A stretch of 64,000 nucleotides of DNA from assembly GCA_022571845.1 (NCBI GenBank), contig JACZXB010000009.1, positions 1 through 64,000 on the forward strand, written 5' to 3'. Origin of the DNA: Candidatus Zixiibacteriota bacterium (GTDB taxonomy: Bacteria > Zixibacteria > MSB-5A5 > GN15 > FEB-12). The position numbers and the translations under genes were made by a program. Of this stretch, positions 1 to 64,000 are shown one piece after another. Positions within the stretch are counted from its first letter, which is position 1. Every line of letters begins with the position of its first letter. Under the pieces are notes generated by a model. It was not told the origin of the DNA. It made no database searches and was given only the letters and a program-made list of their open reading frames with translations.

Positions 1-206
1 GTGGCTGGGAGATTCCTGGGGGATTTTGTATACTGCCCCCCATATTTCGGTCCAGTTTTAGAGTTAGTATACTCAACCGGCTCTGCGAAGGTACTGCACC
101 ACCGGTCCGAAAGTTCTATAATAGTCCGATAGGGGGAGGTTGGATTCGAACTCGCACTTCATTTTTACAAAGATACTCGATGGCGCAGTTGCCTTTGTGC
201 CCATAT
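1..206. other. Left edge, no gene recognised
   Basis: No convincing reading frame, RNA gene or complete element was found in these first 206 bases. A T-loop-like string (GTTCGAATCC on the minus strand, about 140-155) occurs, but the flanking bases do not form a T-stem, so it is not called as a tRNA. The stretch from about 28 to 75 contains two GTATAC sites around a C-rich segment. This could be a decayed element end, but nothing identifies a family. Confidence 0.4.
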
Positions 207-362
207 TGTGACCATCGTTGGTCAAAACAAACAAAAAGAGACAAAACTAAACAAAAGAATACAAAAGTCCTATTTGGTTGTGTAATTTGAGCTTGCGTCG
301 CAAGCGCCTGATGTTTATATAGTTACAAATATGGCCTTTGGAGAATCCCTGCCTCTCCGCCA
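207..362 (+). repeat. att-like direct repeat, copy 1
   Basis: This segment and the one at 4002-4155 share a start (TGTGACCATCGTTGGTCAAA), an A-rich stretch with repeated ACAAAA words, and an end (TTGGAGAATCCCTGCCTCTC here). The spacing is nearly the same (about 153 and 152 bases) although the middle has diverged. The last 20 bases, GAATCCCTGCCTCTCCGCCA, look like the 3' end of a class II tRNA such as tRNA-Ser: T-loop remnant, acceptor strand and CCA. Tyrosine integrases commonly use tRNA 3' ends, so this may be an attachment-site scar. No integrase gene is present between the copies. Confidence 0.5.
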
Positions 363-518
363 CTTTCTATCTCAGTGATTATCGCTCAAGATGGTTCTAT
401 ATGTATCCCTTGCTCCTCTAGATTTTCTATATTCCTATAAAGTTTTATATGTATGCAATGCTCCCAGCAGAGATATTTCAGTTGCAATCCTGCTAAAAGG
501 TTGGAGGAATGAACCATT

Positions 519-827
519 ATGATTATTCGAGTATTTCGAGTTAAGGTGCGCGAAGGCAAACATCGCGAGTTTGAACAGTTTTTCCTAGAAAAGGCCGTTC
601 CACATGTCAAGAGTCAACCAGGCCTGGTCTCATTGTCGGTCGGCAGACCGCTGCCTACCTCGCCCGATGAGTTTCTAATGACGATGTTATGGACAGATAT
701 AGAATCAGTCAAGGCATTTGCCGGCACTGAGTGGGAAAAGGCCGTAATACTCGATGATGAGCGACATCTCATCAAAGAGGTTTTCGTTCATCACTATGAA
801 AGAATAAATTTGGGGAAAAAGGACTGA
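519..827 (+). CDS. ABM-fold (antibiotic biosynthesis monooxygenase-like) small protein
   Basis: A 102-residue protein with the layout of a dimeric alpha/beta-barrel ABM domain. It opens with a hydrophobic strand and a basic helix (residues 1-25), followed by a PGLVSLSVGR strand (about 38-47), a central strand with MLWTD (about 56-60), and a C-terminal segment with H and Y residues. Such proteins act as cofactor-free monooxygenases, haem-degrading enzymes or stress proteins of unknown substrate, and nothing here fixes the substrate. The start is preceded by GGAGG about 11 bases upstream. The gene stands alone between repeat-rich non-coding stretches. Function beyond the fold is not claimed. 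Confidence 0.75.
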   Translation: MIIRVFRVKVREGKHREFEQFFLEKAVPHVKSQPGLVSLSVGRPLPTSPDEFLMTMLWTDIESVKAFAGTEWEKAVILDDERHLIKEVFVHHYERINLGKKD

Positions 828-1265
828 ATCGGATCTTTATCTTTTGTAACTTAGAGCTGAAAAGTCGCCAAAAAAGTTGGATATGTATCCCATGCTCCCC
901 GCAGACAAAGTCTGTTTTCCCCGACGATTGGATGGTCAATGCTGATCAATTCACAGGCAGGAGACCACCTGAAAGGCGTCGTCCCGAGCGTAGTCGAGGG
1001 GTGGGACACCCGGCCAAGAAAATGCAAATCCTGATTCTCCACAGGTTGATGGAGATTGAGAGGAAGCTCGACAACTTGAGCAGGGGCTCACACAGTTAAG
1101 GCAGGCTGATACAAGACGCCCACATAGCTCCGCGGGCTGCCGACCGCCAGCGCCGGAAGCAAACGAAACGACCAATAACTTGACAAAAGTAGCTCTTGGA
1201 CTATCTTAAAAAGTGGTACGATAACCGGGGGGCAGCTCAAAATCTCAATTTCGGGAGGATAGCTA
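828..1265. other. Intergenic region with a dispersed-repeat fragment and a promoter
   Basis: No gene is supported in these 438 bases. Bases 978-1016 (GTCCCGAGCGTAGTCGAGGG and the GTGGGACACCC after it) closely resemble part of the dispersed repeat at 50809-50850 (GTCACGAGCGCAGCCGAGGG...GTGGGCCACCC). A short phrase TATGTATCCCATGCTCCCCG (about 880-900) recurs with changes near 399-420 and 447-470. The right end carries the promoter and ribosome-binding site of the next gene. Confidence 0.5.
1180..1207 (+). promoter_or_regulatory. Probable sigma70-type promoter for the FG-GAP/dockerin gene
   Basis: TTGACA at 1180-1185 and TATCTT at 1202-1207 are separated by 16 bases and lie about 60 bases ahead of the start codon at 1266. 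That start codon also has GGGAGG seven bases upstream. The -35 box is perfect and the -10 box is weak. Confidence 0.5.
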
Positions 1266-3968
1266 ATGTTCACAGTAACACTACTTCTTATTGCCTCTTT
1301 AAGCCGTGGGATTGTGATTGTCCTCCTGTCCGGACTCATATTGCTTACCCCAATTAATGTAGCGAGCGCTGCCGAAAGGGCGGTTGACAGCCTGTCCGGT
1401 GAACCGATTTGGATATATGATTCAGACCTGCACGTCAACCATCTTGAGGTGGCCGACTTAAATGGCGACCTGATTCCCGATGTCATCGCTGGAGAATACA
1501 ACAATATGTACTATTATGCGCCATCACGCGTAATCGCCATTGACGGCGCTACCGGCGACACACTCTGGACGTATTTGCTCCAGGATGGAGTGCGTTCTAT
1601 GACAATCGGCGATATTAACAACGACGGTACGCCGGACGTCATAGCCGGGGCAGCCTACCATTCAGTAAATACGCCCGATGGCGGAATTCACGCTATCAAC
1701 GGTATCGATGGCTCACTGTTATGGGTATACTACACTTTCAGTACCAACCAATCAGTGGCGATTGGTAATTTTAACGGGGACGCTTTCCTCGATGTCGCTG
1801 TCGGTTGTTTTGATGATTCGGTCCATGCCATCGACGGACAGACCGGTGCCCAGCTTTGGTCGCGCAATATCGGCAGCCTCTGGATCAGCGATGTGGCCGT
1901 GGGTGACATCAACGGTGACGATATTGACGATGTTGCTTACGCCCACGAATACCTTGCTAACTTTGACAACCACTGCGGGTTTCTTGATGGGACTAACGGT
2001 GCTGTAATCTGGGATTCAGTCGTAGATTATAATGTGCTTAGTGTTCTGGTGACAGATATTGACAACGACGGCCAGCTTGAAGCGGTATTTGGAGGCGCAA
2101 CGGGGACAGATTCCGGAATTGTCTTTGTTCGCAATGCGGCTGATGGTGTTCTGGAGTGGTCGTACAATATTGGTACGATGGACCATGTTAACGGTGATAT
2201 AACATTTCATACATATGATATAGATGGCGACACGGATGTGGACCTGATTGTTGGTAACAATCTGGCCACCCGCAACGTGATTGCGTTCGATGGAGGTAAC
2301 AACACTCCCATGTGGGTCTCAGACAGCCTTGATGGGTTTCCGCGGGTCCTGGCTTTTGGAGATGTGACTGGCGACGGTAACCTAAACATCATCGCCTCCA
2401 CCTATAACCGCGTTCAGGTGCTGGAAGCAGCCGATGGCAAAAGGCGCTGGTATTATGCCGTGGGCGGATTAATCTCATCGGTCGGGGTGGGTGATTTTGA
2501 TAATGACGGCACCATGGACGTTGCTGCCGTCGGTAGTTCCGAAAACTCGGGCAACCCTCCCAATCCGGGCAAATCCGTCTGGGCGATAAAATCGGTTATC
2601 ACACCACTCTGGTGGGAGTACGACTTTGGTCAATACGGCAATGCTCTGGCTGTCGGTAATTTAAACGGAGACGGATATATGGATGTGGTGACGGTGGCGT
2701 CGCTGGATGACTGGGTGGTGGCAGTCGATGGGCTGACCGGCACAAAACTGTGGGACTGGGTCGGTACCGAAAATATGTTTGCTGTTATCACCGGTGATTT
2801 TGATAACGACGGCAGAGACGAAGTTGCTGCAGGCGGATGGGACAACACCGTTACAGCGCTTAACGAAGGGGATGGCAGTGTCATTTGGCAGTTTACCACG
2901 CCGACTGACGACATTTACAGAAAAGGTCTTCAGGCTGCCGATTTAAACGCTGACGGTAATGTTGATATTATTGCCGGTAGTGAGGATAATCATATCTACG
3001 CAATTGACGGAGAAAGCGGAGCGGAGATCTGGTCGACTGTGGCATTTTCCGGAGATGTAGAGGAAATTGAACTGGCTCAAATGAATGGCTCCGGAGCGCT
3101 GGATGTGGTGGCCGTTGTGGGAGGAAGCAGCGGCGAAATGGTGGTGATAGATGGTGATAATGGCAGCATAATCTGGAATTATAATGTGGGAACAGCCTAC
3201 GCCGGGCAGGTGGAAGTTCTTGATGCCAACGCTGACGGTGTTCCGGACGTGGCAATTGCCACCCAGAAATCCGGCGCCACCAATGGAACTATTATCGTTG
3301 TTGACGGGGTGACGCATCTGCCGCTGTGGACAATTCCCTCATTTAATCCCACGACTAATTACGCGCTGGCACACGGGGATCTCAATGGTGATAATGCGGA
3401 AGATCTGGTAGTCGGCGGAACTACCAATGACAACACGGTCTACGCTTACGATGGCCCGACCGGGGCGCTGCTCTGGAGCAATCCGACCGGCGGCGAAGTC
3501 AACGTTGTTCTGGTAGCGGATGTTACAGGTGACGGTCAACCGGAGGTGATGGCCGGTTCCGACGACAATTATCTCTACGTCTATGACGGTACTAACGGTG
3601 ATACTCTGTTCAGTTACAGCATGACCGGGGATGTCATGCATATACAGGTCGGAGATATCAGTAATGATGGTGTCAATAATATTGCTTGTGTTACGTTCGG
3701 CTCCAATGGTGTATTGTATGTATTCAAATCTCTCGGAGTGGCGGCATGCTGCACTGGCAATCGTGGTGATGTTAATGGCGATGGTATCGATGCAAATATA
3801 TTGGATTTAACTTTTCTGGTTGATTTTATCTTCCGCGGCAGCGGAGATCCGGGACCCTGCTCAGAGGGAAGTGATGTGAATGGAGATGGCGATTCTGCCA
3901 ATATACTGGATTTGACCTATTTGGTTGATTTCATATTTAGGGGTGGACCGCCTACCGGGCCGTGCTAA
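1266..3968 (+). CDS. Exported FG-GAP/VCBS-repeat beta-propeller protein with C-terminal dockerin repeats
   Basis: A 900-residue exported protein. Residues 1-36 form a signal peptide (hydrophobic core, cleavage near ASA). Residues 45-815 contain about 14 repeats of roughly 50 residues. Each pairs a calcium-binding D-x-N-x-D-G-x-x-D loop (for example DINNDGTPDVIAG) with a PQQ-like strand such as IDGATGDTLWTY. This is the integrin-type FG-GAP/VCBS beta-propeller pattern. The last 70 residues hold two dockerin-like calcium loops followed by ILDLTFLVDFIFRG and ILDLTYLVDFIFRG. The protein is probably displayed on the cell surface, held through its dockerin-like tail. No catalytic residues are apparent. 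The gene lies between two att-like direct repeats and may have been acquired. Ligand and role are unknown. Confidence 0.85.
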   Translation: MFTVTLLLIASLSRGIVIVLLSGLILLTPINVASAAERAVDSLSGEPIWIYDSDLHVNHLEVADLNGDLIPDVIAGEYNNMYYYAPSRVIAIDGATGDTLWTYLLQDGVRSMTIGDINNDGTPDVIAGAAYHSVNTPDGGIHAINGIDGSLLWVYYTFSTNQSVAIGNFNGDAFLDVAVGCFDDSVHAIDGQTGAQLWSRNIGSLWISDVAVGDINGDDIDDVAYAHEYLANFDNHCGFLDGTNGAVIWDSVVDYNVLSVLVTDIDNDGQLEAVFGGATGTDSGIVFVRNAADGVLEWSYNIGTMDHVNGDITFHTYDIDGDTDVDLIVGNNLATRNVIAFDGGNNTPMWVSDSLDGFPRVLAFGDVTGDGNLNIIASTYNRVQVLEAADGKRRWYYAVGGLISSVGVGDFDNDGTMDVAAVGSSENSGNPPNPGKSVWAIKSVITPLWWEYDFGQYGNALAVGNLNGDGYMDVVTVASLDDWVVAVDGLTGTKLWDWVGTENMFAVITGDFDNDGRDEVAAGGWDNTVTALNEGDGSVIWQFTTPTDDIYRKGLQAADLNADGNVDIIAGSEDNHIYAIDGESGAEIWSTVAFSGDVEEIELAQMNGSGALDVVAVVGGSSGEMVVIDGDNGSIIWNYNVGTAYAGQVEVLDANADGVPDVAIATQKSGATNGTIIVVDGVTHLPLWTIPSFNPTTNYALAHGDLNGDNAEDLVVGGTTNDNTVYAYDGPTGALLWSNPTGGEVNVVLVADVTGDGQPEVMAGSDDNYLYVYDGTNGDTLFSYSMTGDVMHIQVGDISNDGVNNIACVTFGSNGVLYVFKSLGVAACCTGNRGDVNGDGIDANILDLTFLVDFIFRGSGDPGPCSEGSDVNGDGDSANILDLTYLVDFIFRGGPPTGPC

Positions 3969-4001
3969 GAGATGCTGCTGAAGATATAGTCAGACAGAGT
4001 C

Positions 4002-4155
4002 TGTGACCATCGTTGGTCAAAACAGACAAAAGAGATAAAACTAAACAAAAGAATATAAAAAAACGAGTTGGTTGGCATATTTTAACTTAGTGCATAACGA
4101 CTTAACATTCAACGTGTTGCATTTACGGCCCTTGGAGAATTCCTGCCTCCCCGCT
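4002..4155 (+). repeat. att-like direct repeat, copy 2
   Basis: This is the partner of the repeat at 207-362, with the same opening (TGTGACCATCGTTGGTCAAA), the same A-rich block and the same spacing to a closing TTGGAGAATTCCTGCCTCCC. The tRNA-like end is more degenerate here. The pair brackets the ABM and FG-GAP/dockerin genes, as the ends of an integrated or duplicated segment would. Confidence 0.5.
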
Positions 4156-4287
4156 TTTGTTATGTGAGTAACTTTCCCAGATTATTGTATAGTGGATCCA
4201 AAGATGAAGAATAATAACAATGGGTTAGGCGGTTACTGCAAGAGGGCGTCAAAGAGCAATTCTGTTATAATAGATAAAAATCAAAAC

Positions 4288-4956
4288 TTAAGGATCAGAA
4301 GGATTGGATTCAGGATCGATAACTTTGATTATTGGTGTTTGCTGGGCGTCATGCCAGTGTCCGTGTTCCGGTGCCCAGACTTTTCCTTCAGGTACAGGTC
4401 CGAAAGGTTGAGGAGTAACCTGATTTGGTGATTGAGCAGACTGAATATCAAGGACCGTAGATGGAGTCGTAACTGTAGCCGTACCCGGAGCGTCATGCCA
4501 GTGTCCGTGTTCCGGTGCCCAGACTTTTCCTTCGGGTGCAGGACCGGGAGGTTGCGGGGAAAATTGAGCAGGCGATTGAACAGGCTGAATATCAAGGGCC
4601 GAAGCTGAAGTTGTAACTGTAGCCGTACCTGGAGCGTCATGCCAGTGTCCGTGTTCTGGTGACCAGACTTTTCCTGGCGGAGCCGGTCCGGGTTGAGAAA
4701 TACCTCCCGATTGCGGACTTAAGGACTGACTATTAAATGGTTGAGTTATGATAGGGGCAGGCTGGCTCGAAGATGATGAAAATTTATTCGAGATTACTAC
4801 ACCGGCAATTATTATGCCAATCCCGGCAATTATCCAGATGATCATCTTGCTCTGGTTTTTCTTAGCAAAACGCAGTCCCTTGCCGGAGCAGCAATTCTTG
4901 TATTTTTTGCCGCTGCCACAGGGGCAGGGTTTATTTCTATTTGCCTTTTCGCCCAT
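4288..4956 (-). CDS. SEC-C motif membrane protein with three HGHWHD repeats
   Basis: A 222-residue protein. Residues 8-25 contain a SEC-C zinc-binding motif (PCPCGSGKKYKNCC), as found at the C-terminus of SecA and in many small proteins. A transmembrane helix follows at about 38-58 (WIIAGIGIIIAGVVI). The rest is Pro/Gln/Thr-rich and contains three copies of [P]GKVW[SA]PEHGHWHDA. At DNA level these repeat with an exact 144-base (48-residue) period: the CGTCATGCCA word lies at 4347, 4491 and 4635. The conserved His and Glu/Asp residues could bind a metal, but this is inference. The N-terminus is cytoplasmic and the repeat region probably outside the inner membrane. The specific role is unknown. 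Confidence 0.75.
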   Translation of the reverse strand: MGEKANRNKPCPCGSGKKYKNCCSGKGLRFAKKNQSKMIIWIIAGIGIIIAGVVISNKFSSSSSQPAPIITQPFNSQSLSPQSGGISQPGPAPPGKVWSPEHGHWHDAPGTATVTTSASALDIQPVQSPAQFSPQPPGPAPEGKVWAPEHGHWHDAPGTATVTTPSTVLDIQSAQSPNQVTPQPFGPVPEGKVWAPEHGHWHDAQQTPIIKVIDPESNPSDP

Positions 4957-5839
4957 ATAATTCTCGCTGGATTCAATATTTTTATTATATTCAATATATG
5001 CATCAGATTCCAGATGTCAAAAGTTTCTTTATTTGGTACACTTTTTGATTATAACCGTTAAGCACATTAAATCGACCGTTCGACTGTTTTGCGAAGGTAA
5101 TTAGCGCCTACATAACTTATATTACTTGTTGCCAAAGAGTTACCAGCAGATATATGAAAAATATTTTCCAAAGTGAGACGATGTCAGCCTTCCGGGACTG
5201 GCAGCCAAATCTGATTCTGAGGATTCTCATTTCCGTGGCTATTTGGGAGCTTGCAGCGTTGGTGACCACGATAATCTGGCGGTCCATGGCTCGTCCGCTT
5301 GATACATTGCCCTGGGAAACAGTATTCATCGTTTAAACACTGGTTTGGCAAATTTGGTGACTGATTGTCCCGGTAATTCTTACAGTTGCCAGACGATATT
5401 CTATAGCAAATACGACTAATAAGATCAAGAATCTCACTATTTTGATAATAATGAGAATCATTATTCTGACAGTATATGGAGTCGTCTATGTAGCCACACT
5501 TGAATTTTATTTTATTGGCAAAATAATGTTGCGATGGACTATAAACTACGGTCAAACGTTCTTGACTTTACATATCCTTTATTTTTTCTTCGGAATCTGG
5601 TTGTTATTCCTATTGGAGCATATATTCAGTTATACCAGGCATATCAGAGAGCTTAGCATAAGAGCAGTACAGGGGAAATATTATCTCTACGCAACGACTC
5701 TGGCTGGTCTCGAAAACGTTCTGGGCGAAAAGTTCCTGAGAATTCACTTGGAAACGGACGGCTGGAACTAATTCTTCGAGATAACATTAAGCTTCAAGCG
5801 AGCCGCCGTAAAAAAAAGTACATTACGTAGAATTCTCGA
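4957..5839. other. Mostly unassigned 0.9-kb region
   Basis: This region is AT-rich and contains competing short frames on both strands. The only one offered as a possible gene is the hydrophobic plus-strand frame at 5451-5771. A 60-codon plus frame at 5154-5336 also encodes a hydrophobic segment (LILRILISVAIWEL), but no ribosome-binding site or family supports it. No repeat or RNA was recognised. Confidence 0.35.
5451..5771 (+). CDS. Possible small membrane protein, unknown
   Basis: A 106-residue frame starting at ATG 5451 that would encode two or three hydrophobic segments (IIILTVYGVVYVATL, then LYFFFGIWLLFLLEHIF), followed by a basic and amphipathic tail. No family is recognised and no clear ribosome-binding site precedes the ATG. 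Another frame on the opposite strand overlaps it. The hydrophobic pattern is what a small integral membrane protein would show, but the region may also be decayed. Low confidence. Confidence 0.3.
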   Translation: MRIIILTVYGVVYVATLEFYFIGKIMLRWTINYGQTFLTLHILYFFFGIWLLFLLEHIFSYTRHIRELSIRAVQGKYYLYATTLAGLENVLGEKFLRIHLETDGWN

Positions 5840-6829
5840 TCAATTGGCCGCAAAAGAACTTAAATAGAGCAGACCTCCAATATTTTCGAATACTACGGCG
5901 ACTTCAGGTCTTACTCTGTACGGTTCAGCCCGATACAACTGGCCACCGACCAAACCATTGTTTGAATTATGCCAGCCATAGGCATTGCTGAAATTGATGC
6001 AGATACTGTTCTGCCGGTTGTAACTAAATCGATTATGGAATGCAGCGAAATGCAGATGCGGAACTCCACCTGTACAGCCGGAACGCCCGCTCAAACCAAT
6101 TGGCTGACCCTGTACGACAAATTCTCCCACAATGACAAGATTGCCGCCGCTTAAGAGATGAGTATAACGTATTACGGTGCCGTCACTATGCAGAATAAAG
6201 ACATTGTTTTCATGACCGCAGGTGAAATCGTCATCGGAGTACTGGTCGTTTGATACAATCACCGTTCCGGCTCTGCTTGTTATGATTGTGTCTCCCATTT
6301 GTGTGTCAAAATCATAAGCGAACCAATTCACATGCCCGCCGATAGGAGCGCAATTTGAACCGAGTAAACTAAATGTATTTCCTACCTGGAATGGTAGAAT
6401 ATAAAGAGAGATACAGGGAGGGCCAAAGTCAACATCACAAATTATTTCTCCGTCTTTTCCAAGCTGGTGCACGGGATGAGCAGGCTGGATGCAATTTGCA
6501 GGACCGCTTCCTCCTCTGAAAATATAGTCTACCAAGGTGGTCAGATCAAGAATATCGGTATCTTCGTTACCATCTCCGTTGACATCCCCCTCTCGCGGAC
6601 ACAGCGGCTGCTCGCCGCCGCGAAATATCAGATCTACGATGAAAGTCAAATCCAGAATATTGACATTATCAAGTGAATCAGAATTGACATTTCCGGCGAG
6701 TCCCTGGCAGCAGCAGGGGGTGTCATCAACGTTGTCATTTTGGGCAGAAACAGAAAAGATTAGTAAGAAGGAAACTAACAAGAAAGCTAAGATTGGCATC
6801 GGTTTTAGGTCGGGCTGTATTCTTTTCAT
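5840..6829 (-). CDS. Exported dockerin-M23 (LytM-like) metallopeptidase
   Basis: A 329-residue exported protein. The start at 6829 is chosen over an ATG at 6850 because AGGAAA lies just upstream and the product then begins with a classic signal peptide (MKRIQPDLK..., cleavage near SVSAQ). Residues 43-107 hold two dockerin-like calcium loops followed by ILDLTFIVDLIFRG and ILDLTTLVDYIFRG. Residues 160-265 match the zinc peptidase family M23: the AYDF segment with His166 and Asp173, a RYTHL strand, and the HLH motif at 258-260. Family members cut peptidoglycan cross-links or act as inactive LytM scaffolds. Both expected zinc motifs are visible, so activity is plausible. The dockerin placed before the peptidase suggests attachment to a partner on the envelope. 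It is divergent from the cupin gene. Confidence 0.8.
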   Translation of the reverse strand: MKRIQPDLKPMPILAFLLVSFLLIFSVSAQNDNVDDTPCCCQGLAGNVNSDSLDNVNILDLTFIVDLIFRGGEQPLCPREGDVNGDGNEDTDILDLTTLVDYIFRGGSGPANCIQPAHPVHQLGKDGEIICDVDFGPPCISLYILPFQVGNTFSLLGSNCAPIGGHVNWFAYDFDTQMGDTIITSRAGTVIVSNDQYSDDDFTCGHENNVFILHSDGTVIRYTHLLSGGNLVIVGEFVVQGQPIGLSGRSGCTGGVPHLHFAAFHNRFSYNRQNSICINFSNAYGWHNSNNGLVGGQLYRAEPYRVRPEVAVVFENIGGLLYLSSFAAN

Positions 6830-7017
6830 ATCATTTCCTAAATGGGCCATAGTTAATAATTTAAGTCTCGAATTTGTCTGCTTCGCATAACGCTAACGAG
6901 AACATAGCAAAAATATGCGACGAAAATTATTCTCTTGAAATTATTGCATGAACGGTCATATTTGGAATGTGAGCGGTTGGTTACTGCCGCCAAACTTCTT
7001 AAACGGAGAGAATTTTG

Positions 7018-7377
7018 ATGCAAATTATTGAGAAATTCCAAATTGTGAAAGAATACTATACCGAAGAGCGCTGTTACATAATTGAACTTTACAACAGCGG
7101 CGACAGCTCCATCGCCCGGGCCAGAGTAAAACCGGGAGTGACTACCGGGCTTCATTCTTTGAGAGAAACATTCGAGCAATATGTTATATTGGAGGGCGAA
7201 GGTGAGGTAGAAGTTGGGGGTAATCCGGCGACCAAAGTTGGTCCTCTTGATGTCGTCAACATCGCGGCCGACAGACCTCAGCGAATAACCAACACAGGGG
7301 ATAAGGATTTAATATTTTTATGTTTGTGCACACCCGGGTTTAAGCAAGAAGCATACGAGAATCTTGAGAATGATTGA
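7018..7377 (+). CDS. Cupin-domain protein
   Basis: A 119-residue single-domain cupin. The start ATG at 7018 follows GGAGAG by seven bases; a TTG one codon earlier is less likely. Motif 1 lies around HSLRETFEQYVILEGEGEVEVG and motif 2 around GPLDVVNIAADRPQRITN. The usual second metal-binding His of motif 1 appears to be replaced, so the metal centre may be altered. Cupins of this size include dioxygenases, isomerases and simple binding proteins. It is followed after 19 bases by another cupin gene and probably co-transcribed with it. No substrate can be named. Confidence 0.8.
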   Translation: MQIIEKFQIVKEYYTEERCYIIELYNSGDSSIARARVKPGVTTGLHSLRETFEQYVILEGEGEVEVGGNPATKVGPLDVVNIAADRPQRITNTGDKDLIFLCLCTPGFKQEAYENLEND

Positions 7378-7396
7378 ATAAAGAATGAGGTTACAG

Positions 7397-7840
7397 ATGG
7401 ATATTAGTTTTAGTCCGCTGGATAAAATCAGCAGTGAGATAAAAGAACATCATAAGCATGTCAAAATCGCAGAGCTTAACCGCAAGTACCATGTCAAAAT
7501 AGCAGTTAATGATGTACCTTTTGGATGGCACAATCACCCCAATTCTGATGAAATTTTGATTGTTCTTGAAGGGAAAATTCGGGTAAAATTTGAAGATGAC
7601 ATCGCCCACACGCTCGATGTTCACGATTCTCTATATATCCCTAAAGGAACCAGCCACCAGACCATCCCAATCGGCCGGGCGGTGAATCTGGTAATTGAGG
7701 ATATTGATACGGAAACGGTATTTGAAGAAAAATCACTATTTGGTGGGGCCTTTTTTTCACCTAACCCCAAATGTGATTCCCATTCCTCTTTTTTTACTGT
7801 ATTCATTCTTTTAGAAAGGAAAAAAGAGAGAGATGGATAA
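7397..7840 (+). CDS. Cupin-domain protein
   Basis: A 147-residue cupin. The ATG at 7397 is preferred to the in-frame ATG at 7385 because GAGG sits six bases before it. Motif 1 is clear (GWHNHPNSDEILIVLEG, with two His and a Glu as candidate metal ligands) and motif 2 carries PKGTSHQTIP. The cupin fold ends near residue 115. The last 25-30 residues (through FFTVFILLERKKERDG) are encoded by the ribosome-binding region of the following umuD gene and look like accidental read-through. The stop codon overlaps the umuD start by eight bases, so translation may be coupled. Confidence 0.78.
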   Translation: MDISFSPLDKISSEIKEHHKHVKIAELNRKYHVKIAVNDVPFGWHNHPNSDEILIVLEGKIRVKFEDDIAHTLDVHDSLYIPKGTSHQTIPIGRAVNLVIEDIDTETVFEEKSLFGGAFFSPNPKCDSHSSFFTVFILLERKKERDG

Positions 7841-8369
7841 AGTTACTATATTACCGGTGGCGCAGGTGAGTAAGAAACATGCTTCGACCCTTTCGGCCCC
7901 CGTTCGCCAAGGCGAACTTGGGACTAACGCAGGCTCAGGACGGTGTTCGCTCAGCATGACACATTCTGAGGCACCCAGCCGTAAAGCATCGCTGTTTGAG
8001 CAGCAGGTAACGGCGGGGTTTCCGTCGCCGGCCGATGATTTTCTCAAAGCCGAAACCCAACTGGACTTAAACGAACATCTGGTCAAACATCCGGCCGCTA
8101 CATTCTTTGTGCGCGTGCGCGGAGATTCAATGACCGGCTGCGGTATTTACCCCGATGATATCCTGATTGTCGACCGCTCGCTCGAAGCTGTTCACCGCAA
8201 AGTTGTCATAGCAGTAGTCAACGGCGAGCTGACTGTTAAACGGCTGCACAAAAACGGCGGCAAAGTTATGCTCCTGCCCGAAAATGACAGATATAAGCCG
8301 ATTCTGATCGAAGATGAGATGCAGCTGGAAATCTGGGGAGTCGTCACCAGCGTTATCCATACGGTATAG
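7833..8369 (+). CDS. umuD: UmuD-like S24 self-cleaving peptidase subunit of a translesion polymerase
   Basis: A 178-residue UmuD homologue; family members are usually near 140. RecA-stimulated self-cleavage would occur at Ala61-Gly62 (VTAGFPSPADD). The serine-lysine dyad is Ser99 (GDSM) and Lys136 (GELTVKRL). Cleaved UmuD activates the UmuC polymerase encoded 21 bases downstream. The extra length lies before the cleavage site: residues 15-50 are low in family similarity and are encoded by a dispersed repeat (7886-7962) seen elsewhere in the window. Without it, the N-terminus would be normal (MDKVTILPVAQVS joined to KASLFEQQ). The dyad and cleavage site are intact, so function is probably kept. 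No LexA-type operator was recognised upstream. Confidence 0.88.
   Translation: MDKVTILPVAQVSKKHASTLSAPVRQGELGTNAGSGRCSLSMTHSEAPSRKASLFEQQVTAGFPSPADDFLKAETQLDLNEHLVKHPAATFFVRVRGDSMTGCGIYPDDILIVDRSLEAVHRKVVIAVVNGELTVKRLHKNGGKVMLLPENDRYKPILIEDEMQLEIWGVVTSVIHTV
7886..7962 (+). repeat. Dispersed repeat inserted within umuD
   Basis: The segment contains GCAGGCTCAGGACGGTGTTC followed by GCTCAGCATGAC. Related words occur at 49448-49579 (GCAGGCTCAGGACTGTG, GTCATCCTGAGCGGAC) and 50729-50855 (GCAGGCTCAGGACGGGG, GTGATGCTGAGCGGAC). It also holds a small palindrome, TTCGCCAAGGCGAA. The reading frame of umuD passes through it without a stop. Confidence 0.6.
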
Positions 8370-8390
8370 CTGCGATGTTGCCAGGCTAAA

Positions 8391-9752
8391 ATGAGAATAC
8401 CTATGAAGCTAGAAGCAGACCGGCTGCCAGGTATTTCCGAAGAAATCAGCTATCCGCCTGAAGCTCTCAACCAATCTTTAGCTTTAGTAGACTGCAATAA
8501 CTTCTACGCTTCCTGTGAACGCGTCTTCAATCCAAAACTCAAGGGCCAGCCGATAGTAGTGCTCTCAAGCAACGACGCCTGTATCATAGCCCTGTCCAAC
8601 GAGGCCAAGCAGTTTGGCATCAAAGTCGGCGAACCTCTCTTTGAAAAACGTGACATAATAAAGAAAAATAACATCGTTGTCTGTTCATCGAATTTCAATC
8701 TCTACGGCGATATGTCCCGGCGTGTGATGGATCTGTTATCCGGCTTTATCAGCGATATTGAGATTTATTCTATTGATGAAGCTTTCCTGAATTTTAGCGG
8801 TTGTGCCAATCTTGATAAAGGTAAAAATATAACAGAATACGCCCGGACAATTCGTCAAACGATACAGAAATGGACCGGGATACCGGTTTCAATCGGCCTG
8901 GCTCGTACCAAAACTTTGGCCAAAATAGCCAGCAAACTTGCCAAGAAATCAATAAAGGCCAAAGGAGTGCTAAATCTGATTAACTCGCCCCATCTGAATA
9001 GAGCGCTTGAGAAAGTTCATGTTGTCGATGTCTGGGGTGTTGGTACTAAAAGCGCCCGAAAACTTATTGAAAAGGGAATACGAAACGCCCTGCAACTTAG
9101 AGACGCCAGCGACAACCGCATTCGCCACACTATGGGGATAAACGGCCTGCGAATTGTCTATGAACTTCGCGGCATATCCTGTCATTCACTCGATAATTGT
9201 ACGCGGCCTAAGAAAGGAATTCTCTGTTCCCAATCTTTCGGACGAAAAGTTACAGACATAGCAGAACTAAAACAGGCGATAACTGCTTTTGTGTCTAATG
9301 CCGCCGAACGTTTAAGAAAGCAGAAATCAGCCGCGCGTCATTTGACTGTCTTTATGCTGACAGGTTTTTCAGAAGACAAAAAAGCTGAAAAGAAGCAGTC
9401 AGTTTCAATCAAACTGCCCACCGTAACTAATCTCAGTTCCGAACTAATTTTTCAGGCAATGAAAGCAGTAGAGAAAATCTATCAGAGCGGCCAAAGTTAT
9501 AAACGGGCCGGAGTTCGATTTGATGACCTGGTGCCGTCGGAGCAGACTCAGATTTCTCTTTTTGATCAGGCCGCTTCAGCTAAAACTTCACGGCTAATGG
9601 AAACTGTAGACATTCTAAATGACAGGCTTGGCTCCGGGTCGCTGAGATACGCTACTCAGGGAACAATCCATCCCTGGAAAGCAAAATCTGAGATGGTCAG
9701 CCCCCGTTATACCACCTGCTGGGATGAATTGGCAGAAGTTCTGGCCAGCTGA
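8391..9752 (+). CDS. umuC: UmuC-like Y-family translesion DNA polymerase
   Basis: A 453-residue Y-family polymerase that would copy past DNA damage as the catalytic partner of UmuD'. The first catalytic Asp is in LVDCNNFYASCERV (about residue 33) and the second acidic pair in YSIDEAFLNFSG. The little-finger and C-terminal regions follow. A beta-clamp-binding motif, QISLFD, lies near residue 385. An N-terminal extension of about 30 residues precedes the polymerase core; the true start could instead be the ATG at 8403. AGG lies about four bases ahead of 8391. It sits 21 bases after umuD, forming the usual umuDC operon. Confidence 0.9.
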   Translation: MRIPMKLEADRLPGISEEISYPPEALNQSLALVDCNNFYASCERVFNPKLKGQPIVVLSSNDACIIALSNEAKQFGIKVGEPLFEKRDIIKKNNIVVCSSNFNLYGDMSRRVMDLLSGFISDIEIYSIDEAFLNFSGCANLDKGKNITEYARTIRQTIQKWTGIPVSIGLARTKTLAKIASKLAKKSIKAKGVLNLINSPHLNRALEKVHVVDVWGVGTKSARKLIEKGIRNALQLRDASDNRIRHTMGINGLRIVYELRGISCHSLDNCTRPKKGILCSQSFGRKVTDIAELKQAITAFVSNAAERLRKQKSAARHLTVFMLTGFSEDKKAEKKQSVSIKLPTVTNLSSELIFQAMKAVEKIYQSGQSYKRAGVRFDDLVPSEQTQISLFDQAASAKTSRLMETVDILNDRLGSGSLRYATQGTIHPWKAKSEMVSPRYTTCWDELAEVLAS

Positions 9753-9843
9753 ATTCTGCGCCAGCCAGTAAGAAGAAAGAAAACTGCATCTATATGGGAT
9801 AACGCGGGTTTTCTGCCGGTTCTCCACAAGCCCTTAATTCGTC

Positions 9844-9871
9844 TTGACTTACAGCGAAAATCTGTTATAAT
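9844..9871 (+). promoter_or_regulatory. Strong sigma70-type promoter for the Ig/dockerin surface protein
   Basis: TTGACT (9844-9849) and a perfect TATAAT (9866-9871) are separated by 16 bases. The promoter lies 64 bases before the start codon at 9936 in the 183-base gap after umuC. Confidence 0.65.
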
Positions 9872-9935
9872 TGAAAAAGCAATATTTCATTATCAACCGA
9901 ATTAATTTTATGGACAAATAGATAAAGAACGCAGA

Positions 9936-12900
9936 ATGAAAAATACAAGAATTATTTTTATAGTATTTGCTTTGATGCTTTTTACATTTACAAATGCAGC
10001 AAATTCACAGGGGACCGGCTCTATAATTTTGGATCATGTTGACGGATTATATGCGCCGGACACTATAGAGGTAGGTAAGCCCATAACATTTCATTTCCGT
10101 TTGCAAAATAATTTCGGTGAAGCGATAACCGGTTTTTCAAACGGATTCAGAATCTATTCACCTTCCGAGGCTATTTGGGATACGGCAGACGGAGCCTTTA
10201 CAGGCGCTATTACACCCGCAATGATGGACTTCGGCACGTTCTTGTCCCTTCGTAATGTTGACGGCATAGGTGAAGATACTATTGGATTTGGGGGTGTGTC
10301 TAATTTTGGAACTGGTATTCCCGATCAATTTAATGATACAGTCTGGAGCATAACTATCGGCCCGATTGCTGGCTCCGAACACCTAAAGGAAATATGTATT
10401 GACAGTTCGTTTTATTCTCCGAGTAACATTTGGCTTTGGGTCCTAAACTCAGGAAATGTAATCCCCGACTGGGGCGGCCCATATTGTTTCACGATATTTG
10501 ATGCAACTACGTTGCCGCAAAATTCTCCCCCAGTATTGGACTCTATCGGAGATAGAACTGTCGATGAAAATGTAAACCTAAATTTCACTGTTACAGCAAG
10601 CGATTCTGACGGTACAGCTCCGCAGCTAACCTCTTCAGCCTTGCCGACAGGAGCTCTGTTTACAGATAATGGCGAGGGCACAGGTTCTTTTGACTGGACT
10701 CCGGATTTCACTCAAGCCGGTACTTATTTTGTTACATTTTATGCCTCAGACGGAACTGATGTCGATTCTGAAGTTGTTACTATTACTGTAAATGATGTAC
10801 GCTGCCCGGATCTTGTTGTAACAAATTTGACTCTGGATGGTCCTCAGGAGGCTTCGCTCGGCAGACCAATTGGTTATCGTCTGCATGCAACAGTGCAAAA
10901 CATAGGGGATACTGTCAGCGGCGTCATAACTGCAGGGTTTTTTATATCTGCTGATACCGTGATAGCTCCGCCAGATGCTATTTTGTCCGGCGGTGTGGTT
11001 TCTATCGGTCCGATTCTTCCGGGTGACACAATCTCTTTGGAAATCGATAGCCTGATGCCCATAACAAGTGTGCCTTCGGAAGCCCTTCCTGCATTTGTGT
11101 TCTTGGGTCTGAATTTGGATTACATAGACAGTCTTGCCGAATGTAATGAACAAAATAATACTGACTGGATACCAATTAAAGTAGATAATAATTTGGAGCC
11201 GATACTTGATTCTATCGGCGATAAAACTGTAAATGAGGGAGAGCTATTAAGTTTTACAGTTACAGCTTTTGATTGGGACCTGGATTTTTTGGAACTGTTT
11301 TTCTTCGCGGAACTACTGTCAGATTCGTTTTTTACGGATAACGGCGATGGTACCGGAACGTTTAATTGGACGCCCACATTCAATGATGCAGGTACTTTCT
11401 TGGTGGAGTTCGATGTTGTAGATCAATCTGAAACATTCGATTTTGAAGAGCTTACAATTACCGTCAATAACGTTAATCAACTTCCCGTAATTGATCCGCT
11501 GCTTGATACTATGACCGTAAACGAAGGTGACTCATTACAATTTTTCATTTCTGCGACAGATTTTGAAGACTGTTTTTTTAGTCTACAGATGTCCAGCCCT
11601 GATTTGCCTCTAGCAGCAACATTTACAGAAGATCAAGGAGAATGTGGTGTAGGCGGTGAATTTTACTGGCAAACTGATTTCACAGATGCTGGCACATACA
11701 CAGCAAATTTTACAGTAACAGACGACAGCGGCAGTGTCGGTACTGATTCGGTCATTATTATTGTTAACAATAAAAACCAGCCACCACGATTTGATTTGAA
11801 CGAAGGTGAAGGAACCAATGAGGGGACAAACCTGAACTTCTTGGTTTCAGCCACTGACGGTGACAGCACTATTCCAAGTCTTTTGATATCGGGCTCTCTT
11901 CCTATTGGTGCACTATTTATCGACAATGGTGATGGTACCGGTACATTCGACTGGACGCCTGATTTTAATCAGAGTGGAGAACATAGCGCTACATTTGTGG
12001 CTACAGACGACTCTTTGGCCGCAGACACCATGACAGTCTTCATTTTTATCAATGAAGCCGGAGAGGCAGTGCTGACTGTCAAGAATGCAACTTGTGTGCA
12101 GTGCTCTCCGCCGCAAAACTTTACCGATATCATTGTCACCGAATCAAGTTTTAGTATTGAATTTAACAATCAAATTATTTCTGCCTCACTTGAAGGGAAT
12201 ATCAACTTTACAAGTACAAGTGGTCAGACTTTCGGTTATTTCTATGATGTATACAGCAAGTTACTGTATGTTTCCCCATTTTTTGAATCTGACCAATTCC
12301 AGCCAGCTGATACCATTACAGTTTTACTGAGCACTGGTATTGTCGACTTAAGCGAGTCTCCGTTAGATAGTAATTACAGTCTGATTTACTTTACCGGTCC
12401 GGTTGTACACCCCGGAGACGCAGATAATAATGGAATCGTTGATGAAAGAGATATTCTGTCGCTCGGTCTCTATTGGAACTTAACTGGTCCTGTTCGAGAA
12501 CTTGCTGGTGAAGTAAGCCCTCTGGAATTCTTCCCATCCCCGGGGCATTTCCAGGTGCTCAGTGAGAAATGGGAACCGAATGTGGCTGCGTATGCCGACG
12601 CCGATGGTTCTGGAACCGTAAATGCCGATGATATCTGCGGCGTGTCGTTTAACTTCGGGCTGAGTAACCAGCCGGCGCAAAAAAATAACGGCGACATGCC
12701 TGCCTTAAAACAGCTCGACAACTCGGTTATGCAGCAATTATACAACGCACTAATCGAGTGCCCTAATTCTGCCGGCAAAACACACCTGGTCGAATTTTTG
12801 GAGAACGCAATTAATAACCAGAGTGTAATTCTCCCTACCGAAGTGGAGCTTTACCAAAACTATCCTAACCCCTTTAACCCGTCTACTACCATAGAATTTT

Positions 12901-13115
12901 ATCTGCCGGAGCAGCAATATGTGACGCTTGATATCTACAACATACTGGGACAGAGAGTCGTCTCTTTAGTTGATAGAGAGATGGACGCGGGTTTCCAGTC
13001 TGTTAGCTGGTCAGGCAGAGATAACAGCGGCAGTGAAGTTGCCAGCGGAATATATTTCTATCTGCTCAAGACAGATGATCGCAAAATCAGTAAGCGGATG
13101 ATGATGCTGAAGTAA
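9936..13115 (+). CDS. Large exported Ig/CARDB/dockerin-like protein with type-IX-like sorting tail
   Basis: A 1059-residue exported protein. Residues 1-24 form a signal peptide ending at NAANSQ. It contains several putative-Ig/cadherin-like modules with the recurring patterns VNEG and FTDNGDGTGTFDWTPDF (around residues 200-290, 425-515, 515-605 and 610-700). A CARDB-like module lies at about 290-410. Around 825-910 there are two dockerin-like calcium loops (GDADNNGIVDERD and DADGSGTVNADD). The last 90 residues begin LYQNYPNPFNPSTTIEF and end in a FlgD-like Ig fold with ISKRMMMLK. This is the C-terminal sorting domain typical of type IX secretion substrates and of related tails throughout the FCB group. 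It is probably a surface or secreted adhesion or scaffold protein. No enzymatic motif is visible. Confidence 0.85.
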   Translation: MKNTRIIFIVFALMLFTFTNAANSQGTGSIILDHVDGLYAPDTIEVGKPITFHFRLQNNFGEAITGFSNGFRIYSPSEAIWDTADGAFTGAITPAMMDFGTFLSLRNVDGIGEDTIGFGGVSNFGTGIPDQFNDTVWSITIGPIAGSEHLKEICIDSSFYSPSNIWLWVLNSGNVIPDWGGPYCFTIFDATTLPQNSPPVLDSIGDRTVDENVNLNFTVTASDSDGTAPQLTSSALPTGALFTDNGEGTGSFDWTPDFTQAGTYFVTFYASDGTDVDSEVVTITVNDVRCPDLVVTNLTLDGPQEASLGRPIGYRLHATVQNIGDTVSGVITAGFFISADTVIAPPDAILSGGVVSIGPILPGDTISLEIDSLMPITSVPSEALPAFVFLGLNLDYIDSLAECNEQNNTDWIPIKVDNNLEPILDSIGDKTVNEGELLSFTVTAFDWDLDFLELFFFAELLSDSFFTDNGDGTGTFNWTPTFNDAGTFLVEFDVVDQSETFDFEELTITVNNVNQLPVIDPLLDTMTVNEGDSLQFFISATDFEDCFFSLQMSSPDLPLAATFTEDQGECGVGGEFYWQTDFTDAGTYTANFTVTDDSGSVGTDSVIIIVNNKNQPPRFDLNEGEGTNEGTNLNFLVSATDGDSTIPSLLISGSLPIGALFIDNGDGTGTFDWTPDFNQSGEHSATFVATDDSLAADTMTVFIFINEAGEAVLTVKNATCVQCSPPQNFTDIIVTESSFSIEFNNQIISASLEGNINFTSTSGQTFGYFYDVYSKLLYVSPFFESDQFQPADTITVLLSTGIVDLSESPLDSNYSLIYFTGPVVHPGDADNNGIVDERDILSLGLYWNLTGPVRELAGEVSPLEFFPSPGHFQVLSEKWEPNVAAYADADGSGTVNADDICGVSFNFGLSNQPAQKNNGDMPALKQLDNSVMQQLYNALIECPNSAGKTHLVEFLENAINNQSVILPTEVELYQNYPNPFNPSTTIEFYLPEQQYVTLDIYNILGQRVVSLVDREMDAGFQSVSWSGRDNSGSEVASGIYFYLLKTDDRKISKRMMMLK

Positions 13116-13137
13116 CTCGAAGTTTGATAGAAGCAGA

Positions 13138-14007
13138 TTAAGGCGTAATCTCTACAATAGTCTCATCGACAAATAAAATAGCCGGATCAATTTGTTTGCC
13201 GGTGATATCTGTAAGCCCGGTTGGTTCGAGTCTAAGAATCGAACTATTCGGGGTTGAAGCTGGAAATTCCAGAGAGTAGAACACTCTTGCCAAGTTCACA
13301 TCACCATTTAAATCAACAATCTCCACACCAGCTGTTGTATTGGTTACCGAAATCGCTACAAAAGGCTGACCCGAGGTTGCATCGGCTCCGGTAGCAGCAA
13401 AAAATATGACATCATTCGGGTTGATAGTTGCCGATAAGGTTACGCTGTCAAATAACAAGAAGTTCGGATCATAGAATACCCGAAACGATGTTCCAAAAAG
13501 TTGATTAACATTAAATATTTTTACGTCAATAAAATGCGACGAACTATCAACGACACTAATATTGTCATATCTGGGAGTGCTTTTCATAACCGGTACAACC
13601 GGTGACATCGAAATAGGCACCACGGTAACAGCGCCTGCTGAGAGCATAATAACAGTCACGCCTTCATAAATTATAATTCCGTCTGTTAATCTCATGGCCC
13701 GGGCGGTGAACTCCAGATCAATGCCGGACGGCAGACTGTCAATTTGGCCTTCAATAAATTGGCCGTTTAAGGTCAGCAGTTGCTCGGCAATGACGCTGTT
13801 TGAAATAAGTTCTACCACCGTAACCTGAAACTGGTCTACCTGCGCCAGAAGTTTCGGTGAGGCTCCAGCCGTATTGATACGAACAGTCAGCGAAGTAGAT
13901 TCAAACTGCTGGTTTACAATTTTGCTCTCACAGCCGCAGAGAACTCCAATGGCTAACAAGACTGCAGCAATAGAAACGATTCTATATTTTCTCAATCTAT
14001 ATTCCAT
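13138..14007 (-). CDS. Lipoprotein with cohesin-like domain
   Basis: A 289-residue lipoprotein: signal peptide MEYRLRKYRIVSIAAVLLA with lipobox VLCGC. ATG 14007 is chosen because it gives a standard signal peptide; a GTG at 14022, abutting the previous stop, would add five acidic residues. Residues 30-140 look like a carbohydrate-binding or transthyretin-like beta domain. Residues 150-289 match the cohesin plan: a strand with VDVKIFNV-type sequence, then SFRVFYDPNFLLFDSV, then GVEIVDLNGDVNLARVFYSLEF and a final LTD turn. Cohesins bind dockerins, and several dockerin-like proteins are encoded nearby. It would be anchored in the envelope. It is the last gene of the long minus-strand array. The cohesin assignment rests on pattern only. 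Confidence 0.65.
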   Translation of the reverse strand: MEYRLRKYRIVSIAAVLLAIGVLCGCESKIVNQQFESTSLTVRINTAGASPKLLAQVDQFQVTVVELISNSVIAEQLLTLNGQFIEGQIDSLPSGIDLEFTARAMRLTDGIIIYEGVTVIMLSAGAVTVVPISMSPVVPVMKSTPRYDNISVVDSSSHFIDVKIFNVNQLFGTSFRVFYDPNFLLFDSVTLSATINPNDVIFFAATGADATSGQPFVAISVTNTTAGVEIVDLNGDVNLARVFYSLEFPASTPNSSILRLEPTGLTDITGKQIDPAILFVDETIVEITP

Positions 14008-14022
14008 ATTCAGATCATCCAC

Positions 14023-15162
14023 TTAAATTGCGGCCGATAAACTGGTGCTTAACTGATATCCGCTCAATTCAATCGTTTTGCCGTCGGCATCGCCGGTCAT
14101 GAACTTAAACCAGAATGAGGCACGATATCGTTTTGAAAAGATTTTATTTATAGAGCCGCCAGAGGTAAACACTCTTGATTCACCCAAATTTTCCTCGTTG
14201 CCTGCTATCAATAGAAGCGAAAAAAGCGGAGAGAAGCGCCAGCCGCCAGGCAGATATCTTCCGAATTCAAACGAAAAGACCAATTCGTTGCCGTAAAGCT
14301 TTAGCCTGTCAATGATATTGCTGGCCTGAAGGTCATAACGGCTGTTACGTCCACGAAACAAATAAGCAGCTCCTCCGGATACGCGATATCTATCGTCATC
14401 ATAAATGCCACGGGCTCGCATTCCAAACTGCTGGCCCTGTTTGAACACTTTACTTTTTTCCAGCTTGTCGTCCATATACAGACTGTAATTCATTGAAAAA
14501 GAATAGGCAGTTGTTTTACTGCGGTTTCTAATTCCAAGGTCTGCTGAAATGACATCACCCGGGTTATACTCGCCGATCCCCAAATAAGGATTATAGGGGC
14601 CGATATATTCAAATCCGACACCAACACCCAATACAGTATTTTCACTGATATTATTGGCGGCGCCGACTGTGAGTCTTAAACCAAGTCCCTGACCGAAACT
14701 TCTCATCGGAAATTCCAGAAAATTCTGTGACAGCATATCTATTATAGCTCTGTCATCATTTATGCCGAGCTCTGTTTTTCCAAAAGGAAGATTGATCCCA
14801 CCGCTCACCATCACTCTGTCCTTGGCAAATGTCCTGCTTAATTCTATACGGGCATCACCAACTCCGCCCAAATACCTTTCGCCTTGAGTTTTACCAAGCT
14901 CCAGATTGTTGCTTGAACCAGCTAGATAATAACGGACTTCGATATTCTCCTGAATGGCAACATAGCCGCTCAATGGCACCCAGAACTGGTTCAGGCTGAT
15001 CTTCTCATTCGAAGGATACTTGAGTGTCCAGTGAGTATAGACAAAACCAGTAGCCGTATTATTTAAGTTACTGGAGATAATTTGAGCTGCTACCTGAGTG
15101 CAGCTTACCAGGATACAAACGATAAGCAGGCTGGCCAGCCATTGAACTTTTGAATTATTCAC
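14023..15162 (-). CDS. Predicted outer-membrane beta-barrel protein
   Basis: A 379-residue exported protein with a signal peptide (WLASLLIVCILVSCTQVAAQ). The remainder is rich in alternating hydrophobic and polar strands with Gly and aromatic residues, and charged turns such as YDDDRYRV and NRSKT, as in outer-membrane barrels. No named porin or transporter family is recognised. The last residues (LSAAI) lack the usual terminal Phe. It overlaps the upstream TPR/CsgG-like lipoprotein gene by eight bases and abuts the cohesin-like lipoprotein gene. The three products therefore probably work together in the outer membrane. Its cargo or ligand is unknown. Confidence 0.7.
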   Translation of the reverse strand: MNNSKVQWLASLLIVCILVSCTQVAAQIISSNLNNTATGFVYTHWTLKYPSNEKISLNQFWVPLSGYVAIQENIEVRYYLAGSSNNLELGKTQGERYLGGVGDARIELSRTFAKDRVMVSGGINLPFGKTELGINDDRAIIDMLSQNFLEFPMRSFGQGLGLRLTVGAANNISENTVLGVGVGFEYIGPYNPYLGIGEYNPGDVISADLGIRNRSKTTAYSFSMNYSLYMDDKLEKSKVFKQGQQFGMRARGIYDDDRYRVSGGAAYLFRGRNSRYDLQASNIIDRLKLYGNELVFSFEFGRYLPGGWRFSPLFSLLLIAGNEENLGESRVFTSGGSINKIFSKRYRASFWFKFMTGDADGKTIELSGYQLSTSLSAAI

Positions 15163-16504
15163 CGTCTAAATTTCCTTTTACAGCGGCAGAGCCAGGTGCT
15201 GCTACATCCGGTGGGTTGATAGGAGTTTCGCTCGGGTTTTCATCGCCCGGTTCTAAGACATCGCTATCTGTAATGAAAGAGGTCAATAGCGCGCCGCTTT
15301 GATTTCCTGCCGAACTTACCGTAGCAACAAACGAAGTTTCCAGATCCAATGACGTTGCCGCACCAAACTGGCGGTTAGATATTGCTACCCGCGTATTTGC
15401 GACTTGTATTTGTGCCCGTGAGAATCCTTTATCAAAAAGCAAAGCATTCTGAAATTCCTGTTCGGCCTGATTATACATGCCGCGACTCAAAAATTCCATG
15501 CCTCTGCTATAGGCCATGAAGGCAGCCATCGACTCCGTAGGTTCGACCATAATTGAGTCACGCTCACTCGGTGATGTCTCAATCCCCAGGAATACCAGAA
15601 GATCAAACACAAACGCCTTCTGAGCACGGAGCAGTTGCTTCAAATTTAGTTCAGCTTCGGCCGGAGTGGTAATCTGCGAAGACGCTTCGACAGTATTTAT
15701 CAAGGCACCGGCAATGCGGATTCTGGAGACGCCGCCTACCGACAGCTTAGCGGTAACTACATTACGACTGCCAAGTAATCTGCCCATTCTCGGAGCGAGT
15801 GAAACATCGACATAGGGCGAAGCTGCCAAATTTAGCTCTCTTAAAAGCAGTTCAACTTTCAGCCGTTCCACTAGACGAAGCTGTTTAACTTTGGCCAGGT
15901 CAACCATGGTAAAATCTGCAAGTCCTGCTGCGATTGGGGCGTTTTCCGGTGAGAGCAGGGAGCCATCGAATTTAACAACGGCAATCGTATTTTCAGGGAT
16001 AGAACCGACGACTAACGTTGTCTCCTGCGAAATAGCAAGACTTATTTGCGCCTGGAGACTGATGCGGACAAGGTCATCCATACGGGACTTGAGTAGCGCT
16101 CGTGTTTTTTTGTCGGGTTCAAGTGAAAGTGCGTCACTCATAGATGAAATAGCGCTGTCATAAAGTTCCTGCGCTTCATAGACAAGCCCAAAACACAAAA
16201 AAGTGAAGGGGTCTTCCTGACTTGCTCTGGAGAGTGCCTGCAATGCCTCGGAGTAATTTTCTGCCTTGTAATGAGCAAAGCCCAAATCCCGCCAGGCATC
16301 GTGTTTTTCAGGATTTTTGGCCAGTTCCTGACTATATACTTCTATCGCCCGAACGTATTCTCCCTTATCAACAAGTTTGCGACCTTTGGCCGACCAGTTC
16401 CCTCCACAGGAACTGAGCACAAATAAGCAAAGTGCTGATGTTAAAAGCGGCAGGAGCAGACGTTCGAGCTGCTCAATTTTCATTTTTGAAATTACGGCTG
16501 TCAT
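15155..16504 (-). CDS. TPR lipoprotein with CsgG-like domain
   Basis: A 449-residue lipoprotein (signal region LLPLLTSALCLFVLSSC, lipobox LSSC). Residues 38-150 form tetratricopeptide repeats (GRKLVDKGEYVRAIEVYSQELAKNPE type). Residues 170-300 resemble the CsgG/FlgO-type fold: IAVVKFDGS, a hydrophobic helix, then LRLVERLKVELLLRELNL, RMGRLLGSRNVVTAKLSV. CsgG forms the outer-membrane pore for curli, and related proteins sense or assemble envelope structures. Another TPR-like segment follows at 320-370, and the tail is Pro/Ser-rich. The gene lies three bases after its paralogue at 16508 and overlaps the barrel gene by eight. Probably periplasmic side of the outer membrane; the substrate is unknown. 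Confidence 0.72.
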   Translation of the reverse strand: MTAVISKMKIEQLERLLLPLLTSALCLFVLSSCGGNWSAKGRKLVDKGEYVRAIEVYSQELAKNPEKHDAWRDLGFAHYKAENYSEALQALSRASQEDPFTFLCFGLVYEAQELYDSAISSMSDALSLEPDKKTRALLKSRMDDLVRISLQAQISLAISQETTLVVGSIPENTIAVVKFDGSLLSPENAPIAAGLADFTMVDLAKVKQLRLVERLKVELLLRELNLAASPYVDVSLAPRMGRLLGSRNVVTAKLSVGGVSRIRIAGALINTVEASSQITTPAEAELNLKQLLRAQKAFVFDLLVFLGIETSPSERDSIMVEPTESMAAFMAYSRGMEFLSRGMYNQAEQEFQNALLFDKGFSRAQIQVANTRVAISNRQFGAATSLDLETSFVATVSSAGNQSGALLTSFITDSDVLEPGDENPSETPINPPDVAAPGSAAVKGNLDGE

Positions 16505-16507
16505 ACT

Positions 16508-17608
16508 TTAAGTCGAAAGAGGACGATAAACTTCCATTTTCTGTCTGGCTTCAGTAAAGTCATTATCTAAATCATAGGCCTTCTTAAAATTCTGGAAGGC
16601 CTCGCCATACTTTTCGCCGATTTCACTTTCTAAGCCGGCTGAGTAATAACGGGCAGCTTCGGGCGAAGACGTTCCACCAAGTTTTAGCTCTTTACGGTCT
16701 TCCTCAGATATATACAAGTCAAGCTCATCGCAAATTTTTGAAACGAGTTCTTTTTCCATCTCAAAATAGTTGGAGCCGCCCTGATGATTGATAACTGCGA
16801 TTACTTCCGAAGTTTCCACGTCAACTATTCTGACAACCATCATGGTATTGTCTTTGTCAATCTGGGTGAACCCGCCAAAGACCATCAGATGAGCGCTCAG
16901 TATCTTACCGGCTTCAATCGCTGAAGCCTGGTCAACTACGCCGCTTTTGGCAAGGTCCAGCTCTTTAATTATGAAATCAATTTTGTCTCTTTCGACAATC
17001 TTTAGTGAACTGATTTTATTGAAATCAACCAGGAAATTTTGCGAGAGACCGGTCCCCAAACCTCCCAGAGATTTCTGATAATCTCCGATTGAAGTGTTTT
17101 CAAAGGGAAGCGGCACTGCGATTGTTCTAAGTTTAACTTTCTTGGATTCTGTTTTTCCGCTTTTTGTGTTTATGAACTGTACCGTAATTTCTTCTTCCTG
17201 TTCGCAGGTAAAAGTATTGGCGGCGTATGTTAACTTGTACCACTCTTTGCGAAGCTCAATAGGCCACTTGCTACCGGGTAGTTCAATATAGCACGGGCCG
17301 ACTTTTGATATCTTTTGCAGATACCCGATTGCCGTCTTCTTGAACTCATCACCCTTGCAGTTATAAATGATTCCAAGCATTTCAAAGGCTGCAATTGAGT
17401 CTTCGGGGGCGAGATTTGTTCGCTCGAACAGGTCTTCGACAAGGGCAATGCCTTCATCAAAATTTCCCCAGATGTGCTGCTCCCAGGCATCGTTGATGAC
17501 ATCACTTACGCTTTTTTCCTCAGAACTTACAGAGCTTACCATCATGGCTGACAATGCTGTAAGCAGAAAGAGAGCAGTTAATATGGCCGATAAATTTGGT
17601 TTTTTCAT
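16508..17608 (-). CDS. Exported CsgG-like/TPR protein
   Basis: A 366-residue exported protein with a signal peptide (residues 1-30, ending MVSSVSSEE). The N-terminal third is helical and TPR-like. The central part (about 160-285) has the CsgG-like pattern TIAVPLPFEN, a helix, then SLKIVERDKIDFIIKELDL, GKILSAHLMVFGG and VRIVDVETSEVI. A C-terminal TPR follows (YYSAGLESEIGEKYGEAFQNF). It has no lipobox, unlike its downstream neighbour, so it may be soluble in the periplasm. The same ERDKxxxxxxELxL signature occurs in both proteins, indicating an old duplication. It follows the Ser/Thr kinase gene by 79 bases, so it may have its own start of transcription. Confidence 0.72.
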   Translation of the reverse strand: MKKPNLSAILTALFLLTALSAMMVSSVSSEEKSVSDVINDAWEQHIWGNFDEGIALVEDLFERTNLAPEDSIAAFEMLGIIYNCKGDEFKKTAIGYLQKISKVGPCYIELPGSKWPIELRKEWYKLTYAANTFTCEQEEEITVQFINTKSGKTESKKVKLRTIAVPLPFENTSIGDYQKSLGGLGTGLSQNFLVDFNKISSLKIVERDKIDFIIKELDLAKSGVVDQASAIEAGKILSAHLMVFGGFTQIDKDNTMMVVRIVDVETSEVIAVINHQGGSNYFEMEKELVSKICDELDLYISEEDRKELKLGGTSSPEAARYYSAGLESEIGEKYGEAFQNFKKAYDLDNDFTEARQKMEVYRPLST

Positions 17609-17687
17609 ACTGTATCCTCAGTCTATATAGATTTAGCGCGCTGACTTAACTATATATTATTATACAGCTTAATTAGCAAGCAGGTTA

Positions 17688-19334
17688 TTACTTGACAATT
17701 ATAGTGCCGTCCTGGAAATTAAACATAATGCGATTTTCCACACCCGATTTGATAACAACGTTTTTACTCATTTCCTCGCCAATTTCTTCCCAGCGCACCT
17801 TAATAGTATGCTGACCAGCCCGTATAGATATAGTTTTAGGGGTTTGCTTGTCCTTTAAGGGCTTACCATCAACATATATCTGAGCCAGATGCGGTAAGGA
17901 AGCTACCACCACGTCAACCATTGGTGCTGCCAGATCAGCGGCAGGGGAAATGATTTCCGTCCTCTCGGTTTTTGCTATAACCGTATCTTTGGCCGGTTTA
18001 ACAGGTGGTTTGTCAGAAGCGAAATTTATGGTGAATGCGACGGCTTGCGAAAATTCACTTAATCTGCCTTGAGTGTCTGTCGCCTGAACTCTCCAAAAAT
18101 ACTGTTCATTTGAGAGATTAGTAACTAAGCTATAGGTCGTGTCGGCAATGTTATTTATCTGGGTGGGCTGATTAAAAGAACTGCTGGATGCATACTCAAG
18201 CGCATATCCTCCGTCAGCTTCAGGTACAGACTCCCAGATGAAAGTTGGGTTCGGGGTTTGAAGTTGTTCACCGCTTAGAGGTGAATAAAGAGTCGGTGCC
18301 TTTAGTTCAGTTATTACAGGCTCTACAACGGCACAATTGATTCCCAACAGGGGACAGCTTGTAAAATAGAATATGACCGCAAGCGCCGCTATGGCTCCGG
18401 CTATACCGATTAACATTCCCTTTGACTTTGACGCTGGTTTTTTTTCATCAGAAGTTTCTATAATAACGGTCGCTTTTTCGCCGCTATCGCTTTTTTGAAT
18501 CACCATAGTTGGGTCGGATTTCATCGCGGCTAATATGGCATCTTCCATCTCTTTGGCCGATTGGTAGCGCTCTTCCGGGTTTTTTGCAAGTGACTTCAGG
18601 ATAACTCTGTCGAGCTCAGGGGAAATATTTGGAGTATGCTCGCTTGGCTTTAGCGGTGTCTTAGACATTTTATCATCGCGAATTTGGTAGGGATTATTTG
18701 CCTCAAAGGGAAGTCTCCCGCAGAGCATATAATAAAAAGTCACGCCGGTGGCATAGATATCAAACAGAGCGTTGTTGGCATCGGGCTGGGCGCTGAATTG
18801 CTCGGGCGCCATATAAGCAGGAGTGCCAAAGGCAGTGCCGACTGCAGTTAGCTGCGGGTCGGTCTGGGCTTTGGCAATTCCAAAATCAATAACTCTCACA
18901 AATTTTCCATCTTTGAGCATAACGTTGCTGGGTTTGATATCACGATGCGAGATGCCGTTTTTATGGGTATCTTCAAGTGTATCCAAGACCTTGGTGATAA
19001 TGCTGACAGATTCGGCAATATCGATCTTACCCCGCTCGTCGATAAGTTCTCCGATGGTGGGACCATTAATATACTGCATGGCGATATATGGCTGTCCCTC
19101 AAATTCGCGAGCTTCAAAAATTGTGATAATATTTGGATGTTCAAGCGCCGCTGTAGCTCTGGCTTCTCTGAAAAAACGCTCTTTTAAAGTTTTGTCTTTG
19201 GTATACTCCGGGGGCAGGAATTTTAAGGCCACCCGTCTGGGCAAGTCCTGGTCTTCGGCCAGATAGACCGAGCCCATTCCTCCGGAGCCAAGCTTACGAA
19301 TAATATTGTAATGGCTAAAAGTCTTATTTTCCAT
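17688..19334 (-). CDS. Membrane Ser/Thr protein kinase with extracytoplasmic Ig/PEGA-type region
   Basis: A 548-residue Hanks-type (PknB-like) kinase. Residues 8-270 hold the catalytic domain: glycine loop LGSGGMGSVY, ATP-binding Lys38, HRDIKPSN with catalytic Asp132, DFG Asp150, and GTPAYMAPE. All key residues are intact. A juxtamembrane segment (275-300) carries DPTMV and EKATV. One transmembrane helix spans about 307-326. Outside the membrane come a fibronectin-like sensor or binding region (about 345-440), a Pro/Ala/Thr linker, and a PEGA-like domain (about 465-548). It would phosphorylate Ser/Thr in the cytoplasm in response to an envelope signal. Upstream genes of the same array encode four FHA domains, the standard readers of phosphothreonine. 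No canonical ribosome-binding site is seen. Confidence 0.9.
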   Translation of the reverse strand: MENKTFSHYNIIRKLGSGGMGSVYLAEDQDLPRRVALKFLPPEYTKDKTLKERFFREARATAALEHPNIITIFEAREFEGQPYIAMQYINGPTIGELIDERGKIDIAESVSIITKVLDTLEDTHKNGISHRDIKPSNVMLKDGKFVRVIDFGIAKAQTDPQLTAVGTAFGTPAYMAPEQFSAQPDANNALFDIYATGVTFYYMLCGRLPFEANNPYQIRDDKMSKTPLKPSEHTPNISPELDRVILKSLAKNPEERYQSAKEMEDAILAAMKSDPTMVIQKSDSGEKATVIIETSDEKKPASKSKGMLIGIAGAIAALAVIFYFTSCPLLGINCAVVEPVITELKAPTLYSPLSGEQLQTPNPTFIWESVPEADGGYALEYASSSSFNQPTQINNIADTTYSLVTNLSNEQYFWRVQATDTQGRLSEFSQAVAFTINFASDKPPVKPAKDTVIAKTERTEIISPAADLAAPMVDVVVASLPHLAQIYVDGKPLKDKQTPKTISIRAGQHTIKVRWEEIGEEMSKNVVIKSGVENRIMFNFQDGTIIVK

Positions 19335-19383
19335 GAACCGTAATTGAATCTAATTATCGGGTTAGAATCAAGAAAATACTCGG

Positions 19384-21729
19384 TTATTGCTCGATAATTT
19401 CGATCTCAACCGGGCCTTTTACCTTGGCCATACAGGCCAAACGGCATTCGCCGGGTTTCAGTTCGCAAATATCTTCCAGTGCTTCTTCCTCTGCGTCGCC
19501 AATATCGCCTAGATTTTCCTGCCCTGAGAGGATTCTTATCGGGTCGCTGCCGCACATTCCGGCATGACATTCGGCGTTGATAGTGTAGCCGTTGGCTTCG
19601 GCTATTTCGCAGATTGTCTGGCCGGGCTGAATAGGAAATGTCCTGCCGTCATTTTTGAACGTAACCGATGGCGCTCCGTTGGCTACTGCTGCCGGAGCAG
19701 CCTCCGGTGCTTTTTCCGGGACGGCCGGCTCTGCTGCTTTTGGCTCAGGGACCAGAGGTGGCGGCGCTGATACCGGTATGAGAGTTATATGTCCGGTATT
19801 TAAAACAGCGTCCTGTTTCATGGTCATGCAGAAGAGCTGCTGGCCGACTCTAAAGAGCGTGCCGTGTTCTAATTTAGTGGAGTTTTTTACCCGGATATAA
19901 GTTCCGTTGACGCTGACTAAGTCTTTTAAGAGAAGTTTCCCTTCTTTTATGGCCAGAGTCAGATGGCGGCGCGACATAGTCTTGTCAGTTTCATCAAGCG
20001 TTATATCAGGAGTCTCCCGCCCTACAAGAATTGTTTTGTCTGGAATTGAATACTTACTTTTTTCTGCACCGCTTTGATCATAGTGAGTAAACGCGTAGGT
20101 TCCGTTTTGAACATGAAACATCAGATACTGGCGGCCAATTTTTACCAGATCGCCGTCCTTGATTTCATACTGCTTGCCTTCTATCGCTTTTAAGAAAACT
20201 CCGTTGGCGCTGCCGTCATCTCTGAGCGAATAGCCTTCGTCGCTGTGGGTAATTGAAGCATGCTGATCGGAGAGGAGAGTATCGTCGGGGAAAGTTATAT
20301 CAGTATCAATTCTACCGATTGTGGTCACTCCGTTTTCTTTTAAGGCGTATTCATTCTCTTCTATATTGCCGGGCAGAATGCGCACTAACCAGGCGTGACT
20401 TTCTTCGGTAACTCTCTCAGCCGAAACACTGGCCGCCGGCGGGCCTTGTGTTTCAACCGGCATAGTGGCCATTACGGCTGGTTCTTTTTTATCTGCCGTA
20501 GCTTCGGCAACATCGGCATCTTCTAAGACTACGTCTTCGTCAGGTTTTCCGGCCAGTCTGTTTTTGATAATCTTTGCCAGATAAACGCCGTCGCGCATGG
20601 CTGATTTTATATTGCCGCGATGTTTTATTTCTGTAAAACCGGCCGGGTCGGCTGTGAAATCGTCAGTTTCAAAATAAGCCTGGCTCAAAATATCTCCGAC
20701 CATATAGATATTTGGCTGCTGTGTTTCCAGGTATTTGGTCACGGTCATGCGCTTTTTGTTGTTGGGACCGCCGGTAAACATATAGATGCCCAGTGAGTTC
20801 AAAAAGCTTTCGGGGATATCTTCGCCGATACAGGCGATACAGCATTCTTTGCGGAATTCCACCTGCGTTGTTTCGCTGGGGCGGCCTGCCATTGAACGCC
20901 TGTCGGTGCGAATCGAAAGGTATTCATTTCTGTCTTCGGCCGTGACGATAGCCACCGCATCACTATTGGGATAGTATTTAATATTGCCATTATTCATGTG
21001 TGCTTCGAAAAAGACTTCGGCCAAGGCTTTGGAAACTCTTGGCATGGTAGTGCCGCGGTACGACCAGCAAACATCACACTTGTCGTCGGCTTCGAGCTTA
21101 GCGGCTGATATGGCCAGCACAGCTTCTGCAGCAGAAGTTCCACCGCCTAAAACACAGGCGGGCTGTCCTACATAAGAAGCGGCGTCGTCAAGCCGGTAGG
21201 CTATGCCATCTGTATTGCCGGGGATATCAAATCTGCGCGGGACGCCGCGACCAATGGCGATGATAATGTATCTGGCCTTGAGATTAAGCTCCGATTTGTT
21301 AGCGTGGTTCCAGGTCTTGACCTGCCAGACATCGTCTGCGCCTTTTTCTAGTCCGGTAAGCTCAACTCCTATCATGGCTGGCACGTTGCACTCGCTGTAT
21401 AAGTTTTTCCAGGCCGAGTGCATGTCATCTTTGTCTATCGGACCAAATATTAGTTTATTTATCAGCTCGCCGCCTTTAGGAAATTTCATTTTGTCGCCGC
21501 CGCCAAAGTCGGGCAGAATCAATTTGTCTTTGGGGTAATCTCTGATACGCTTCATGACGTCATCGAAGTCGATTACCAGTGCCGCCAGACCCAGTTCTTT
21601 GGCGTGAAAGGCAGCAGTTGTACCGCCGGGGCCGCCGCCTATTATCAGCAGGTCGAGTATTTCAGGGAGGTCTACTGTCTCTTTAAGCAGTAAGCGTCCG
21701 TCTTTGTCTATTTCAGAAGTCATATTCAT
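19384..21729 (-). CDS. Fusion: NAD(P)/FAD oxidoreductase - two FHA domains - [2Fe-2S] ferredoxin-like
   Basis: A 781-residue cytoplasmic fusion. Residues 22-395 resemble thioredoxin-reductase-like pyridine-nucleotide flavoproteins: FAD loop IIGGGPGG (29-36), NAD(P) loop LGGGTSAAE (194-202), YMVGD (342-346). The active-site CxxC of thioredoxin reductase is absent, so ferredoxin-reductase or YpdA-type chemistry is more likely. FHA 1 spans about 455-540 (TIGR, H490, SANG) and FHA 2 about 560-640 (VGRE, MSRRH, SVNGT). An Ala/Pro-rich linker precedes a ferredoxin-like domain (687-781) with Cys721, Cys726 and Cys766. The position of the usual third ligand holds Asp729; Cys755 and Cys762 are nearby. 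It could pass electrons from NAD(P)H to the array's redox proteins in a phosphothreonine-dependent way. It lies three bases after the FHA gene. Confidence 0.82.
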   Translation of the reverse strand: MNMTSEIDKDGRLLLKETVDLPEILDLLIIGGGPGGTTAAFHAKELGLAALVIDFDDVMKRIRDYPKDKLILPDFGGGDKMKFPKGGELINKLIFGPIDKDDMHSAWKNLYSECNVPAMIGVELTGLEKGADDVWQVKTWNHANKSELNLKARYIIIAIGRGVPRRFDIPGNTDGIAYRLDDAASYVGQPACVLGGGTSAAEAVLAISAAKLEADDKCDVCWSYRGTTMPRVSKALAEVFFEAHMNNGNIKYYPNSDAVAIVTAEDRNEYLSIRTDRRSMAGRPSETTQVEFRKECCIACIGEDIPESFLNSLGIYMFTGGPNNKKRMTVTKYLETQQPNIYMVGDILSQAYFETDDFTADPAGFTEIKHRGNIKSAMRDGVYLAKIIKNRLAGKPDEDVVLEDADVAEATADKKEPAVMATMPVETQGPPAASVSAERVTEESHAWLVRILPGNIEENEYALKENGVTTIGRIDTDITFPDDTLLSDQHASITHSDEGYSLRDDGSANGVFLKAIEGKQYEIKDGDLVKIGRQYLMFHVQNGTYAFTHYDQSGAEKSKYSIPDKTILVGRETPDITLDETDKTMSRRHLTLAIKEGKLLLKDLVSVNGTYIRVKNSTKLEHGTLFRVGQQLFCMTMKQDAVLNTGHITLIPVSAPPPLVPEPKAAEPAVPEKAPEAAPAAVANGAPSVTFKNDGRTFPIQPGQTICEIAEANGYTINAECHAGMCGSDPIRILSGQENLGDIGDAEEEALEDICELKPGECRLACMAKVKGPVEIEIIEQ

Positions 21730-21732
21730 TTT

Positions 21733-22740
21733 TTAGCTTTCGATTATTATTGCTTCAATATTTCCAAATTTTAATTTCGAACCTGCTGAGATTTCTTTTT
21801 CGGCGTCAATCTTGTTACCGTCTACAAAAGTATGGTTGGAGCTGCCCAAATCTTTGATGGTCATTCGTTCTGCACTTATGGTAATAGCGGCATGACGGCG
21901 CGATAGAGATTCGCTATTGATGACAACCGTGCACTCCATCGAACGGCCGATTGTGTTTTCACCTTCTTTAAGATTAAACTGCTTGCCGCTGTCTTTGACC
22001 TGAAGTTGATATGTTTTTTGCGGTGTAGCTTTGGATGGAGGAGCGCTCATGCCAACAGTAGCTTCGTCATCTACTTTTGAACCGTCGGCTGGCGGACCTC
22101 CAAAACTGGGAAGTCCGGCCGGAACTTTGTCGCCAGAATCAATCATCGTTTTTTCTTCAGACTTTTTATCATCAGTTTGCTTTTGCTGACTGTCTATTTT
22201 ACTGAGTGCCGATGGCAGCCCGCCCATGTCCTGCTCAAGCATAGTTTTTTCTTCTGCTTTGGTTTCGCTTGGCGGTTGTCCCAATCCGGCCGGAAGTTCG
22301 CCCATACTCACTTCTGCTATAGTTTTTTCTGCTGAGTCTGCCGGAAGTGCTTTAGGAGTTTCAGGAGCAGCTGGTTTTGCCGTAGGTGGCGCAGGTGGTA
22401 GTGGGGGAGGAGCTGTGCGTTGTACTGCGGGTGAAAATGTTTCGGCCGTCTGAAAAATGAAGTCAAATTTACCGGCAAAAGTAATCACGTTTAGCTTATC
22501 TAGTTTTTGTTTATCTGTTACGCGGATGCCGTCAAGCCTGGTGCCATTGCGACTATTTAAATCTTCAAGAATATACCTGCCCGACTGAGAATCCAGATAA
22601 ATTCGGGCATGAGTTCCGGAAACAACATCCGCCGGAAGCACTATTACGTTAGAGGAACTTTTGCCGATAGTGGCTTCGTCTAATATTTGAAATGAACTTC
22701 CGGCCAAAGGCCCTGTTTTGCAAAATAATCTGGCCGGCAT
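21733..22740 (-). CDS. Double-FHA signalling protein
   Basis: A 335-residue cytoplasmic protein. FHA 1 covers about 15-90 (TIGKSSSN, SGTHARI, DLNSRNGTRLDG) and FHA 2 about 245-333 (NTIGRSMECTV, LSRRHAAI, DLGSSNHTFVDG). Both retain the Arg/Lys, Ser/His and Asn positions that contact phosphothreonine, although the first has Lys in place of the usual Arg (TIGK). The linker (about 100-235) is Pro/Ala/Lys-rich and repeats an acidic-x-Thr motif: EKTIAEV, EKTMLEQ, EKTMIDS and DEATVGM. Such motifs resemble the phosphorylated threonines of GarA/OdhI-type proteins. It may be an adaptor joining the kinase encoded downstream to the redox proteins. Junctions to both neighbours are three bases. Confidence 0.85.
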   Translation of the reverse strand: MPARLFCKTGPLAGSSFQILDEATIGKSSSNVIVLPADVVSGTHARIYLDSQSGRYILEDLNSRNGTRLDGIRVTDKQKLDKLNVITFAGKFDFIFQTAETFSPAVQRTAPPPLPPAPPTAKPAAPETPKALPADSAEKTIAEVSMGELPAGLGQPPSETKAEEKTMLEQDMGGLPSALSKIDSQQKQTDDKKSEEKTMIDSGDKVPAGLPSFGGPPADGSKVDDEATVGMSAPPSKATPQKTYQLQVKDSGKQFNLKEGENTIGRSMECTVVINSESLSRRHAAITISAERMTIKDLGSSNHTFVDGNKIDAEKEISAGSKLKFGNIEAIIIES

Positions 22741-22743
22741 TTC

Positions 22744-24357
22744 TTACTCCACAAATAGACGCAGACTGCCGCGCTGCTGTTTATTGGGGTGGAAATAGTG
22801 ACAGGAAACACAATCGTTGGCTGCCTTCTTTTCAGTATGGCACTCACGACAGTTCTCTATGCCCGGTAGATTCTGAGTGGCGGAAATATCAATCGCTTTT
22901 ATCATCTGTGCATCGCTGCTCATCTCTTTGGTAATAGGAATTACATTATGGCAATCTAAGCATTGCCTTTCTAAAATATGAGCGCGGTGGTCAAACTCCG
23001 CTCTGATCATAGAAAGCTGATTGCCGTCATAACTGACCAAAGCAGCATTTTTTAGAATATGACAATCCTGACAGAGTTTTTTGCCGGCGCTGGTTAGTTT
23101 ATCAGCCAAGCCCAGCAGATCGTCTATCTGGGTCTGGGTCAAATTTTGGTTTAACGTAAAATCAGCCGTACTTCTTTTGTTTGTTCTTAGCATTCGTAAT
23201 TCATTCTTGTATCTCTTGCGTGCTATTTTTAGAAGTGAGTCTATTGATTTCAGGTTCTGTTGTATCTCTGGTTCGGGGCGGCCGCGAAGTTGCAAGATGT
23301 ACTCTTCGAGCGTGCTAATCATTTTTTCGTTCTTGCGCCGTATATCTAAATCCTGCGGATTATCTGTAGTATGAAGCAAGCCATCGAGGCCTAAATTAGG
23401 GTATAGAATTGTTCTTATAGTTTTCAAATTTTCCAAAATCCAGGGGTCTTTGTGGTAGACCGGGGATTTTTTAACTTTTACACCGCCCAGCGCCGTAAAC
23501 TCGTTAGGATTGGTATAAAAAGCCCAGCGCGTGCCGGGGTTCATTTTGCGCCTGATCATATTTAATGTTTCTACTCCGATCGCATTCCCTTGCTTGATAT
23601 TGAGCAGCGGAGTTTCGGAACCGGCGGTCAGATGGCAATCAGCACAGTGCTTGTCGAAATCAATCGCCTGAAAGCCTTTACCGTCATCACCCGGGTTGTG
23701 GCAGTAAAGACAGGTCTCTTCAAGATAAGAACGCTCTCCTTTCTGAACCAGAAATTTCGAAACAAAATCAGCATGGCGGGCATGAGTGAATCTGATAGCA
23801 GAGTCATCGGGGATAAGATCACGGGCGAATTGAAATTCCGGATGGCCTGAGTTAAACGAACCATAGTCGTGACAGTCCAGGCAATTGTTATCAGGAACTT
23901 CAGTAACTGCCGCTAGCCGGCCGTTATGTTCCTGATGACAGGAATAGCAGTTTTCCTGGTCGCTGCCATGTTTAGCAGAGGCAATCTCAATACGGGAAAA
24001 CTTATCGGAGCGATATAGATAGTGGGAGTCATAGGAATATACTCCGATATCGTCGCCGAATTTCTCGTGGCAAGTTTGACATTTGGCATCTGAAACTTCG
24101 TTGGTCGGTTCATGGCATTTGAGGCAGTCTTGCTCAAAATTGGCATGGTTCGAAGTCACCGGACCCGGCGATGAAAAACTCGCCGAAAGAAAAATATGGT
24201 CTACTGCAAAAAAAACAATCAGTAAAAGCGAAACCAACGTGCCGATTACTACCATTCCCCGTCTTCGGGCAGGAATGATATAATTCTTGCTTACAGAAAG
24301 TTCCGCTTCGGAAAAGCTGCCTTTTTTACGTCTATATCTGTCGTTTCCTTTAGCCAT
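22744..24357 (-). CDS. Membrane-anchored decahaem c-type cytochrome
   Basis: A 537-residue cytochrome anchored by one N-terminal transmembrane helix (about 35-54), with the rest in the periplasm. Ten CxxCH sites are present: CLKCH, CQTCH, CYSCH, CLDCH, CLYCH, CADCH, CQDCH, CLDCH, CRECH and CVSCH. Six lie in the first half and four near the C-terminus. They are separated by a haem-free helical segment of about 170 residues (about 260-430) that looks like a spacer or partner-binding region. Paired sites suggest doubled-CxxCH modules. It probably takes electrons from the cytochrome b encoded nine bases upstream, or from quinol, into the periplasm. The tail ends close to the FHA gene start. Confidence 0.88.
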   Translation of the reverse strand: MAKGNDRYRRKKGSFSEAELSVSKNYIIPARRRGMVVIGTLVSLLLIVFFAVDHIFLSASFSSPGPVTSNHANFEQDCLKCHEPTNEVSDAKCQTCHEKFGDDIGVYSYDSHYLYRSDKFSRIEIASAKHGSDQENCYSCHQEHNGRLAAVTEVPDNNCLDCHDYGSFNSGHPEFQFARDLIPDDSAIRFTHARHADFVSKFLVQKGERSYLEETCLYCHNPGDDGKGFQAIDFDKHCADCHLTAGSETPLLNIKQGNAIGVETLNMIRRKMNPGTRWAFYTNPNEFTALGGVKVKKSPVYHKDPWILENLKTIRTILYPNLGLDGLLHTTDNPQDLDIRRKNEKMISTLEEYILQLRGRPEPEIQQNLKSIDSLLKIARKRYKNELRMLRTNKRSTADFTLNQNLTQTQIDDLLGLADKLTSAGKKLCQDCHILKNAALVSYDGNQLSMIRAEFDHRAHILERQCLDCHNVIPITKEMSSDAQMIKAIDISATQNLPGIENCRECHTEKKAANDCVSCHYFHPNKQQRGSLRLFVE

Positions 24358-24366
24358 TTCTGCTTT

Positions 24367-25206
24367 CTAATAGTAGTAAACTATAAACAGGTGAATAACC
24401 AGAAATACCAGCAATACGATTGAGACCGGCAGGTGCGTGACCAGCCAGACCCGCAGCGGTTTCTGCAGAGTATAGTGGGCGTCGCACTCAAGCTTGGTCT
24501 TAAACAGCATTTCAAGTTTATCAAGTTTCTTTTCTTCTTCAGGTGAAAGAAACTGTTTCAAATAATCCATCTGTCTTATTCTTGCCTGGACTCCGCCAGT
24601 GATATCAACAAAGAACGACGGACGCACCACCGGCTTTTCCATATCGGCTGCCATTGTCCGGTTGTAGAAATCCTGAATTGGTTCGGAGGCAGAGGCGGCT
24701 TCAGCTCTTGCTGTTTCGGCAAGTTCTGCTACCAGTTTCGGAATTCTATCATAGTGGACCTCAAGCGTTAAGGCCGAAGACATAAGTCTGGGAATCCATT
24801 TCTGAAGGACAACTCCCACAAGTCCGCTTAATACAACCCAGATAGTCAGACCCCACAGCCACCAGTTAAACGCCCCTTGCGGCAACTGAAAATTTATATG
24901 CATGAACATAAATAGAAGAGACAAAACGCCACCGTATATATGAAACTGAAGCCAGCTGTAAGAGCTGCCCAATTTCATTTTTGAACTTGTCTTCATAGTA
25001 CGGCGGCGAAAACCATAGGCGGCTACACCTACAAACAAAACAGCAGCGATAGTCCCGTAGGTCAGACCCCAGAAATTACCGGGGCGAACTTCATCGATAA
25101 AACGATTCGCAGCAAAGGCGATTACAGAAATTATGGCAATATAAATAAACGCTCTCATCCAGGCTGGTGAGCTGACAAAATCATATATTGACCAGGTTCT
25201 GTTCAT
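24367..25206 (-). CDS. Di-haem cytochrome b-like membrane protein
   Basis: A 279-residue integral membrane protein with about five transmembrane segments (16-33, 47-65, 87-106, 113-134 and 253-276). Four histidines form two pairs, His89/His103 and His258/His272. Each pair is separated by 13 residues on one helix, the classic spacing for two b haems stacked across the membrane. A soluble helical segment (about 150-245) lies between helices 4 and 5. It is probably a quinone-linked cytochrome b that moves electrons between the cytoplasmic face and the periplasmic multihaem proteins. The gene overlaps the CNB/ferredoxin gene by four bases (ATGA type), which suggests tight translational coupling. 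It is shorter than respiratory cytochrome b of bc1 complexes. Confidence 0.82.
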   Translation of the reverse strand: MNRTWSIYDFVSSPAWMRAFIYIAIISVIAFAANRFIDEVRPGNFWGLTYGTIAAVLFVGVAAYGFRRRTMKTSSKMKLGSSYSWLQFHIYGGVLSLLFMFMHINFQLPQGAFNWWLWGLTIWVVLSGLVGVVLQKWIPRLMSSALTLEVHYDRIPKLVAELAETARAEAASASEPIQDFYNRTMAADMEKPVVRPSFFVDITGGVQARIRQMDYLKQFLSPEEEKKLDKLEMLFKTKLECDAHYTLQKPLRVWLVTHLPVSIVLLVFLVIHLFIVYYY

Positions 25207-26885
25207 TTTGTGCCGCTACCCTTCTTTGAAATAAGTGACTGAAACTCTTCGACAGATCCGACTCGAACGGCACAGCCATGGGGACAGTTTGAAACACAGG
25301 CCGGGTCATGTCCGGTGTCATAACAAAGATTACACTTCGTCGCCAATAGGCGCGGTTTGTCTCTAAGCGGCTCGGGAAGCATATTGTTCGGCCAAGTTTC
25401 ACCGGTCTCAAACATAGTGATAGCGTCGTAGGGGCAATTGTTTGCACAAATGTTACAGCCAATACATAGGTCATCAACGATTTCAACCACGCTTCCGACA
25501 GAGGCTCTTCTGATAGCGCCGGTCGGGCAGCCAATCAGACAAACCGGGTCTTCGCAGTGATAGCAGGCGCGAGTCAGGAGAATATTATTGTACTTGTTGC
25601 CTTCGCGCACAAAACGCGGGATGCCGTCGTGGGTATCGGCGCAGGCACGAACGCAGTCATCACAGCGGGTGCAGGTATCAAGGTCAATTGCTAATATAGA
25701 ATTGCCTTCGACCAGTCCCTGCTTGAGTGCTATTTCAATAAATTCTGACTGCTGAATATTTTTTCTGCTGTAGCCGGATTCTTTGATGCGACTGATGGCT
25801 GAGTTCCAAAGAAGAGTTTCGACTTCGGGAAAAGAGGCAACTAATTCGTTAAACGCCTCAATCGAAAGTTTTACTAATTCGGTATGTTCGACGGCAGTTG
25901 CTGTAAAGACCCAGCCACCGGTATGCTGAACTAAAAGCTCGACCTCGCCTAAAGTCATACCCTTGGAAAGATAAGTCACCACCATTTCGCCTTCTCCAAG
26001 TTTCTGAGCTAAGCGGACAAAACCTGAGCGTACCATATAAAGACAGTCAACTTTTTCACCTTCACTGGTGATAAGCTCGCCGGTATCAAGTGAGACCAGT
26101 TCCATTTTATCTTTCAGCGACTCCAAAAAATCATCGCTGCATTTTTGAAAGAGCGGTGTTCCTTTGAGCTGAGCCAGAAGCAGTTTGTCTTTGTAAATTT
26201 TGTCAATTTTTTCTTTGAGCGCTGCCGATTTGCGTTTCATCTGACGCAAAGCCGGCACTCTTATCTGAATTATCTCGCACTCCGAAGTTGTCTGAGCGGT
26301 GACAACCTGCGGCCAGCCAATCAAAGCGCCTATCTCGCCAAATATATCTCCCGGCTCAAGGATTGACTCTTTGCCAAAAGCAGAATCAATATCCATTGTA
26401 GCCAGAAATGTTATTTCGTTAGTCTTTTTTTTGACGTTCTCTATCTGCTTTTCTATCTGGGAAATGAGTATCGTTCCGCCTGCTGGCTGCTCGGTCTCGG
26501 GACTTACTGCCATAGTCATTGGGATGGCCAGGGTTCGCTCAATGTTAAAAATCGGGTTGCCTTGCTGTTGCTGTGACTGATTACGGCTCACTTGAATTTT
26601 TGCGTTGCCTCTGATAATATAAAAAGCCAGGTCTATATATGAGCCTTCTTCGAATAAAATAGCGCCGGCTTTCCAGCGGGCAATTGAAATATCGGGGGAG
26701 ATTTTTTCAAGCAGCTTGTCATCAAACTCTTTGAAAATATCATACTGCTTGAGCTGAGCAGGCGTTGGTCTTTCTTTTAACTCGAGTATGCCGCTATTGG
26801 TACCGACCGAAGTCCAGCGGTCATGGAATTGCTCCATGCGCATTGCCATTGTTTTGGAGTTCTGGGGGTTTTGGTCAGCCGTCAC
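25203..26885 (-). CDS. Fusion: two CNB (CRP-like) sensor domains - four [4Fe-4S] ferredoxin domain
   Basis: A 560-residue cytoplasmic fusion. CNB domain 1 (about 45-215) is interrupted by an insertion of about 75 residues (100-175). CNB domain 2 spans about 240-355. Residues 405-540 are an NrfC/HybA-like ferredoxin module with four clusters: CTRCDDCVRAC, CYHCEDPVCLIGC, CIGCNICANNC and CNLCYDTGHDPACVSNC. The phosphate-binding cassettes read FGEIGALIGWPQVVTAQ and LGEVELLVQHTGGWVFTA. Both lack the Arg that normally contacts the cyclic nucleotide phosphate, so cAMP or cGMP binding is doubtful. It is probably an electron carrier gated by an unknown ligand or protein, next to cytochrome b. The start is a GTG; the next ATG would remove 12 residues. 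Confidence 0.85.
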   Translation of the reverse strand: MTADQNPQNSKTMAMRMEQFHDRWTSVGTNSGILELKERPTPAQLKQYDIFKEFDDKLLEKISPDISIARWKAGAILFEEGSYIDLAFYIIRGNAKIQVSRNQSQQQQGNPIFNIERTLAIPMTMAVSPETEQPAGGTILISQIEKQIENVKKKTNEITFLATMDIDSAFGKESILEPGDIFGEIGALIGWPQVVTAQTTSECEIIQIRVPALRQMKRKSAALKEKIDKIYKDKLLLAQLKGTPLFQKCSDDFLESLKDKMELVSLDTGELITSEGEKVDCLYMVRSGFVRLAQKLGEGEMVVTYLSKGMTLGEVELLVQHTGGWVFTATAVEHTELVKLSIEAFNELVASFPEVETLLWNSAISRIKESGYSRKNIQQSEFIEIALKQGLVEGNSILAIDLDTCTRCDDCVRACADTHDGIPRFVREGNKYNNILLTRACYHCEDPVCLIGCPTGAIRRASVGSVVEIVDDLCIGCNICANNCPYDAITMFETGETWPNNMLPEPLRDKPRLLATKCNLCYDTGHDPACVSNCPHGCAVRVGSVEEFQSLISKKGSGTK

Positions 26886-26888
26886 TAG

Positions 26889-27788
26889 TCACTTACCAAT
26901 CTTTTTATAAAGAAGTTCAAGGCGGGCCTTTAAGACAATCATAATCTGCTGGAAAGTTGCCGAATCAGGCAGAACTGGAAACGGCTCAAGGCTGATTGGC
27001 CTTGCTGCCTTAAGCGGAAAAAACGGGTCAACCGACGGAGGTGGCGGGGGAGGAGGCGGAGCGTAGGCTCTTTGCGCTGGTCTGTCACCGCCAGCACTAG
27101 TGGCTACTGCGATAGTCGGAATGGGACCGCGTTTTTCCATAGCTTTCTTAAACGAGTCATTTTTTGTGTCAGCAGAGCTGGCTGCTCTGTCCCAGTGTTT
27201 GGAGACTGAACGAATACCTTTGGCGTAACCAAAGGTCGCTCCGCTGGGATGCCCGGCGCGCAAAAGTTTTTCATCTGTCACATAATGGCAGCGCACACAG
27301 GTCTCGGCGCGCGCCGCGAGATTGGCCAGCTCCACCATGCCCAATTTTAGACCGGCGACGTAGCCCGGTCTGTCCTTACCCGCTTTGGGGTCCCCCTCGG
27401 TATGCTTTTCTTTGTAGGCGCTGCCGGGGCCGTGACAGCTTTCGCAACTGACACCTTCGTCAACTTCGCCGGCTTCATTGCCGGAAACAACCGTACCATG
27501 ACATTTCATGCAACTTGAGCTGCCTTTCATCATGTTGTCGGCACCGACACCTGCTAAATCTGCAATCTTGCTGTACAAGGCATAGCTGTCGTAGATAGAC
27601 TGGACTGTTACTTTGTGGTCGTCATCTTTCCACCAGTCATTTTCGCCGCTGTGACAATTGGACTGACCAAGTCCGCAGCCGCCGGGTCCGAGAGTCTTAT
27701 GCTGGGCAAAAGAGTTGACAGAAAAAAATGACAGAGAATAGATAGAAACGATTAGAATTTTCTGAAGCAAAACGATTCTATTTTTCAT
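26889..27788 (-). CDS. Periplasmic multihaem cytochrome (c554-like) with CX6CH site
   Basis: A 299-residue exported cytochrome with signal peptide residues 1-28 (ending VNSFAQ). Three canonical haem sites occur (CMKCH, CESCH and CVRCH). A fourth, N-terminal site reads CGLGQSNCH, with six residues between the cysteines. The spacing of the sites and the GHPSGATFGY segment resemble tetrahaem cytochrome c554. A run of eight prolines (PPPPPPPP) follows at about 244-251, then a helical tail. The protein is probably a periplasmic shuttle between the anchored decahaem protein and the large outer cytochrome. The gene is 62 bases downstream of the large cytochrome gene and three bases before the CNB/ferredoxin gene. 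Confidence 0.85.
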   Translation of the reverse strand: MKNRIVLLQKILIVSIYSLSFFSVNSFAQHKTLGPGGCGLGQSNCHSGENDWWKDDDHKVTVQSIYDSYALYSKIADLAGVGADNMMKGSSSCMKCHGTVVSGNEAGEVDEGVSCESCHGPGSAYKEKHTEGDPKAGKDRPGYVAGLKLGMVELANLAARAETCVRCHYVTDEKLLRAGHPSGATFGYAKGIRSVSKHWDRAASSADTKNDSFKKAMEKRGPIPTIAVATSAGGDRPAQRAYAPPPPPPPPSVDPFFPLKAARPISLEPFPVLPDSATFQQIMIVLKARLELLYKKIGK

Positions 27789-27850
27789 ACTAACTACAAA
27801 GTTTGTTTAGCGGGCGAATACTAGTGACAGCCAAGAGTCCTGAGTTTTAG

Positions 27851-30800
27851 TTATTCCTCATATTCCACATCTCCGTCTTCGTCCACAGTCCAGAGTTTGT
27901 CATTTTTTAAAAACATTTTATGCTGCTCTTGCAGATTAAAGGGGCGAGAGCCTAAACGCCCAAAAATTGAAATCTGATTACCACTTTCATCAACTGCTCT
28001 GTCTCTGTCCAGACCTTTTGACAGCGCAATCGCTTTACCGTGAGTGTGCCTGGTAGCAATCATTTTCGGACTCGGTTTTGGGCTAAAGCCCAGATATCCC
28101 GGAGTTCTGTTCGGCGAAGTTAATTGTAAAACGTGCAGACCATTATGACCATCTGCTACATACGCAAATATACTGGCATTGGTCGAGGCAACTTTTACGG
28201 CCTGAGCATCAGAAATATGACCATGGTCTGTAAATATCTGGTCAATTTTTAAATTTTCTGGGTTCTCAGCATCAATGATAACCAGTCCCTCAGGTCCGGC
28301 AGCAACATAGGCGTAAGTTCTGGCAAGATATATATCATTGGCTTCTTTAAGCTTGATAGTGTTGCCTTTTATAAATCTTGGCTTTTCAGGGAAGGTAATA
28401 TCCATAACTTTTACGCCCTCAGCGTCACAAACAAAAGCATACCTGAACTGCACAGCTACCGCTTTTGGTTTTTTGAAATCTCTGACGATACTGACTACTT
28501 TTGGAATCTGCGGATTACTGACACTTACTATGACCAGTCCTGTGTCGCAGGAGATGTAAATATAATTTCCGGCTATAGTTAAGTTCACGGCACCGGCCAG
28601 AACATTGTCCGGATTAAAGGTTACTTCTCGGTCAAGGAAGTTATTTTCCGGATTGCCATCGACCAAATTCATAACATCGACTAAAATCAAGCCCTCCACT
28701 GAATCAGTAATGTAAGCATAAGTGTAAAGCGGATGAATCGGCCATTGTTCCATGTTTTCAGGACGATAGAATCTTTTAGTGTCGATAGGCATGTTTGTCG
28801 GCAGCGCTACTGCTGTGGCGTTGGTAGTCTTGACGTGCGTGTCTTGTCCCCAGAATGAAACCGGCTGCGAAATTATACGCTCCGAAAAACCTTTGTTGTC
28901 GATATTGGCAATATCGTAAACTCTAAATCCATCGCTGCCGCTGGCAGTGAACAAATATTCACCGCGCATCTGCAGGGACCTGATATTTTTGCCGGGGTGA
29001 TGGTAGGAAACCTCAAGTTCACGATCTTTATTGATATGGTTTTTGTAATAATCAGAGTAGGCCAGACTGTGCAAATAACTGCCGATGACAGCCTGGGGTT
29101 CGTCTGTTTCGGTAACGGCCACAGCTTCGATTCCATGAGAGCCGGTGCCGACATAAATATATTTGCCCATAAAGTTAACCAGGTTGGTGCCGTGCAAAAG
29201 AATCTGGGCCATCCAGGCATTGTTGTCGTTCTTTTCGGAGACGTGGCAGTCGATACAAGTCTTGGTCTCAAATGTTCGTACGGTATGAGGTGCGTGAGGG
29301 TTAAAAGCCTGACTGCTATAGCCCGGTGCAGAAATCGGCGGCTGCTGAATATAAATCTGTTCACGGTTGGCATTGCGCGAGCTCAAGATAAGTGCACTCG
29401 ATGACCTGGCCGGCGAAACTTTACTGCCCTTGGTGTGAGCGCTGATACAAAGCATGTAGCCATCATCTCTTATCACCTGCGGGTTGTAAGAAGTCCAGCT
29501 GCGGGACTCTCCACCTTCATAATGCGCCATATCTTTTTTCCAGTTAGCCTGCTGCGGCAGGTGGCAGCCGAAACAGTTGGTAACCCAGGAGCTGTGGCAG
29601 GCGTAACATTCCATCTTGTCCGGACTATGGGGCAGAGCCGAAGCTTCGCTGGAGCCGTCCCACTCTTTGCCGGAAATCGTCATCAGTTTGGCCTTACGGG
29701 CCTTGGCGTTAAAGTTTTCAGATTCCGGATCAATTATATCTACAAGCTGCGGTATTACCCACTCCAGCGAATCATGAAGCATCGAGCGCTGAATAATTTT
29801 CGGGCCCCGTCTCGAAAATCTTTTCTTCTTAGTCGGCGTATATAAATCATCTAAGACAAGCTGGCGCTCAGTTGCCGCCAGTCCTGAAGTTCTCAAAGTT
29901 GCCTGCTCGGTAATAGTGCCGTGACAGTCGATGCAGGCTATTTCAAGAGCGTTATGGAACTCCCCGTAAAGTTTGCCGTCGCCGTGATTGTCCTGCTTAA
30001 AATGACAGTCAATGCAGTGCATTCCTTTTTCGGCGTGAATGTCGTTTAAGTGAACCGCTTTCTGGACATGGCGGCAGTCGTCATCGCAGTATGGTTCGTG
30101 GTCGGTATCAATGCGAACAACACCATGAAATTTATGCGGCGAATCCCAGGGAATAATTTCCCCTTTAGAGTCCAGTAGGTTGCCTTTTCTATCTTTACTG
30201 AAGACCGCCCGAAACAGCCAGCCGTGGCCGTGGTAATCTGCAAACTGTGAGTTTTCAAATTCATCATTGCGCTCGGCAATTTTGGCCAGAAATTCGAGGT
30301 CACCCCATTTTCCGCGAAGGACTGCTTCTTCGGGGTTAGCAACCAAGAGTGCGTGCGCTTCTTTGTCCGATGGGTATTTCTGTTTATCGGGGTACATCGA
30401 CTCGCCGTCAGTTTCATAATCCCACATCTGAAAACCAAGATAGGTATTACTGAAGGCATTAGGCTGATGCATATGGCAGCTCATGCACTGACTGGTCGGA
30501 ATAGCAGTTGTAAATTCATGCTTTATGGGGTGACCGGATTCGTCTTTAGGGATAGTAGTATCAGCGCTCTGGCTCAGTCCCATATTTCCAAATTTTGAAT
30601 AAGGTCCGGAATGAATAGGCGAGCGGTCATTGGCATAAATCACATGGCAGGAAGTACAACCGCTGGAGCGATAATCACCGGGGTGGTCGTTGGTTCCCAT
30701 GAAAGAAAGATGCGGGTCATTCAAGCGAGTTTTAAGCAAATTGAGCACCGGCGAACTAATCCGAAGCTGGGTGCCCAGGCCACGGTCGGACGATTTCATA

Positions 30801-31531
30801 TCCGGCCGGCCCGGTTCATCGAGCGGATTAGGAATGCCTATGTCTGAAGGATTTATGCGTGAAATTCTGCCGCCGCTTTCGAAAGTTCTGAAAATATTAC
30901 CCGGTTGTGTTATTTCCCAGCGGGGAAGAGGCAGCACGGTAGGCAGAACACCGCGTGCCAGTTGGTCTTCAGTTGGCGCCGGAACTGTCAGAATCTGCTG
31001 AGCAATTCCATCACGCGAGTAACTCTCTCCGAAAATGTAATGCTTGGTAGAAATTATTCCGTTCTGATAAGCGGCGCCGCCCCACAAAAGGGTCGAAGTT
31101 GTCATCATACTCTTTTTTACATTTAAGACGTCGCTTGCGTGACACTGTCCGCAGGCTTCATCGGCCACCCGCAAATCTCCGGGATTTACAAACTTGATAA
31201 ATTCAGGAAATTCTTTGTTAAGCAAGGTATAAGAGCGAACCGGGTTGGCTGAGGATTTCCATTTTGCAGGAAACCTCGGCTGAACATGGGCTTCTTTTTT
31301 GGTGGTGGCTACGGCGCTGCCGCCGTGGCAGTCTATACAACCGAGCTTGACAGCGGTAGATTTGTGCATCTTTTCGATACCGCCGTGGCAGGTAATACAG
31401 CCTTCGCTTTTTAAATCAGCCTCTTCTTGCGATTGCCTGACAAGGTCGCTCTGCGCCAGGACACCCGCAGCCAGAAGAACCAAAATGGCCAATGTCACTT
31501 TGTACGATATTTTCTTATAGTGATTAGCCAT
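27851..31531 (-). CDS. Large exported decahaem cytochrome c fused to an LVIVD-type beta-propeller
   Basis: A 1226-residue exported protein. The ATG at 31531 is preferred to the one at 31537 because AAGG lies eight bases ahead. Signal peptide 1-26, ending GVLAQS. Ten CxxCH sites lie in the first 760 residues: CITCH, CIDCH, CGQCH, CTSCH, CMSCH, CIDCH, CIDCH, CYACH, CFGCH and CIDCH. A CISAH sequence near residue 705 may be a lost site. Residues 790-1190 form about six or seven blade repeats of the LVIVD type (VEGLILVDV, TGLVIVSVSNP, EGVKVMDI, PEGLVIIDAENP). The protein is probably at the outer membrane or surface, next to the barrel encoded four bases upstream. The propeller may dock a partner or substrate. 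No catalytic site is recognised. Confidence 0.88.
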   Translation of the reverse strand: MANHYKKISYKVTLAILVLLAAGVLAQSDLVRQSQEEADLKSEGCITCHGGIEKMHKSTAVKLGCIDCHGGSAVATTKKEAHVQPRFPAKWKSSANPVRSYTLLNKEFPEFIKFVNPGDLRVADEACGQCHASDVLNVKKSMMTTSTLLWGGAAYQNGIISTKHYIFGESYSRDGIAQQILTVPAPTEDQLARGVLPTVLPLPRWEITQPGNIFRTFESGGRISRINPSDIGIPNPLDEPGRPDMKSSDRGLGTQLRISSPVLNLLKTRLNDPHLSFMGTNDHPGDYRSSGCTSCHVIYANDRSPIHSGPYSKFGNMGLSQSADTTIPKDESGHPIKHEFTTAIPTSQCMSCHMHQPNAFSNTYLGFQMWDYETDGESMYPDKQKYPSDKEAHALLVANPEEAVLRGKWGDLEFLAKIAERNDEFENSQFADYHGHGWLFRAVFSKDRKGNLLDSKGEIIPWDSPHKFHGVVRIDTDHEPYCDDDCRHVQKAVHLNDIHAEKGMHCIDCHFKQDNHGDGKLYGEFHNALEIACIDCHGTITEQATLRTSGLAATERQLVLDDLYTPTKKKRFSRRGPKIIQRSMLHDSLEWVIPQLVDIIDPESENFNAKARKAKLMTISGKEWDGSSEASALPHSPDKMECYACHSSWVTNCFGCHLPQQANWKKDMAHYEGGESRSWTSYNPQVIRDDGYMLCISAHTKGSKVSPARSSSALILSSRNANREQIYIQQPPISAPGYSSQAFNPHAPHTVRTFETKTCIDCHVSEKNDNNAWMAQILLHGTNLVNFMGKYIYVGTGSHGIEAVAVTETDEPQAVIGSYLHSLAYSDYYKNHINKDRELEVSYHHPGKNIRSLQMRGEYLFTASGSDGFRVYDIANIDNKGFSERIISQPVSFWGQDTHVKTTNATAVALPTNMPIDTKRFYRPENMEQWPIHPLYTYAYITDSVEGLILVDVMNLVDGNPENNFLDREVTFNPDNVLAGAVNLTIAGNYIYISCDTGLVIVSVSNPQIPKVVSIVRDFKKPKAVAVQFRYAFVCDAEGVKVMDITFPEKPRFIKGNTIKLKEANDIYLARTYAYVAAGPEGLVIIDAENPENLKIDQIFTDHGHISDAQAVKVASTNASIFAYVADGHNGLHVLQLTSPNRTPGYLGFSPKPSPKMIATRHTHGKAIALSKGLDRDRAVDESGNQISIFGRLGSRPFNLQEQHKMFLKNDKLWTVDEDGDVEYEE

Positions 31532-31541
31532 GCCCATATCC

Positions 31542-33260
31542 TTAATAGGTAAAGACCATATTCATAAACCCGGAAAGTTGAGTGGCGTCTGTCTCATAAA
31601 TATCTTTGAAGCCTTCAAACGGAGAAAGCGCCGCCAAACCAAATGTAAAGATAGAGTTATTATTTAAGAACGGTCTGAAAATTAAACCAAGGCTATAGTC
31701 CAGACCAATATTATTATCCAGCGCCCCTTGATTCAGGAAATGCTCAAGTGTTCTGGTAGTCGAAAAGCGCAGATAGTTAATATTGGCAATCAGTTTTAGT
31801 TTTGGCGTCAGCTCAGCGTCATAGCCGACATTTAACAGTAACAGTCCGGGATTTACAAAATTTGCCTGACCTTCAAGTTTATTCGTGCGCAAGGATGGCA
31901 AAAGGCTCAGCTTATGAACCAAGGCCACGCCCCCAAGTCCGATTCCCTGTTGCTGCCAGTAGCTAAACGGTCCACCTGCAAAAAACGGAAGATCCAAAAT
32001 TGCATCAAACCCTTTACCCTGGTCATCAAGCGGATTGTCGTCGCCGGAAGCATAAAAAGCAGAAACTTTGTAACGCATCCAGTCAACATCAATAGACAGT
32101 TCCAGAGCCGCCATCTGGGCATTTATATTAATCTCTTTAGCGGCAATCTGATTAAAATCATCTGTGCCCGTTACGTGATACAAAGCGTGAGAAATATTCA
32201 GCCTACCAAAATGTCCCTCGCCGGCCCAGCCAAAATACGAAGCATTTATTTCATGCTCGCGCACCCGCCCAATAGGCGCCGGCCGCACCAAACGGCCGTT
32301 TACATCGTAGTGGGTAGCGGCTTGGTCGCGGTTATGATGAAAACTAAGCTCAGCCGTATAGCCCAAAAACCCAAGAAAATCCTGCTTGTAGAGATTAAAA
32401 ATCAGTACGTCTTGGTCGCGGTCTTCAAAAATTGTATTCAGTTCAGAGTTGGTTTCTTTTTCCAAAAGAGTCAGATAGATAAAATTGTACTGAAACTTGT
32501 TATTGCTGTAGTTACCAAAAAGACGGTAACCGAGATTGTAGTCATTAAAGATAAACGAGCGGAAATCACTGCTGAACCTTTGAATGCCGCCCTTAAATGA
32601 AATAAAATCATAGCGATCGCTCAGATTAAAAAGATGCTTTTCAAATGACAATTCCTGAAAGGCTATATGTGCGTCTGTGCGGTTGTCACCTTTGCGGACA
32701 TTAATATTGACGCCGTTGTTCTCCTTCAAATTCAAATAATTGAGATTGAAAACCGGCGTGATTTTTATCTCCCAGTCACGGGGACGATAAGCAGTCTGGC
32801 CGTGGTAAAGTTCGAAGGTCAGCTTGATATTTTGATTAAAGAAAAACTTTTCACCATCGGCAAAGAAATCCATACTCAGCGGATTAAAAGTACTGACACC
32901 GCTGGGCGTAGGCACATGAGCGAATTCTGTAAAAGATTCTGTTGTCGCTGTAAAAATAAAGAAAGTATTCTGTCCCCAGATCGGGTAATCGCCTTTTAGA
33001 ATATTCTGATTATAGGGATCAATAAATCTGCCTTTTACATTCAGTTCATAGGGGGGCGGTACAATCGAACGCCAGCGATCGGGAATCGGGATAAAATGCG
33101 GAAGCCGCGGTACTGTATCAGCCGAAGTAGTATCAGTTATTGCCTGTGCTGTGTCGGCGTTTTCTTGTGCTAATATTAATGAGGGGAGCAGCAGCAGTAT
33201 TACTGCTATTGCTATAAGCAAAGTCGGTGAGAATGATTGACTCAGGTTATTGGTCATCAT
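31542..33260 (-). CDS. Outer-membrane beta-barrel protein, candidate cytochrome conduit
   Basis: A 572-residue exported protein. Signal peptide residues 1-31, ending LILAQE; then a Thr/Pro-rich stretch. From residue 70 onward there is strong alternation typical of a large barrel (FELYHGQTAY, LGYRLFGNYSNN, VRPAPIGRVREHEI), ending in the aromatic MVFTY. No TonB plug is seen, so it is probably a porin-type barrel. The gene overlaps the upstream lipoprotein gene in an ATGATGA junction and precedes the large decahaem gene by ten bases. In porin-cytochrome conduits such as MtrAB or OmaB/OmbB a barrel wraps a multihaem protein; this gene order fits the idea, but sequence homology to those barrels is not claimed. 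Confidence 0.75.
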   Translation of the reverse strand: MMTNNLSQSFSPTLLIAIAVILLLLPSLILAQENADTAQAITDTTSADTVPRLPHFIPIPDRWRSIVPPPYELNVKGRFIDPYNQNILKGDYPIWGQNTFFIFTATTESFTEFAHVPTPSGVSTFNPLSMDFFADGEKFFFNQNIKLTFELYHGQTAYRPRDWEIKITPVFNLNYLNLKENNGVNINVRKGDNRTDAHIAFQELSFEKHLFNLSDRYDFISFKGGIQRFSSDFRSFIFNDYNLGYRLFGNYSNNKFQYNFIYLTLLEKETNSELNTIFEDRDQDVLIFNLYKQDFLGFLGYTAELSFHHNRDQAATHYDVNGRLVRPAPIGRVREHEINASYFGWAGEGHFGRLNISHALYHVTGTDDFNQIAAKEININAQMAALELSIDVDWMRYKVSAFYASGDDNPLDDQGKGFDAILDLPFFAGGPFSYWQQQGIGLGGVALVHKLSLLPSLRTNKLEGQANFVNPGLLLLNVGYDAELTPKLKLIANINYLRFSTTRTLEHFLNQGALDNNIGLDYSLGLIFRPFLNNNSIFTFGLAALSPFEGFKDIYETDATQLSGFMNMVFTY

Positions 33261-34855
33261 TCAATCTCCGGGCGGCGCGGGAATTTAACATAGGGCAGCC
33301 TGATGCCGTCATAGAAAAACTGGTCACAGCGCACGCTGTCATGCGGGCGGAATCCTTCAGTGCCGGCATAGGATATAATGTCATCCTGGTCGACGCCATC
33401 GCCGCTGACACCTATACCGCCGACAATCGCACCGTTCTTATAAAGTGCAACACCACCGGGGAATATGGTAATGCCGTTTCCAAAGGGATTCAAATCCATA
33501 TTCTGCTGCAGACCAAACTCAGGACCTTCATATAACGGGCCGGGGGCAACTTCGCGGCCTTGAGTCTCTTGATCAATACCAGGCGGATAAAAATCCTGAC
33601 TCAAAAAGCCGAGCGCCCGGCAGGTAACAGATAATGGCCGAAAAGTCGGCAGTCCTAATATGCTTCTTATGTAAAGCCCCAGCGGGTGATTGGTGCGGCT
33701 ATAAGCGACAACCGTTCTGGCTTTTTGTGCCGAGACATCAAAGCTGAAAAGTGTCGCATCGGGCGTGCGCCAGATTCCTAATATTGTACCATCAACATCG
33801 CAGACGGTAACAAAAACTCTGGCGGCACTGCCCAGCGGTCTTCTGATAGCCGCTCTGGTTTTATTGGCCTGAACAACTGCTTGGTCTATTATCTGCTTTA
33901 CTTCCTGAGCGGTTAATATCGAGCCGTCTTTTATTCTGAAATCAAAAGCCGGGTCAAGGTTGACTTCACCTTCAATCGCAAATTTTTGGGTCGGAGTTGG
34001 TCGAATCGGAAATTGTGCGTCGACAATACCGCGCGAAGCCAAATCGGCAAAGGTGAGATTGAAAATCAGCTGTGGATCTTCAGCATTGGCGTAAAGAAAC
34101 AAAATGCCGTCAATAAAAATTCTGTCGCCTCGTAATTCGTCGGCAACGCGATAGCCGCCTACTGCGGCCAAGGCTATCTGCTCATCCTGGCTGGTGCCCT
34201 GGCAGGTTACAAAGCTAAGATTGAGCTCTCCTCCGCTTATGCCTATACCTCCGGCCAGGCGGCCGTCTTTGAAAATTGGAATTCCGCCGGGCACACCGGT
34301 TAAACCGGGAGCGCCAATTGCCGGTTTGGCTGCAGCTATATCGCCGTTAGGCATGATATCGCCATCCCCAATACTCGAATATGGCACGCCATACAAAGGA
34401 CCACCCGGGGCGTTTTCCACTCCGGGAGGAAAGTGCGGGCGTGTGATATAACAGGCAGTCAGAGTCGAAAAAGCATGCTGATTACTGCTCAAATAGGCAG
34501 CAGTTCTCGCTTTGGCGATCGCGCCAAAGGTAGTATCAAATACGTTGGCATCAGTGGTACCGGTCATCCGAAAGACGCCAAGTACATTGGCTTCGCGGTC
34601 GACAACTGCCACGGTCACAACTGCCCCGATCTGCTCAGCTGCATCGATTGCCTGCGCTAAAAGTGTCTGAACATCCGACACGCTCAAATCAGGAGTGCCG
34701 GTAGGTGAATTTATGATTCTGGCCTGCTCGGAGTCACAGCCAGATATTAATATCAGCGCAATGGCTGCCACAATCAGAAGCAATAGAGAAATTATTGAAA
34801 AAACAGTCGATTTAGACTGATGAGAGACATTTAGAATAGCGGTTTCTTGTTCCAT
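33257..34855 (-). CDS. Lipoprotein with two GlcG/HbpS-like haem-binding domains
   Basis: A 532-residue lipoprotein. The start at 34855 gives the signal helix SIISLLLLIVAAIALILIS with lipobox ISGC; a TTG at 35008 would add 51 residues ahead of it, and it overlaps a TTGACA box. Two copies of a GlcG/HbpS-like domain follow: about 55-240 (QAIDAAEQIGAVVTVAVVDR, PGGIPIFKDG, GGIGISGG) and about 330-510 (ALYKNGAIVGGIGVSGDG). Family members bind haem or cobalamin-type ligands and act in sensing or haem handling. It is the first gene of the array and overlaps the barrel gene. Role in haem loading or sensing at the envelope is inferred from domains and context. Confidence 0.8.
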   Translation of the reverse strand: MEQETAILNVSHQSKSTVFSIISLLLLIVAAIALILISGCDSEQARIINSPTGTPDLSVSDVQTLLAQAIDAAEQIGAVVTVAVVDREANVLGVFRMTGTTDANVFDTTFGAIAKARTAAYLSSNQHAFSTLTACYITRPHFPPGVENAPGGPLYGVPYSSIGDGDIMPNGDIAAAKPAIGAPGLTGVPGGIPIFKDGRLAGGIGISGGELNLSFVTCQGTSQDEQIALAAVGGYRVADELRGDRIFIDGILFLYANAEDPQLIFNLTFADLASRGIVDAQFPIRPTPTQKFAIEGEVNLDPAFDFRIKDGSILTAQEVKQIIDQAVVQANKTRAAIRRPLGSAARVFVTVCDVDGTILGIWRTPDATLFSFDVSAQKARTVVAYSRTNHPLGLYIRSILGLPTFRPLSVTCRALGFLSQDFYPPGIDQETQGREVAPGPLYEGPEFGLQQNMDLNPFGNGITIFPGGVALYKNGAIVGGIGVSGDGVDQDDIISYAGTEGFRPHDSVRCDQFFYDGIRLPYVKFPRRPEIE

Positions 34856-35166
34856 ATACCTCTGTTGGTCCCTTGAAAACCTTCTCGAATACAACACCCC
34901 GTTACAAAAATGACAGAAATATTCTTTTTTTCGGGACTTTCCTTCCACTTGCAGAAATCTTGTTCCTGCTGAATGCCCCAAACTGCACGACAAATCGGTT
35001 GCTGTCAAGGGCTTTATGAAGTTAGACTTAAATTAGAGGAATTATTTCGATGCGAAGTTTGGTCTGTACAAATTATTTCAACATTGTTATTGTAAGTGTC
35101 TGAACACATCGTGACAGATGTGCCAAAAAAAATGATTTCAGCCCTGCTGGCAGCAGAAAGAACAGA
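34856..35166. other. Divergent intergenic region
   Basis: This 311-base region separates the head of the minus-strand redox array from apgM on the plus strand, so promoters for both are expected here. A TTGACA word on the minus strand (35008-35003) is followed by only a poor -10 (CAGTTT) at 17 bases. No operator, riboswitch or repeat was recognised. Confidence 0.4.
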
Positions 35167-36396
35167 ATGTCGAAATTAAAGCAGATTAGTAAATTGGTAA
35201 GCCAGAATCCGAGCAAAATTCTGATGCTGGTAATGGATGGTCTGGGCGGCTTGCCCGTCGGTACCAATGAAACCAATGATACCAGCGGGAAAACAGAGCT
35301 TGAGACCGCCCACACCCCCAATCTTGACAAGCTGGCAGCAGATGGTATAACCGGGCTTCATCAGCCGGTCGGAACAGGCATTATCCCCGGAAGCGGCCCC
35401 GCCCATCTGGGATTGTTTGGCTATGACCCTTTGGAGTTTCAGATCGGACGCGGTGTCTTAGAAGCTGTCGGCATCGGCTTTGATCTGAAAAACGGGGATG
35501 TTGCCGCCCGAGGAAATTTTTGCACGGTCGATGACAGCGGTAAAATCAGCGACCGCCGTGCCGGTCGCATTGATACTCCCACCTGTCAGAATTTGTCTGA
35601 GTTACTAAATGAAAAAGTAAAAATTGATGGCGTGGAAGTAATTGTGCAAGCGGTTCGTGAACACAGGTTCTTGCTTGTGCTCCGCTCGGACGGTCTGAGC
35701 GATGCTGTTTCTGAAACCGACCCGCAAAGAACAGGCAAAGTGCCTTTGTCCCCGGAAGCCTTTGAACCCAAAGCTGACAAAACTTCTTCAATAATAGCAG
35801 ATTTCGTCGAGCAGGCTGCTGTTATCCTAAAAGACCAGCACCCGGCCAATATGCTGCTCCTGCGCGGATTTTCTCAGCTGCCCGACTGGCCTTTGTTTCA
35901 TGAACTGTTTGGACTCAAAGCCTGTGCTATAGCTGCCTATCCAATGTACCGCGGCGTGGCCAAACTTGTGGGGATGGTTCCATACCAAGTCGAAGATGAC
36001 TTAGATAAAGAGTTTGCACTGCTTGAGAAGTATTGGTCAGACTACGATTTTTTCTTTTTGCACATGAAAAAGACCGACAGCGCCGGCGAAGACGGTGATT
36101 TTGACAAAAAAGTTTCGCTAATCGAAGAAATGGACAGCATGATTCCCCGCGCCATGAAACTAAAGCCTGACGTGGTAATAGTCACCGGCGATCATTCTAC
36201 ACCGGCTATAATGAAAAAGCACAGCTGGCATCCGGTGCCTTTATTATTGTGGTCAAAAATTTGCCGCCCTGACAATGTCAAAGAGTTCGGCGAGCGCGCC
36301 TGCCTGGGCGGATCACTTGGCGCTGCCTTTCCGGCAACAGATATTATGCCTTTAGCATTGGCCAACGCCGGTAGATTAGAAAAGTTCGGAGCGTAA
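35167..36396 (+). CDS. apgM: 2,3-bisphosphoglycerate-independent phosphoglycerate mutase, archaeal type
   Basis: A 409-residue cytoplasmic enzyme of the alkaline-phosphatase superfamily that converts 3-phosphoglycerate and 2-phosphoglycerate in glycolysis and gluconeogenesis. The metal-binding Asp lies in ILMLVMDGLGG (residue about 24) and the catalytic Ser in IIPGSGPAHLGLFGYDP (about 75). The insertion domain begins near GRGVLEAVGIGF. C-terminal metal ligands appear in FLHMKKTDSAGEDGD, VTGDHSTP and KKHSWHPVPLLL. The length fits the family (about 400). It is the short archaeal-type form rather than GpmI. Gene context is not an operon. Confidence 0.92.
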   Translation: MSKLKQISKLVSQNPSKILMLVMDGLGGLPVGTNETNDTSGKTELETAHTPNLDKLAADGITGLHQPVGTGIIPGSGPAHLGLFGYDPLEFQIGRGVLEAVGIGFDLKNGDVAARGNFCTVDDSGKISDRRAGRIDTPTCQNLSELLNEKVKIDGVEVIVQAVREHRFLLVLRSDGLSDAVSETDPQRTGKVPLSPEAFEPKADKTSSIIADFVEQAAVILKDQHPANMLLLRGFSQLPDWPLFHELFGLKACAIAAYPMYRGVAKLVGMVPYQVEDDLDKEFALLEKYWSDYDFFFLHMKKTDSAGEDGDFDKKVSLIEEMDSMIPRAMKLKPDVVIVTGDHSTPAIMKKHSWHPVPLLLWSKICRPDNVKEFGERACLGGSLGAAFPATDIMPLALANAGRLEKFGA

Positions 36397-36404
36397 GCAT
36401 AAAA

Positions 36405-37064
36405 TCAATTTAAGGTCTGGTAAGTACTTAAGGCAATTGCGACTGCAATTCCTACAAAAATTGGCACCGCAAGTCCAAACCACGAGCGCCCGCTGGCTCC
36501 CAAGTAGAGACCAGTTTGAGTTTTATTGACTGTTTCATAAGTAAAACGTCCTAAGTATATCTGCTGTTCATAACGTATAATATCGAAGTAGGCGTCAATT
36601 GATAATAACTCGTATATAGACAATGATGCCGAAAAGGCGAAACCGGGATAACGATTAGTTACGGTATTGTCAGACCCAGCAAACAGCACACGAGGAGACA
36701 AATCCAGCGCTACCATTTTCCCCAACCATTTACGATAACGCGGGCCTATTCCGTATCAAACGCCATTGCCGTCGCCAGCTACGTGAAACGAGCCACCTAT
36801 AGCCGACGAGTTCTTATTGTTGAACATTAAGCCCAAATCTGCAGTAATTAAAAACCTACTTTTATTAGAAGGCTGCCCGCTACCAGATATCCTGCTGAGT
36901 AAACCTGACTCAAAAATCAAGAAAGAGCAGCACTTTCCTTTGGGTTTGCCGCGAAAGCACAAGTTACAGCCCTCGTTCCCAGTGCCGTTCTGCCCATTTA
37001 CAGGCACAGCAAGAGCTAATATGGCGAATACCAGGAAAATACCAAGACTATGCGTCTGTTTCAT
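36405..37064 (-). pseudogene. Exported envelope protein interrupted by one in-frame TGA
   Basis: One minus-strand frame runs from the ATG at 37064 to the stop at 36405, broken by a single TGA at 36758-36756. The first part has a signal peptide (MKQTHSLGIFLVFAILALAVPVNGQ) and ends GDGNGV. The frame continues beyond the stop with YGIGPRYRKWLG and a barrel-like ALDLSPRVLFAG segment. The whole would be about 219 residues with a hydrophobic C-terminal segment (WFGLAVPIFVGIAVAIAL). If the stop were CGA, the sequence would read GVRYGIGPRYR, a natural strand. It is therefore likely a recent nonsense mutation or a sequencing error. Family unknown. Confidence 0.7.
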
Positions 37065-37127
37065 CTTTTGTCCCCCGACTTATTTGATATTGATTTGCGA
37101 TAGAAATATAATGAACGAGAAAGGAGG

Positions 37128-38069
37128 TTACAAGTTCTTTATAACTTTTGTAACCGACTTGGCATCGTTCATGATATAAAAGTGGATACACTCAACGCCG
37201 CCGTTTAATAGTTCTTGACACTGCTTAGTAGCCCAGTTAACGCCAATTTCTTTGGCGTGCTTGTCGCTTGAATTTACTTCATCAACAAGTTCATCGGGAA
37301 TACTGATATTAAAATATTTGGCCAGTGACGTCAACTGCTTGGCGCTGTTAAGTACTTTTAATCCGGGGAGAATCGGCACTGTTATTCCCGCCTGCCGGCA
37401 TTGCTTGACAAACTCAAAAAATGAACCGTTATCAAAGAACATCTGGGTAACAATGTAGTCTGCGCCTTTGTCTACTTTGCTTTTCAAATAAGCGATATCG
37501 GTTTTTGTATTCGGACATTCGACATGTTTTTCCGGATAGCCTGCTACACCGATGCACATATCAATCGGTGAAGAATTGGCGATCTTTTCTAAGAAAGTCC
37601 CTTTTTTCAAATCAATCAACTGCTCAACCAGTTCGCTGGCGTATACATTAACGGTGTTGCTGCCTTTGGCCGGAACCATATAGTTGGTTTCATCGCCGCG
37701 AATAGCCAGAAAATTGTGAATGCCTAAAAAATTCAGTTCAATGCAGGCATCCTCGGTCTCTTCCTGAGAAAAGCCCCGGCACAAAAGATGCGGGACAGTG
37801 TCTATTCTGTAGCGGTTTTGAATAATTCCGCAGATGCTGATTGTCCCCGGACGCTTTTTACGAACATGACGTTTGATAGTCCCATCGCTTAATTCTTCAT
37901 AATAGGCCTCGGCCGAATGAGCGGTGACATCGATAAAGGGCGGGTCAAAGGGGAGAATCTGTTCAACTATATGCAGAATGTTATCTACACTCTTGCCCCG
38001 GGGTGGTGGGACTATCTCGTAGCTGAAAAGTGGGTTATTGGCTTTGTCTAAGTGCTCTGTTACAAACAT
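37128..38069 (-). CDS. metF: 5,10-methylenetetrahydrofolate reductase
   Basis: A 313-residue TIM-barrel flavoenzyme that makes 5-methyltetrahydrofolate, the methyl donor for methionine synthase. It has the family's opening FSYEIVPPPRGKS (catalytic Glu), the folate- and FAD-binding segments DVTAHSA and LAIRGDE, GVAGYPEKH, and the closing QMFFDN and PILPGL motifs. The length matches the family (about 300). Its start codon abuts the metH stop, so the pair forms a metH-metF operon for methionine synthesis and folate recycling. An imperfect inverted repeat (GTTACAAGTT...AACTTTTGTAAC) lies at its 3' end. Confidence 0.93.
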   Translation of the reverse strand: MFVTEHLDKANNPLFSYEIVPPPRGKSVDNILHIVEQILPFDPPFIDVTAHSAEAYYEELSDGTIKRHVRKKRPGTISICGIIQNRYRIDTVPHLLCRGFSQEETEDACIELNFLGIHNFLAIRGDETNYMVPAKGSNTVNVYASELVEQLIDLKKGTFLEKIANSSPIDMCIGVAGYPEKHVECPNTKTDIAYLKSKVDKGADYIVTQMFFDNGSFFEFVKQCRQAGITVPILPGLKVLNSAKQLTSLAKYFNISIPDELVDEVNSSDKHAKEIGVNWATKQCQELLNGGVECIHFYIMNDAKSVTKVIKNL

Positions 38070-41000
38070 TTACTTGGTTACAACAGTTTCTTTTTTTGGT
38101 TCATAATTCAAATTTGTCGCTAGCCACTTTTCTACTATGTTTACGGTCATATTTTTTCTCGATGCGTAATCTTCGACCTGGTCCTGGCCAATCCTGCCCA
38201 CTCCGAAATAAAATGAATCGGGATGTGAGAAATACCAGCCGCTGACCGAGGCCGCAGGCCACATAGCAAAACTCTCAGTTAACTCTATGCTAGTTTTGCT
38301 CTCAGCCTGGGTTAAGTCAAACAAAAGTCTCTTTTCAGTATGGTCAGGGCAGGCCGGGTAGCCGGGCGCCGGGCGAATTCCCTGATAGCTTTCTTTTATT
38401 AACTCTTCACTCTTAAAAGATTCATCAGAGGCATAGCCCCATAATTCTTTTCTGACTTTTTCGTGCATTGCTTCGGCCATCGCTTCGGCAAGTCTGTCGG
38501 CCAGCGCTTTTATCATTATAGAATTATAATCGTCTTTGTCGGCCTCAAACTCAGCGACTAATTTGTCAATGCCGATTCCCGCTGTCACAGCAAAAGCTCC
38601 GATATAATCTTTTTTGCCAGAATCTTTGGGCGCTATAAAATCTGATAGACAGGCTAGATGTTTTTTGTTATCTCTGACGCGCTGCTGTCTTAGATGATGG
38701 GTCGTCATAACGATATCAGTGCGACTGTCATCAGAATAAATCTCGATATCATCACCGACAGCATTTGCAGGAAAAATTCCGACTACAGCTTTTGCTCTTA
38801 AAAGCTTTTGGCTGATAACTTTTTCCAATAGCTTACCGGCGTTGTCAAATAATTCACGGGCTTCTTTTCCCACTCTTTTATTATCAAACAATCGTGGGTA
38901 TCTTCCTGGAATCTGCCAGACCTGGAAAAACGGGGTCCAGTCGATGTAGCTGACAAGATCAGCAATTGGGAAATCTTCAAAATGTGTTATGCCGGGCGCT
39001 GTCGGAACCGGAGGAGTGTATGAAATCCAGTCTATCTTTACTTTTCTCAAGCGGGCTTTAGCTATCGGTGCGAATGTCATAGTAGAGCTGCGGTTTTCTC
39101 TTTCCTGACGGAGCTTTTCGTATTCCTGGCGGACATGGCTGGAAAAACCAGCCCGTTTAACTTCGCTTAACAGATTTCTGACAACTTTGACAGATCTAGA
39201 AGCATCCGAGACGTGCACAGTGGCGCCACTGTAAGCCGGTTCAATCTTGACGGCCGTATGCGCTCTCGAAGTTGTCGCGCCGCCAATTAAAAGCGGAAGT
39301 TTTAGCCCGCGTCTGTTCATCTCCTGTGCTACCTGAACCATCTCATCCAGCGAGGGTGTTATCAGCCCGCTTAAGCCGATTATATCAACATCGTTCTCAC
39401 TCGCTGCCTCAAGAATCTTGTCGGCCGGGACCATCACGCCAAGATCAATAATTTCATAATTGTTGCAGCCTAATACTACTCCCACAATATTTTTGCCAAT
39501 ATCATGCACGTCTCCTTTGACAGTAGCCAGAAGTATTTTTCCGTTGGAGATTGAAGCACCTGCCTGCTTCTTTTCTCTTTCCATGTATGGCTCTAAAACA
39601 GCGACAGATTTTTTCATAACCCGGGCGCTCTTGACCACCTGCGGCAAAAACATTTTTCCAGAACCGAACCGGTCACCGACAATATTCATGCCGTCCATCA
39701 AGGGACCGTCAATGACGTATAAAGCCTTATCATATTTTGACATCGCTTCAGTAGTGTCGTCCTCAATAAACTCAACGATACCGTGGACCAGCGCATACGA
39801 TAATCTTTCTTCGACCGTCCCCTGGCGCCATTCCATTATCTGGGCTTTGTCTTTCTTTTTCTCTTTAACGCCGGTGGCGATTTCGGTCAGACGGGTGGTA
39901 GCTTCAGAGTTTCGATTCAAAATGACATCTTCAACACACTCGCGCAAATCGGCAGGTATCTCGTCATAGACTGCCAGTTGTCCGGCGTTGACAATGCCCA
40001 TATCCATACCCGCCTTGATGGCGTGATATAAAAACACGGTGTGCATTGCTTCACGGACAGCATTGTTGCCGCGAAATGAAAATGAAAGGTTGCTGACTCC
40101 GCCGCTTATCAGGCAGTGGGGCAGAGTCTTTTTTATAGTGCGGCAGGCTTCTATATAGTCAACAGCATAGTTGTTATGCTCATCAATGCCAGTCGCAACC
40201 GCGAATATATTCGGGTCAAAAATAATATCCTGCGGCGGCAGGCCGACGGTCTCAGTCAGTATCTTATAGGCACGGCTGCAAATCGCTACTTTTTTTTCAT
40301 ACGAATCGGCCTGTCCTTTTTCATCAAAGGCCATCACGATTGTTGCCGCCCCATAGCGTCTGACAAGTTGTGCTTTTCTGATAAACTCCTCTTCGCCGTC
40401 TTTTAGACTGATTGAATTCACAACACCTTTGCCCTGAACGCATTTAAGCCCGGCTTCGATTACTTCCCACCTTGAAGAATCAATCATTATAGGCACGCGG
40501 CAGATGTCCGGTTCTGAAGCAATCAGATTTAAAAAAGTCGTCATTGCTTTTTCTGAGTCCAGCATGCCCTCATCCATATTGATGTCGATCATCTGAGCGC
40601 CGTTTTCTACCTGCTGCAGGGCTACTTCCAGTGCTTTTTCATAGTTGTCATCTTTAATAAGTTTCGCAAAACGTACCGAACCGGTCACATTTGTTCTTTC
40701 GCCAACATTGACAAACAAAAGGTCAGAGCGGAACGTCAGAGGCTCGAGTCCGCTTAGCTGACAGATCGGCTTTTTCTCCGGAATCATCCGTGGTGGGATT
40801 TCAGCGACAGCCTCTGCAATAGCTTTTATGAACTCAGGGGTAGTACCGCAGCAGCCGCCTACAATATTTACAAAACCACTCTGGGCAAACTCTTTTATTG
40901 TTTCTGCCATCTGCTCGGGCGTTTCATCGTAGCCGCCAAATTCATTGGGAAGCCCGGCATTGGGGTGAACGGAAACATAACAGTCAGCAATGTTCGACAA

Positions 41001-41786
41001 ATTTTCAAGATACGGCCTGAGTTGCTTCGCTCCCAAAGCGCAGTTTAAGCCGACGCAAAGCGGCTGAACGTGATTTGTAGAAATCCAAAAGGCTTCAGTC
41101 GTCTGTCCCGATAAAGTTCTGCCGCTGGCATCGGTTATGGTGCCAGAAATCCAAATCGGAATTTCGAGCTTCCGCTCATCAAGAAGTTCAGAAATCGCAA
41201 ACAGGGCAGCCTTGGCATTAAGCGTATCAAAAATTGTCTCGACTATTAAAATATCACAGCCGCCGTCAATCAAGCCTCTGGCTTGTTCAAAATAACTGCT
41301 GCGCATACTTTCAAAAGTAGCGTTTCTAAAACCGGGGTTGTTTACATCAGGAGAGATTGAACAAGTTTTGCTGGTTGGTCCTAGGGTGCCTGCTACAAAT
41401 CGAGGTTTACCCGGGTTTTGAGCGGTGAAATCGTCGGCAGCCTGGTGGGCAAGTTTGCCCGACTCAAGATTTATTTCGTAAGCATAATCTTCGGTCTTAT
41501 AGTCGGACTGCGAAACAATAGTGCCGTTAAAAGTATTTGTCTCTATTATGTCTGCGCCAGCCTCAAGATAGGCTCGGTGGATTTTATCAATAATCTCAGG
41601 TTGAGTCAAAGAGAGTAGGTCGTTATTCCCTTTTAAATCCTGGGGGTGGTCAGCGAATCTTTTTCCACGAAAATCAGCCTCACTAAGATTATGAGACTGA
41701 ATCATAGTGCCCATAGCCCCGTCGAGCACTAATATGCGCTCGCTCAAAGCCTGCTTAAGTTTGCTGATTCGCTCATGTAAAGTCAT
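38070..41786 (-). CDS. metH: Cobalamin-dependent methionine synthase
   Basis: A 1238-residue, full-length MetH (E. coli about 1227) that transfers methyl from 5-methyltetrahydrofolate to homocysteine. Homocysteine domain: start [11 protein letters not shown], with zinc ligands in GLNCALG and [10 protein letters not shown]. Pterin domain: [16 protein letters not shown]. Cap and B12 domain: cobalamin-binding [15 protein letters not shown] with its axial His. C-terminal reactivation domain: [15 protein letters not shown] for S-adenosylmethionine. All four modules are intact. A weak AAGG sits before the start. No cobalamin or SAM riboswitch was recognised in the 150 bases upstream. It needs B12 and is co-transcribed with metF. 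Confidence 0.95.
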
Positions 41787-41938
41787 AGCTGTACCTTAAA
41801 ATGTTTCTTAATCATATATATATCGGCTAAGCTCCGGCCTAATTCATTATTGGAAAATAGCTTAAAAGCTGTCCATATTCAATTGAATAAAGAAGTAAAC
41901 CGCTGAAAAAGTGAAAAATGCTGTTGCTGACTAATTGC

Positions 41939-42034
41939 CTATTTCCAGAATTTCTTTGTCTGAACAAAAATAAGAATCATACCAACAAAGGCTGTCACAA
42001 ATAAGGTAATAACTACAAGTTTATCGCTAATCAT
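41939..42034 (-). CDS. 31-residue single-pass membrane microprotein
   Basis: A 32-codon frame: residues 1-5 MISDK, hydrophobic helix from about 6 to 24 (LVVITLFVTAFVGMILIFV), basic tail QTKKFWK. AGGAAA lies close upstream (AAAAGGAAAAGATG), and the ATG is only nine bases after the methyltransferase stop, so it is probably translated from the same mRNA. It is below usual gene-finding length limits. The charge pattern suggests the tail is cytoplasmic. No family is recognised. Confidence 0.55.
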   Translation of the reverse strand: MISDKLVVITLFVTAFVGMILIFVQTKKFWK

Positions 42035-42043
42035 CTTTTCCTT

Positions 42044-42859
42044 TTACTTTACTGCCAGTCCAAAAAGATCAAGGCTCTTGTCAACTTCGCTTGTTTCTAC
42101 CCGAAAATCAGACATCGGATACTTCTGTTTTATGTCTTCAGTTACTGAGCCTTTTTTCTGGCCGCGCCTTCGCTGAAGAAACCTGGAAAGCCTATAGTCG
42201 AGAGACTCCGGAAGCAGTTTTCTAAGCCCCATATTCAGTGCCACCGACATCAACCCGCCCCGCTTGATTCTCTTAAATTCTATCTCGTGAATTTCTTCGG
42301 TAGCGCTTATCCCAAACATATCTACCTGTGCAAAGTGTTTTTTGAGAAGTTCCTTGAGTTCTCTGGCATAATATTCTCTTTTGTGAAAGCGGTTAAACGG
42401 CTTTTGTCCCGGTTTGAGTCGGGTAGCCCGGTTGGGAGTGGTCATAAAAAGTTTACCGCCTTGTTTTAAGACTCTCTGAAGTTCCGCTACAAACAAATTG
42501 TCGTCATCAATATGTTCTATCACTTGAAAAACAACCGCGACATCAAGAAAATTAGTTTCAAAAGGAAGAGACTTGCCGTCATAAATTATATACTTACAGT
42601 TAGCGGTTGAATATTTTTCGTTAGCATAGTCGACGACTTTTTGAATTACATCTACTCCGGTAACTTCCCGGCAGTGTTCCGAGAGCATCCGAGTGCCGTA
42701 GCCCTCGCCAAAACCGAGATCTATAATCCTGTCATCCCTACGAATCTGTTTATTGAGCCAGTCATAAACAAAATAATGCCTCATTAGCTGAATATAATCT
42801 TCAGCCGTATGAATATCTTCAGGGATGAGTCTTTCGCCAGGTCTTAGTTCTGTTGCCAT
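42044..42859 (-). CDS. Class I SAM-dependent methyltransferase
   Basis: A 271-residue cytoplasmic Rossmann-fold methyltransferase. Motif I is IIDLGFGEGYGTRML (residues about 45-59), the acidic residue ending strand 2 is in VTGVDVIQKVVDYA, and motif IV/post-I is FQVIEHIDDDNLF, followed by LKQGGKLFMTTPNR. The C-terminal 70 residues are basic (RFLQRRRGQKKG). The pattern is that of UbiE/Methyltransf_11-type enzymes, often acting on lipids, quinones or sugars. The substrate cannot be inferred. The stop is nine bases from the microprotein start. Confidence 0.85.
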   Translation of the reverse strand: MATELRPGERLIPEDIHTAEDYIQLMRHYFVYDWLNKQIRRDDRIIDLGFGEGYGTRMLSEHCREVTGVDVIQKVVDYANEKYSTANCKYIIYDGKSLPFETNFLDVAVVFQVIEHIDDDNLFVAELQRVLKQGGKLFMTTPNRATRLKPGQKPFNRFHKREYYARELKELLKKHFAQVDMFGISATEEIHEIEFKRIKRGGLMSVALNMGLRKLLPESLDYRLSRFLQRRRGQKKGSVTEDIKQKYPMSDFRVETSEVDKSLDLFGLAVK

Positions 42860-42981
42860 AGAATATTTCGATTAACAGCCTAACTTCTTAAGCACTAAAT
42901 ATAACTGTCTTAAGAGAATTCGCCAAGAAAAATATGAATCTTAAGGCGCTTGATAAACAGTAAGACCAAGCTGACTTTTAG

Positions 42982-43010
42982 TTGCCAGCAAATTCCGCTT
43001 TAATTATGCT
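42982..43010 (+). promoter_or_regulatory. Probable sigma70-type promoter for the YfhO-like gene
   Basis: TTGCCA (42982-42987) and TATGCT (43005-43010) with a 17-base spacer lie 33 bases before the TTG start at 43043. Confidence 0.45.
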
Positions 43011-43042
43011 CTAATGAGCAACAGTTGCCAAAAGGAAACTCA

Positions 43043-45499
43043 TTGGGTAAAAAGAAAAAAGCTATACAATCACATCCGCTGCCCAAAAAGCCAGGAATTA
43101 ATTTTGAGAATTCCCGCTATTATGTTCCTGTAGTCTTTGGAATAATGCTATTGGCTTTGGTCATGCTTTTCGGAGACTTCTTGTTTTCAGACAAAATGCT
43201 CTACGGCTCCGATATGCTCAATGCCGGAGTTTATCACCGGGGCATGCTCGTCGATCACGTTATCGAGTATGGCAAAATCCCCCAATGGAATCCCCATGTA
43301 TTTGGCGGCATGCCCTATGTTGAAGCCTTCCATGGCGATATTTTTTACCCGTTCTCAGTCATGAAATTCTTCGTATCGCTTTATTTTCATCTGGGCTTTA
43401 ACCTGATTTTGCATATCTTTTTTGCCGGCGTTTTTATGTATCTGGCTGCCAGACAGTTCAAGCTGAGCAAAACAGCGGCCTTGTTTTCGGCGGCGAGCTA
43501 TATGTTCGCCCACTATTTAGTCTCTATGATTGCGCCGGGGCACGAGGGAAAAATATATGTCACGGCTCTGTTTCCTTTGGTGATATTATTTTTGGATAGA
43601 GCCTTTGAAAAAAACCCGTTTTTCAATTTCACCGTTCTGGGCATGATAATCGGTATCATTATAGTTTCGCCTCACCCGCAGATGTCATATTTCACGCTCT
43701 GGGCAGTAGCGCTTTATTCGCTATACAAATTGATTCTGCTCTTTATAAAGAGCAAAGATTTCAGCAAAGTTTTCAAACCGGGCCTTTTGGTTACGTATGC
43801 AGTTGTACTTGGACTGCTCCTGTCAGCTATCCAATTTTACCCGGGATACATATACACAACGGAGTTTTCACCCAGGGCAGACACAAAAAGAGGCTGGGAC
43901 TGGGCGACATCGTGGTCTTTGCATGAAGAGGAAGTCTTCTCTCAAATCATTCCCGAATTCGCCGGAACATCTTCCAGAACCGCAGAAACTGTCTACTGGG
44001 GGAAGAACGCCTTCAAAGATAATGCCGAGACGGTCGGGGTTGTCCCTCTGTTTTTGGCCTTGATAGGCATGTTCTTCGCACGTAGAAGAGCGCGCTATTT
44101 TTTTGGAGGGCTGGCGTTATTTGCTTTGCTCTACGGACTTGGTGCTACAACGCCAATTTTTAAAATATTTTACTGGTTGATACCCAAGGTTAGTTCGCTA
44201 AGAGCGCCAAGCATGATTATGTTTTTCTTCGCTTTCAGCGTTTCTCTTTTGGCAGGTATGGGAATACAAAAAATTATCGAGTGGAAAAATTACGACAACC
44301 CTGAGCTTAGAAAAAAACTATATTATATATTGTTCGGATTCCCCGCTTTCTTATTTGTGCTGGCCTTGCTATTTGGGACTGCTGGTAACTCCATGCTCTC
44401 AATCTGGTCATCATTTTTTTACAGTGAAGCTTCTACCACTCTGGTAGGGCAGGGCGTCAGTAAACTTGACCTGGCTTACCGGAACCTTCCGGCGATACAA
44501 AGCGGAGCTTGGTTTGGGTTCTTGTTTACGTCATTCGCAGCGTTGTTCATCTGGCTTTATCTGACTGGCCGAGCTGGTATAACAATAATCTCAGCGCTGG
44601 TACTTTTACCTATAGTTGATGGCGTCCGCTTTAACGGCCGCTTCATCGATGTGGTCGACCCTGATAACTATTTCAAGCCGAACCAAGTCACCAATTTCTT
44701 CACGCAGCAAAAGGGTAAGTTCCGTGTTCTAAATTTAACCCGTGAAATCCCGAAAATGATGCTGCCTCAGTTTGGAATCGAAGTTGTCACCGGCTATCAC
44801 GGCAATCAGCTGCGCTGGTACGACGACCTGCTGGGAGGACCACAACTTAGAAACCTGACCAATGCCCGTTTTTTAAATCTGATAGGAACCAAATACCTGT
44901 TGCTCGCCTCGAATATGGCCTTGCCCCAGGGTTTCATGGGCGAAAAGCCGGTTACAGACGCGTTCTCGTTTGGCAGCGTTAAAGTTATGAAAAATGAAAA
45001 TGCTCTTGAGCGCGTTTTCCTGGTCAACCAGTACCGAGTAATAAGCGAACGTAAGCAGATTGTTACTGAGGTTCTGCAGGGTGGCTATGATTTGGGTCAG
45101 TTGGTTTATCTCGAAGAAGAACCGCCTCTTGAAATATCTTCAGACAGCATGCTATCTGATTCTGCCTGGATAATTGAACACCAATTTGATTCGGTGGTAA
45201 TCGGTGTTAACTGCACAGCCAACCGCATTCTTGTTCTGACTGAAAATTACTACGACAGCTGGCATATTTTTGTCGATAATCAACCGGCAAAATTGCTCAG
45301 GGCAGACGGAAGTTTCCGGGCGGTTGCGATTCCTGCCGGAGCCAAACAAGTTACCATGATTTTTGAATCTGAGCGGTACGCCACTGGTAAGCTTATTACT
45401 TTAAGCAGTTCGTTGTACCTGTTAATTATATTCGGGTTTTTCTTCTGGCAAGGTAGAAAAGTGAATAGAGAAGAATCGGCTGAAGAAAGCGATAGCTAA
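43043..45499 (+). CDS. YfhO-like polytopic membrane protein
   Basis: An 818-residue integral membrane protein. The TTG at 43043 is chosen because AAAGGA lies about six bases upstream; the TTG at 43025 lacks one. About 12-13 hydrophobic segments occupy residues 25-540, with periplasmic loops such as GGMPYVEAFHGD and PGHEGKIYVTALFP. This is the YfhO/GT-C-like pattern. The last 250 residues form an extracytoplasmic beta-rich domain ending in one helix and a charged tail. YfhO proteins add sugars to lipoteichoic acids in Gram-positives; in this organism the acceptor is unknown. The end overlaps the convergent PLP-enzyme gene by four bases. Confidence 0.85.
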   Translation: MGKKKKAIQSHPLPKKPGINFENSRYYVPVVFGIMLLALVMLFGDFLFSDKMLYGSDMLNAGVYHRGMLVDHVIEYGKIPQWNPHVFGGMPYVEAFHGDIFYPFSVMKFFVSLYFHLGFNLILHIFFAGVFMYLAARQFKLSKTAALFSAASYMFAHYLVSMIAPGHEGKIYVTALFPLVILFLDRAFEKNPFFNFTVLGMIIGIIIVSPHPQMSYFTLWAVALYSLYKLILLFIKSKDFSKVFKPGLLVTYAVVLGLLLSAIQFYPGYIYTTEFSPRADTKRGWDWATSWSLHEEEVFSQIIPEFAGTSSRTAETVYWGKNAFKDNAETVGVVPLFLALIGMFFARRRARYFFGGLALFALLYGLGATTPIFKIFYWLIPKVSSLRAPSMIMFFFAFSVSLLAGMGIQKIIEWKNYDNPELRKKLYYILFGFPAFLFVLALLFGTAGNSMLSIWSSFFYSEASTTLVGQGVSKLDLAYRNLPAIQSGAWFGFLFTSFAALFIWLYLTGRAGITIISALVLLPIVDGVRFNGRFIDVVDPDNYFKPNQVTNFFTQQKGKFRVLNLTREIPKMMLPQFGIEVVTGYHGNQLRWYDDLLGGPQLRNLTNARFLNLIGTKYLLLASNMALPQGFMGEKPVTDAFSFGSVKVMKNENALERVFLVNQYRVISERKQIVTEVLQGGYDLGQLVYLEEEPPLEISSDSMLSDSAWIIEHQFDSVVIGVNCTANRILVLTENYYDSWHIFVDNQPAKLLRADGSFRAVAIPAGAKQVTMIFESERYATGKLITLSSSLYLLIIFGFFFWQGRKVNREESAEESDS

Positions 45500-46638
45500 G
45501 AAACAAATTCAGAAATAGCCGAAAGCAGATCATCTAACTCTGCGTCAGAATTGTAAAAGTGGGGCGAAACACGCAGTCCGGCCTTGGGCCGGTAGTCGAC
45601 TAAGAAATTTTTTTTCAAAAGTTCTTTTTCAACCCATTGAGCATTTGGAATATTAAAGCTGACCGTGCCGCCACGTTCACTTTCCTTTTCAGGAGTCTTA
45701 AGCGGCCAGCCCTTTTCTTTAGCGAAGCTGATCAATTTGCCGGTCATTTCGATGGAGCGCTTTCGAATATTATTTATACCAATTTCTGCTATTATTTCCA
45801 GTCCTGCCTGGCAGATGTAAAACGCAGGTATGGCCGGAGTGCCCGACATAAAGCGATAAGAATCTGTGGCGTATTCCATAGCAGAGCTGTCAAAAGCAAA
45901 CGGGTTTTTGTGAGCCAGCCAGCCGGTTAGTTTCGGTTTTAGCTGCTCTTTTATGTCCGGTCTGACATAAAGAAAACAAGCGCCCGGTCCGCCGCAGAGC
46001 CATTTTAAGCAGCCGCCTACTGCAAAATCTGCATTTAAGGCCTGCAGGTCTATGGGAACTGTGCCAATCGACTGGTAGATATCCAGAAGAACCATGGCGC
46101 CAACGGCATGCGCCTTTTCAATTATTGCCTCGACATTAACAATATATGATGAACGAAAAAGAACATGAGAAATGGAAACAAGCCTCGTTGATTCATCGAT
46201 TGCGTCAAGAAGTTTCTCGGTGGGGACTGTCATACCATCAGGGCAGGCTACGATTTCAAGCTTGCCGTTATGCTCAAGCCAGTTGCGATAAAGATATAAT
46301 AGCGAGGGAAACTCCTGCTCTATCATGACTACTTTGTTTCTCTTTTGTGAAAAATCAAAACAAGAGAGCACTGTTGCTTGAGCCGAAGTTACATTGGCCT
46401 GCATGGTGACAGTGTCACTCTCTGCATTTAAGAGGCTACCAATTTTGTTCCCCACATTTTTCCCCAGCTGCCACCATTCCTCTTCCCAGCAGCGTACACC
46501 TCTGTGCTGCCAGATATTCAGATATTTATCAGACCATTCTCTGGCGCTGTTGGGCATTGCCCCTAAAGAATTAGAAATGAGGTAGTGGCAATTCTTTAGA
46601 GAATCAAATTCGCTGCGGTAGTTATTGAAATTTGTCAT
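45496..46638 (-). CDS. Class V aminotransferase-fold PLP enzyme, kynureninase-like
   Basis: A 380-residue PLP-dependent enzyme. The fold is class V: ISNSLGAMP near the start, TMQANVTSAQATVLSC around the phosphate-binding loop, and LDIYQSIGTVPIDLQ with the cofactor Asp. The Schiff-base Lys lies in FAVGGCLKWLCGGPGACFLY. C-terminal small-domain motifs FNIPNAQ and GLRVSPHFYN complete it. The layout fits the kynureninase subfamily more than cysteine desulfurases. Substrate and gene symbol are not certain. Its neighbours do not form a tryptophan-degradation operon. Confidence 0.8.
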   Translation of the reverse strand: MTNFNNYRSEFDSLKNCHYLISNSLGAMPNSAREWSDKYLNIWQHRGVRCWEEEWWQLGKNVGNKIGSLLNAESDTVTMQANVTSAQATVLSCFDFSQKRNKVVMIEQEFPSLLYLYRNWLEHNGKLEIVACPDGMTVPTEKLLDAIDESTRLVSISHVLFRSSYIVNVEAIIEKAHAVGAMVLLDIYQSIGTVPIDLQALNADFAVGGCLKWLCGGPGACFLYVRPDIKEQLKPKLTGWLAHKNPFAFDSSAMEYATDSYRFMSGTPAIPAFYICQAGLEIIAEIGINNIRKRSIEMTGKLISFAKEKGWPLKTPEKESERGGTVSFNIPNAQWVEKELLKKNFLVDYRPKAGLRVSPHFYNSDAELDDLLSAISEFVS

Positions 46639-46648
46639 TTGTAAAACG

Positions 46649-47230
46649 TTAAGAATTTAACTTGTTTATAGTCTCGGTCAGCTTTTTACCCAATCCTTTG
46701 ATGTTGTCATGCATCTTAGCGTCTTTAAGTGTGGAATCATTTTCAAAAGCACTGCCAGCAGAAGTCAAGGCAATCTGATCAGGTAATACCGTCACCTTTA
46801 TATTACCCAGTACCCAGCGCACCTGAAAAAGTCCCCGCAGCCCTCCAAGTGAACCGGGCGAAGCTGCCATCAGTACCGCCACCTTGTCAATAAAGCATTC
46901 TAACGGAGGGTAGCCCTTAACCGGACGTGACAGCCAGTCAATAGTGTTCTTAAAGACTCCGGAATAAGAGCTATTGTATTCAGGAGATGAAATCAACAGG
47001 CCGTTATGCTCAAGAAACAAATCTTTAAGTTTTCTGACATTTTCAGGGTGGCCCTGGCTGCTTTCAAAATCTTCGTCAAAAAGAGGCAGCGGGTAATCTT
47101 CCAGGTCAATGTAGGTAACTTCGGCGCCGGCATCTTTGGCCCCCTCGACAGCTATTTTTACCAGTTTTTTGTTATATGAATCTTTACGGGTGCTCCCCGC
47201 GAAAGCGATTATTTTGGCCTTGTTAGACAT
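46649..47230 (-). CDS. NADPH-dependent FMN reductase family protein
   Basis: A 193-residue flavodoxin-like reductase. The FMN phosphate loop is FAGSTRKDSYNKKL (residues 10-23) and the flavin-binding loops are SSPEYNSSYSGVFKN and ASPGSLGGLRG. Homologues reduce FMN, azo compounds, quinones or chromate with NAD(P)H. It is encoded just upstream of the PLP-enzyme gene on the same strand (10 bases), so the two may share an mRNA. Confidence 0.9.
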   Translation of the reverse strand: MSNKAKIIAFAGSTRKDSYNKKLVKIAVEGAKDAGAEVTYIDLEDYPLPLFDEDFESSQGHPENVRKLKDLFLEHNGLLISSPEYNSSYSGVFKNTIDWLSRPVKGYPPLECFIDKVAVLMAASPGSLGGLRGLFQVRWVLGNIKVTVLPDQIALTSAGSAFENDSTLKDAKMHDNIKGLGKKLTETINKLNS

Positions 47231-47415
47231 ACTGCATACCTTTCAAGTAATTTTGATTAGTCCGAACTATTGTAATCATCTTTATAAACAAAAGATGACT
47301 ATCTGGCAACAAAACAGCTTTGACGGCGGAATTAATTCTGTTTTTTCAAACTTGTGGAAATTTCAAAGTTCTTTACTATTACAAGTAAATAAATTTAAGT
47401 AGCAGGAGGCTAAAA

Positions 47416-47793
47416 GTGAATCTTCCCGTCACAACAATTGTTTATGGTGCTCTATTAATAGTCTTAGGCGTTACCGGCTATTTTATGAGCGGTATGGTCA
47501 GTGTTACCGCACTTATTCCGGCATTCTTAGGCATTGTTATTCTCGTCAGCGGGGTTTTAGCTCAGAAAGAAAGCAGACGAAAACTTTTTATGCACATCGC
47601 TTTAGTGTTTGGTCTTTTAGGATTTCTGGGAACAGTGGGCGCATTGCCGTCTCTTATTACAATGATAGGTGGCGAAGAAGTTACCCGTCCCGGCGCAGTC
47701 ATCGGCAAATCGGTGACGGCTATATTATCTCTGGTTTTTTTGATTATTGGTGTGAAATCGTTTATTGATGCCCGGCGAAAGCCAGCTGCTTAA
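47416..47793 (+). CDS. Small four-helix membrane protein
   Basis: A 125-residue integral membrane protein with a GTG start seven bases after a perfect AGGAGG. Four hydrophobic segments are visible (about 5-22, 28-46, 56-75 and 95-113). The pattern resembles small TMEM14-like or DUF-type four-helix proteins, though no family is certain. Its end overlaps the convergent EamA transporter gene by four bases. Function unknown. Confidence 0.8.
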   Translation: MNLPVTTIVYGALLIVLGVTGYFMSGMVSVTALIPAFLGIVILVSGVLAQKESRRKLFMHIALVFGLLGFLGTVGALPSLITMIGGEEVTRPGAVIGKSVTAILSLVFLIIGVKSFIDARRKPAA

Positions 47794-48785
47794 CAGCATT
47801 CGGCAGCAGGCTCGGAGCTGTCACCAGTAATCTGCCCTGAGTCATCAGCATTTTCGGCAATGTTTTCAGAGTCGCCCATTTCAATTTTTTGGGCACGCGC
47901 CTTGGCTGATATAATCAAGACAACGGCAAGAATTATGACAGTCGAGCAGCCCAGCGCCCAGCTGCTGAGCTCTTCTCCGGCCAGTATGCTGCCCAGAAAC
48001 AAAGCGATGATCGGATTGACATAAGCGTAGGTCGACACTCGCGCCGGGGTAGAGGCTTTAATCAGCCAGATGTAAACTGCATAAGCGTAGGAGCCAATTG
48101 TAATCAGATAAACTAATGACCAGACTGACTTGGCTGATACTGCGGCGAGTTCAATCTCGGCATATTCGCCCTTTAAGAGGGCCAAAAGCATTAGGACCGC
48201 ACCACCGATTATCATCTGCATGCCAGCTGAGAGTGCCTGCGATTTTGGCTGAGCGGCATATCTGGAGTAAACCGAGCCCAGCGCCCAGGAAAAACAGGCT
48301 ACGGCAATCAAAAAGGCGCCGAGTGAGTCAATTTCAGAGAGCCCGCCGATATTGGTTGGGTTTATCAGGAAAGCTACACCGCCAAATCCGAGCAGCACCC
48401 CAAAAATAGCTATCCACGCCGGTCTGGTGCCATTGGGGCGAATCCAGTCAATCAGGACAATCCACATCGGCACCATAGCTATCATTAAAGCGGTTATCCC
48501 GGATGGCACTGTCTGTTCAGCCCATGTCACCAGTCCGATGCCGCTGACAGTCATAAGCAGCCCTATAATACCGGTAGTCAGCCAGTGCTTTTTTTGAGGC
48601 TTTTCGGCACCTCTGGCTATTGCCCACCAATACAAAAGACCGCCCCCTATCAAAAACCTGACACCGGCCAGAATAAATGGCGGCAGAGTGTCAACTCCCC
48701 AGCGGATAGCCAGATAAGTAGAGCCCCAGATGATATAGATGGCCGCGAAGCCAAGTATGATATTCAGGCGGGTGGCGTCAGGCAT
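47790..48785 (-). CDS. EamA/DMT-superfamily transporter
   Basis: A 331-residue inner-membrane protein with ten hydrophobic helices arranged as two EamA repeats (about 8-140 and 150-290). It has the family's IYIIWGSTYLAIRWG opening and the PIIALFLGSILAGEEL end of repeat 2. Family members export amino acids or other metabolites. The C-terminal 40 residues are hydrophilic and acidic. It follows an Lrp/AsnC-type regulator gene by four bases, as in amino-acid exporters controlled by Lrp-like proteins. The substrate is inferred only as amino-acid-like. Confidence 0.88.
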   Translation of the reverse strand: MPDATRLNIILGFAAIYIIWGSTYLAIRWGVDTLPPFILAGVRFLIGGGLLYWWAIARGAEKPQKKHWLTTGIIGLLMTVSGIGLVTWAEQTVPSGITALMIAMVPMWIVLIDWIRPNGTRPAWIAIFGVLLGFGGVAFLINPTNIGGLSEIDSLGAFLIAVACFSWALGSVYSRYAAQPKSQALSAGMQMIIGGAVLMLLALLKGEYAEIELAAVSAKSVWSLVYLITIGSYAYAVYIWLIKASTPARVSTYAYVNPIIALFLGSILAGEELSSWALGCSTVIILAVVLIISAKARAQKIEMGDSENIAENADDSGQITGDSSEPAAECC

Positions 48786-48789
48786 TCGC

Positions 48790-49281
48790 TTATTCTGTCG
48801 TCCCGCTATCGCCGTTTAAGTCAATCGGGATGGCGCAGGTTTCTTTATAGGACTCCATTACAATAGTACTGCGGGTTGAAAGGACCTCAGGAATAATTCC
48901 GATTTTCTCTCTCAGAATCCGGCCCAAGGAACTGGTGTTTTTGGTGCGGATCTTGACCAGATAGCAATCCTCTCCGGCCACATTGAACACTTCCTGAGCT
49001 TCGGGCACTTTGGCCAGTTGTTCGCCAATATGTGAGCCATGGGCCATTTCGCTGGTCTTGACAAATACAAAAGCGACCAGGCCGTAGCCAATTTTCTCAG
49101 TGTCCAGGCGTGTTTCAAATGACTTGATAAAGCCGCGCTCTTTGAGCTTACGGAGCCTCTCGGAGGTTGCCGAGGGGACTAAACCGACCCGGTTGGAAAT
49201 CTCCTTGTTGGGCATGCGGGCATCTTCCTGAAGAACTATCAGGATTTTCTTGTCCATTTCGTCTAATATTTTGTTGTTCAT
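48790..49281 (-). CDS. Lrp/AsnC-family transcriptional regulator
   Basis: A 163-residue regulator. The N-terminal helix-turn-helix is DEMDKKILIVLQEDAR...NKEISNRVGL...SERLRKLKERGFI (residues 6-53). The C-terminal RAM ligand-binding domain covers about 68-145, with VFNVAGEDCYLVKI. Such proteins respond to amino acids. It lies four bases before the EamA gene, which is probably its target. The upstream region (49282-49400) is AT-rich and could hold its own operator, but no palindrome is clear. Confidence 0.9.
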   Translation of the reverse strand: MNNKILDEMDKKILIVLQEDARMPNKEISNRVGLVPSATSERLRKLKERGFIKSFETRLDTEKIGYGLVAFVFVKTSEMAHGSHIGEQLAKVPEAQEVFNVAGEDCYLVKIRTKNTSSLGRILREKIGIIPEVLSTRSTIVMESYKETCAIPIDLNGDSGTTE

Positions 49282-49447
49282 AGAATTTAATTCCGGTTTT
49301 AGGCTTATACCAGGAATCTCCTTTGCTATTATGTAAATTAAACCGCATAATAGTTGGAAAAGTTCCTGTAATCAAGCATATTTTTCTGATTTAGTTGAGA
49401 TTCTTCTGATTATTTTCGACTAAAGAGTGGTTTGCTCGGTTACTAAG

Positions 49448-49579
49448 GGGCAGACCCTTCGGCAGGCTCAGGACTGTGTGAGGACACGCTCTGCGGCCGC
49501 CCACAATATAGTGCGGGCCACCCCACAAAGTCATCCTGAGCGGACAAGGTCCCGAGTAATTGAGGGAGTCGAAGGATGC
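49448..49579 (+). repeat. Dispersed intergenic repeat, copy near lrp
   Basis: Shares GGCAGACC, GCAGGCTCAGGAC, GACACG, GCGGCCGCCCAC, a TAGTG word and CTGAGCGGACA with the copy at 50729-50855, in the same order and with similar spacing. It ends with GAGTCGAAGGATG. Sequences of this type recur many times in some bacterial genomes and are non-coding. Confidence 0.6.
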
Positions 49580-49761
49580 TTTATTCGGTCACACAGGCGC
49601 ATAAATGGGTTCGTTTTGTTATATTTAACATCTTTTTTTTCGCTAATGGAATTTGTGGTAAATTCGAGCCGGAATTGGGCGAATTCGGATATTTGTTCTC
49701 TGATATTCATATATGAGGAGACAAAGGAGTATTTTGCATTGAAGGCGAGGGGAACTTGAAA

Positions 49762-49811
49762 GCGAGATTGCCACACCCTGATTTCATCAGGGTTCGCAAT
49801 GACAGAACTCG
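49762..49811 (+). repeat. 50-base hairpin repeat, copy 1
   Basis: Identical over 50 bases to 50861-50910. It contains the perfect stem-loop CCCTGATTTCATCAGGG, flanked by GAGATTGCCACA and TTCGCAATGACAGAACTCG, the latter partly complementary (ATTGC/GCAAT) so that a longer stem can form. Resembles a REP-type mobile repeat. Confidence 0.7.
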
Positions 49812-49887
49812 ATATTTCGACTATGTAAGATTATACTGAGCGAACAAGGTACCGTGGGTAGCCGATCGAAGTATTGACTAAGAAGTT

Positions 49888-50631
49888 TTATCTATCCAGC
49901 ACGAACTCCACTTTGTAAGAAACCCAGAGTTTAATCGGCTGGTTATTTTTAATCGCCGGGCGGAATATATTTTTGTAGGCAGATTCAAGTGCAGCATCAT
50001 CAAGTATTTTTAATTCCGATGATTTATATACTTTAGCTTCAATAACGCTGCCATCAATATCAACAAGGGCTGCAATCCAGACAGTTCCTTCCAGTCCGGC
50101 CTCTCTTGCCAGTCGGGGGTATTTCGGCTTTATCAACTTAATTACTTCGGGCAGCCTATCAACTACTACGAACTGATTAACACCGGGCATATCACCTTCG
50201 CCATCGAAAGTTCCTTCCGAGCCATCTCCAAAACCGATGCCATTATCGAACGGGCCAGACTCAACTTCGTCAACAGAGTAAAACGAATCGGCTGTTTCAA
50301 TTTCGAATTCATCTTCAAAGTATTCGTCATCTGGCACCGGAACCGGAATACTGCCTATGATATCTCGTTTTACAGGTGGTTCTACTCTGGTAGTTGGCGG
50401 GGGGGGCCTCTTAATTGAAATCGGCTCAAATTTGATAGAGATTTCTCTTAGACCTTTGCCGTCTTTCGGTTCAGCTTTTGCATTCTCGCCTGAAACGAGC
50501 ATTGAAACAGCAACGATTGTTGCAATAAATGCAGTGACGACAGCATTGCTGATAATCATATTTCGCTGGTATTTGGCTTTTAGTTCGTATGCCCCGTAGG
50601 GCGTATATAATGGGTTATTTAATGAATCCAA
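49888..50631 (-). CDS. TonB-family energy-transducing protein
   Basis: A 247-residue protein. A cytoplasmic N-terminus (1-23), one transmembrane helix (about 24-45), then a Pro-rich periplasmic stretch (SIKRPPPPTTRVEPPVKRD), an acidic Gly/Asp-rich linker, and the TonB C-terminal domain (about 155-247; YPRLAREAGLEGTVWIAALVDIDG, FRPAIKNNQPIKLWVSYKVEF). TonB passes proton-motive energy to outer-membrane receptors. No ExbB/ExbD or receptor gene is adjacent. It is bordered on both sides by dispersed repeats. Confidence 0.87.
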   Translation of the reverse strand: MDSLNNPLYTPYGAYELKAKYQRNMIISNAVVTAFIATIVAVSMLVSGENAKAEPKDGKGLREISIKFEPISIKRPPPPTTRVEPPVKRDIIGSIPVPVPDDEYFEDEFEIETADSFYSVDEVESGPFDNGIGFGDGSEGTFDGEGDMPGVNQFVVVDRLPEVIKLIKPKYPRLAREAGLEGTVWIAALVDIDGSVIEAKVYKSSELKILDDAALESAYKNIFRPAIKNNQPIKLWVSYKVEFVLDR

Positions 50632-50728
50632 AATTGACCCCTTTCCTTTTATGGATTACAACTTACTTGCACGTTTCTTCCTGCGTAAATTAGACGATAG
50701 AGGTAGTGATTTTGTTTAAGGCGAAAAT

Positions 50729-50855
50729 GGGGCAGACCTTTCAGCAGGCTCAGGACGGGGTGGGGACACGGCTAAAGCGGCCGCCCACGATAATAGTGAT
50801 GCTGAGCGGACAGGGTCACGAGCGCAGCCGAGGGGTGGGCCACCCTGCCGGGCAG
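50729..50855 (+). repeat. Dispersed intergenic repeat, copy near tonB
   Basis: Partner of the copy at 49448-49579; the shared words and order are given there. It ends with GAGCGCAGCCGAGGGGTGGG, also seen near 984-1003, and lies five bases from the hairpin repeat, an arrangement not seen at the other copy. Confidence 0.6.
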
Positions 50856-50860
50856 CTAAG

Positions 50861-50910
50861 GCGAGATTGCCACACCCTGATTTCATCAGGGTTCGCAATG
50901 ACAGAACTCG
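50861..50910 (+). repeat. 50-base hairpin repeat, copy 2
   Basis: Identical over 50 bases to 49762-49811. The two copies flank the tonB-family gene in the same orientation, 1.1 kb apart. Confidence 0.7.
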
Positions 50911-51025
50911 CTCTTAGTAGACCTCTCGACTATCTAAATAGGGTTATGAGGAGCCGCTTAAGGTGGGCCAGTCACGAGAATGATAGTCATCCTGAGCTTG
51001 TCGAAGGGTGACATCATTCACTGGG

Positions 51026-52690
51026 CTACTCATACACAAACCTCTTAACTTTTTTGGTTGAGGTTTTTTCGAGTTCTTCGAGCTGAATTTCAAAGCTGTT
51101 AATCCGTTTGTAGCCGGACATTGAATTATTAACTTCGGCTACGATTTTGTTCATCACTTTTTTTAGTTCGGTCATATCAGGGGAGTCTGCATTTATAGAA
51201 AAATCGAGTGCAATCTGGTCAAGGTCGGGTACTATCACGGCTAAAACGTCTTCGCCCTGCTTATTTAGTTTTTTACGGCCGAAGACAACTGCCTCTAAGA
51301 TATAAGGCGAGGCAAACAGATGCTCTTCGATTTCTTCAGGATAAATATTTTTACCGGCGGCCGAAACAATCAGGTTTTTTGCCCGGCCGGTGATGTAGAG
51401 ATAGCCATTTTTAAGTTTCCCCAAATCACCGGTGTATAGCCAGCCATCGCGAATAAGTTCGGCGGTGGCCTGGGGGTTGTCTTTGTAGCCTGGGGTGATA
51501 TTGCCGCCGCGGGCGATTATTTCGCCGATGCCGTCTCTGTCGGGCTTATTGATTCTAACTTCAACGCCCGGCACTGCTCTACCTACCGAGCCAAACTTGA
51601 TATCATCCAGCCGGTTGGCTGTCAGAACGGGGGAAGTTTCCGTCAGACCGTAGCCTTCTAAGAGAGTAAAGCCTATCAAATAAAAGAAGACGGCGATTTT
51701 TTTGGGGAGTGGCGCACCGCCGCTGACAAAAATCCTGATTGTAGAGAGTCCTGCCTTTTCGCGCATGCTCTTAAACAGACCATGCCCCAGCCTGAGACCA
51801 AATTTCCAGCCAAGCCACGACAGACCAAAAAGAATCTTAAAAAGAATTCGCCGGACGAGTGGTGCCGCTTTAATCTTTCGGGCTATGGAGTCGTACATTT
51901 TTTCAAACAGCAGCGGCACGCCAATCATCATGGTAGCTTGGCTGCGCTTGATATCTTCGACGATCTCTTTTGACTTAAGCGAGCGGGCGAATACTACCTG
52001 GGCCCCGCAATAAAACGGAGTAAGAAAGCCGCAGGTACATTCGAGAGTATGGTGTAATGGAAGAACTGACAGAAAAATATCTGATTCGCCACATTGACAA
52101 CAACTGCCGATAGAGTTCAGATTATGCAGCAGGTTTGAATGGGTCAGCATGACAGCCTTGGGGTTGCCGGTAGTGCCGGATGTATAAATCAGCGCCGCGG
52201 TTTTATCCGCAGGAATTTTTATCTGCTCTTTTGGTGACTGAAAGTAGTTGTGCCAGCTGTTTTCACTGTCGTCAGAAATCAATATCAGTTTTAGGTCACT
52301 GCTGATATCCGAAATTGTATCTTTCTGAGAATCAGATACGATTACTGTCTTCAGCCGGGCGCTGTCGATGATGTTTTTTTTCTCAGTCGGTTTCAGGTTG
52401 GCATCGATTGGTACCACGGTCTTACCAGAATTAAGAATAGACAGGTAAGAAATCGGCCATTCGGGTCTGTTTTCAGAAAGAAGTCCAATCTCTGTTTCGC
52501 CTCTGCATTTATCCTTAAGGCCAGCTCCGAACCGGCTGACGATATCCAGAGCATCTCTATAACTGTATGACTTGCCGGTTCCTCCGTCGGCCTTATAAGC
52601 TACCTTGTCGCCAAACTTCATAGCCGATAGAAAGAATGAGCGGCAGAGATTATCATCGGTAGAAATGTTTGAAGAGAAATCAATTCCCAT
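51026..52690 (-). CDS. Long-chain acyl-CoA synthetase (AMP-forming)
   Basis: A 554-residue adenylate-forming enzyme that would activate fatty acids to acyl-CoA. The phosphate loop is IYTSGTTGNPKAVMLTH (about 168-184), A5 is LLEGYGLTETSP, A7/A8 are DGWLYTGDLGKL and ITGRAKNLIVSAAGKN, and the C-terminal catalytic Lys is probably in TSTKKVKRFVYE. A short amphipathic segment near 255-290 may attach it to the membrane. The length fits FadD-type enzymes. No adjacent fatty-acid gene is present, so the substrate range is open. Confidence 0.9.
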   Translation of the reverse strand: MGIDFSSNISTDDNLCRSFFLSAMKFGDKVAYKADGGTGKSYSYRDALDIVSRFGAGLKDKCRGETEIGLLSENRPEWPISYLSILNSGKTVVPIDANLKPTEKKNIIDSARLKTVIVSDSQKDTISDISSDLKLILISDDSENSWHNYFQSPKEQIKIPADKTAALIYTSGTTGNPKAVMLTHSNLLHNLNSIGSCCQCGESDIFLSVLPLHHTLECTCGFLTPFYCGAQVVFARSLKSKEIVEDIKRSQATMMIGVPLLFEKMYDSIARKIKAAPLVRRILFKILFGLSWLGWKFGLRLGHGLFKSMREKAGLSTIRIFVSGGAPLPKKIAVFFYLIGFTLLEGYGLTETSPVLTANRLDDIKFGSVGRAVPGVEVRINKPDRDGIGEIIARGGNITPGYKDNPQATAELIRDGWLYTGDLGKLKNGYLYITGRAKNLIVSAAGKNIYPEEIEEHLFASPYILEAVVFGRKKLNKQGEDVLAVIVPDLDQIALDFSINADSPDMTELKKVMNKIVAEVNNSMSGYKRINSFEIQLEELEKTSTKKVKRFVYE

Positions 52691-52754
52691 ACGTAGAAAT
52701 TAGCTCTTAATAGTCTCTTTCAAAAGTAAATTCACAGGGAAGCAGCCAAAAATC

Positions 52755-52782
52755 TTGCAAAAATTGTGACATCTGATATATT
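52755..52782 (+). promoter_or_regulatory. Promoter of LVIVD/dockerin paralogue 1
   Basis: TTGCAA (52755-52760), a 16-base spacer and TATATT (52777-52782). The surrounding sequence (AAAAGTAAATTCA, GGGAAGCAGCCAAAAA) is repeated ahead of paralogue 2. Confidence 0.5.
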
Positions 52783-52889
52783 GGTGTAGGAATTGTGAAA
52801 TTTTTACTCCGGCAGCTACCTTTAATTGACCGCCACTCTAATAGGCAAAACCGGTAATTCATTGAGAAGAAAATAAGAGGTATTGGGTT

Positions 52890-55337
52890 ATGCTCAGAAA
52901 ATTCAACTTTAGTGTCCTGACCATGATTTTGGCTCTGCTACTAGTATCAACCGCAGTTCCAGCATCCGGGTCAAACTCTGGCTCTGGCCAACCGGGTAAT
53001 TCCGGCCTTCCCTTAATGTGGGAAAGTCCTGACCGAGTGCAAAACTCTGCCAAGCAGTCAGGTAGTCAACAGCTCAGTTCTGCTGCCGGCGAGCCGGAAA
53101 TTGATGCTGTCTGGACTTGCTCGACCCAATGGCTGAGTGGTGTAAATTTCGGCGGTGAGACGTTTAATGGCGGAATTTCCAAAGGGAAAGACTTCTTCGG
53201 AAACGGAAGTACTATCGCAGATTCAGAATATGTAAAGGTTCAGATAATATTTGAAAGTGATGTATCGAAACAGACACTTTGCCAGACATTTCGCAGAGAC
53301 TTAGGATATATAGCATCCGGAGTAGGTACTTTTCCCGGCTCGGCCTGGGATATTTCTGATACTCTTAATCCTCGCAGGTTAAATCTGTGTTTTGTAGAGT
53401 ATTCACCGGGTGGTAACGTCAACTTGCAGTGGGATCCCACTACCAGTATTGGCAGCCGTGAATACTTATTCATAATGAAATCTGATTATGACAGCAGCGG
53501 CACTACCTATGATACCGCGAATGTTTTTTTCGGAGCCGCTGGTCTGGACAAACTGTATGGTTGGTGGCCGGTACTGGTGCCGGGGCATACATTTTTCGAG
53601 AGCGAACCCTGCACATTGACAATCGCACCCCATTATGTACGTGGATTTACCGGTGTACCCGATGGCGACAAAATAATACTGGACTGGAGATACACCGGAT
53701 CAGCTACGATCGACCATTTTGATATTTATGGCGGCACTGTTTCACCCCCTGCAACCTTATTGGCTCAGGTCTCAGGGACAACTACCCGCTATGTTGATAA
53801 CGGAGTAAGTGTCGGTGAGACTTATTACTATCGCATTGAGGCTGACGACGCAGCCAGAAGCATTGTCTCATCGAGTAAGGAATTGAGCATCTTAGCCCAG
53901 ACTCCATTTAGCAAAACGGTGCTGGTAGATTTCTGGAACGGGCGCTCTCTCTATGGCGACTGCTGGGGGTACGTAGATACTAATGGCAACGAATATGCTC
54001 TGATTTGCGCCCGCAACGAAGGTGTCAGTATTATTGATTTGAGTACGAGTCCAATCTCCGAAGTTGGCTTCTTACCGCCCATAGTTGCCGGCAATGATCA
54101 CAAAGATGTTAAAATCTACAAGAACTACGCCATTGTTGTAAGCGAAGGAGAGAGTACCCAGATTTTTGATATATCAGATGTGACAGCTCCTGTTCAGGTT
54201 TCAACGATAGCGCATGATAACGGTTCGGGCGCTCATAATTGCAAAGTAGAAGGCGACTATCTCTATATCATCGGTGACCATATTACCGGCGGAGTATTGA
54301 TATACGATATTTCAACTCCGGCTTCACCAACATTTGTGAGTTCGTTTGAGCCGTATTATTATCACGATATAGATATCTATAACGATACATTGTACGCAGC
54401 AGCCATCTGGGGCGAAGGGATAGATGTTCTGGATATCAGTAACAAGGAGGCACCATCGCTTATAACTACCTTTAACTACCCCGGTTCGGGAGTGCACAAC
54501 GTTGCAGTATTAGACAGCGGCAGATATGTTGCCTTAGGAGACGAAATTGGTACCGGGCAACATACTCGCATATTTGATGTTCAAAATCTGGGAAGTGTCA
54601 CTAAAGTTGCAGATATCATCGTCGACCCCAGCGCCTCTGCTCACAATTGCTACGTAAAGAACAGTATCCTTTATATAGCTCATTATACCGAAGGATTACA
54701 ATTGTACAATGTGGCCAATCCGACCAGCCCCTTGCTCATTGGCTACTATGACACTTATCTGGGCAGCGGTTATGGTTACCGTGGTAACTGGAATGTTTAT
54801 CCTTATCTGCCGTCAGGGAAGATACTATTATCTGATATGCAGAGTGGATTGTTTGTCGTAGAATTGAGTGAGCCGGACAGCTGCCTGATTCAAAACCCGG
54901 GCGATGCCAACGGTGACGGCAGCATAGCTACTGTACAAGATTTGGTATTCCTAATTAATTTCTTACAATTTGGTGGCCCTGCTCCCGTACCACTGGCCAA
55001 CGGCGACATTAACGGTGACTGTATTATTAATATGGATGATCTAGATTATATGATTGGCGGGGGAATTCCAGTCGATTGCACCTGTATGGAACCGACAGTA
55101 GAATTTGTAGACTGTTGTGTTGGCAGTAGAGGGGATATAAACGGCGACGGCGACGATCTTAATATTCTGGATTTGACTTTCACTGTAGATTTCATATTCC
55201 GTGGCAGCAATGACCCCGGAGATTGTCCCGAAGAAGCGGATTTTAACAGCGATGGTGATGGTCCCGATATCCTGGATTTAACGTTTGGGGTAGATTTCAT
55301 TTTCAGAGGCGGCGATCCGGCGGGGCCTTGTCCGTAA
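52890..55337 (+). CDS. Exported LVIVD-propeller (choice-of-anchor B-like) protein with dockerins, paralogue 1
   Basis: An 815-residue exported protein. Signal peptide residues 1-25. Residues 60-255 form a beta-rich N-terminal domain, then a fibronectin-like module (about 255-335). The central part (about 345-660) has LVIVD-type blades with the choice-of-anchor-B pattern: CWGYVDTNGNEYALIC, NEGVSIIDLS, STQIFDISDV, VEGDYLYIIG and IDVLDISN. An atypical dockerin-like pair follows at 665-725 (GDANGDGSIATVQD, GDINGDCIINMDD). The last 65 residues have two loops followed by ILDLTFTVDFIFRG and ILDLTFGVDFIFRG. AGAGG precedes the ATG by nine bases. It is probably displayed on the surface. No catalytic site is visible. 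Confidence 0.83.
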   Translation: MLRKFNFSVLTMILALLLVSTAVPASGSNSGSGQPGNSGLPLMWESPDRVQNSAKQSGSQQLSSAAGEPEIDAVWTCSTQWLSGVNFGGETFNGGISKGKDFFGNGSTIADSEYVKVQIIFESDVSKQTLCQTFRRDLGYIASGVGTFPGSAWDISDTLNPRRLNLCFVEYSPGGNVNLQWDPTTSIGSREYLFIMKSDYDSSGTTYDTANVFFGAAGLDKLYGWWPVLVPGHTFFESEPCTLTIAPHYVRGFTGVPDGDKIILDWRYTGSATIDHFDIYGGTVSPPATLLAQVSGTTTRYVDNGVSVGETYYYRIEADDAARSIVSSSKELSILAQTPFSKTVLVDFWNGRSLYGDCWGYVDTNGNEYALICARNEGVSIIDLSTSPISEVGFLPPIVAGNDHKDVKIYKNYAIVVSEGESTQIFDISDVTAPVQVSTIAHDNGSGAHNCKVEGDYLYIIGDHITGGVLIYDISTPASPTFVSSFEPYYYHDIDIYNDTLYAAAIWGEGIDVLDISNKEAPSLITTFNYPGSGVHNVAVLDSGRYVALGDEIGTGQHTRIFDVQNLGSVTKVADIIVDPSASAHNCYVKNSILYIAHYTEGLQLYNVANPTSPLLIGYYDTYLGSGYGYRGNWNVYPYLPSGKILLSDMQSGLFVVELSEPDSCLIQNPGDANGDGSIATVQDLVFLINFLQFGGPAPVPLANGDINGDCIINMDDLDYMIGGGIPVDCTCMEPTVEFVDCCVGSRGDINGDGDDLNILDLTFTVDFIFRGSNDPGDCPEEADFNSDGDGPDILDLTFGVDFIFRGGDPAGPCP

Positions 55338-55363
55338 GTCATTTGTTGTGCCAGAGTGAATAT

Positions 55364-55393
55364 AAGCTGCCTCAATCGGGGCAGCTTTTTTTT
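55364..55393 (+). terminator. Rho-independent terminator after LVIVD paralogue 1
   Basis: AAGCTGCC, loop TCAATCGG, GGCAGCTT, followed by a run of T. It lies 27 bases after the stop codon. Confidence 0.8.
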
Positions 55394-55487
55394 AAGTACT
55401 TGACGTTCCCGGGCAAATCTTATAGAGTCAAATAAACTTTTTAAAGTCTCTTTTAAAAGTAAATTCAAGGGGAAGCAGCCAAAAAGC

Positions 55488-55515
55488 TTGCCAAATATGC
55501 GAAAATTGTTATATA
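55488..55515 (+). promoter_or_regulatory. Promoter of LVIVD paralogue 2
   Basis: TTGCCA (55488-55493), a 16-base spacer and TATATA (55510-55515), embedded in the same AAAAGTAAATTCA...GGGAAGCAGCCAAAAA context as the promoter of paralogue 1. The 323-base gap also holds the upstream terminator. Confidence 0.5.
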
Positions 55516-55660
55516 TTACGAGAGATTTATACCCATAATTCTTGAAGCCGAACTTTGCCCTCAGGGTCGCCGTTTTGAGGCAGCGAGGCAGCATTGAAAA
55601 TTGAAAATCATGTCAGCAGATAACTTGATTTAAATTACTTCATACTTAGAGGAGAAAGCT

Positions 55661-58105
55661 ATGCTTAGGACTCTTAGAATTAACAGTATTGTCATAATTT
55701 TCGCTTTACTTTTAGCGTCAACTGCAGCAACTGACCCCAAGCTGAATGCCGGCTCAAGCCGGGTCGACGATCCTACTCTGCCCCTGATGTGGGGGGGGCT
55801 GGAGCGGGCTCAAAATTCTTTTAAGCAGTCGGGAGGTGAGAAGTTAAGTTCCCACGGTTTTCCGGCGATTGAGGCGGTTTGGACCGGCCCGACTCAGTGG
55901 ATGTCGGGGTTCGACGTGGGTAGCCAGACATTTAACGGAAGTATTGATATAGGAGAGAACATTTTTGGGAGTAATCTTAGCGCTGCGGATTTTGTTAAAG
56001 TAGAGATAATATTCGAATCCGACACTTCCCAGCAGACTCTTTGTCAGACATTTCGGTGGGACTTCGGTTTTGCATCAGCGGGAGTAGGTACTTTCCCCGG
56101 CTCGGCCTGGGATGTTTCTGATGCACTTAATCCCCGCAGGCTGAATCTCTGTTTTGTGGAAAATGCGTTGGTTGGTGGCGTCAACTTGCAATGGGATCCA
56201 ACTATCGATTTTGAAAGCCGCGAATTTTTGTTTGTGATGAACAGCGACTACGACAGCACCGGAGATACTTATGCGGGATTTAATATTTTTAGCGGCGCCC
56301 CAACAATGGATATTCTCTATGGCTGGTGGCCGGTTGTGGCCTCAGGGCACACTTTTTTCGAAAGCGAACCCTGCACTTTAACAATCACACCCTTTTATAT
56401 CGGTAATATGGTCGGACTACCCAACGAGACTGAGATAATTCTGGACTGGAGATATGTCGGGGAATTGGCAATAGATAGTTTCTACATTTATGGTGATAAT
56501 GTGTCACCGCCGACCACTTTGTTAGCACAAGTTGCTGCGACCACAACCCGTTACACTCATTCCGGTTTGACGACAGGGGAGACCTACTATTATCGGGTTG
56601 AAGCTACTGATTCTGTGGCGGCAGTTGTTGCAACCAGCAAAGAATTGAGTGTTACCACACAAGTTGTCTCCAATAATATGAATCTGCTCGATTTTTGGAA
56701 CGGGCGGTCTCTCTATGGTGACTGCTGGGGATATGTTGACACCGCCACAGGCAAAGAGTACGCATTAATTTGCGCTCGCAACGAAGGCGTCAGTATTATT
56801 GACCTTAGTACCATTCCCATCTCTGAAGTAGGTTTCCTGCCCGCCATCGTTGCGGGAAATGATGCCAAAGACGTTAAAATTTACAAGAACTATGCGATTG
56901 TTGTAAGCGAAGGAGAAAGTACCCAAATTTTTGATATATCTGATGTAACATCCCCTGTTCAGGTTTCAACCATTGCTCATGACAACGGTTCGGGCGCTCA
57001 TAACTGTAAAGTAGAAGGCGACTACCTCTATATCCTTGGAGACCATAATACGGGAGGACTTTTGATATATGATATTTCAACTCCATCTTCGCCGTCGCTT
57101 GTGAGTTCATATGAACCGTACTATTACCATGACATAGATATCTATAATGACACTCTATATGCGGCGGCAATAAACGGAGAAGGTATTGATGTGCTTGATA
57201 TCAGTAACAAAGCTGCTCCTTCACTTATTACTACATTTAACTACACCGGTTCGGGTGCCCACAATGTGGCTGTGTTAGATAGCGGCAGATATGTTGCCAT
57301 CGGCGATGAAATTGGCACCGGGCCACACACCAGAATATTTGACGTTCAGAACCTTGGCAGCATCACCAAAGTGGCAGATATAATCGTCGACCCCAGTGTT
57401 CCTACGCATAACTGCTATGAAAAGAATGGCATTTTATACATCGCTCACTATAACGAAGGGCTTAGAATGTACAACGTAACCGACCCGACTAATCCAAAAC
57501 CGGTCGGCTATTATGATACTTATTTACAATCAGGTCCTATTTCAGGTAACTGGAATGTTTATCCTTATCTGCCGTCAGGGAAGATACTATTATCTGATAT
57601 AAAAAATGGATTGTTTGTCGTAGAATTGAGCGAACCCGACAGTTGCCTTATCCAGATGCCCGGCGATGCCAATGGTGACGGTTCTATAACTACACTTGAT
57701 GTGTCATTCCTAATGGATTTCTTACAATCTATTGGCCCTGCTCCTGTACCACTGGCCAATGGCGACTTTAATGGTGACTGCATTATAGATGCCGAAGATG
57801 TTGGTGCGATTGAAATCTTTTTATTTGGCGGGGCAATTCCAGTCAATTGCACCTGTCTGGAGCCGACAGTTGAATTCGGCTGCTGTTTCGGCAGTAGAGG
57901 AGATATCAACGGCGATGGAAACGATCTTAATATTCTGGATTTGACTTTCACTGTTGATTTCATATTCCGTGGCAGCAATGACCCGGGAGATTGTCCCGAA
58001 GAAGCGGATTTTAACAGCGACGGCGATGGTCCGAATATCCTGGATTTAACGTTTGCGGTAGATTTCATTTTCAGAGGCGGACCTGCGGCCGGCTCTTGTC
58101 CGTAA
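55661..58105 (+). CDS. Exported LVIVD-propeller (choice-of-anchor B-like) protein with dockerins, paralogue 2
   Basis: An 814-residue exported paralogue of the preceding gene with the same domain order: signal peptide, N-terminal beta domain (about 55-255), fibronectin-like module, LVIVD propeller (about 345-660), an atypical dockerin-like pair (GDANGDGSITTLDV, GDFNGDCIIDAED), and a final pair with ILDLTFTVDFIFRG and ILDLTFAVDFIFRG. The propeller and last dockerins are nearly identical to paralogue 1, while the N-terminal domain and the first dockerin pair differ more. AGAGGAGA precedes the ATG. The pair looks like a duplication under selection for the shared central part. Function unknown. 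Confidence 0.83.
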   Translation: MLRTLRINSIVIIFALLLASTAATDPKLNAGSSRVDDPTLPLMWGGLERAQNSFKQSGGEKLSSHGFPAIEAVWTGPTQWMSGFDVGSQTFNGSIDIGENIFGSNLSAADFVKVEIIFESDTSQQTLCQTFRWDFGFASAGVGTFPGSAWDVSDALNPRRLNLCFVENALVGGVNLQWDPTIDFESREFLFVMNSDYDSTGDTYAGFNIFSGAPTMDILYGWWPVVASGHTFFESEPCTLTITPFYIGNMVGLPNETEIILDWRYVGELAIDSFYIYGDNVSPPTTLLAQVAATTTRYTHSGLTTGETYYYRVEATDSVAAVVATSKELSVTTQVVSNNMNLLDFWNGRSLYGDCWGYVDTATGKEYALICARNEGVSIIDLSTIPISEVGFLPAIVAGNDAKDVKIYKNYAIVVSEGESTQIFDISDVTSPVQVSTIAHDNGSGAHNCKVEGDYLYILGDHNTGGLLIYDISTPSSPSLVSSYEPYYYHDIDIYNDTLYAAAINGEGIDVLDISNKAAPSLITTFNYTGSGAHNVAVLDSGRYVAIGDEIGTGPHTRIFDVQNLGSITKVADIIVDPSVPTHNCYEKNGILYIAHYNEGLRMYNVTDPTNPKPVGYYDTYLQSGPISGNWNVYPYLPSGKILLSDIKNGLFVVELSEPDSCLIQMPGDANGDGSITTLDVSFLMDFLQSIGPAPVPLANGDFNGDCIIDAEDVGAIEIFLFGGAIPVNCTCLEPTVEFGCCFGSRGDINGDGNDLNILDLTFTVDFIFRGSNDPGDCPEEADFNSDGDGPNILDLTFAVDFIFRGGPAAGSCP

Positions 58106-58130
58106 GCAATTGACGGCGCCAAAATAGATC

Positions 58131-58162
58131 AAAGCTGTCTCAGTTGAGGCAGCTTTTTTTTT
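58131..58162 (+). terminator. Rho-independent terminator after LVIVD paralogue 2
   Basis: AAAGCTGTCTC, loop AGTT, GAGGCAGCTTT, followed by a run of T; related to the terminator of paralogue 1. Confidence 0.8.
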
Positions 58163-58359
58163 ATGAAATTTTTGGAACCGTAAAACCCACCAGAACTATA
58201 ATCTTAGTTGTAAGTAAATAAAGGCAGGCTGCTAAAATGTTCAGATGGCCGGTCTTGACAGGTAGGATAGAAGTTCATATTTTTGCAAGATTCTAAGAAG
58301 CCGCTTGGGCTTTTTGGTGTAACTTGAACAATTAGACTAATGATATAGAAAAGAGTTAG

Positions 58360-59130
58360 ATGTCAGAAAAGTCAAACGAAGCTATGATTCAGGCCTCGCA
58401 TTTGAGCAAATTTTACGGCTCATTTGTGGCGATTCAGGATATTTCATTTTCAATCCCCAAAGGGCAGATTGTGGCATTTTTGGGTCCGAACGGCGCCGGC
58501 AAATCCACCACCATGAAAATTCTGTCCGGCTTTTTAGCGGCCAGTGAGGGCAGAGCCAGTATAGCCGGATTTGACATCTATGGACAGAGACTTGAAGCTG
58601 CCCGCAGGCTCGGCTATCTTCCGGAAAATGGCCCGCTTTACGATGACATGACCCCATCAGAACTGCTAATGTTTTTCGGAAACGCCCGCGGGATTGAAAA
58701 AAAGAAGCTGGCCAGCCGCATTGAAGAAGTTAGCGATCTGTGTGCTTTGGAAGAAGTGCTGGAAAAACCGATAGGCAAGCTTTCCAAAGGTTATCGTCAG
58801 CGGGTGGGTTTGGCCCAGGCGCTGCTGCATGATCCGGATGTGCTTATAATGGATGAGCCGACAGCAGGACTTGACCCCAACCAGATTAAAGAGTTCAGGT
58901 TAAACATCAGTAAACTTGGTCGCTCCAAGACGATTTTGATTTCAACTCATATTTTGCAGGAAGTTGAAGCGGTCGCCGACCGGGTTTTGTTTGTGGACCG
59001 CGGTAAGCTGGTTTTTGACGGTACCCCGGACGAACTCAAGTCCGGCAGTACGTTGGAAGAAACTTTTTACCGGCTGACTGCCTCATATAAACAGAGCAGC
59101 TCAGACGATGGCGAGAATAATGAAGTTTGA
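58360..59130 (+). CDS. ABC transporter ATP-binding protein, GldA-like
   Basis: A 256-residue ATPase. Walker A is GPNGAGKST (about 47-55), the signature region [16 protein letters not shown] and Walker [13 protein letters not shown]-loop His follows in STHILQEVE. The C-terminal segment is short. It energises the membrane protein encoded next, with which it overlaps by 23 bases. The ATPase plus GldG-like permease pattern matches gliding or exopolysaccharide-type transporters (GldA/GldG), and also occurs in non-gliding bacteria, so motility is not implied. Confidence 0.9.
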
Positions 59131-61792
59131 GCTGAATAAAAAACTGATTTTGGCTATCGGCCGTCGTAATCTGTTTTCATATTTTTCGAGTCCGACCGGC
59201 TATGTTTTTGTCACGCTCTTTATTTTCCTGAGTGCCGCCGCTGCTTTCTGGCAGACAAGATTTTTTGCCAACAATCTGGCCAATCTTGACCAGCTCAATG
59301 ATTTTTTCCCCTACCTGCTTCTGTTTTTCATCCCGGCTCTGACTATGTCGGTCTGGGCCGATGAAAAGAAAAGCGGCACCGATGAGCTGCTTTTGACTCT
59401 GCCGGCAACAGATCTGGAAATTGTACTTGGCAAATATCTGGCTGTACTCGGTATATATTCTGCCGCTTTGATTTTATCTCTGAGCCATGTCATGGTCTTG
59501 TTCTGGCTGGGACAGCCGGATATCGGACTAATGTTCTCAAATTATCTCGGTTACTGGCTGATTGGCGCCGCACTTTTGTCGGTGGGAATGCTGGCATCAC
59601 TTCTGACAGCCAATGTCACCATCGCCTTTGTTCTGGGCGCGCTGTTTTGCTCTTTGTTCGTTTATCTATCCTCAGCCGGAGTGATTGTCGGACAGGGACT
59701 GGAAAGCCTTCTCAGACTTGTCAGTATTCAAAAAGCGTTTTCGGAATTTTCCCGCGGTGTCATTAGTTTGCACGGACTTATCTATTTCATATCAATTGTC
59801 GCCCTGATGCTTTACCTGAACGTCATTATACTTGGCCGCAGGCACTGGCCGGTAGAGGCCGGACAAAGAAACTACTTGATCCACCAGCTGGTCAGGATTG
59901 TAGCATTAATCATAGCAGTCATAAGTTTTAACGTGGTCATGTCCTATGCTGGTATAAGATTCGATGCCACCGCCGAACAATTACATTCTCTTTCAAGTGA
60001 AACCAAAAAACTGCTGGACGAACTGCCGGACGACCGGCCTATTTTGGTTCAGGCCTACATTAGTCCCTATGTACCGCAGGGGTTTGTCGAAACCAGAGCC
60101 AATCTGCTAAGCAAGCTCGATGAAATTGCATCCTTGTCAGGCGGTAAGGTGCAGATCCTGATAAACGATACCGAACCGTTTAGTGACCAGGCCCGTGAAG
60201 CCCGTGAAAAGTTTGCCATCGTTCCCAGAGAGGTTTTGAGCAGCGGCTCGGCCAGAGCCAGCAGTTCACAAATTTTTCTCGGATTGGCCTTTACCAGCGG
60301 TGTGGCAGAGGAAATTATTCCGTTTTTTGACAGAGGCCTGCCGGTTGAATATGAACTGGTCAGAAGCATCCGGGTGGTGGCCCGCTCTAAACGCAAGAAA
60401 GTCGGCATTCTTAATACAGGAGCAAAAGTATCCGGCGGTATCGATTTCCAAACTATGGCCAACAATCCACCCTGGTCAATCGTCCTTGAGCTAAGCAAAC
60501 AGTATGAAGTAGTTCATATTTCAGCGGATGTTGCCATTGAAGAAGATATTCAGGCTCTGCTGGTTGTCCTGCCATCATCGTTGACGCAGCCGCAGCTCGA
60601 TAATCTGGAGCAGTATATAGTTTCAGGCAATCCGACCATGCTTTTGGTCGACCCCCTGCCTGCTTTTAACATGGCCCTGTCGCCGGTTTTACCTGCCGAT
60701 GCTCAAAGAAATCCATTTACGCAGAACCAGCCGCCGGCGGAAGAAAAAGGGGATATCAATAAACTGATGTCCAGTATAGGGGTGATCTGGAACACACAGC
60801 AAATTATTTGGGACAATTACAACCCTCACCCGGAGTTCTTACAACTGCCACCAGAAGTGGTTTTTGTGACAGCAAGTAATCCGACCACAGAAGGATTTAA
60901 CCCGCTCAACGATGCCAGCTCTGGTTTGCAGGAAATGGCCATAATTTACGGCGGTTATCTTAACAAAGCTTTTGAAAGCAAATACGATTTTCAACCGCTC
61001 TTAAAATCCGGACGTGTCTCCGGCGTGCATCAGTTTCCTCAGCTGGTACAGCGCGGATTCTTAGGGATGGGTTTAAACATAAACAGAAACGTTAGGCGGG
61101 TTCCCAATGGCGAGGTCTATACCATAGCGGCCAGAATCTGGGGCAATCAGCCGGCGGCATCACCCGAAGAACAACCGAAGAATGTCAATGCCATTGTCGT
61201 TGCAGATATCGATTTTATCGGAGAGCAGTTTTTTCAAATCAGGCAGCAAGGTCTGGCAAACTTGAATTTCGACAATGTCTCATTTTTCTTAAACTGCATA
61301 GATCTTCTCATGGAAGATTATTCGTTTATCGACTTGCGCAAGAAACGCCTTAAACACAGAGCCCTGGCATCTGTCGAAGACCGCATCAGAGAATTCGTGG
61401 AGCAGCGCTTAAAAGAAGAAAAGGAAGCCGAAAACGAAGCACAGGCGGCTCTGTCTCAGGCTCAGCAAAGATTAACTGAAAAAGTGGCTCAGGTCAGCAA
61501 CCGCACTGACCTCGACGCCCAGACCAAAAAGATTATGACTCAGAATCTTCAGGAAGTTGAAAATCGCAGATTTGAGGCTCTTCAGGCGAGTATTGAAGCT
61601 AAAAAGAACGCGACTATTTTGAGCAGTAAAGAAAAAATGGAAACTTCTATCAGGAGCATCCAGTCTCGCATTAAAACTCTGGCTGTGTCGCTGCCACCGA
61701 TACCAGTTTTGATTGTTGGTATTATCATATTTTTTAGGCGCCGCAAAAAAGAGCTGGCGGGCGCTGCCATAGAACGAAGGCTGAGGAGTTAA
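59108..61792 (+). CDS. GldG-like ABC permease with periplasmic auxiliary domain
   Basis: An 894-residue membrane protein. Residues 1-275 contain six or seven transmembrane helices of an ABC-2 permease ([19 protein letters not shown] start). Residues 290-740 form a periplasmic GldG-type region: [21 protein letters not shown] and the [13 protein letters not shown] end. A coiled coil (about 755-850) and a final helix ([15 protein letters not shown]) follow. It partners the GldA-like ATPase. The start may instead be the ATG at 59120. Permease and auxiliary domains, usually separate as GldF and GldG, appear fused here. Confidence 0.87.
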
Positions 61793-61799
61793 TTTCTAT

Positions 61800-63146
61800 A
61801 TGGATGAAAACAGAAAAACATTGTGGTTTGTTCTGACTGCAGTCGTGCTTATGGCACTGGCGGTTATTGTAACTCCCAAAAGAATCACTCCTGAAGCTTT
61901 TATCGGACAGGGTCAGGCGTTCTTCCCCGATTTTGAAGATCCAAATGAAGCTACAACTCTGGAAGTAGTAGAATATGACCAGCAGACAGGCGAAGCGGTG
62001 CCGTTTAAGGTAACATTTGAGAATGGCAAGTGGACAATTCCTTCGCATTATAATTATCCGGCAGATGGCGCCGAGCGTCTGGCCAATACTGCGGCTGCCA
62101 TGATACAGATAAAAAAAGATGACTACCGTTCCTCGATTATTTCCGACCACGAACAATTTTCTTTGATAGATCCCTTAAGTGACGATGTTTCGTTAAAAGG
62201 AAAAGGTCAGCGCATAACAATCAAGGGGCGCGGCGGCTCGGTGCTGGCTGATTTGATAATTGGCAGGGAAGTTGAAAAGAAAAACGGATATAGGTATGTC
62301 CGCTCACCTGGGCAATCCAGAGTATATGCTGCCAGGACAGATATTGAAGTATCGACAAAGTTCGAAGACTGGATAGAATCTGACCTCCTGAAAGTTACTA
62401 CCGCAAAAATAGAAAGAGTCGTGATTAACGATTACACTATAAACGAGCGAACTCTGTCAGTAGAAAGAAGAGACAATCTAGCCCTTTCAAGAGGAGATAA
62501 CGACCTCTGGAGTGCCGATAAGATGAAATCTACGCAGAAAGTAGACGATGTCAGAATGCTCGAACTGTTGAACTCGCTGGTCGGGCTGAAAATTGTTGAC
62601 GTTCGCCCAAAGCCGCAGGGGTTGTCGAAGAGCTTAAAGAGTAAATCATCGGATGGGAAAAAAATAAGCTCGCAGGACAGATTTTCTTTGCAGTCGAAAG
62701 GGTTTTATTTTACGGCAGGCGGGCAGCTGCTTTCTAACGAAGGTGAGATGCTTATTTATACCGACGACGGAGTTAAGTATACTTTACGCTTTGGAGAAAT
62801 AGCCGGCAGTGAAATATCGGGCGGAGAGGGAAGAACTATTGAAAACCGCTACCTGTTTATCTCGGCCGTGTTTGACTCGTCATCTTTTCCTGAACCTGCC
62901 AAGCCAACTAACGATGATTGGCTGACTAAAGCAGACAGCTTGTTAACAAATATTGATTCAAGGAATAGACAGCTGGCAAACCAAAGAACGATCTGGCAGT
63001 CTGATATTGATAGCGGCAGAAAACTTTCAGTAGAACTAAACAATAGATTTGCAGACTGGTACTATGTGATTTCGTCGGAGAGCTATGACAAGCTTCAGAT
63101 GCGACGGGAAGAGTTAGTAATAAAAAAGAGTGGCAGCGAAAGTTAG
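61800..63146 (+). CDS. DUF4340-domain protein of a GldA/GldG operon
   Basis: A 448-residue protein with one N-terminal transmembrane helix (about 8-25) and a large periplasmic region. The DUF4340 pattern appears twice, around FENGKWTIPSHYNYPADGA and LIIGREVEKKNGYRYVRSPGQ. GAGGAG lies about nine bases upstream. It follows the GldG-like gene by seven bases. This three-gene arrangement (ATPase, fused permease, DUF4340) is common in diverse bacteria, where the third protein is taken to be an accessory subunit. Substrate unknown. Confidence 0.85.
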   Translation: MDENRKTLWFVLTAVVLMALAVIVTPKRITPEAFIGQGQAFFPDFEDPNEATTLEVVEYDQQTGEAVPFKVTFENGKWTIPSHYNYPADGAERLANTAAAMIQIKKDDYRSSIISDHEQFSLIDPLSDDVSLKGKGQRITIKGRGGSVLADLIIGREVEKKNGYRYVRSPGQSRVYAARTDIEVSTKFEDWIESDLLKVTTAKIERVVINDYTINERTLSVERRDNLALSRGDNDLWSADKMKSTQKVDDVRMLELLNSLVGLKIVDVRPKPQGLSKSLKSKSSDGKKISSQDRFSLQSKGFYFTAGGQLLSNEGEMLIYTDDGVKYTLRFGEIAGSEISGGEGRTIENRYLFISAVFDSSSFPEPAKPTNDDWLTKADSLLTNIDSRNRQLANQRTIWQSDIDSGRKLSVELNNRFADWYYVISSESYDKLQMRREELVIKKSGSES

Positions 63147-63272
63147 CCTTTCGAGCCTGCGCCAATTCCAGACTAATTGCGCCAAATCAGACACAATTCA
63201 GCTTGCCATCCCCGCCTGCTATGCCTTAATATAGCAGCTACATTCTTAATCTACAAAAACGAAAGCTGAATA

Positions 63273-64000
63273 GTGAGTCTGAATTTGAGAAAAGCAGTAA
63301 GTTACTGGCCGATTATACCTGCTGTTGGTCTTTATGCTTACATTGCAGACTATTTGAAATTCATTCAAGACGATGCCTATATAACTTTCAGGTATGTGGC
63401 CAACTATCTTAACGGGGACGGCCTGGTATTCAACATTGGCGAGAGAATTGAAGGCTTTACCAATTTTGGCTGGACAATTTATCTCTTATTGTGGGGGAGT
63501 TTAGGATTTGATTACATTGCGATTGCAGCCTACAGCGGCTTAATTTTTGGGGGATTGTCGTTATTCTTGATTTTCATAATAGCGCGAGATCTTTTCGGAC
63601 CTGATGACAGATGGTTTTCGCTATTGGCTCTTTTTCTCGTAGCGGTTAACTTTTCTTTTGCGTATTGGTCGCCGGCCGGGCTGGAAACAGCAGCTTTTAC
63701 CTTTTTGACTTTGCTTTCAATCAGGTTTTACCTGAAACGCAATTGGCTTTTAGCAGCCGCGCTGGCTCTGGCTGTCTGGGTCAGGCCCGAAGGCGCCCTG
63801 TTGGCCATAATTTTTGTTTTTATCGAAGCGCTATTAGAAAAACGGCTGCCCAAATTTGCAATAACTGCCGGTGCGATTGCTTTTGTGATTTCAATTCCAT
63901 TTTTGATTTTCAAGGTTGCCTATTATGGCTCAATTTTACCCAATCCGTTCTATGCCAAAACAAGTTTTGATTTTGAACAACTAACAAGCGGTCTGGAATA
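63273..64000 (+). CDS. Polytopic glycosyltransferase-like membrane protein, partial
   Basis: A GTG-started frame of at least 242 codons that runs off the right edge. Its first 100 residues carry a conserved GT-C-type signature: an acidic DDAYITFRYVAN loop, GLVFNIGERIEGFTNF and a Trp, then hydrophobic helices. SPAGLETAAF and VWVRPEGALL follow in the expected order. These features match dolichyl-phosphate-mannose-type arabinosyl/mannosyltransferases of the outer envelope. The GTG is weakly supported (GAAAGC upstream). The gene probably acts with lipid-linked sugars; acceptor unknown. Confidence 0.75.
   Translation, partial: MSLNLRKAVSYWPIIPAVGLYAYIADYLKFIQDDAYITFRYVANYLNGDGLVFNIGERIEGFTNFGWTIYLLLWGSLGFDYIAIAAYSGLIFGGLSLFLIFIIARDLFGPDDRWFSLLALFLVAVNFSFAYWSPAGLETAAFTFLTLLSIRFYLKRNWLLAAALALAVWVRPEGALLAIIFVFIEALLEKRLPKFAITAGAIAFVISIPFLIFKVAYYGSILPNPFYAKTSFDFEQLTSGLE

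Follow-up and report, generated by a model that had tools for sequence, protein, structure and literature searches.

The known conduits for extracellular electron transfer are generally treated as always-on and as controlled by gene expression, and multihaem conduits can run in both directions. Phospho-dependent assembly sets the activity of NADPH oxidase (NOX2), in which a cytoplasmic NADPH-flavin unit feeds a two-haem membrane wire. Three outer-membrane conduit elements have been described: a periplasmic multihaem c-type cytochrome, an integral beta protein and a lipoprotein with a redox cofactor (PMC6148476). In the extHIJKL-MNOPQS cluster of Geobacter, the Rieske protein ExtO has the bc-type protein ExtP as its partner (PMC5877670, PMC6148476). 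A 10-haem “forkhead-associated protein” is listed, by cluster number, for 27 of 87 iron-oxidising Gallionellaceae genomes (PMC10734462, Table 1). Our search of open-licence papers found no described system that associates FHA domains or a kinase with multihaem extracellular electron transfer.

The window analysed here is a stretch of 64,000 nt from Candidatus Zixiibacteriota bacterium (assembly GCA_022571845.1, contig JACZXB010000009.1, positions 1-64,000). An earlier note on this DNA had described ten same-strand genes between positions 17688 and 34855 as an electron conduit combined with signalling parts. The ten ORFs were confirmed, each on the minus strand, and their domains agree with that description. 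They are given below in gene order, together with two genes lying beyond the kinase.

33257..34855, minus strand: GlcG/HbpS-like lipoprotein, 532 aa, two HbpS domains (PF03928, 5e-31), lipobox LISGC
31542..33260, minus strand: putative outer-membrane beta-barrel, 572 aa, signal peptide
27851..31537, minus strand: ExtM-like periplasmic decahaem cytochrome, 1228 aa, 10 CXXCH, C-terminal LVIVD beta-propeller (Pfam), signal peptide
26889..27788, minus strand: c554-like cytochrome, 299 aa, PF13435 (6e-9), 3 CXXCH, signal peptide
25203..26885, minus strand: CNB2-[4Fe-4S]4 ferredoxin, cytoplasmic, 560 aa, PF00027 twice and Fer4
24367..25206, minus strand: di-haem cytochrome b candidate, membrane, 279 aa, H89, H103, H244, H258 and H272 invariant in alignments
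22744..24357, minus strand: inner-membrane-anchored decahaem cytochrome, 537 aa, one transmembrane segment (34-52), 10 CXXCH, Cytochrome_C7 and other matches
21733..22740, minus strand: FHA2 scaffold, 335 aa, PF00498 twice
19384..21729, minus strand: FAD/NAD(P)H reductase (TrxR/YpdA-like)-FHA-FHA-[2Fe-2S] fusion, 781 aa, Pfam Pyr_redox, FHA twice and Fer2
17688..19334, minus strand: transmembrane Ser/Thr kinase, 548 aa, PF00069 (4e-50, 171 bits), PEGA, transmembrane segment 306-324
16508..17608, minus strand: CsgG-like exported protein, PF03783 (2e-9)
15155..16504, minus strand: TPR lipoprotein, TPR matches in Pfam, adjoining the CsgG-like gene

From the GlcG-type gene to the kinase, the junctions measure -4, +4, +62, +3, -4, +9, +3, +3 and +49. 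Seven of the nine thus lie between -4 and +10, as had been claimed for most of them, but the run does not end at the kinase: it continues to 13138 through the CsgG-like gene, the TPR gene and the genes for two secreted proteins (junctions +79, +3, -8 and 0). Promoter and terminator scans gave values close to those of shuffled sequences, so transcript boundaries cannot be claimed.

The GlcG/HbpS-like gene starts with an ATG at 34855, with AGAGGT upstream, and its product has no CXXCH. It also precedes the barrel and ExtM-like genes in Chlorobi, KSB1, Binatota-type, Acidobacteriota and Sphingobium loci. For the next gene, the proposed outer barrel is supported by the signal peptide and by an excess of amphipathic strands (25 versus 15 ± 3 in shuffles, z=3.6), but not by the AlphaFold2 model (pLDDT 30, a failed fold) or by searches of Pfam, NCBIfam and the PDB, which returned no relative. 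Its homologs adjoin the ExtM-like gene in related clusters, and an outer-membrane barrel is a plausible reading of this sequence. The periplasmic multihaem c-type cytochrome expected of an outer-membrane conduit (PMC6148476) is found here twice, with ten CXXCH motifs in 27851-31537 and three in 26889-27788. The ExtM-like protein scores 92 bits against the NCBIfam ExtM model (cut-off 800), so its relationship to ExtM is distant. No Rieske domain was found with Pfam or NCBIfam, and the only match of the NCBIfam ExtO model is to part of the ExtM-like protein. The DmsE/MtrA and OmcA/MtrC families also remained below their NCBIfam cut-offs (TIGR03508, 30.6 versus 192.2 bits; TIGR03507, 17.9 versus 209.3 bits). 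The outer end is exchangeable between loci, consisting of either GlcG-barrel-ExtM-propeller or an octahaem plus a pentahaem protein, and in other groups the place of the c554-like gene is taken by a double-c554 octahaem protein. In total, the chain in the window has 23 CXXCH haem sites.

The cytochrome b candidate has no Pfam domain and no PDB sequence match, and a search against plasmids gave no match. Its AlphaFold2 model is of medium confidence (pLDDT 75), and a fold search with this model against the PDB returned nothing significant. A remote homolog matches cytochrome b561 below the cut-off, relatives give weak b561/DUF4405 matches, and in Nitrospirota the protein is fused to the CNB-ferredoxin. 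Identity with the NOX/ferric reductases, suggested by the histidine spacing only, was rejected, as there was no Ferric_reduct match in Pfam and no PDB fold match for the medium-confidence model.

In an alignment of 11 sequences, the first CNB domain of the ferredoxin has a glutamine (WPQ) at the position at which cyclic-nucleotide binding requires an arginine. The window protein and its relatives of the same type read GEIGA..GWPQ, without the arginine of the phosphate-binding cassette (GE...PR.A), and in this type both CNB1 and CNB2 lack the canonical arginine, which is retained in loci L092, L095, L096 and L104 (Sphingobium). For the CNB domains of the window type, it is therefore unlikely that the “CNB-type sensor” proposed earlier senses a cyclic nucleotide.

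The linker of the FHA2 protein carries four threonine motifs in tandem (EKTI, EKTM, EKTM and EATV). In FHA2 linkers, tandem motifs of the form “[DE]KT[VMI]...LPxxL” were seen 25 times, versus 1.8 expected from shuffles, and a related motif lies at the N-terminus of the CNB-ferredoxin (KTM, with T12; KT[ML] in aligned relatives). Twenty relatives of the flavoprotein fusion were found; its relatives in the PDB are Bdr/TrxR-like FNR for the reductase part and GarA/OdhI for the FHA part. Its 2Fe-2S domain reads C-x4-C-G-S-D, with Asp at the third canonical Cys. Of the residues that bind phosphothreonine, the arginine is present in three of the four FHA domains of the cluster and S-x-x-H in all four, with GK for GR in one domain and NH for NG in one. 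By their binding residues, these domains would therefore be phosphothreonine readers.

An uninterrupted core, consisting of the genes for the CNB2-[4Fe-4S]4 ferredoxin, cytochrome b, anchored decahaem, FHA2 and flavoprotein-FHA2-[2Fe-2S] proteins, recurs in 15 loci that belong to eight groups; a rearranged copy is found in Myxococcota. Metagenome bins supply many of the related loci, which are also found in Sulfidibacter corallicola M133, a described isolate, and in Sphingobium sp. TomTYG73. The arrangement is far beyond chance, because the core is syntenic across many groups. FHA and CNB domains lie on the proteins of the proposed wire itself in at least nine bacterial groups, and the fusions take several forms: ferredoxin with cytochrome b (L023, L095); CNB-FHA-ferredoxin (L058-L062); FAD-CNB-ferredoxin (L084, L093, L094 and L104 of Sphingobium); FHA-TM-decahaem (L084, with L093 and L094 adding TM-FHA at the far end); and FHA-TM-multihaem-TM-FeS-FAD (L095). 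The homologs of the anchored decahaem protein in L084, L093 and L094 are thus themselves fused to FHA. This synteny and the several ways of fusion to redox subunits uphold the assignment of FHA and CNB to the electron-transfer system. The earlier note had also asked beforehand whether homologous clusters lack the FHA, CNB or kinase genes. CNB is present in all loci with the core, whereas L091, L092 and L096, three variant clusters, have no FHA, so that the wire would not depend on FHA control. A CpdA-like phosphoesterase gene adjoins the Sphingobium cluster; none was detected near the other clusters by tblastn, and a link to cAMP is therefore limited to Sphingobium.

Among 247 Acidobacteriota genomes, ExtM and the CNB-ferredoxin were each found in 25, of which 21 were shared (P 1e-22), and all seven genomes with the flavoprotein fusion belong to the CNB-ferredoxin set. 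In Zixibacteria, the fusion, the ferredoxin and ExtM occur in the same four of 132 genomes. Mirror-tree analysis of the five core families was significant for the CNB-ferredoxin with the decahaem protein and with cytochrome b; the correlation was weak for the flavoprotein and FHA2 gave no clear signal, owing to poor alignment of the linkers and to incomplete sequences among those compared.

The kinase has the catalytic motifs HRDIKPSN and DFG of the Hanks type. It adjoins the cluster here, as the joint-system proposal held, but across genomes the linkage is weak: a kinase lies near the cluster in 10 of 32 genomes (5.5 expected), with clear over-representation only in kinase-poor genomes. As a fixed part of the system in general, it was rejected on this linkage. 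A PP2C phosphatase lies next to the cluster in seven of the 32 genomes (0.6 expected) and is thus better linked, but no PP2C gene was found near the cluster in the window. In the Chlorobi genome G136, the cluster holds four of a total of five FHA domains, one of three kinases and one of two PP2C. CsgG-like homologs follow the kinase in Ignavibacteria and Chlorobi (L021, L022) and lie near it in L067 (Nitrospirota); L022 also has a TPR lipoprotein homolog in the same order with the CsgG-like gene.

The reading of redox and signalling genes as one system mostly survives this sequence comparison. We consider the chances to be even that the cluster is a post-translationally controlled electron wire from NAD(P)H to the outer membrane, its switching, electron direction and donor being what we infer from gene content. 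Of the two donors named previously, NAD(P)H is the one suggested by the flavin-[2Fe-2S] unit, and nothing points to the other, quinol. Electrons would pass from NAD(P)H to the FAD and then the [2Fe-2S] domain of the flavoprotein, through the four [4Fe-4S] clusters of the CNB-ferredoxin to the two haems b of the membrane cytochrome, and on through the anchored decahaem protein and the c554-like carrier; the end point would be the ExtM-like decahaem-propeller, joined at the outer membrane by the barrel and the HbpS-like lipoprotein. The threonines of the FHA2-linker motifs and of the CNB-ferredoxin N-terminus may be phosphorylated by the linked kinase, where present, and dephosphorylated by a PP2C-type phosphatase. 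By docking on these phosphothreonines, the FHA domains of FHA2 and the flavoprotein could clamp the reductase to the membrane part or release it. The CNB pair of the window type would be a structural or unknown-ligand switch; a cyclic nucleotide may be its ligand in those relatives that retain the phosphate-binding arginine. “Transcription-coupled” gating, as previously worded, is without support, because the cluster has no DNA-binding domain. More tentatively, and with some doubt, we propose a widespread class of conduits in about ten bacterial groups, the inner-membrane wire of which might be switched by interchangeable modules: phosphothreonine/FHA with kinase and PP2C in one branch, and a cyclic-nucleotide-competent CNB (with the adjoining CpdA-like phosphoesterase in Sphingobium) in another.

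The cluster might instead encode a plain respiratory or detoxifying reductase with neighbours of convenience, in which FHA and CNB serve structural docking without phospho- or ligand-dependent switching. The arginine-less CNB domains, the FHA-less variants and a kinase adjacency near chance in kinase-rich genomes are consistent with this explanation, which we nevertheless consider unlikely, given the retention of the phosphothreonine-binding residues, the strong enrichment of the linker motif and the PP2C adjacency above chance. Less probable still is a conduit acting as a sensor, in which outside acceptors would set the haem/FeS redox state, relayed through CNB and FHA to kinase signalling over other processes. 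FHA and CNB are typical signal readers, the PEGA part of the kinase is extracytoplasmic, and exported CsgG-like and TPR proteins are encoded after it; however, a complete electron path with so many haems and an outer-membrane module at its end exceeds the needs of a sensor, FHA is fused to redox proteins rather than to output domains, and PP2C is linked more than the kinase. We consider it very improbable that the wire takes up electrons from such donors as minerals or Fe(II) and reduces NAD(P): multihaem conduits can indeed run inward, and the Gallionellaceae 10-haem protein is possibly related to the FHA-decahaem proteins, but in the absence of proton coupling most outside donors would have to deliver electrons uphill to low-potential FeS and NAD(P), and against the membrane potential.

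Gating of an NAD(P)H wire would matter because no proton coupling is visible: left ungated, a wire leading out from the cytoplasm would be expected to drain NAD(P)H and the membrane potential. In the present case, the proteins of the wire themselves carry the candidate gate as fusions, and its recurrence in many groups, among them the M133 and TomTYG73 strains, makes the question testable. If true, the interchangeable-module reading would provide the first case of an electron conduit whose entry complex assembles in a phospho-dependent manner. Many proteins with no annotation beyond “hypothetical” or “FHA domain” would also gain functions that can be tested.

Like the window, in which the barrel is putative and the cytochrome b a candidate, the Geobacter ext cluster combines a non-haem lipoprotein, a porin, the periplasmic multihaem ExtM, an FeS protein and a cytochrome b; among named proteins, ExtM is the closest relative of the decahaem-propeller. 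Its described genes lack the CNB, FHA, flavoprotein, kinase and propeller of the window, the putative barrel of which matches no named family. The Mtr, Omc, Pcc and PCC3 conduits share with the window multihaem cytochromes and an outer-membrane barrel (putative in the window); the inner-membrane part differs, consisting here of FeS, cytochrome b and anchored decahaem proteins with signalling domains. The Gallionellaceae protein, for which PMC10734462 describes no gene cluster or function, resembles by description the FHA-decahaem fusions in having FHA and ten CXXCH motifs. GarA and OdhI, FHA proteins switched by Ser/Thr kinases, are among the nearest PDB FHA domains and likewise have a nearby threonine motif, whereas the cluster here contains four FHA domains, its motifs stand in tandem, and FHA is fused to a reductase and, in relatives, also to cytochromes. 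NOX2 is similar in outline only, the H-x13-H spacing in two helices of the window cytochrome b recalling that of NOX2, and the wire would exit to periplasmic multihaem proteins rather than to oxygen.

The ten minus-strand genes at 17688-34855 agree with the list in the earlier note, which had read them as an electron conduit with kinase, FHA and CNB signalling parts, and seven of the nine junctions fall inside the range of -4 to +10 bases that it gave for most of them, the wider two preceding the kinase (+49) and the c554-like gene (+62). At its start, the cluster faces a phosphoglycerate mutase gene that is transcribed divergently (35167, plus strand). Beyond the kinase lie genes for a CsgG-like protein, a TPR lipoprotein and two more secreted proteins, the run ending at 13138. 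The source genome is a 2.75-Mb assembly, with Zixibacteria as its closest named relatives. The window also encodes a 1059-aa protein (9936-13115) that carries Ig-like domains and ends in a sorting domain of type IX style, and a UmuC-like Y-family polymerase (7833-9752; IMS, DUF4113), directly preceded by a small gene, possibly umuD.

In the flavoprotein, a TrxR/YpdA-like FAD domain is combined with a pair of FHA domains and, at the C-terminus, a [2Fe-2S] domain that reads C-x4-C-G-S-D; Asp replaces the third Cys, an exchange also known from E. coli SdhB. The CNB-ferredoxin joins two CNB domains to ferredoxin motifs for four clusters; sequence and domain analysis of the window protein revealed neither a signal peptide nor a DNA-binding domain. 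Alignments of the candidate cytochrome b identified five invariant His, including two pairs at H-x13-H spacing. The anchored decahaem protein has ten CXXCH and a single N-terminal TM segment, the ExtM-like protein LVIVD repeats and ten CXXCH, and the c554-like protein three CXXCH. The latter (26889-27788; also locus L015) retains an N-terminal C-x6-CH (CGLGQSNCH), which is not a standard haem motif. The 572-aa barrel candidate had no relative in Pfam or the PDB and AlphaFold2 gave no usable model of it; amphipathic 10-mers were in excess (z=3.6). Electrons would pass from NAD(P)H through FAD and [2Fe-2S] of the flavoprotein to the four [4Fe-4S] of the CNB-ferredoxin, the two haems b of the membrane protein, the anchored decahaem, the c554-like carrier and the ExtM-like protein, which at the outer membrane would act together with the lipoprotein and the barrel. 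Docking of the reductase through phosphothreonine-FHA contacts would control entry. In this scheme, the composition, fusions, gene order, co-occurrence and conserved motifs are observed; NAD(P)H as the donor, the outward flow, the phosphorylation, the docking and the switching are inferred.

The signalling domains are tied most strongly to the electron path by fusions at related loci in other genomes, together with the placement of their domains.

Fusion proteins at related loci
L023, L095: CNB-ferredoxin and cytochrome b as one protein
L058-L062: CNB-FHA-ferredoxin
L084, L093, L094, L104: FAD-CNB-ferredoxin
L084: FHA-TM-decahaem; with a second TM and second FHA in L093, L094
L095: FHA-TM-multihaem-TM-FeS-FAD

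Curated Pfam models supported the fusions where checked (L095, L093, L058, L023, L104), except for the weak FHA of L104 and the cytochrome b part, for which Pfam lacks a good model; the remaining loci rest on profiles built for this analysis. In fusion proteins with two TM segments, the predicted cytoplasmic ends hold the FHA and FAD domains. At L095 (4369-10442), the system comprises two genes, CNB-ferredoxin-cytochrome b and FHA-TM-multihaem-TM-FeS-FAD.

In most lineages, a short motif, roughly [DE]-x-[KRE]-T-[VMIR]-...-LPxxL (EKTI, EKTM, EKTM and EATV in the window), is present one to four times in the linker between the FHA domains of FHA2, a separate two-FHA protein. The pattern [DE].?[KRE]T[VMIRFL] occurred 25 times in 18 linkers, versus 1.8 in shuffles (12 versus 1.3 outside Zixibacteria), with z-scores that are overstated because repeats within one protein are non-independent and the pattern was chosen after the linkers had been seen; four of the 18 linkers lack the site. 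A related [KRQ]T[MVIL], immediately followed by a conserved DRWS, is found at the CNB-ferredoxin N-terminus. These motifs resemble the FHA-docking threonines of GarA/OdhI, which are among the closest solved FHA domains in the PDB.

The gene-order search proposed in the earlier note found CNB-ferredoxin, cytochrome b, decahaem, FHA2 and flavoprotein genes contiguous in 15 loci; in Myxococcota, all core genes are present in rearranged order. The flavoprotein fusion was found at 20 loci, in records labelled Zixiibacteriota, KSB1, Ignavibacteria, Chlorobi, Rhodothermia, Nitrospirota, Gemmatimonadetes, Sulfidibacter (Acidobacteriota), Myxococcota, Deltaproteobacteria and Binatia, and all 19 searched genomes possessing it have the CNB-ferredoxin. 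One outer end, GlcG-barrel-ExtM, is found in Zixibacteria, Chlorobi, KSB1, Binatia-type loci, some Acidobacteriota and Sphingobium; the other, found in Nitrospirota, Gemmatimonadetes, Sulfidibacter and others, is a double-c554 octahaem protein that frequently has a pentahaem protein upstream. The outer ends are thus exchangeable and are joined to a conserved inner-membrane and control core. The pentahaem protein (~560-650 aa) lies upstream of the octahaem variant at L068, L083, L085, L086, L064 and L067; a possible porin without a Pfam match accompanies it at L027 (1710-3128) and L029 (1326-2837).

Among 247 Acidobacteriota, the ExtM-like protein and the CNB-ferredoxin were each present in 25 genomes and together in 21 (P 1e-22, phylogeny ignored), and the flavoprotein fusion was confined to the CNB-ferredoxin set (seven of seven genomes). 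In Zixibacteria, all three occur in the same four of 132 genomes (in a fifth, the end of the fusion gene lies at a contig edge), and all three are absent from a near-complete genome of the same genus (G033). This patchy spread suggests that the cluster is gained or lost as a unit. A PP2C gene was located close to the cluster in 7/32 genomes (0.6 expected) and a kinase gene in 10/32 (5.5 expected), so chance may still account for the kinases overall; in the eight kinase-poor genomes, the count was three versus 0.46 expected. The cluster of one Chlorobi genome (G136) holds 4/5 FHA domains, 1/3 kinases and 1/2 PP2C of the whole genome. The order kinase, CsgG-like, TPR is the same in Chlorobi, and in Ignavibacteria a CsgG-like gene follows the kinase, as in the window.

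Window-type CNB1 domains read GEIGAL-x-GWPQ, with Gln where the cyclic-nucleotide phosphate-binding arginine would sit, and WPQ was invariant in the alignment of window-type CNB-ferredoxins. The arginine is kept in FHA-less variants (L092, L096) and in the Sphingobium FAD-CNB-ferredoxin; in Sphingobium sp. TomTYG73, the FAD-CNB-ferredoxin cluster genes are followed by a gene for a CpdA-like phosphoesterase and the FHA domain is weak. These few cases suggest that control may have shifted between cyclic nucleotide and phosphothreonine. The FHA-less L091 (8565-10949) and L092 (8649-10904) CNB-ferredoxins bear an N-terminal NuoG-like [2Fe-2S]/FeS part, which seems to serve as another kind of electron input. 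L104, on a Sphingobium megaplasmid (AP027340.1, 175708-190221), encodes FAD-CNB-ferredoxin, cytochrome b, FHA-like-decahaem and the CpdA-like phosphoesterase, plus a divergent GlcG-barrel-ExtM cluster, all annotated as hypothetical except CpdA; the ferredoxin was present in nine other Sphingobium plasmid records among the matches listed.

Full-text searches of a library of openly licensed papers found no description of this combination of conduit and signalling parts; a 10-haem "forkhead-associated protein" is tabulated without comment for Gallionellaceae (PMC10734462). The closest described cluster, Geobacter extHIJKL-MNOPQS (PMC5877670, PMC6148476), shares the plan of non-haem lipoprotein, porin, ExtM, FeS protein and cytochrome b, but differs in being without signalling domains.
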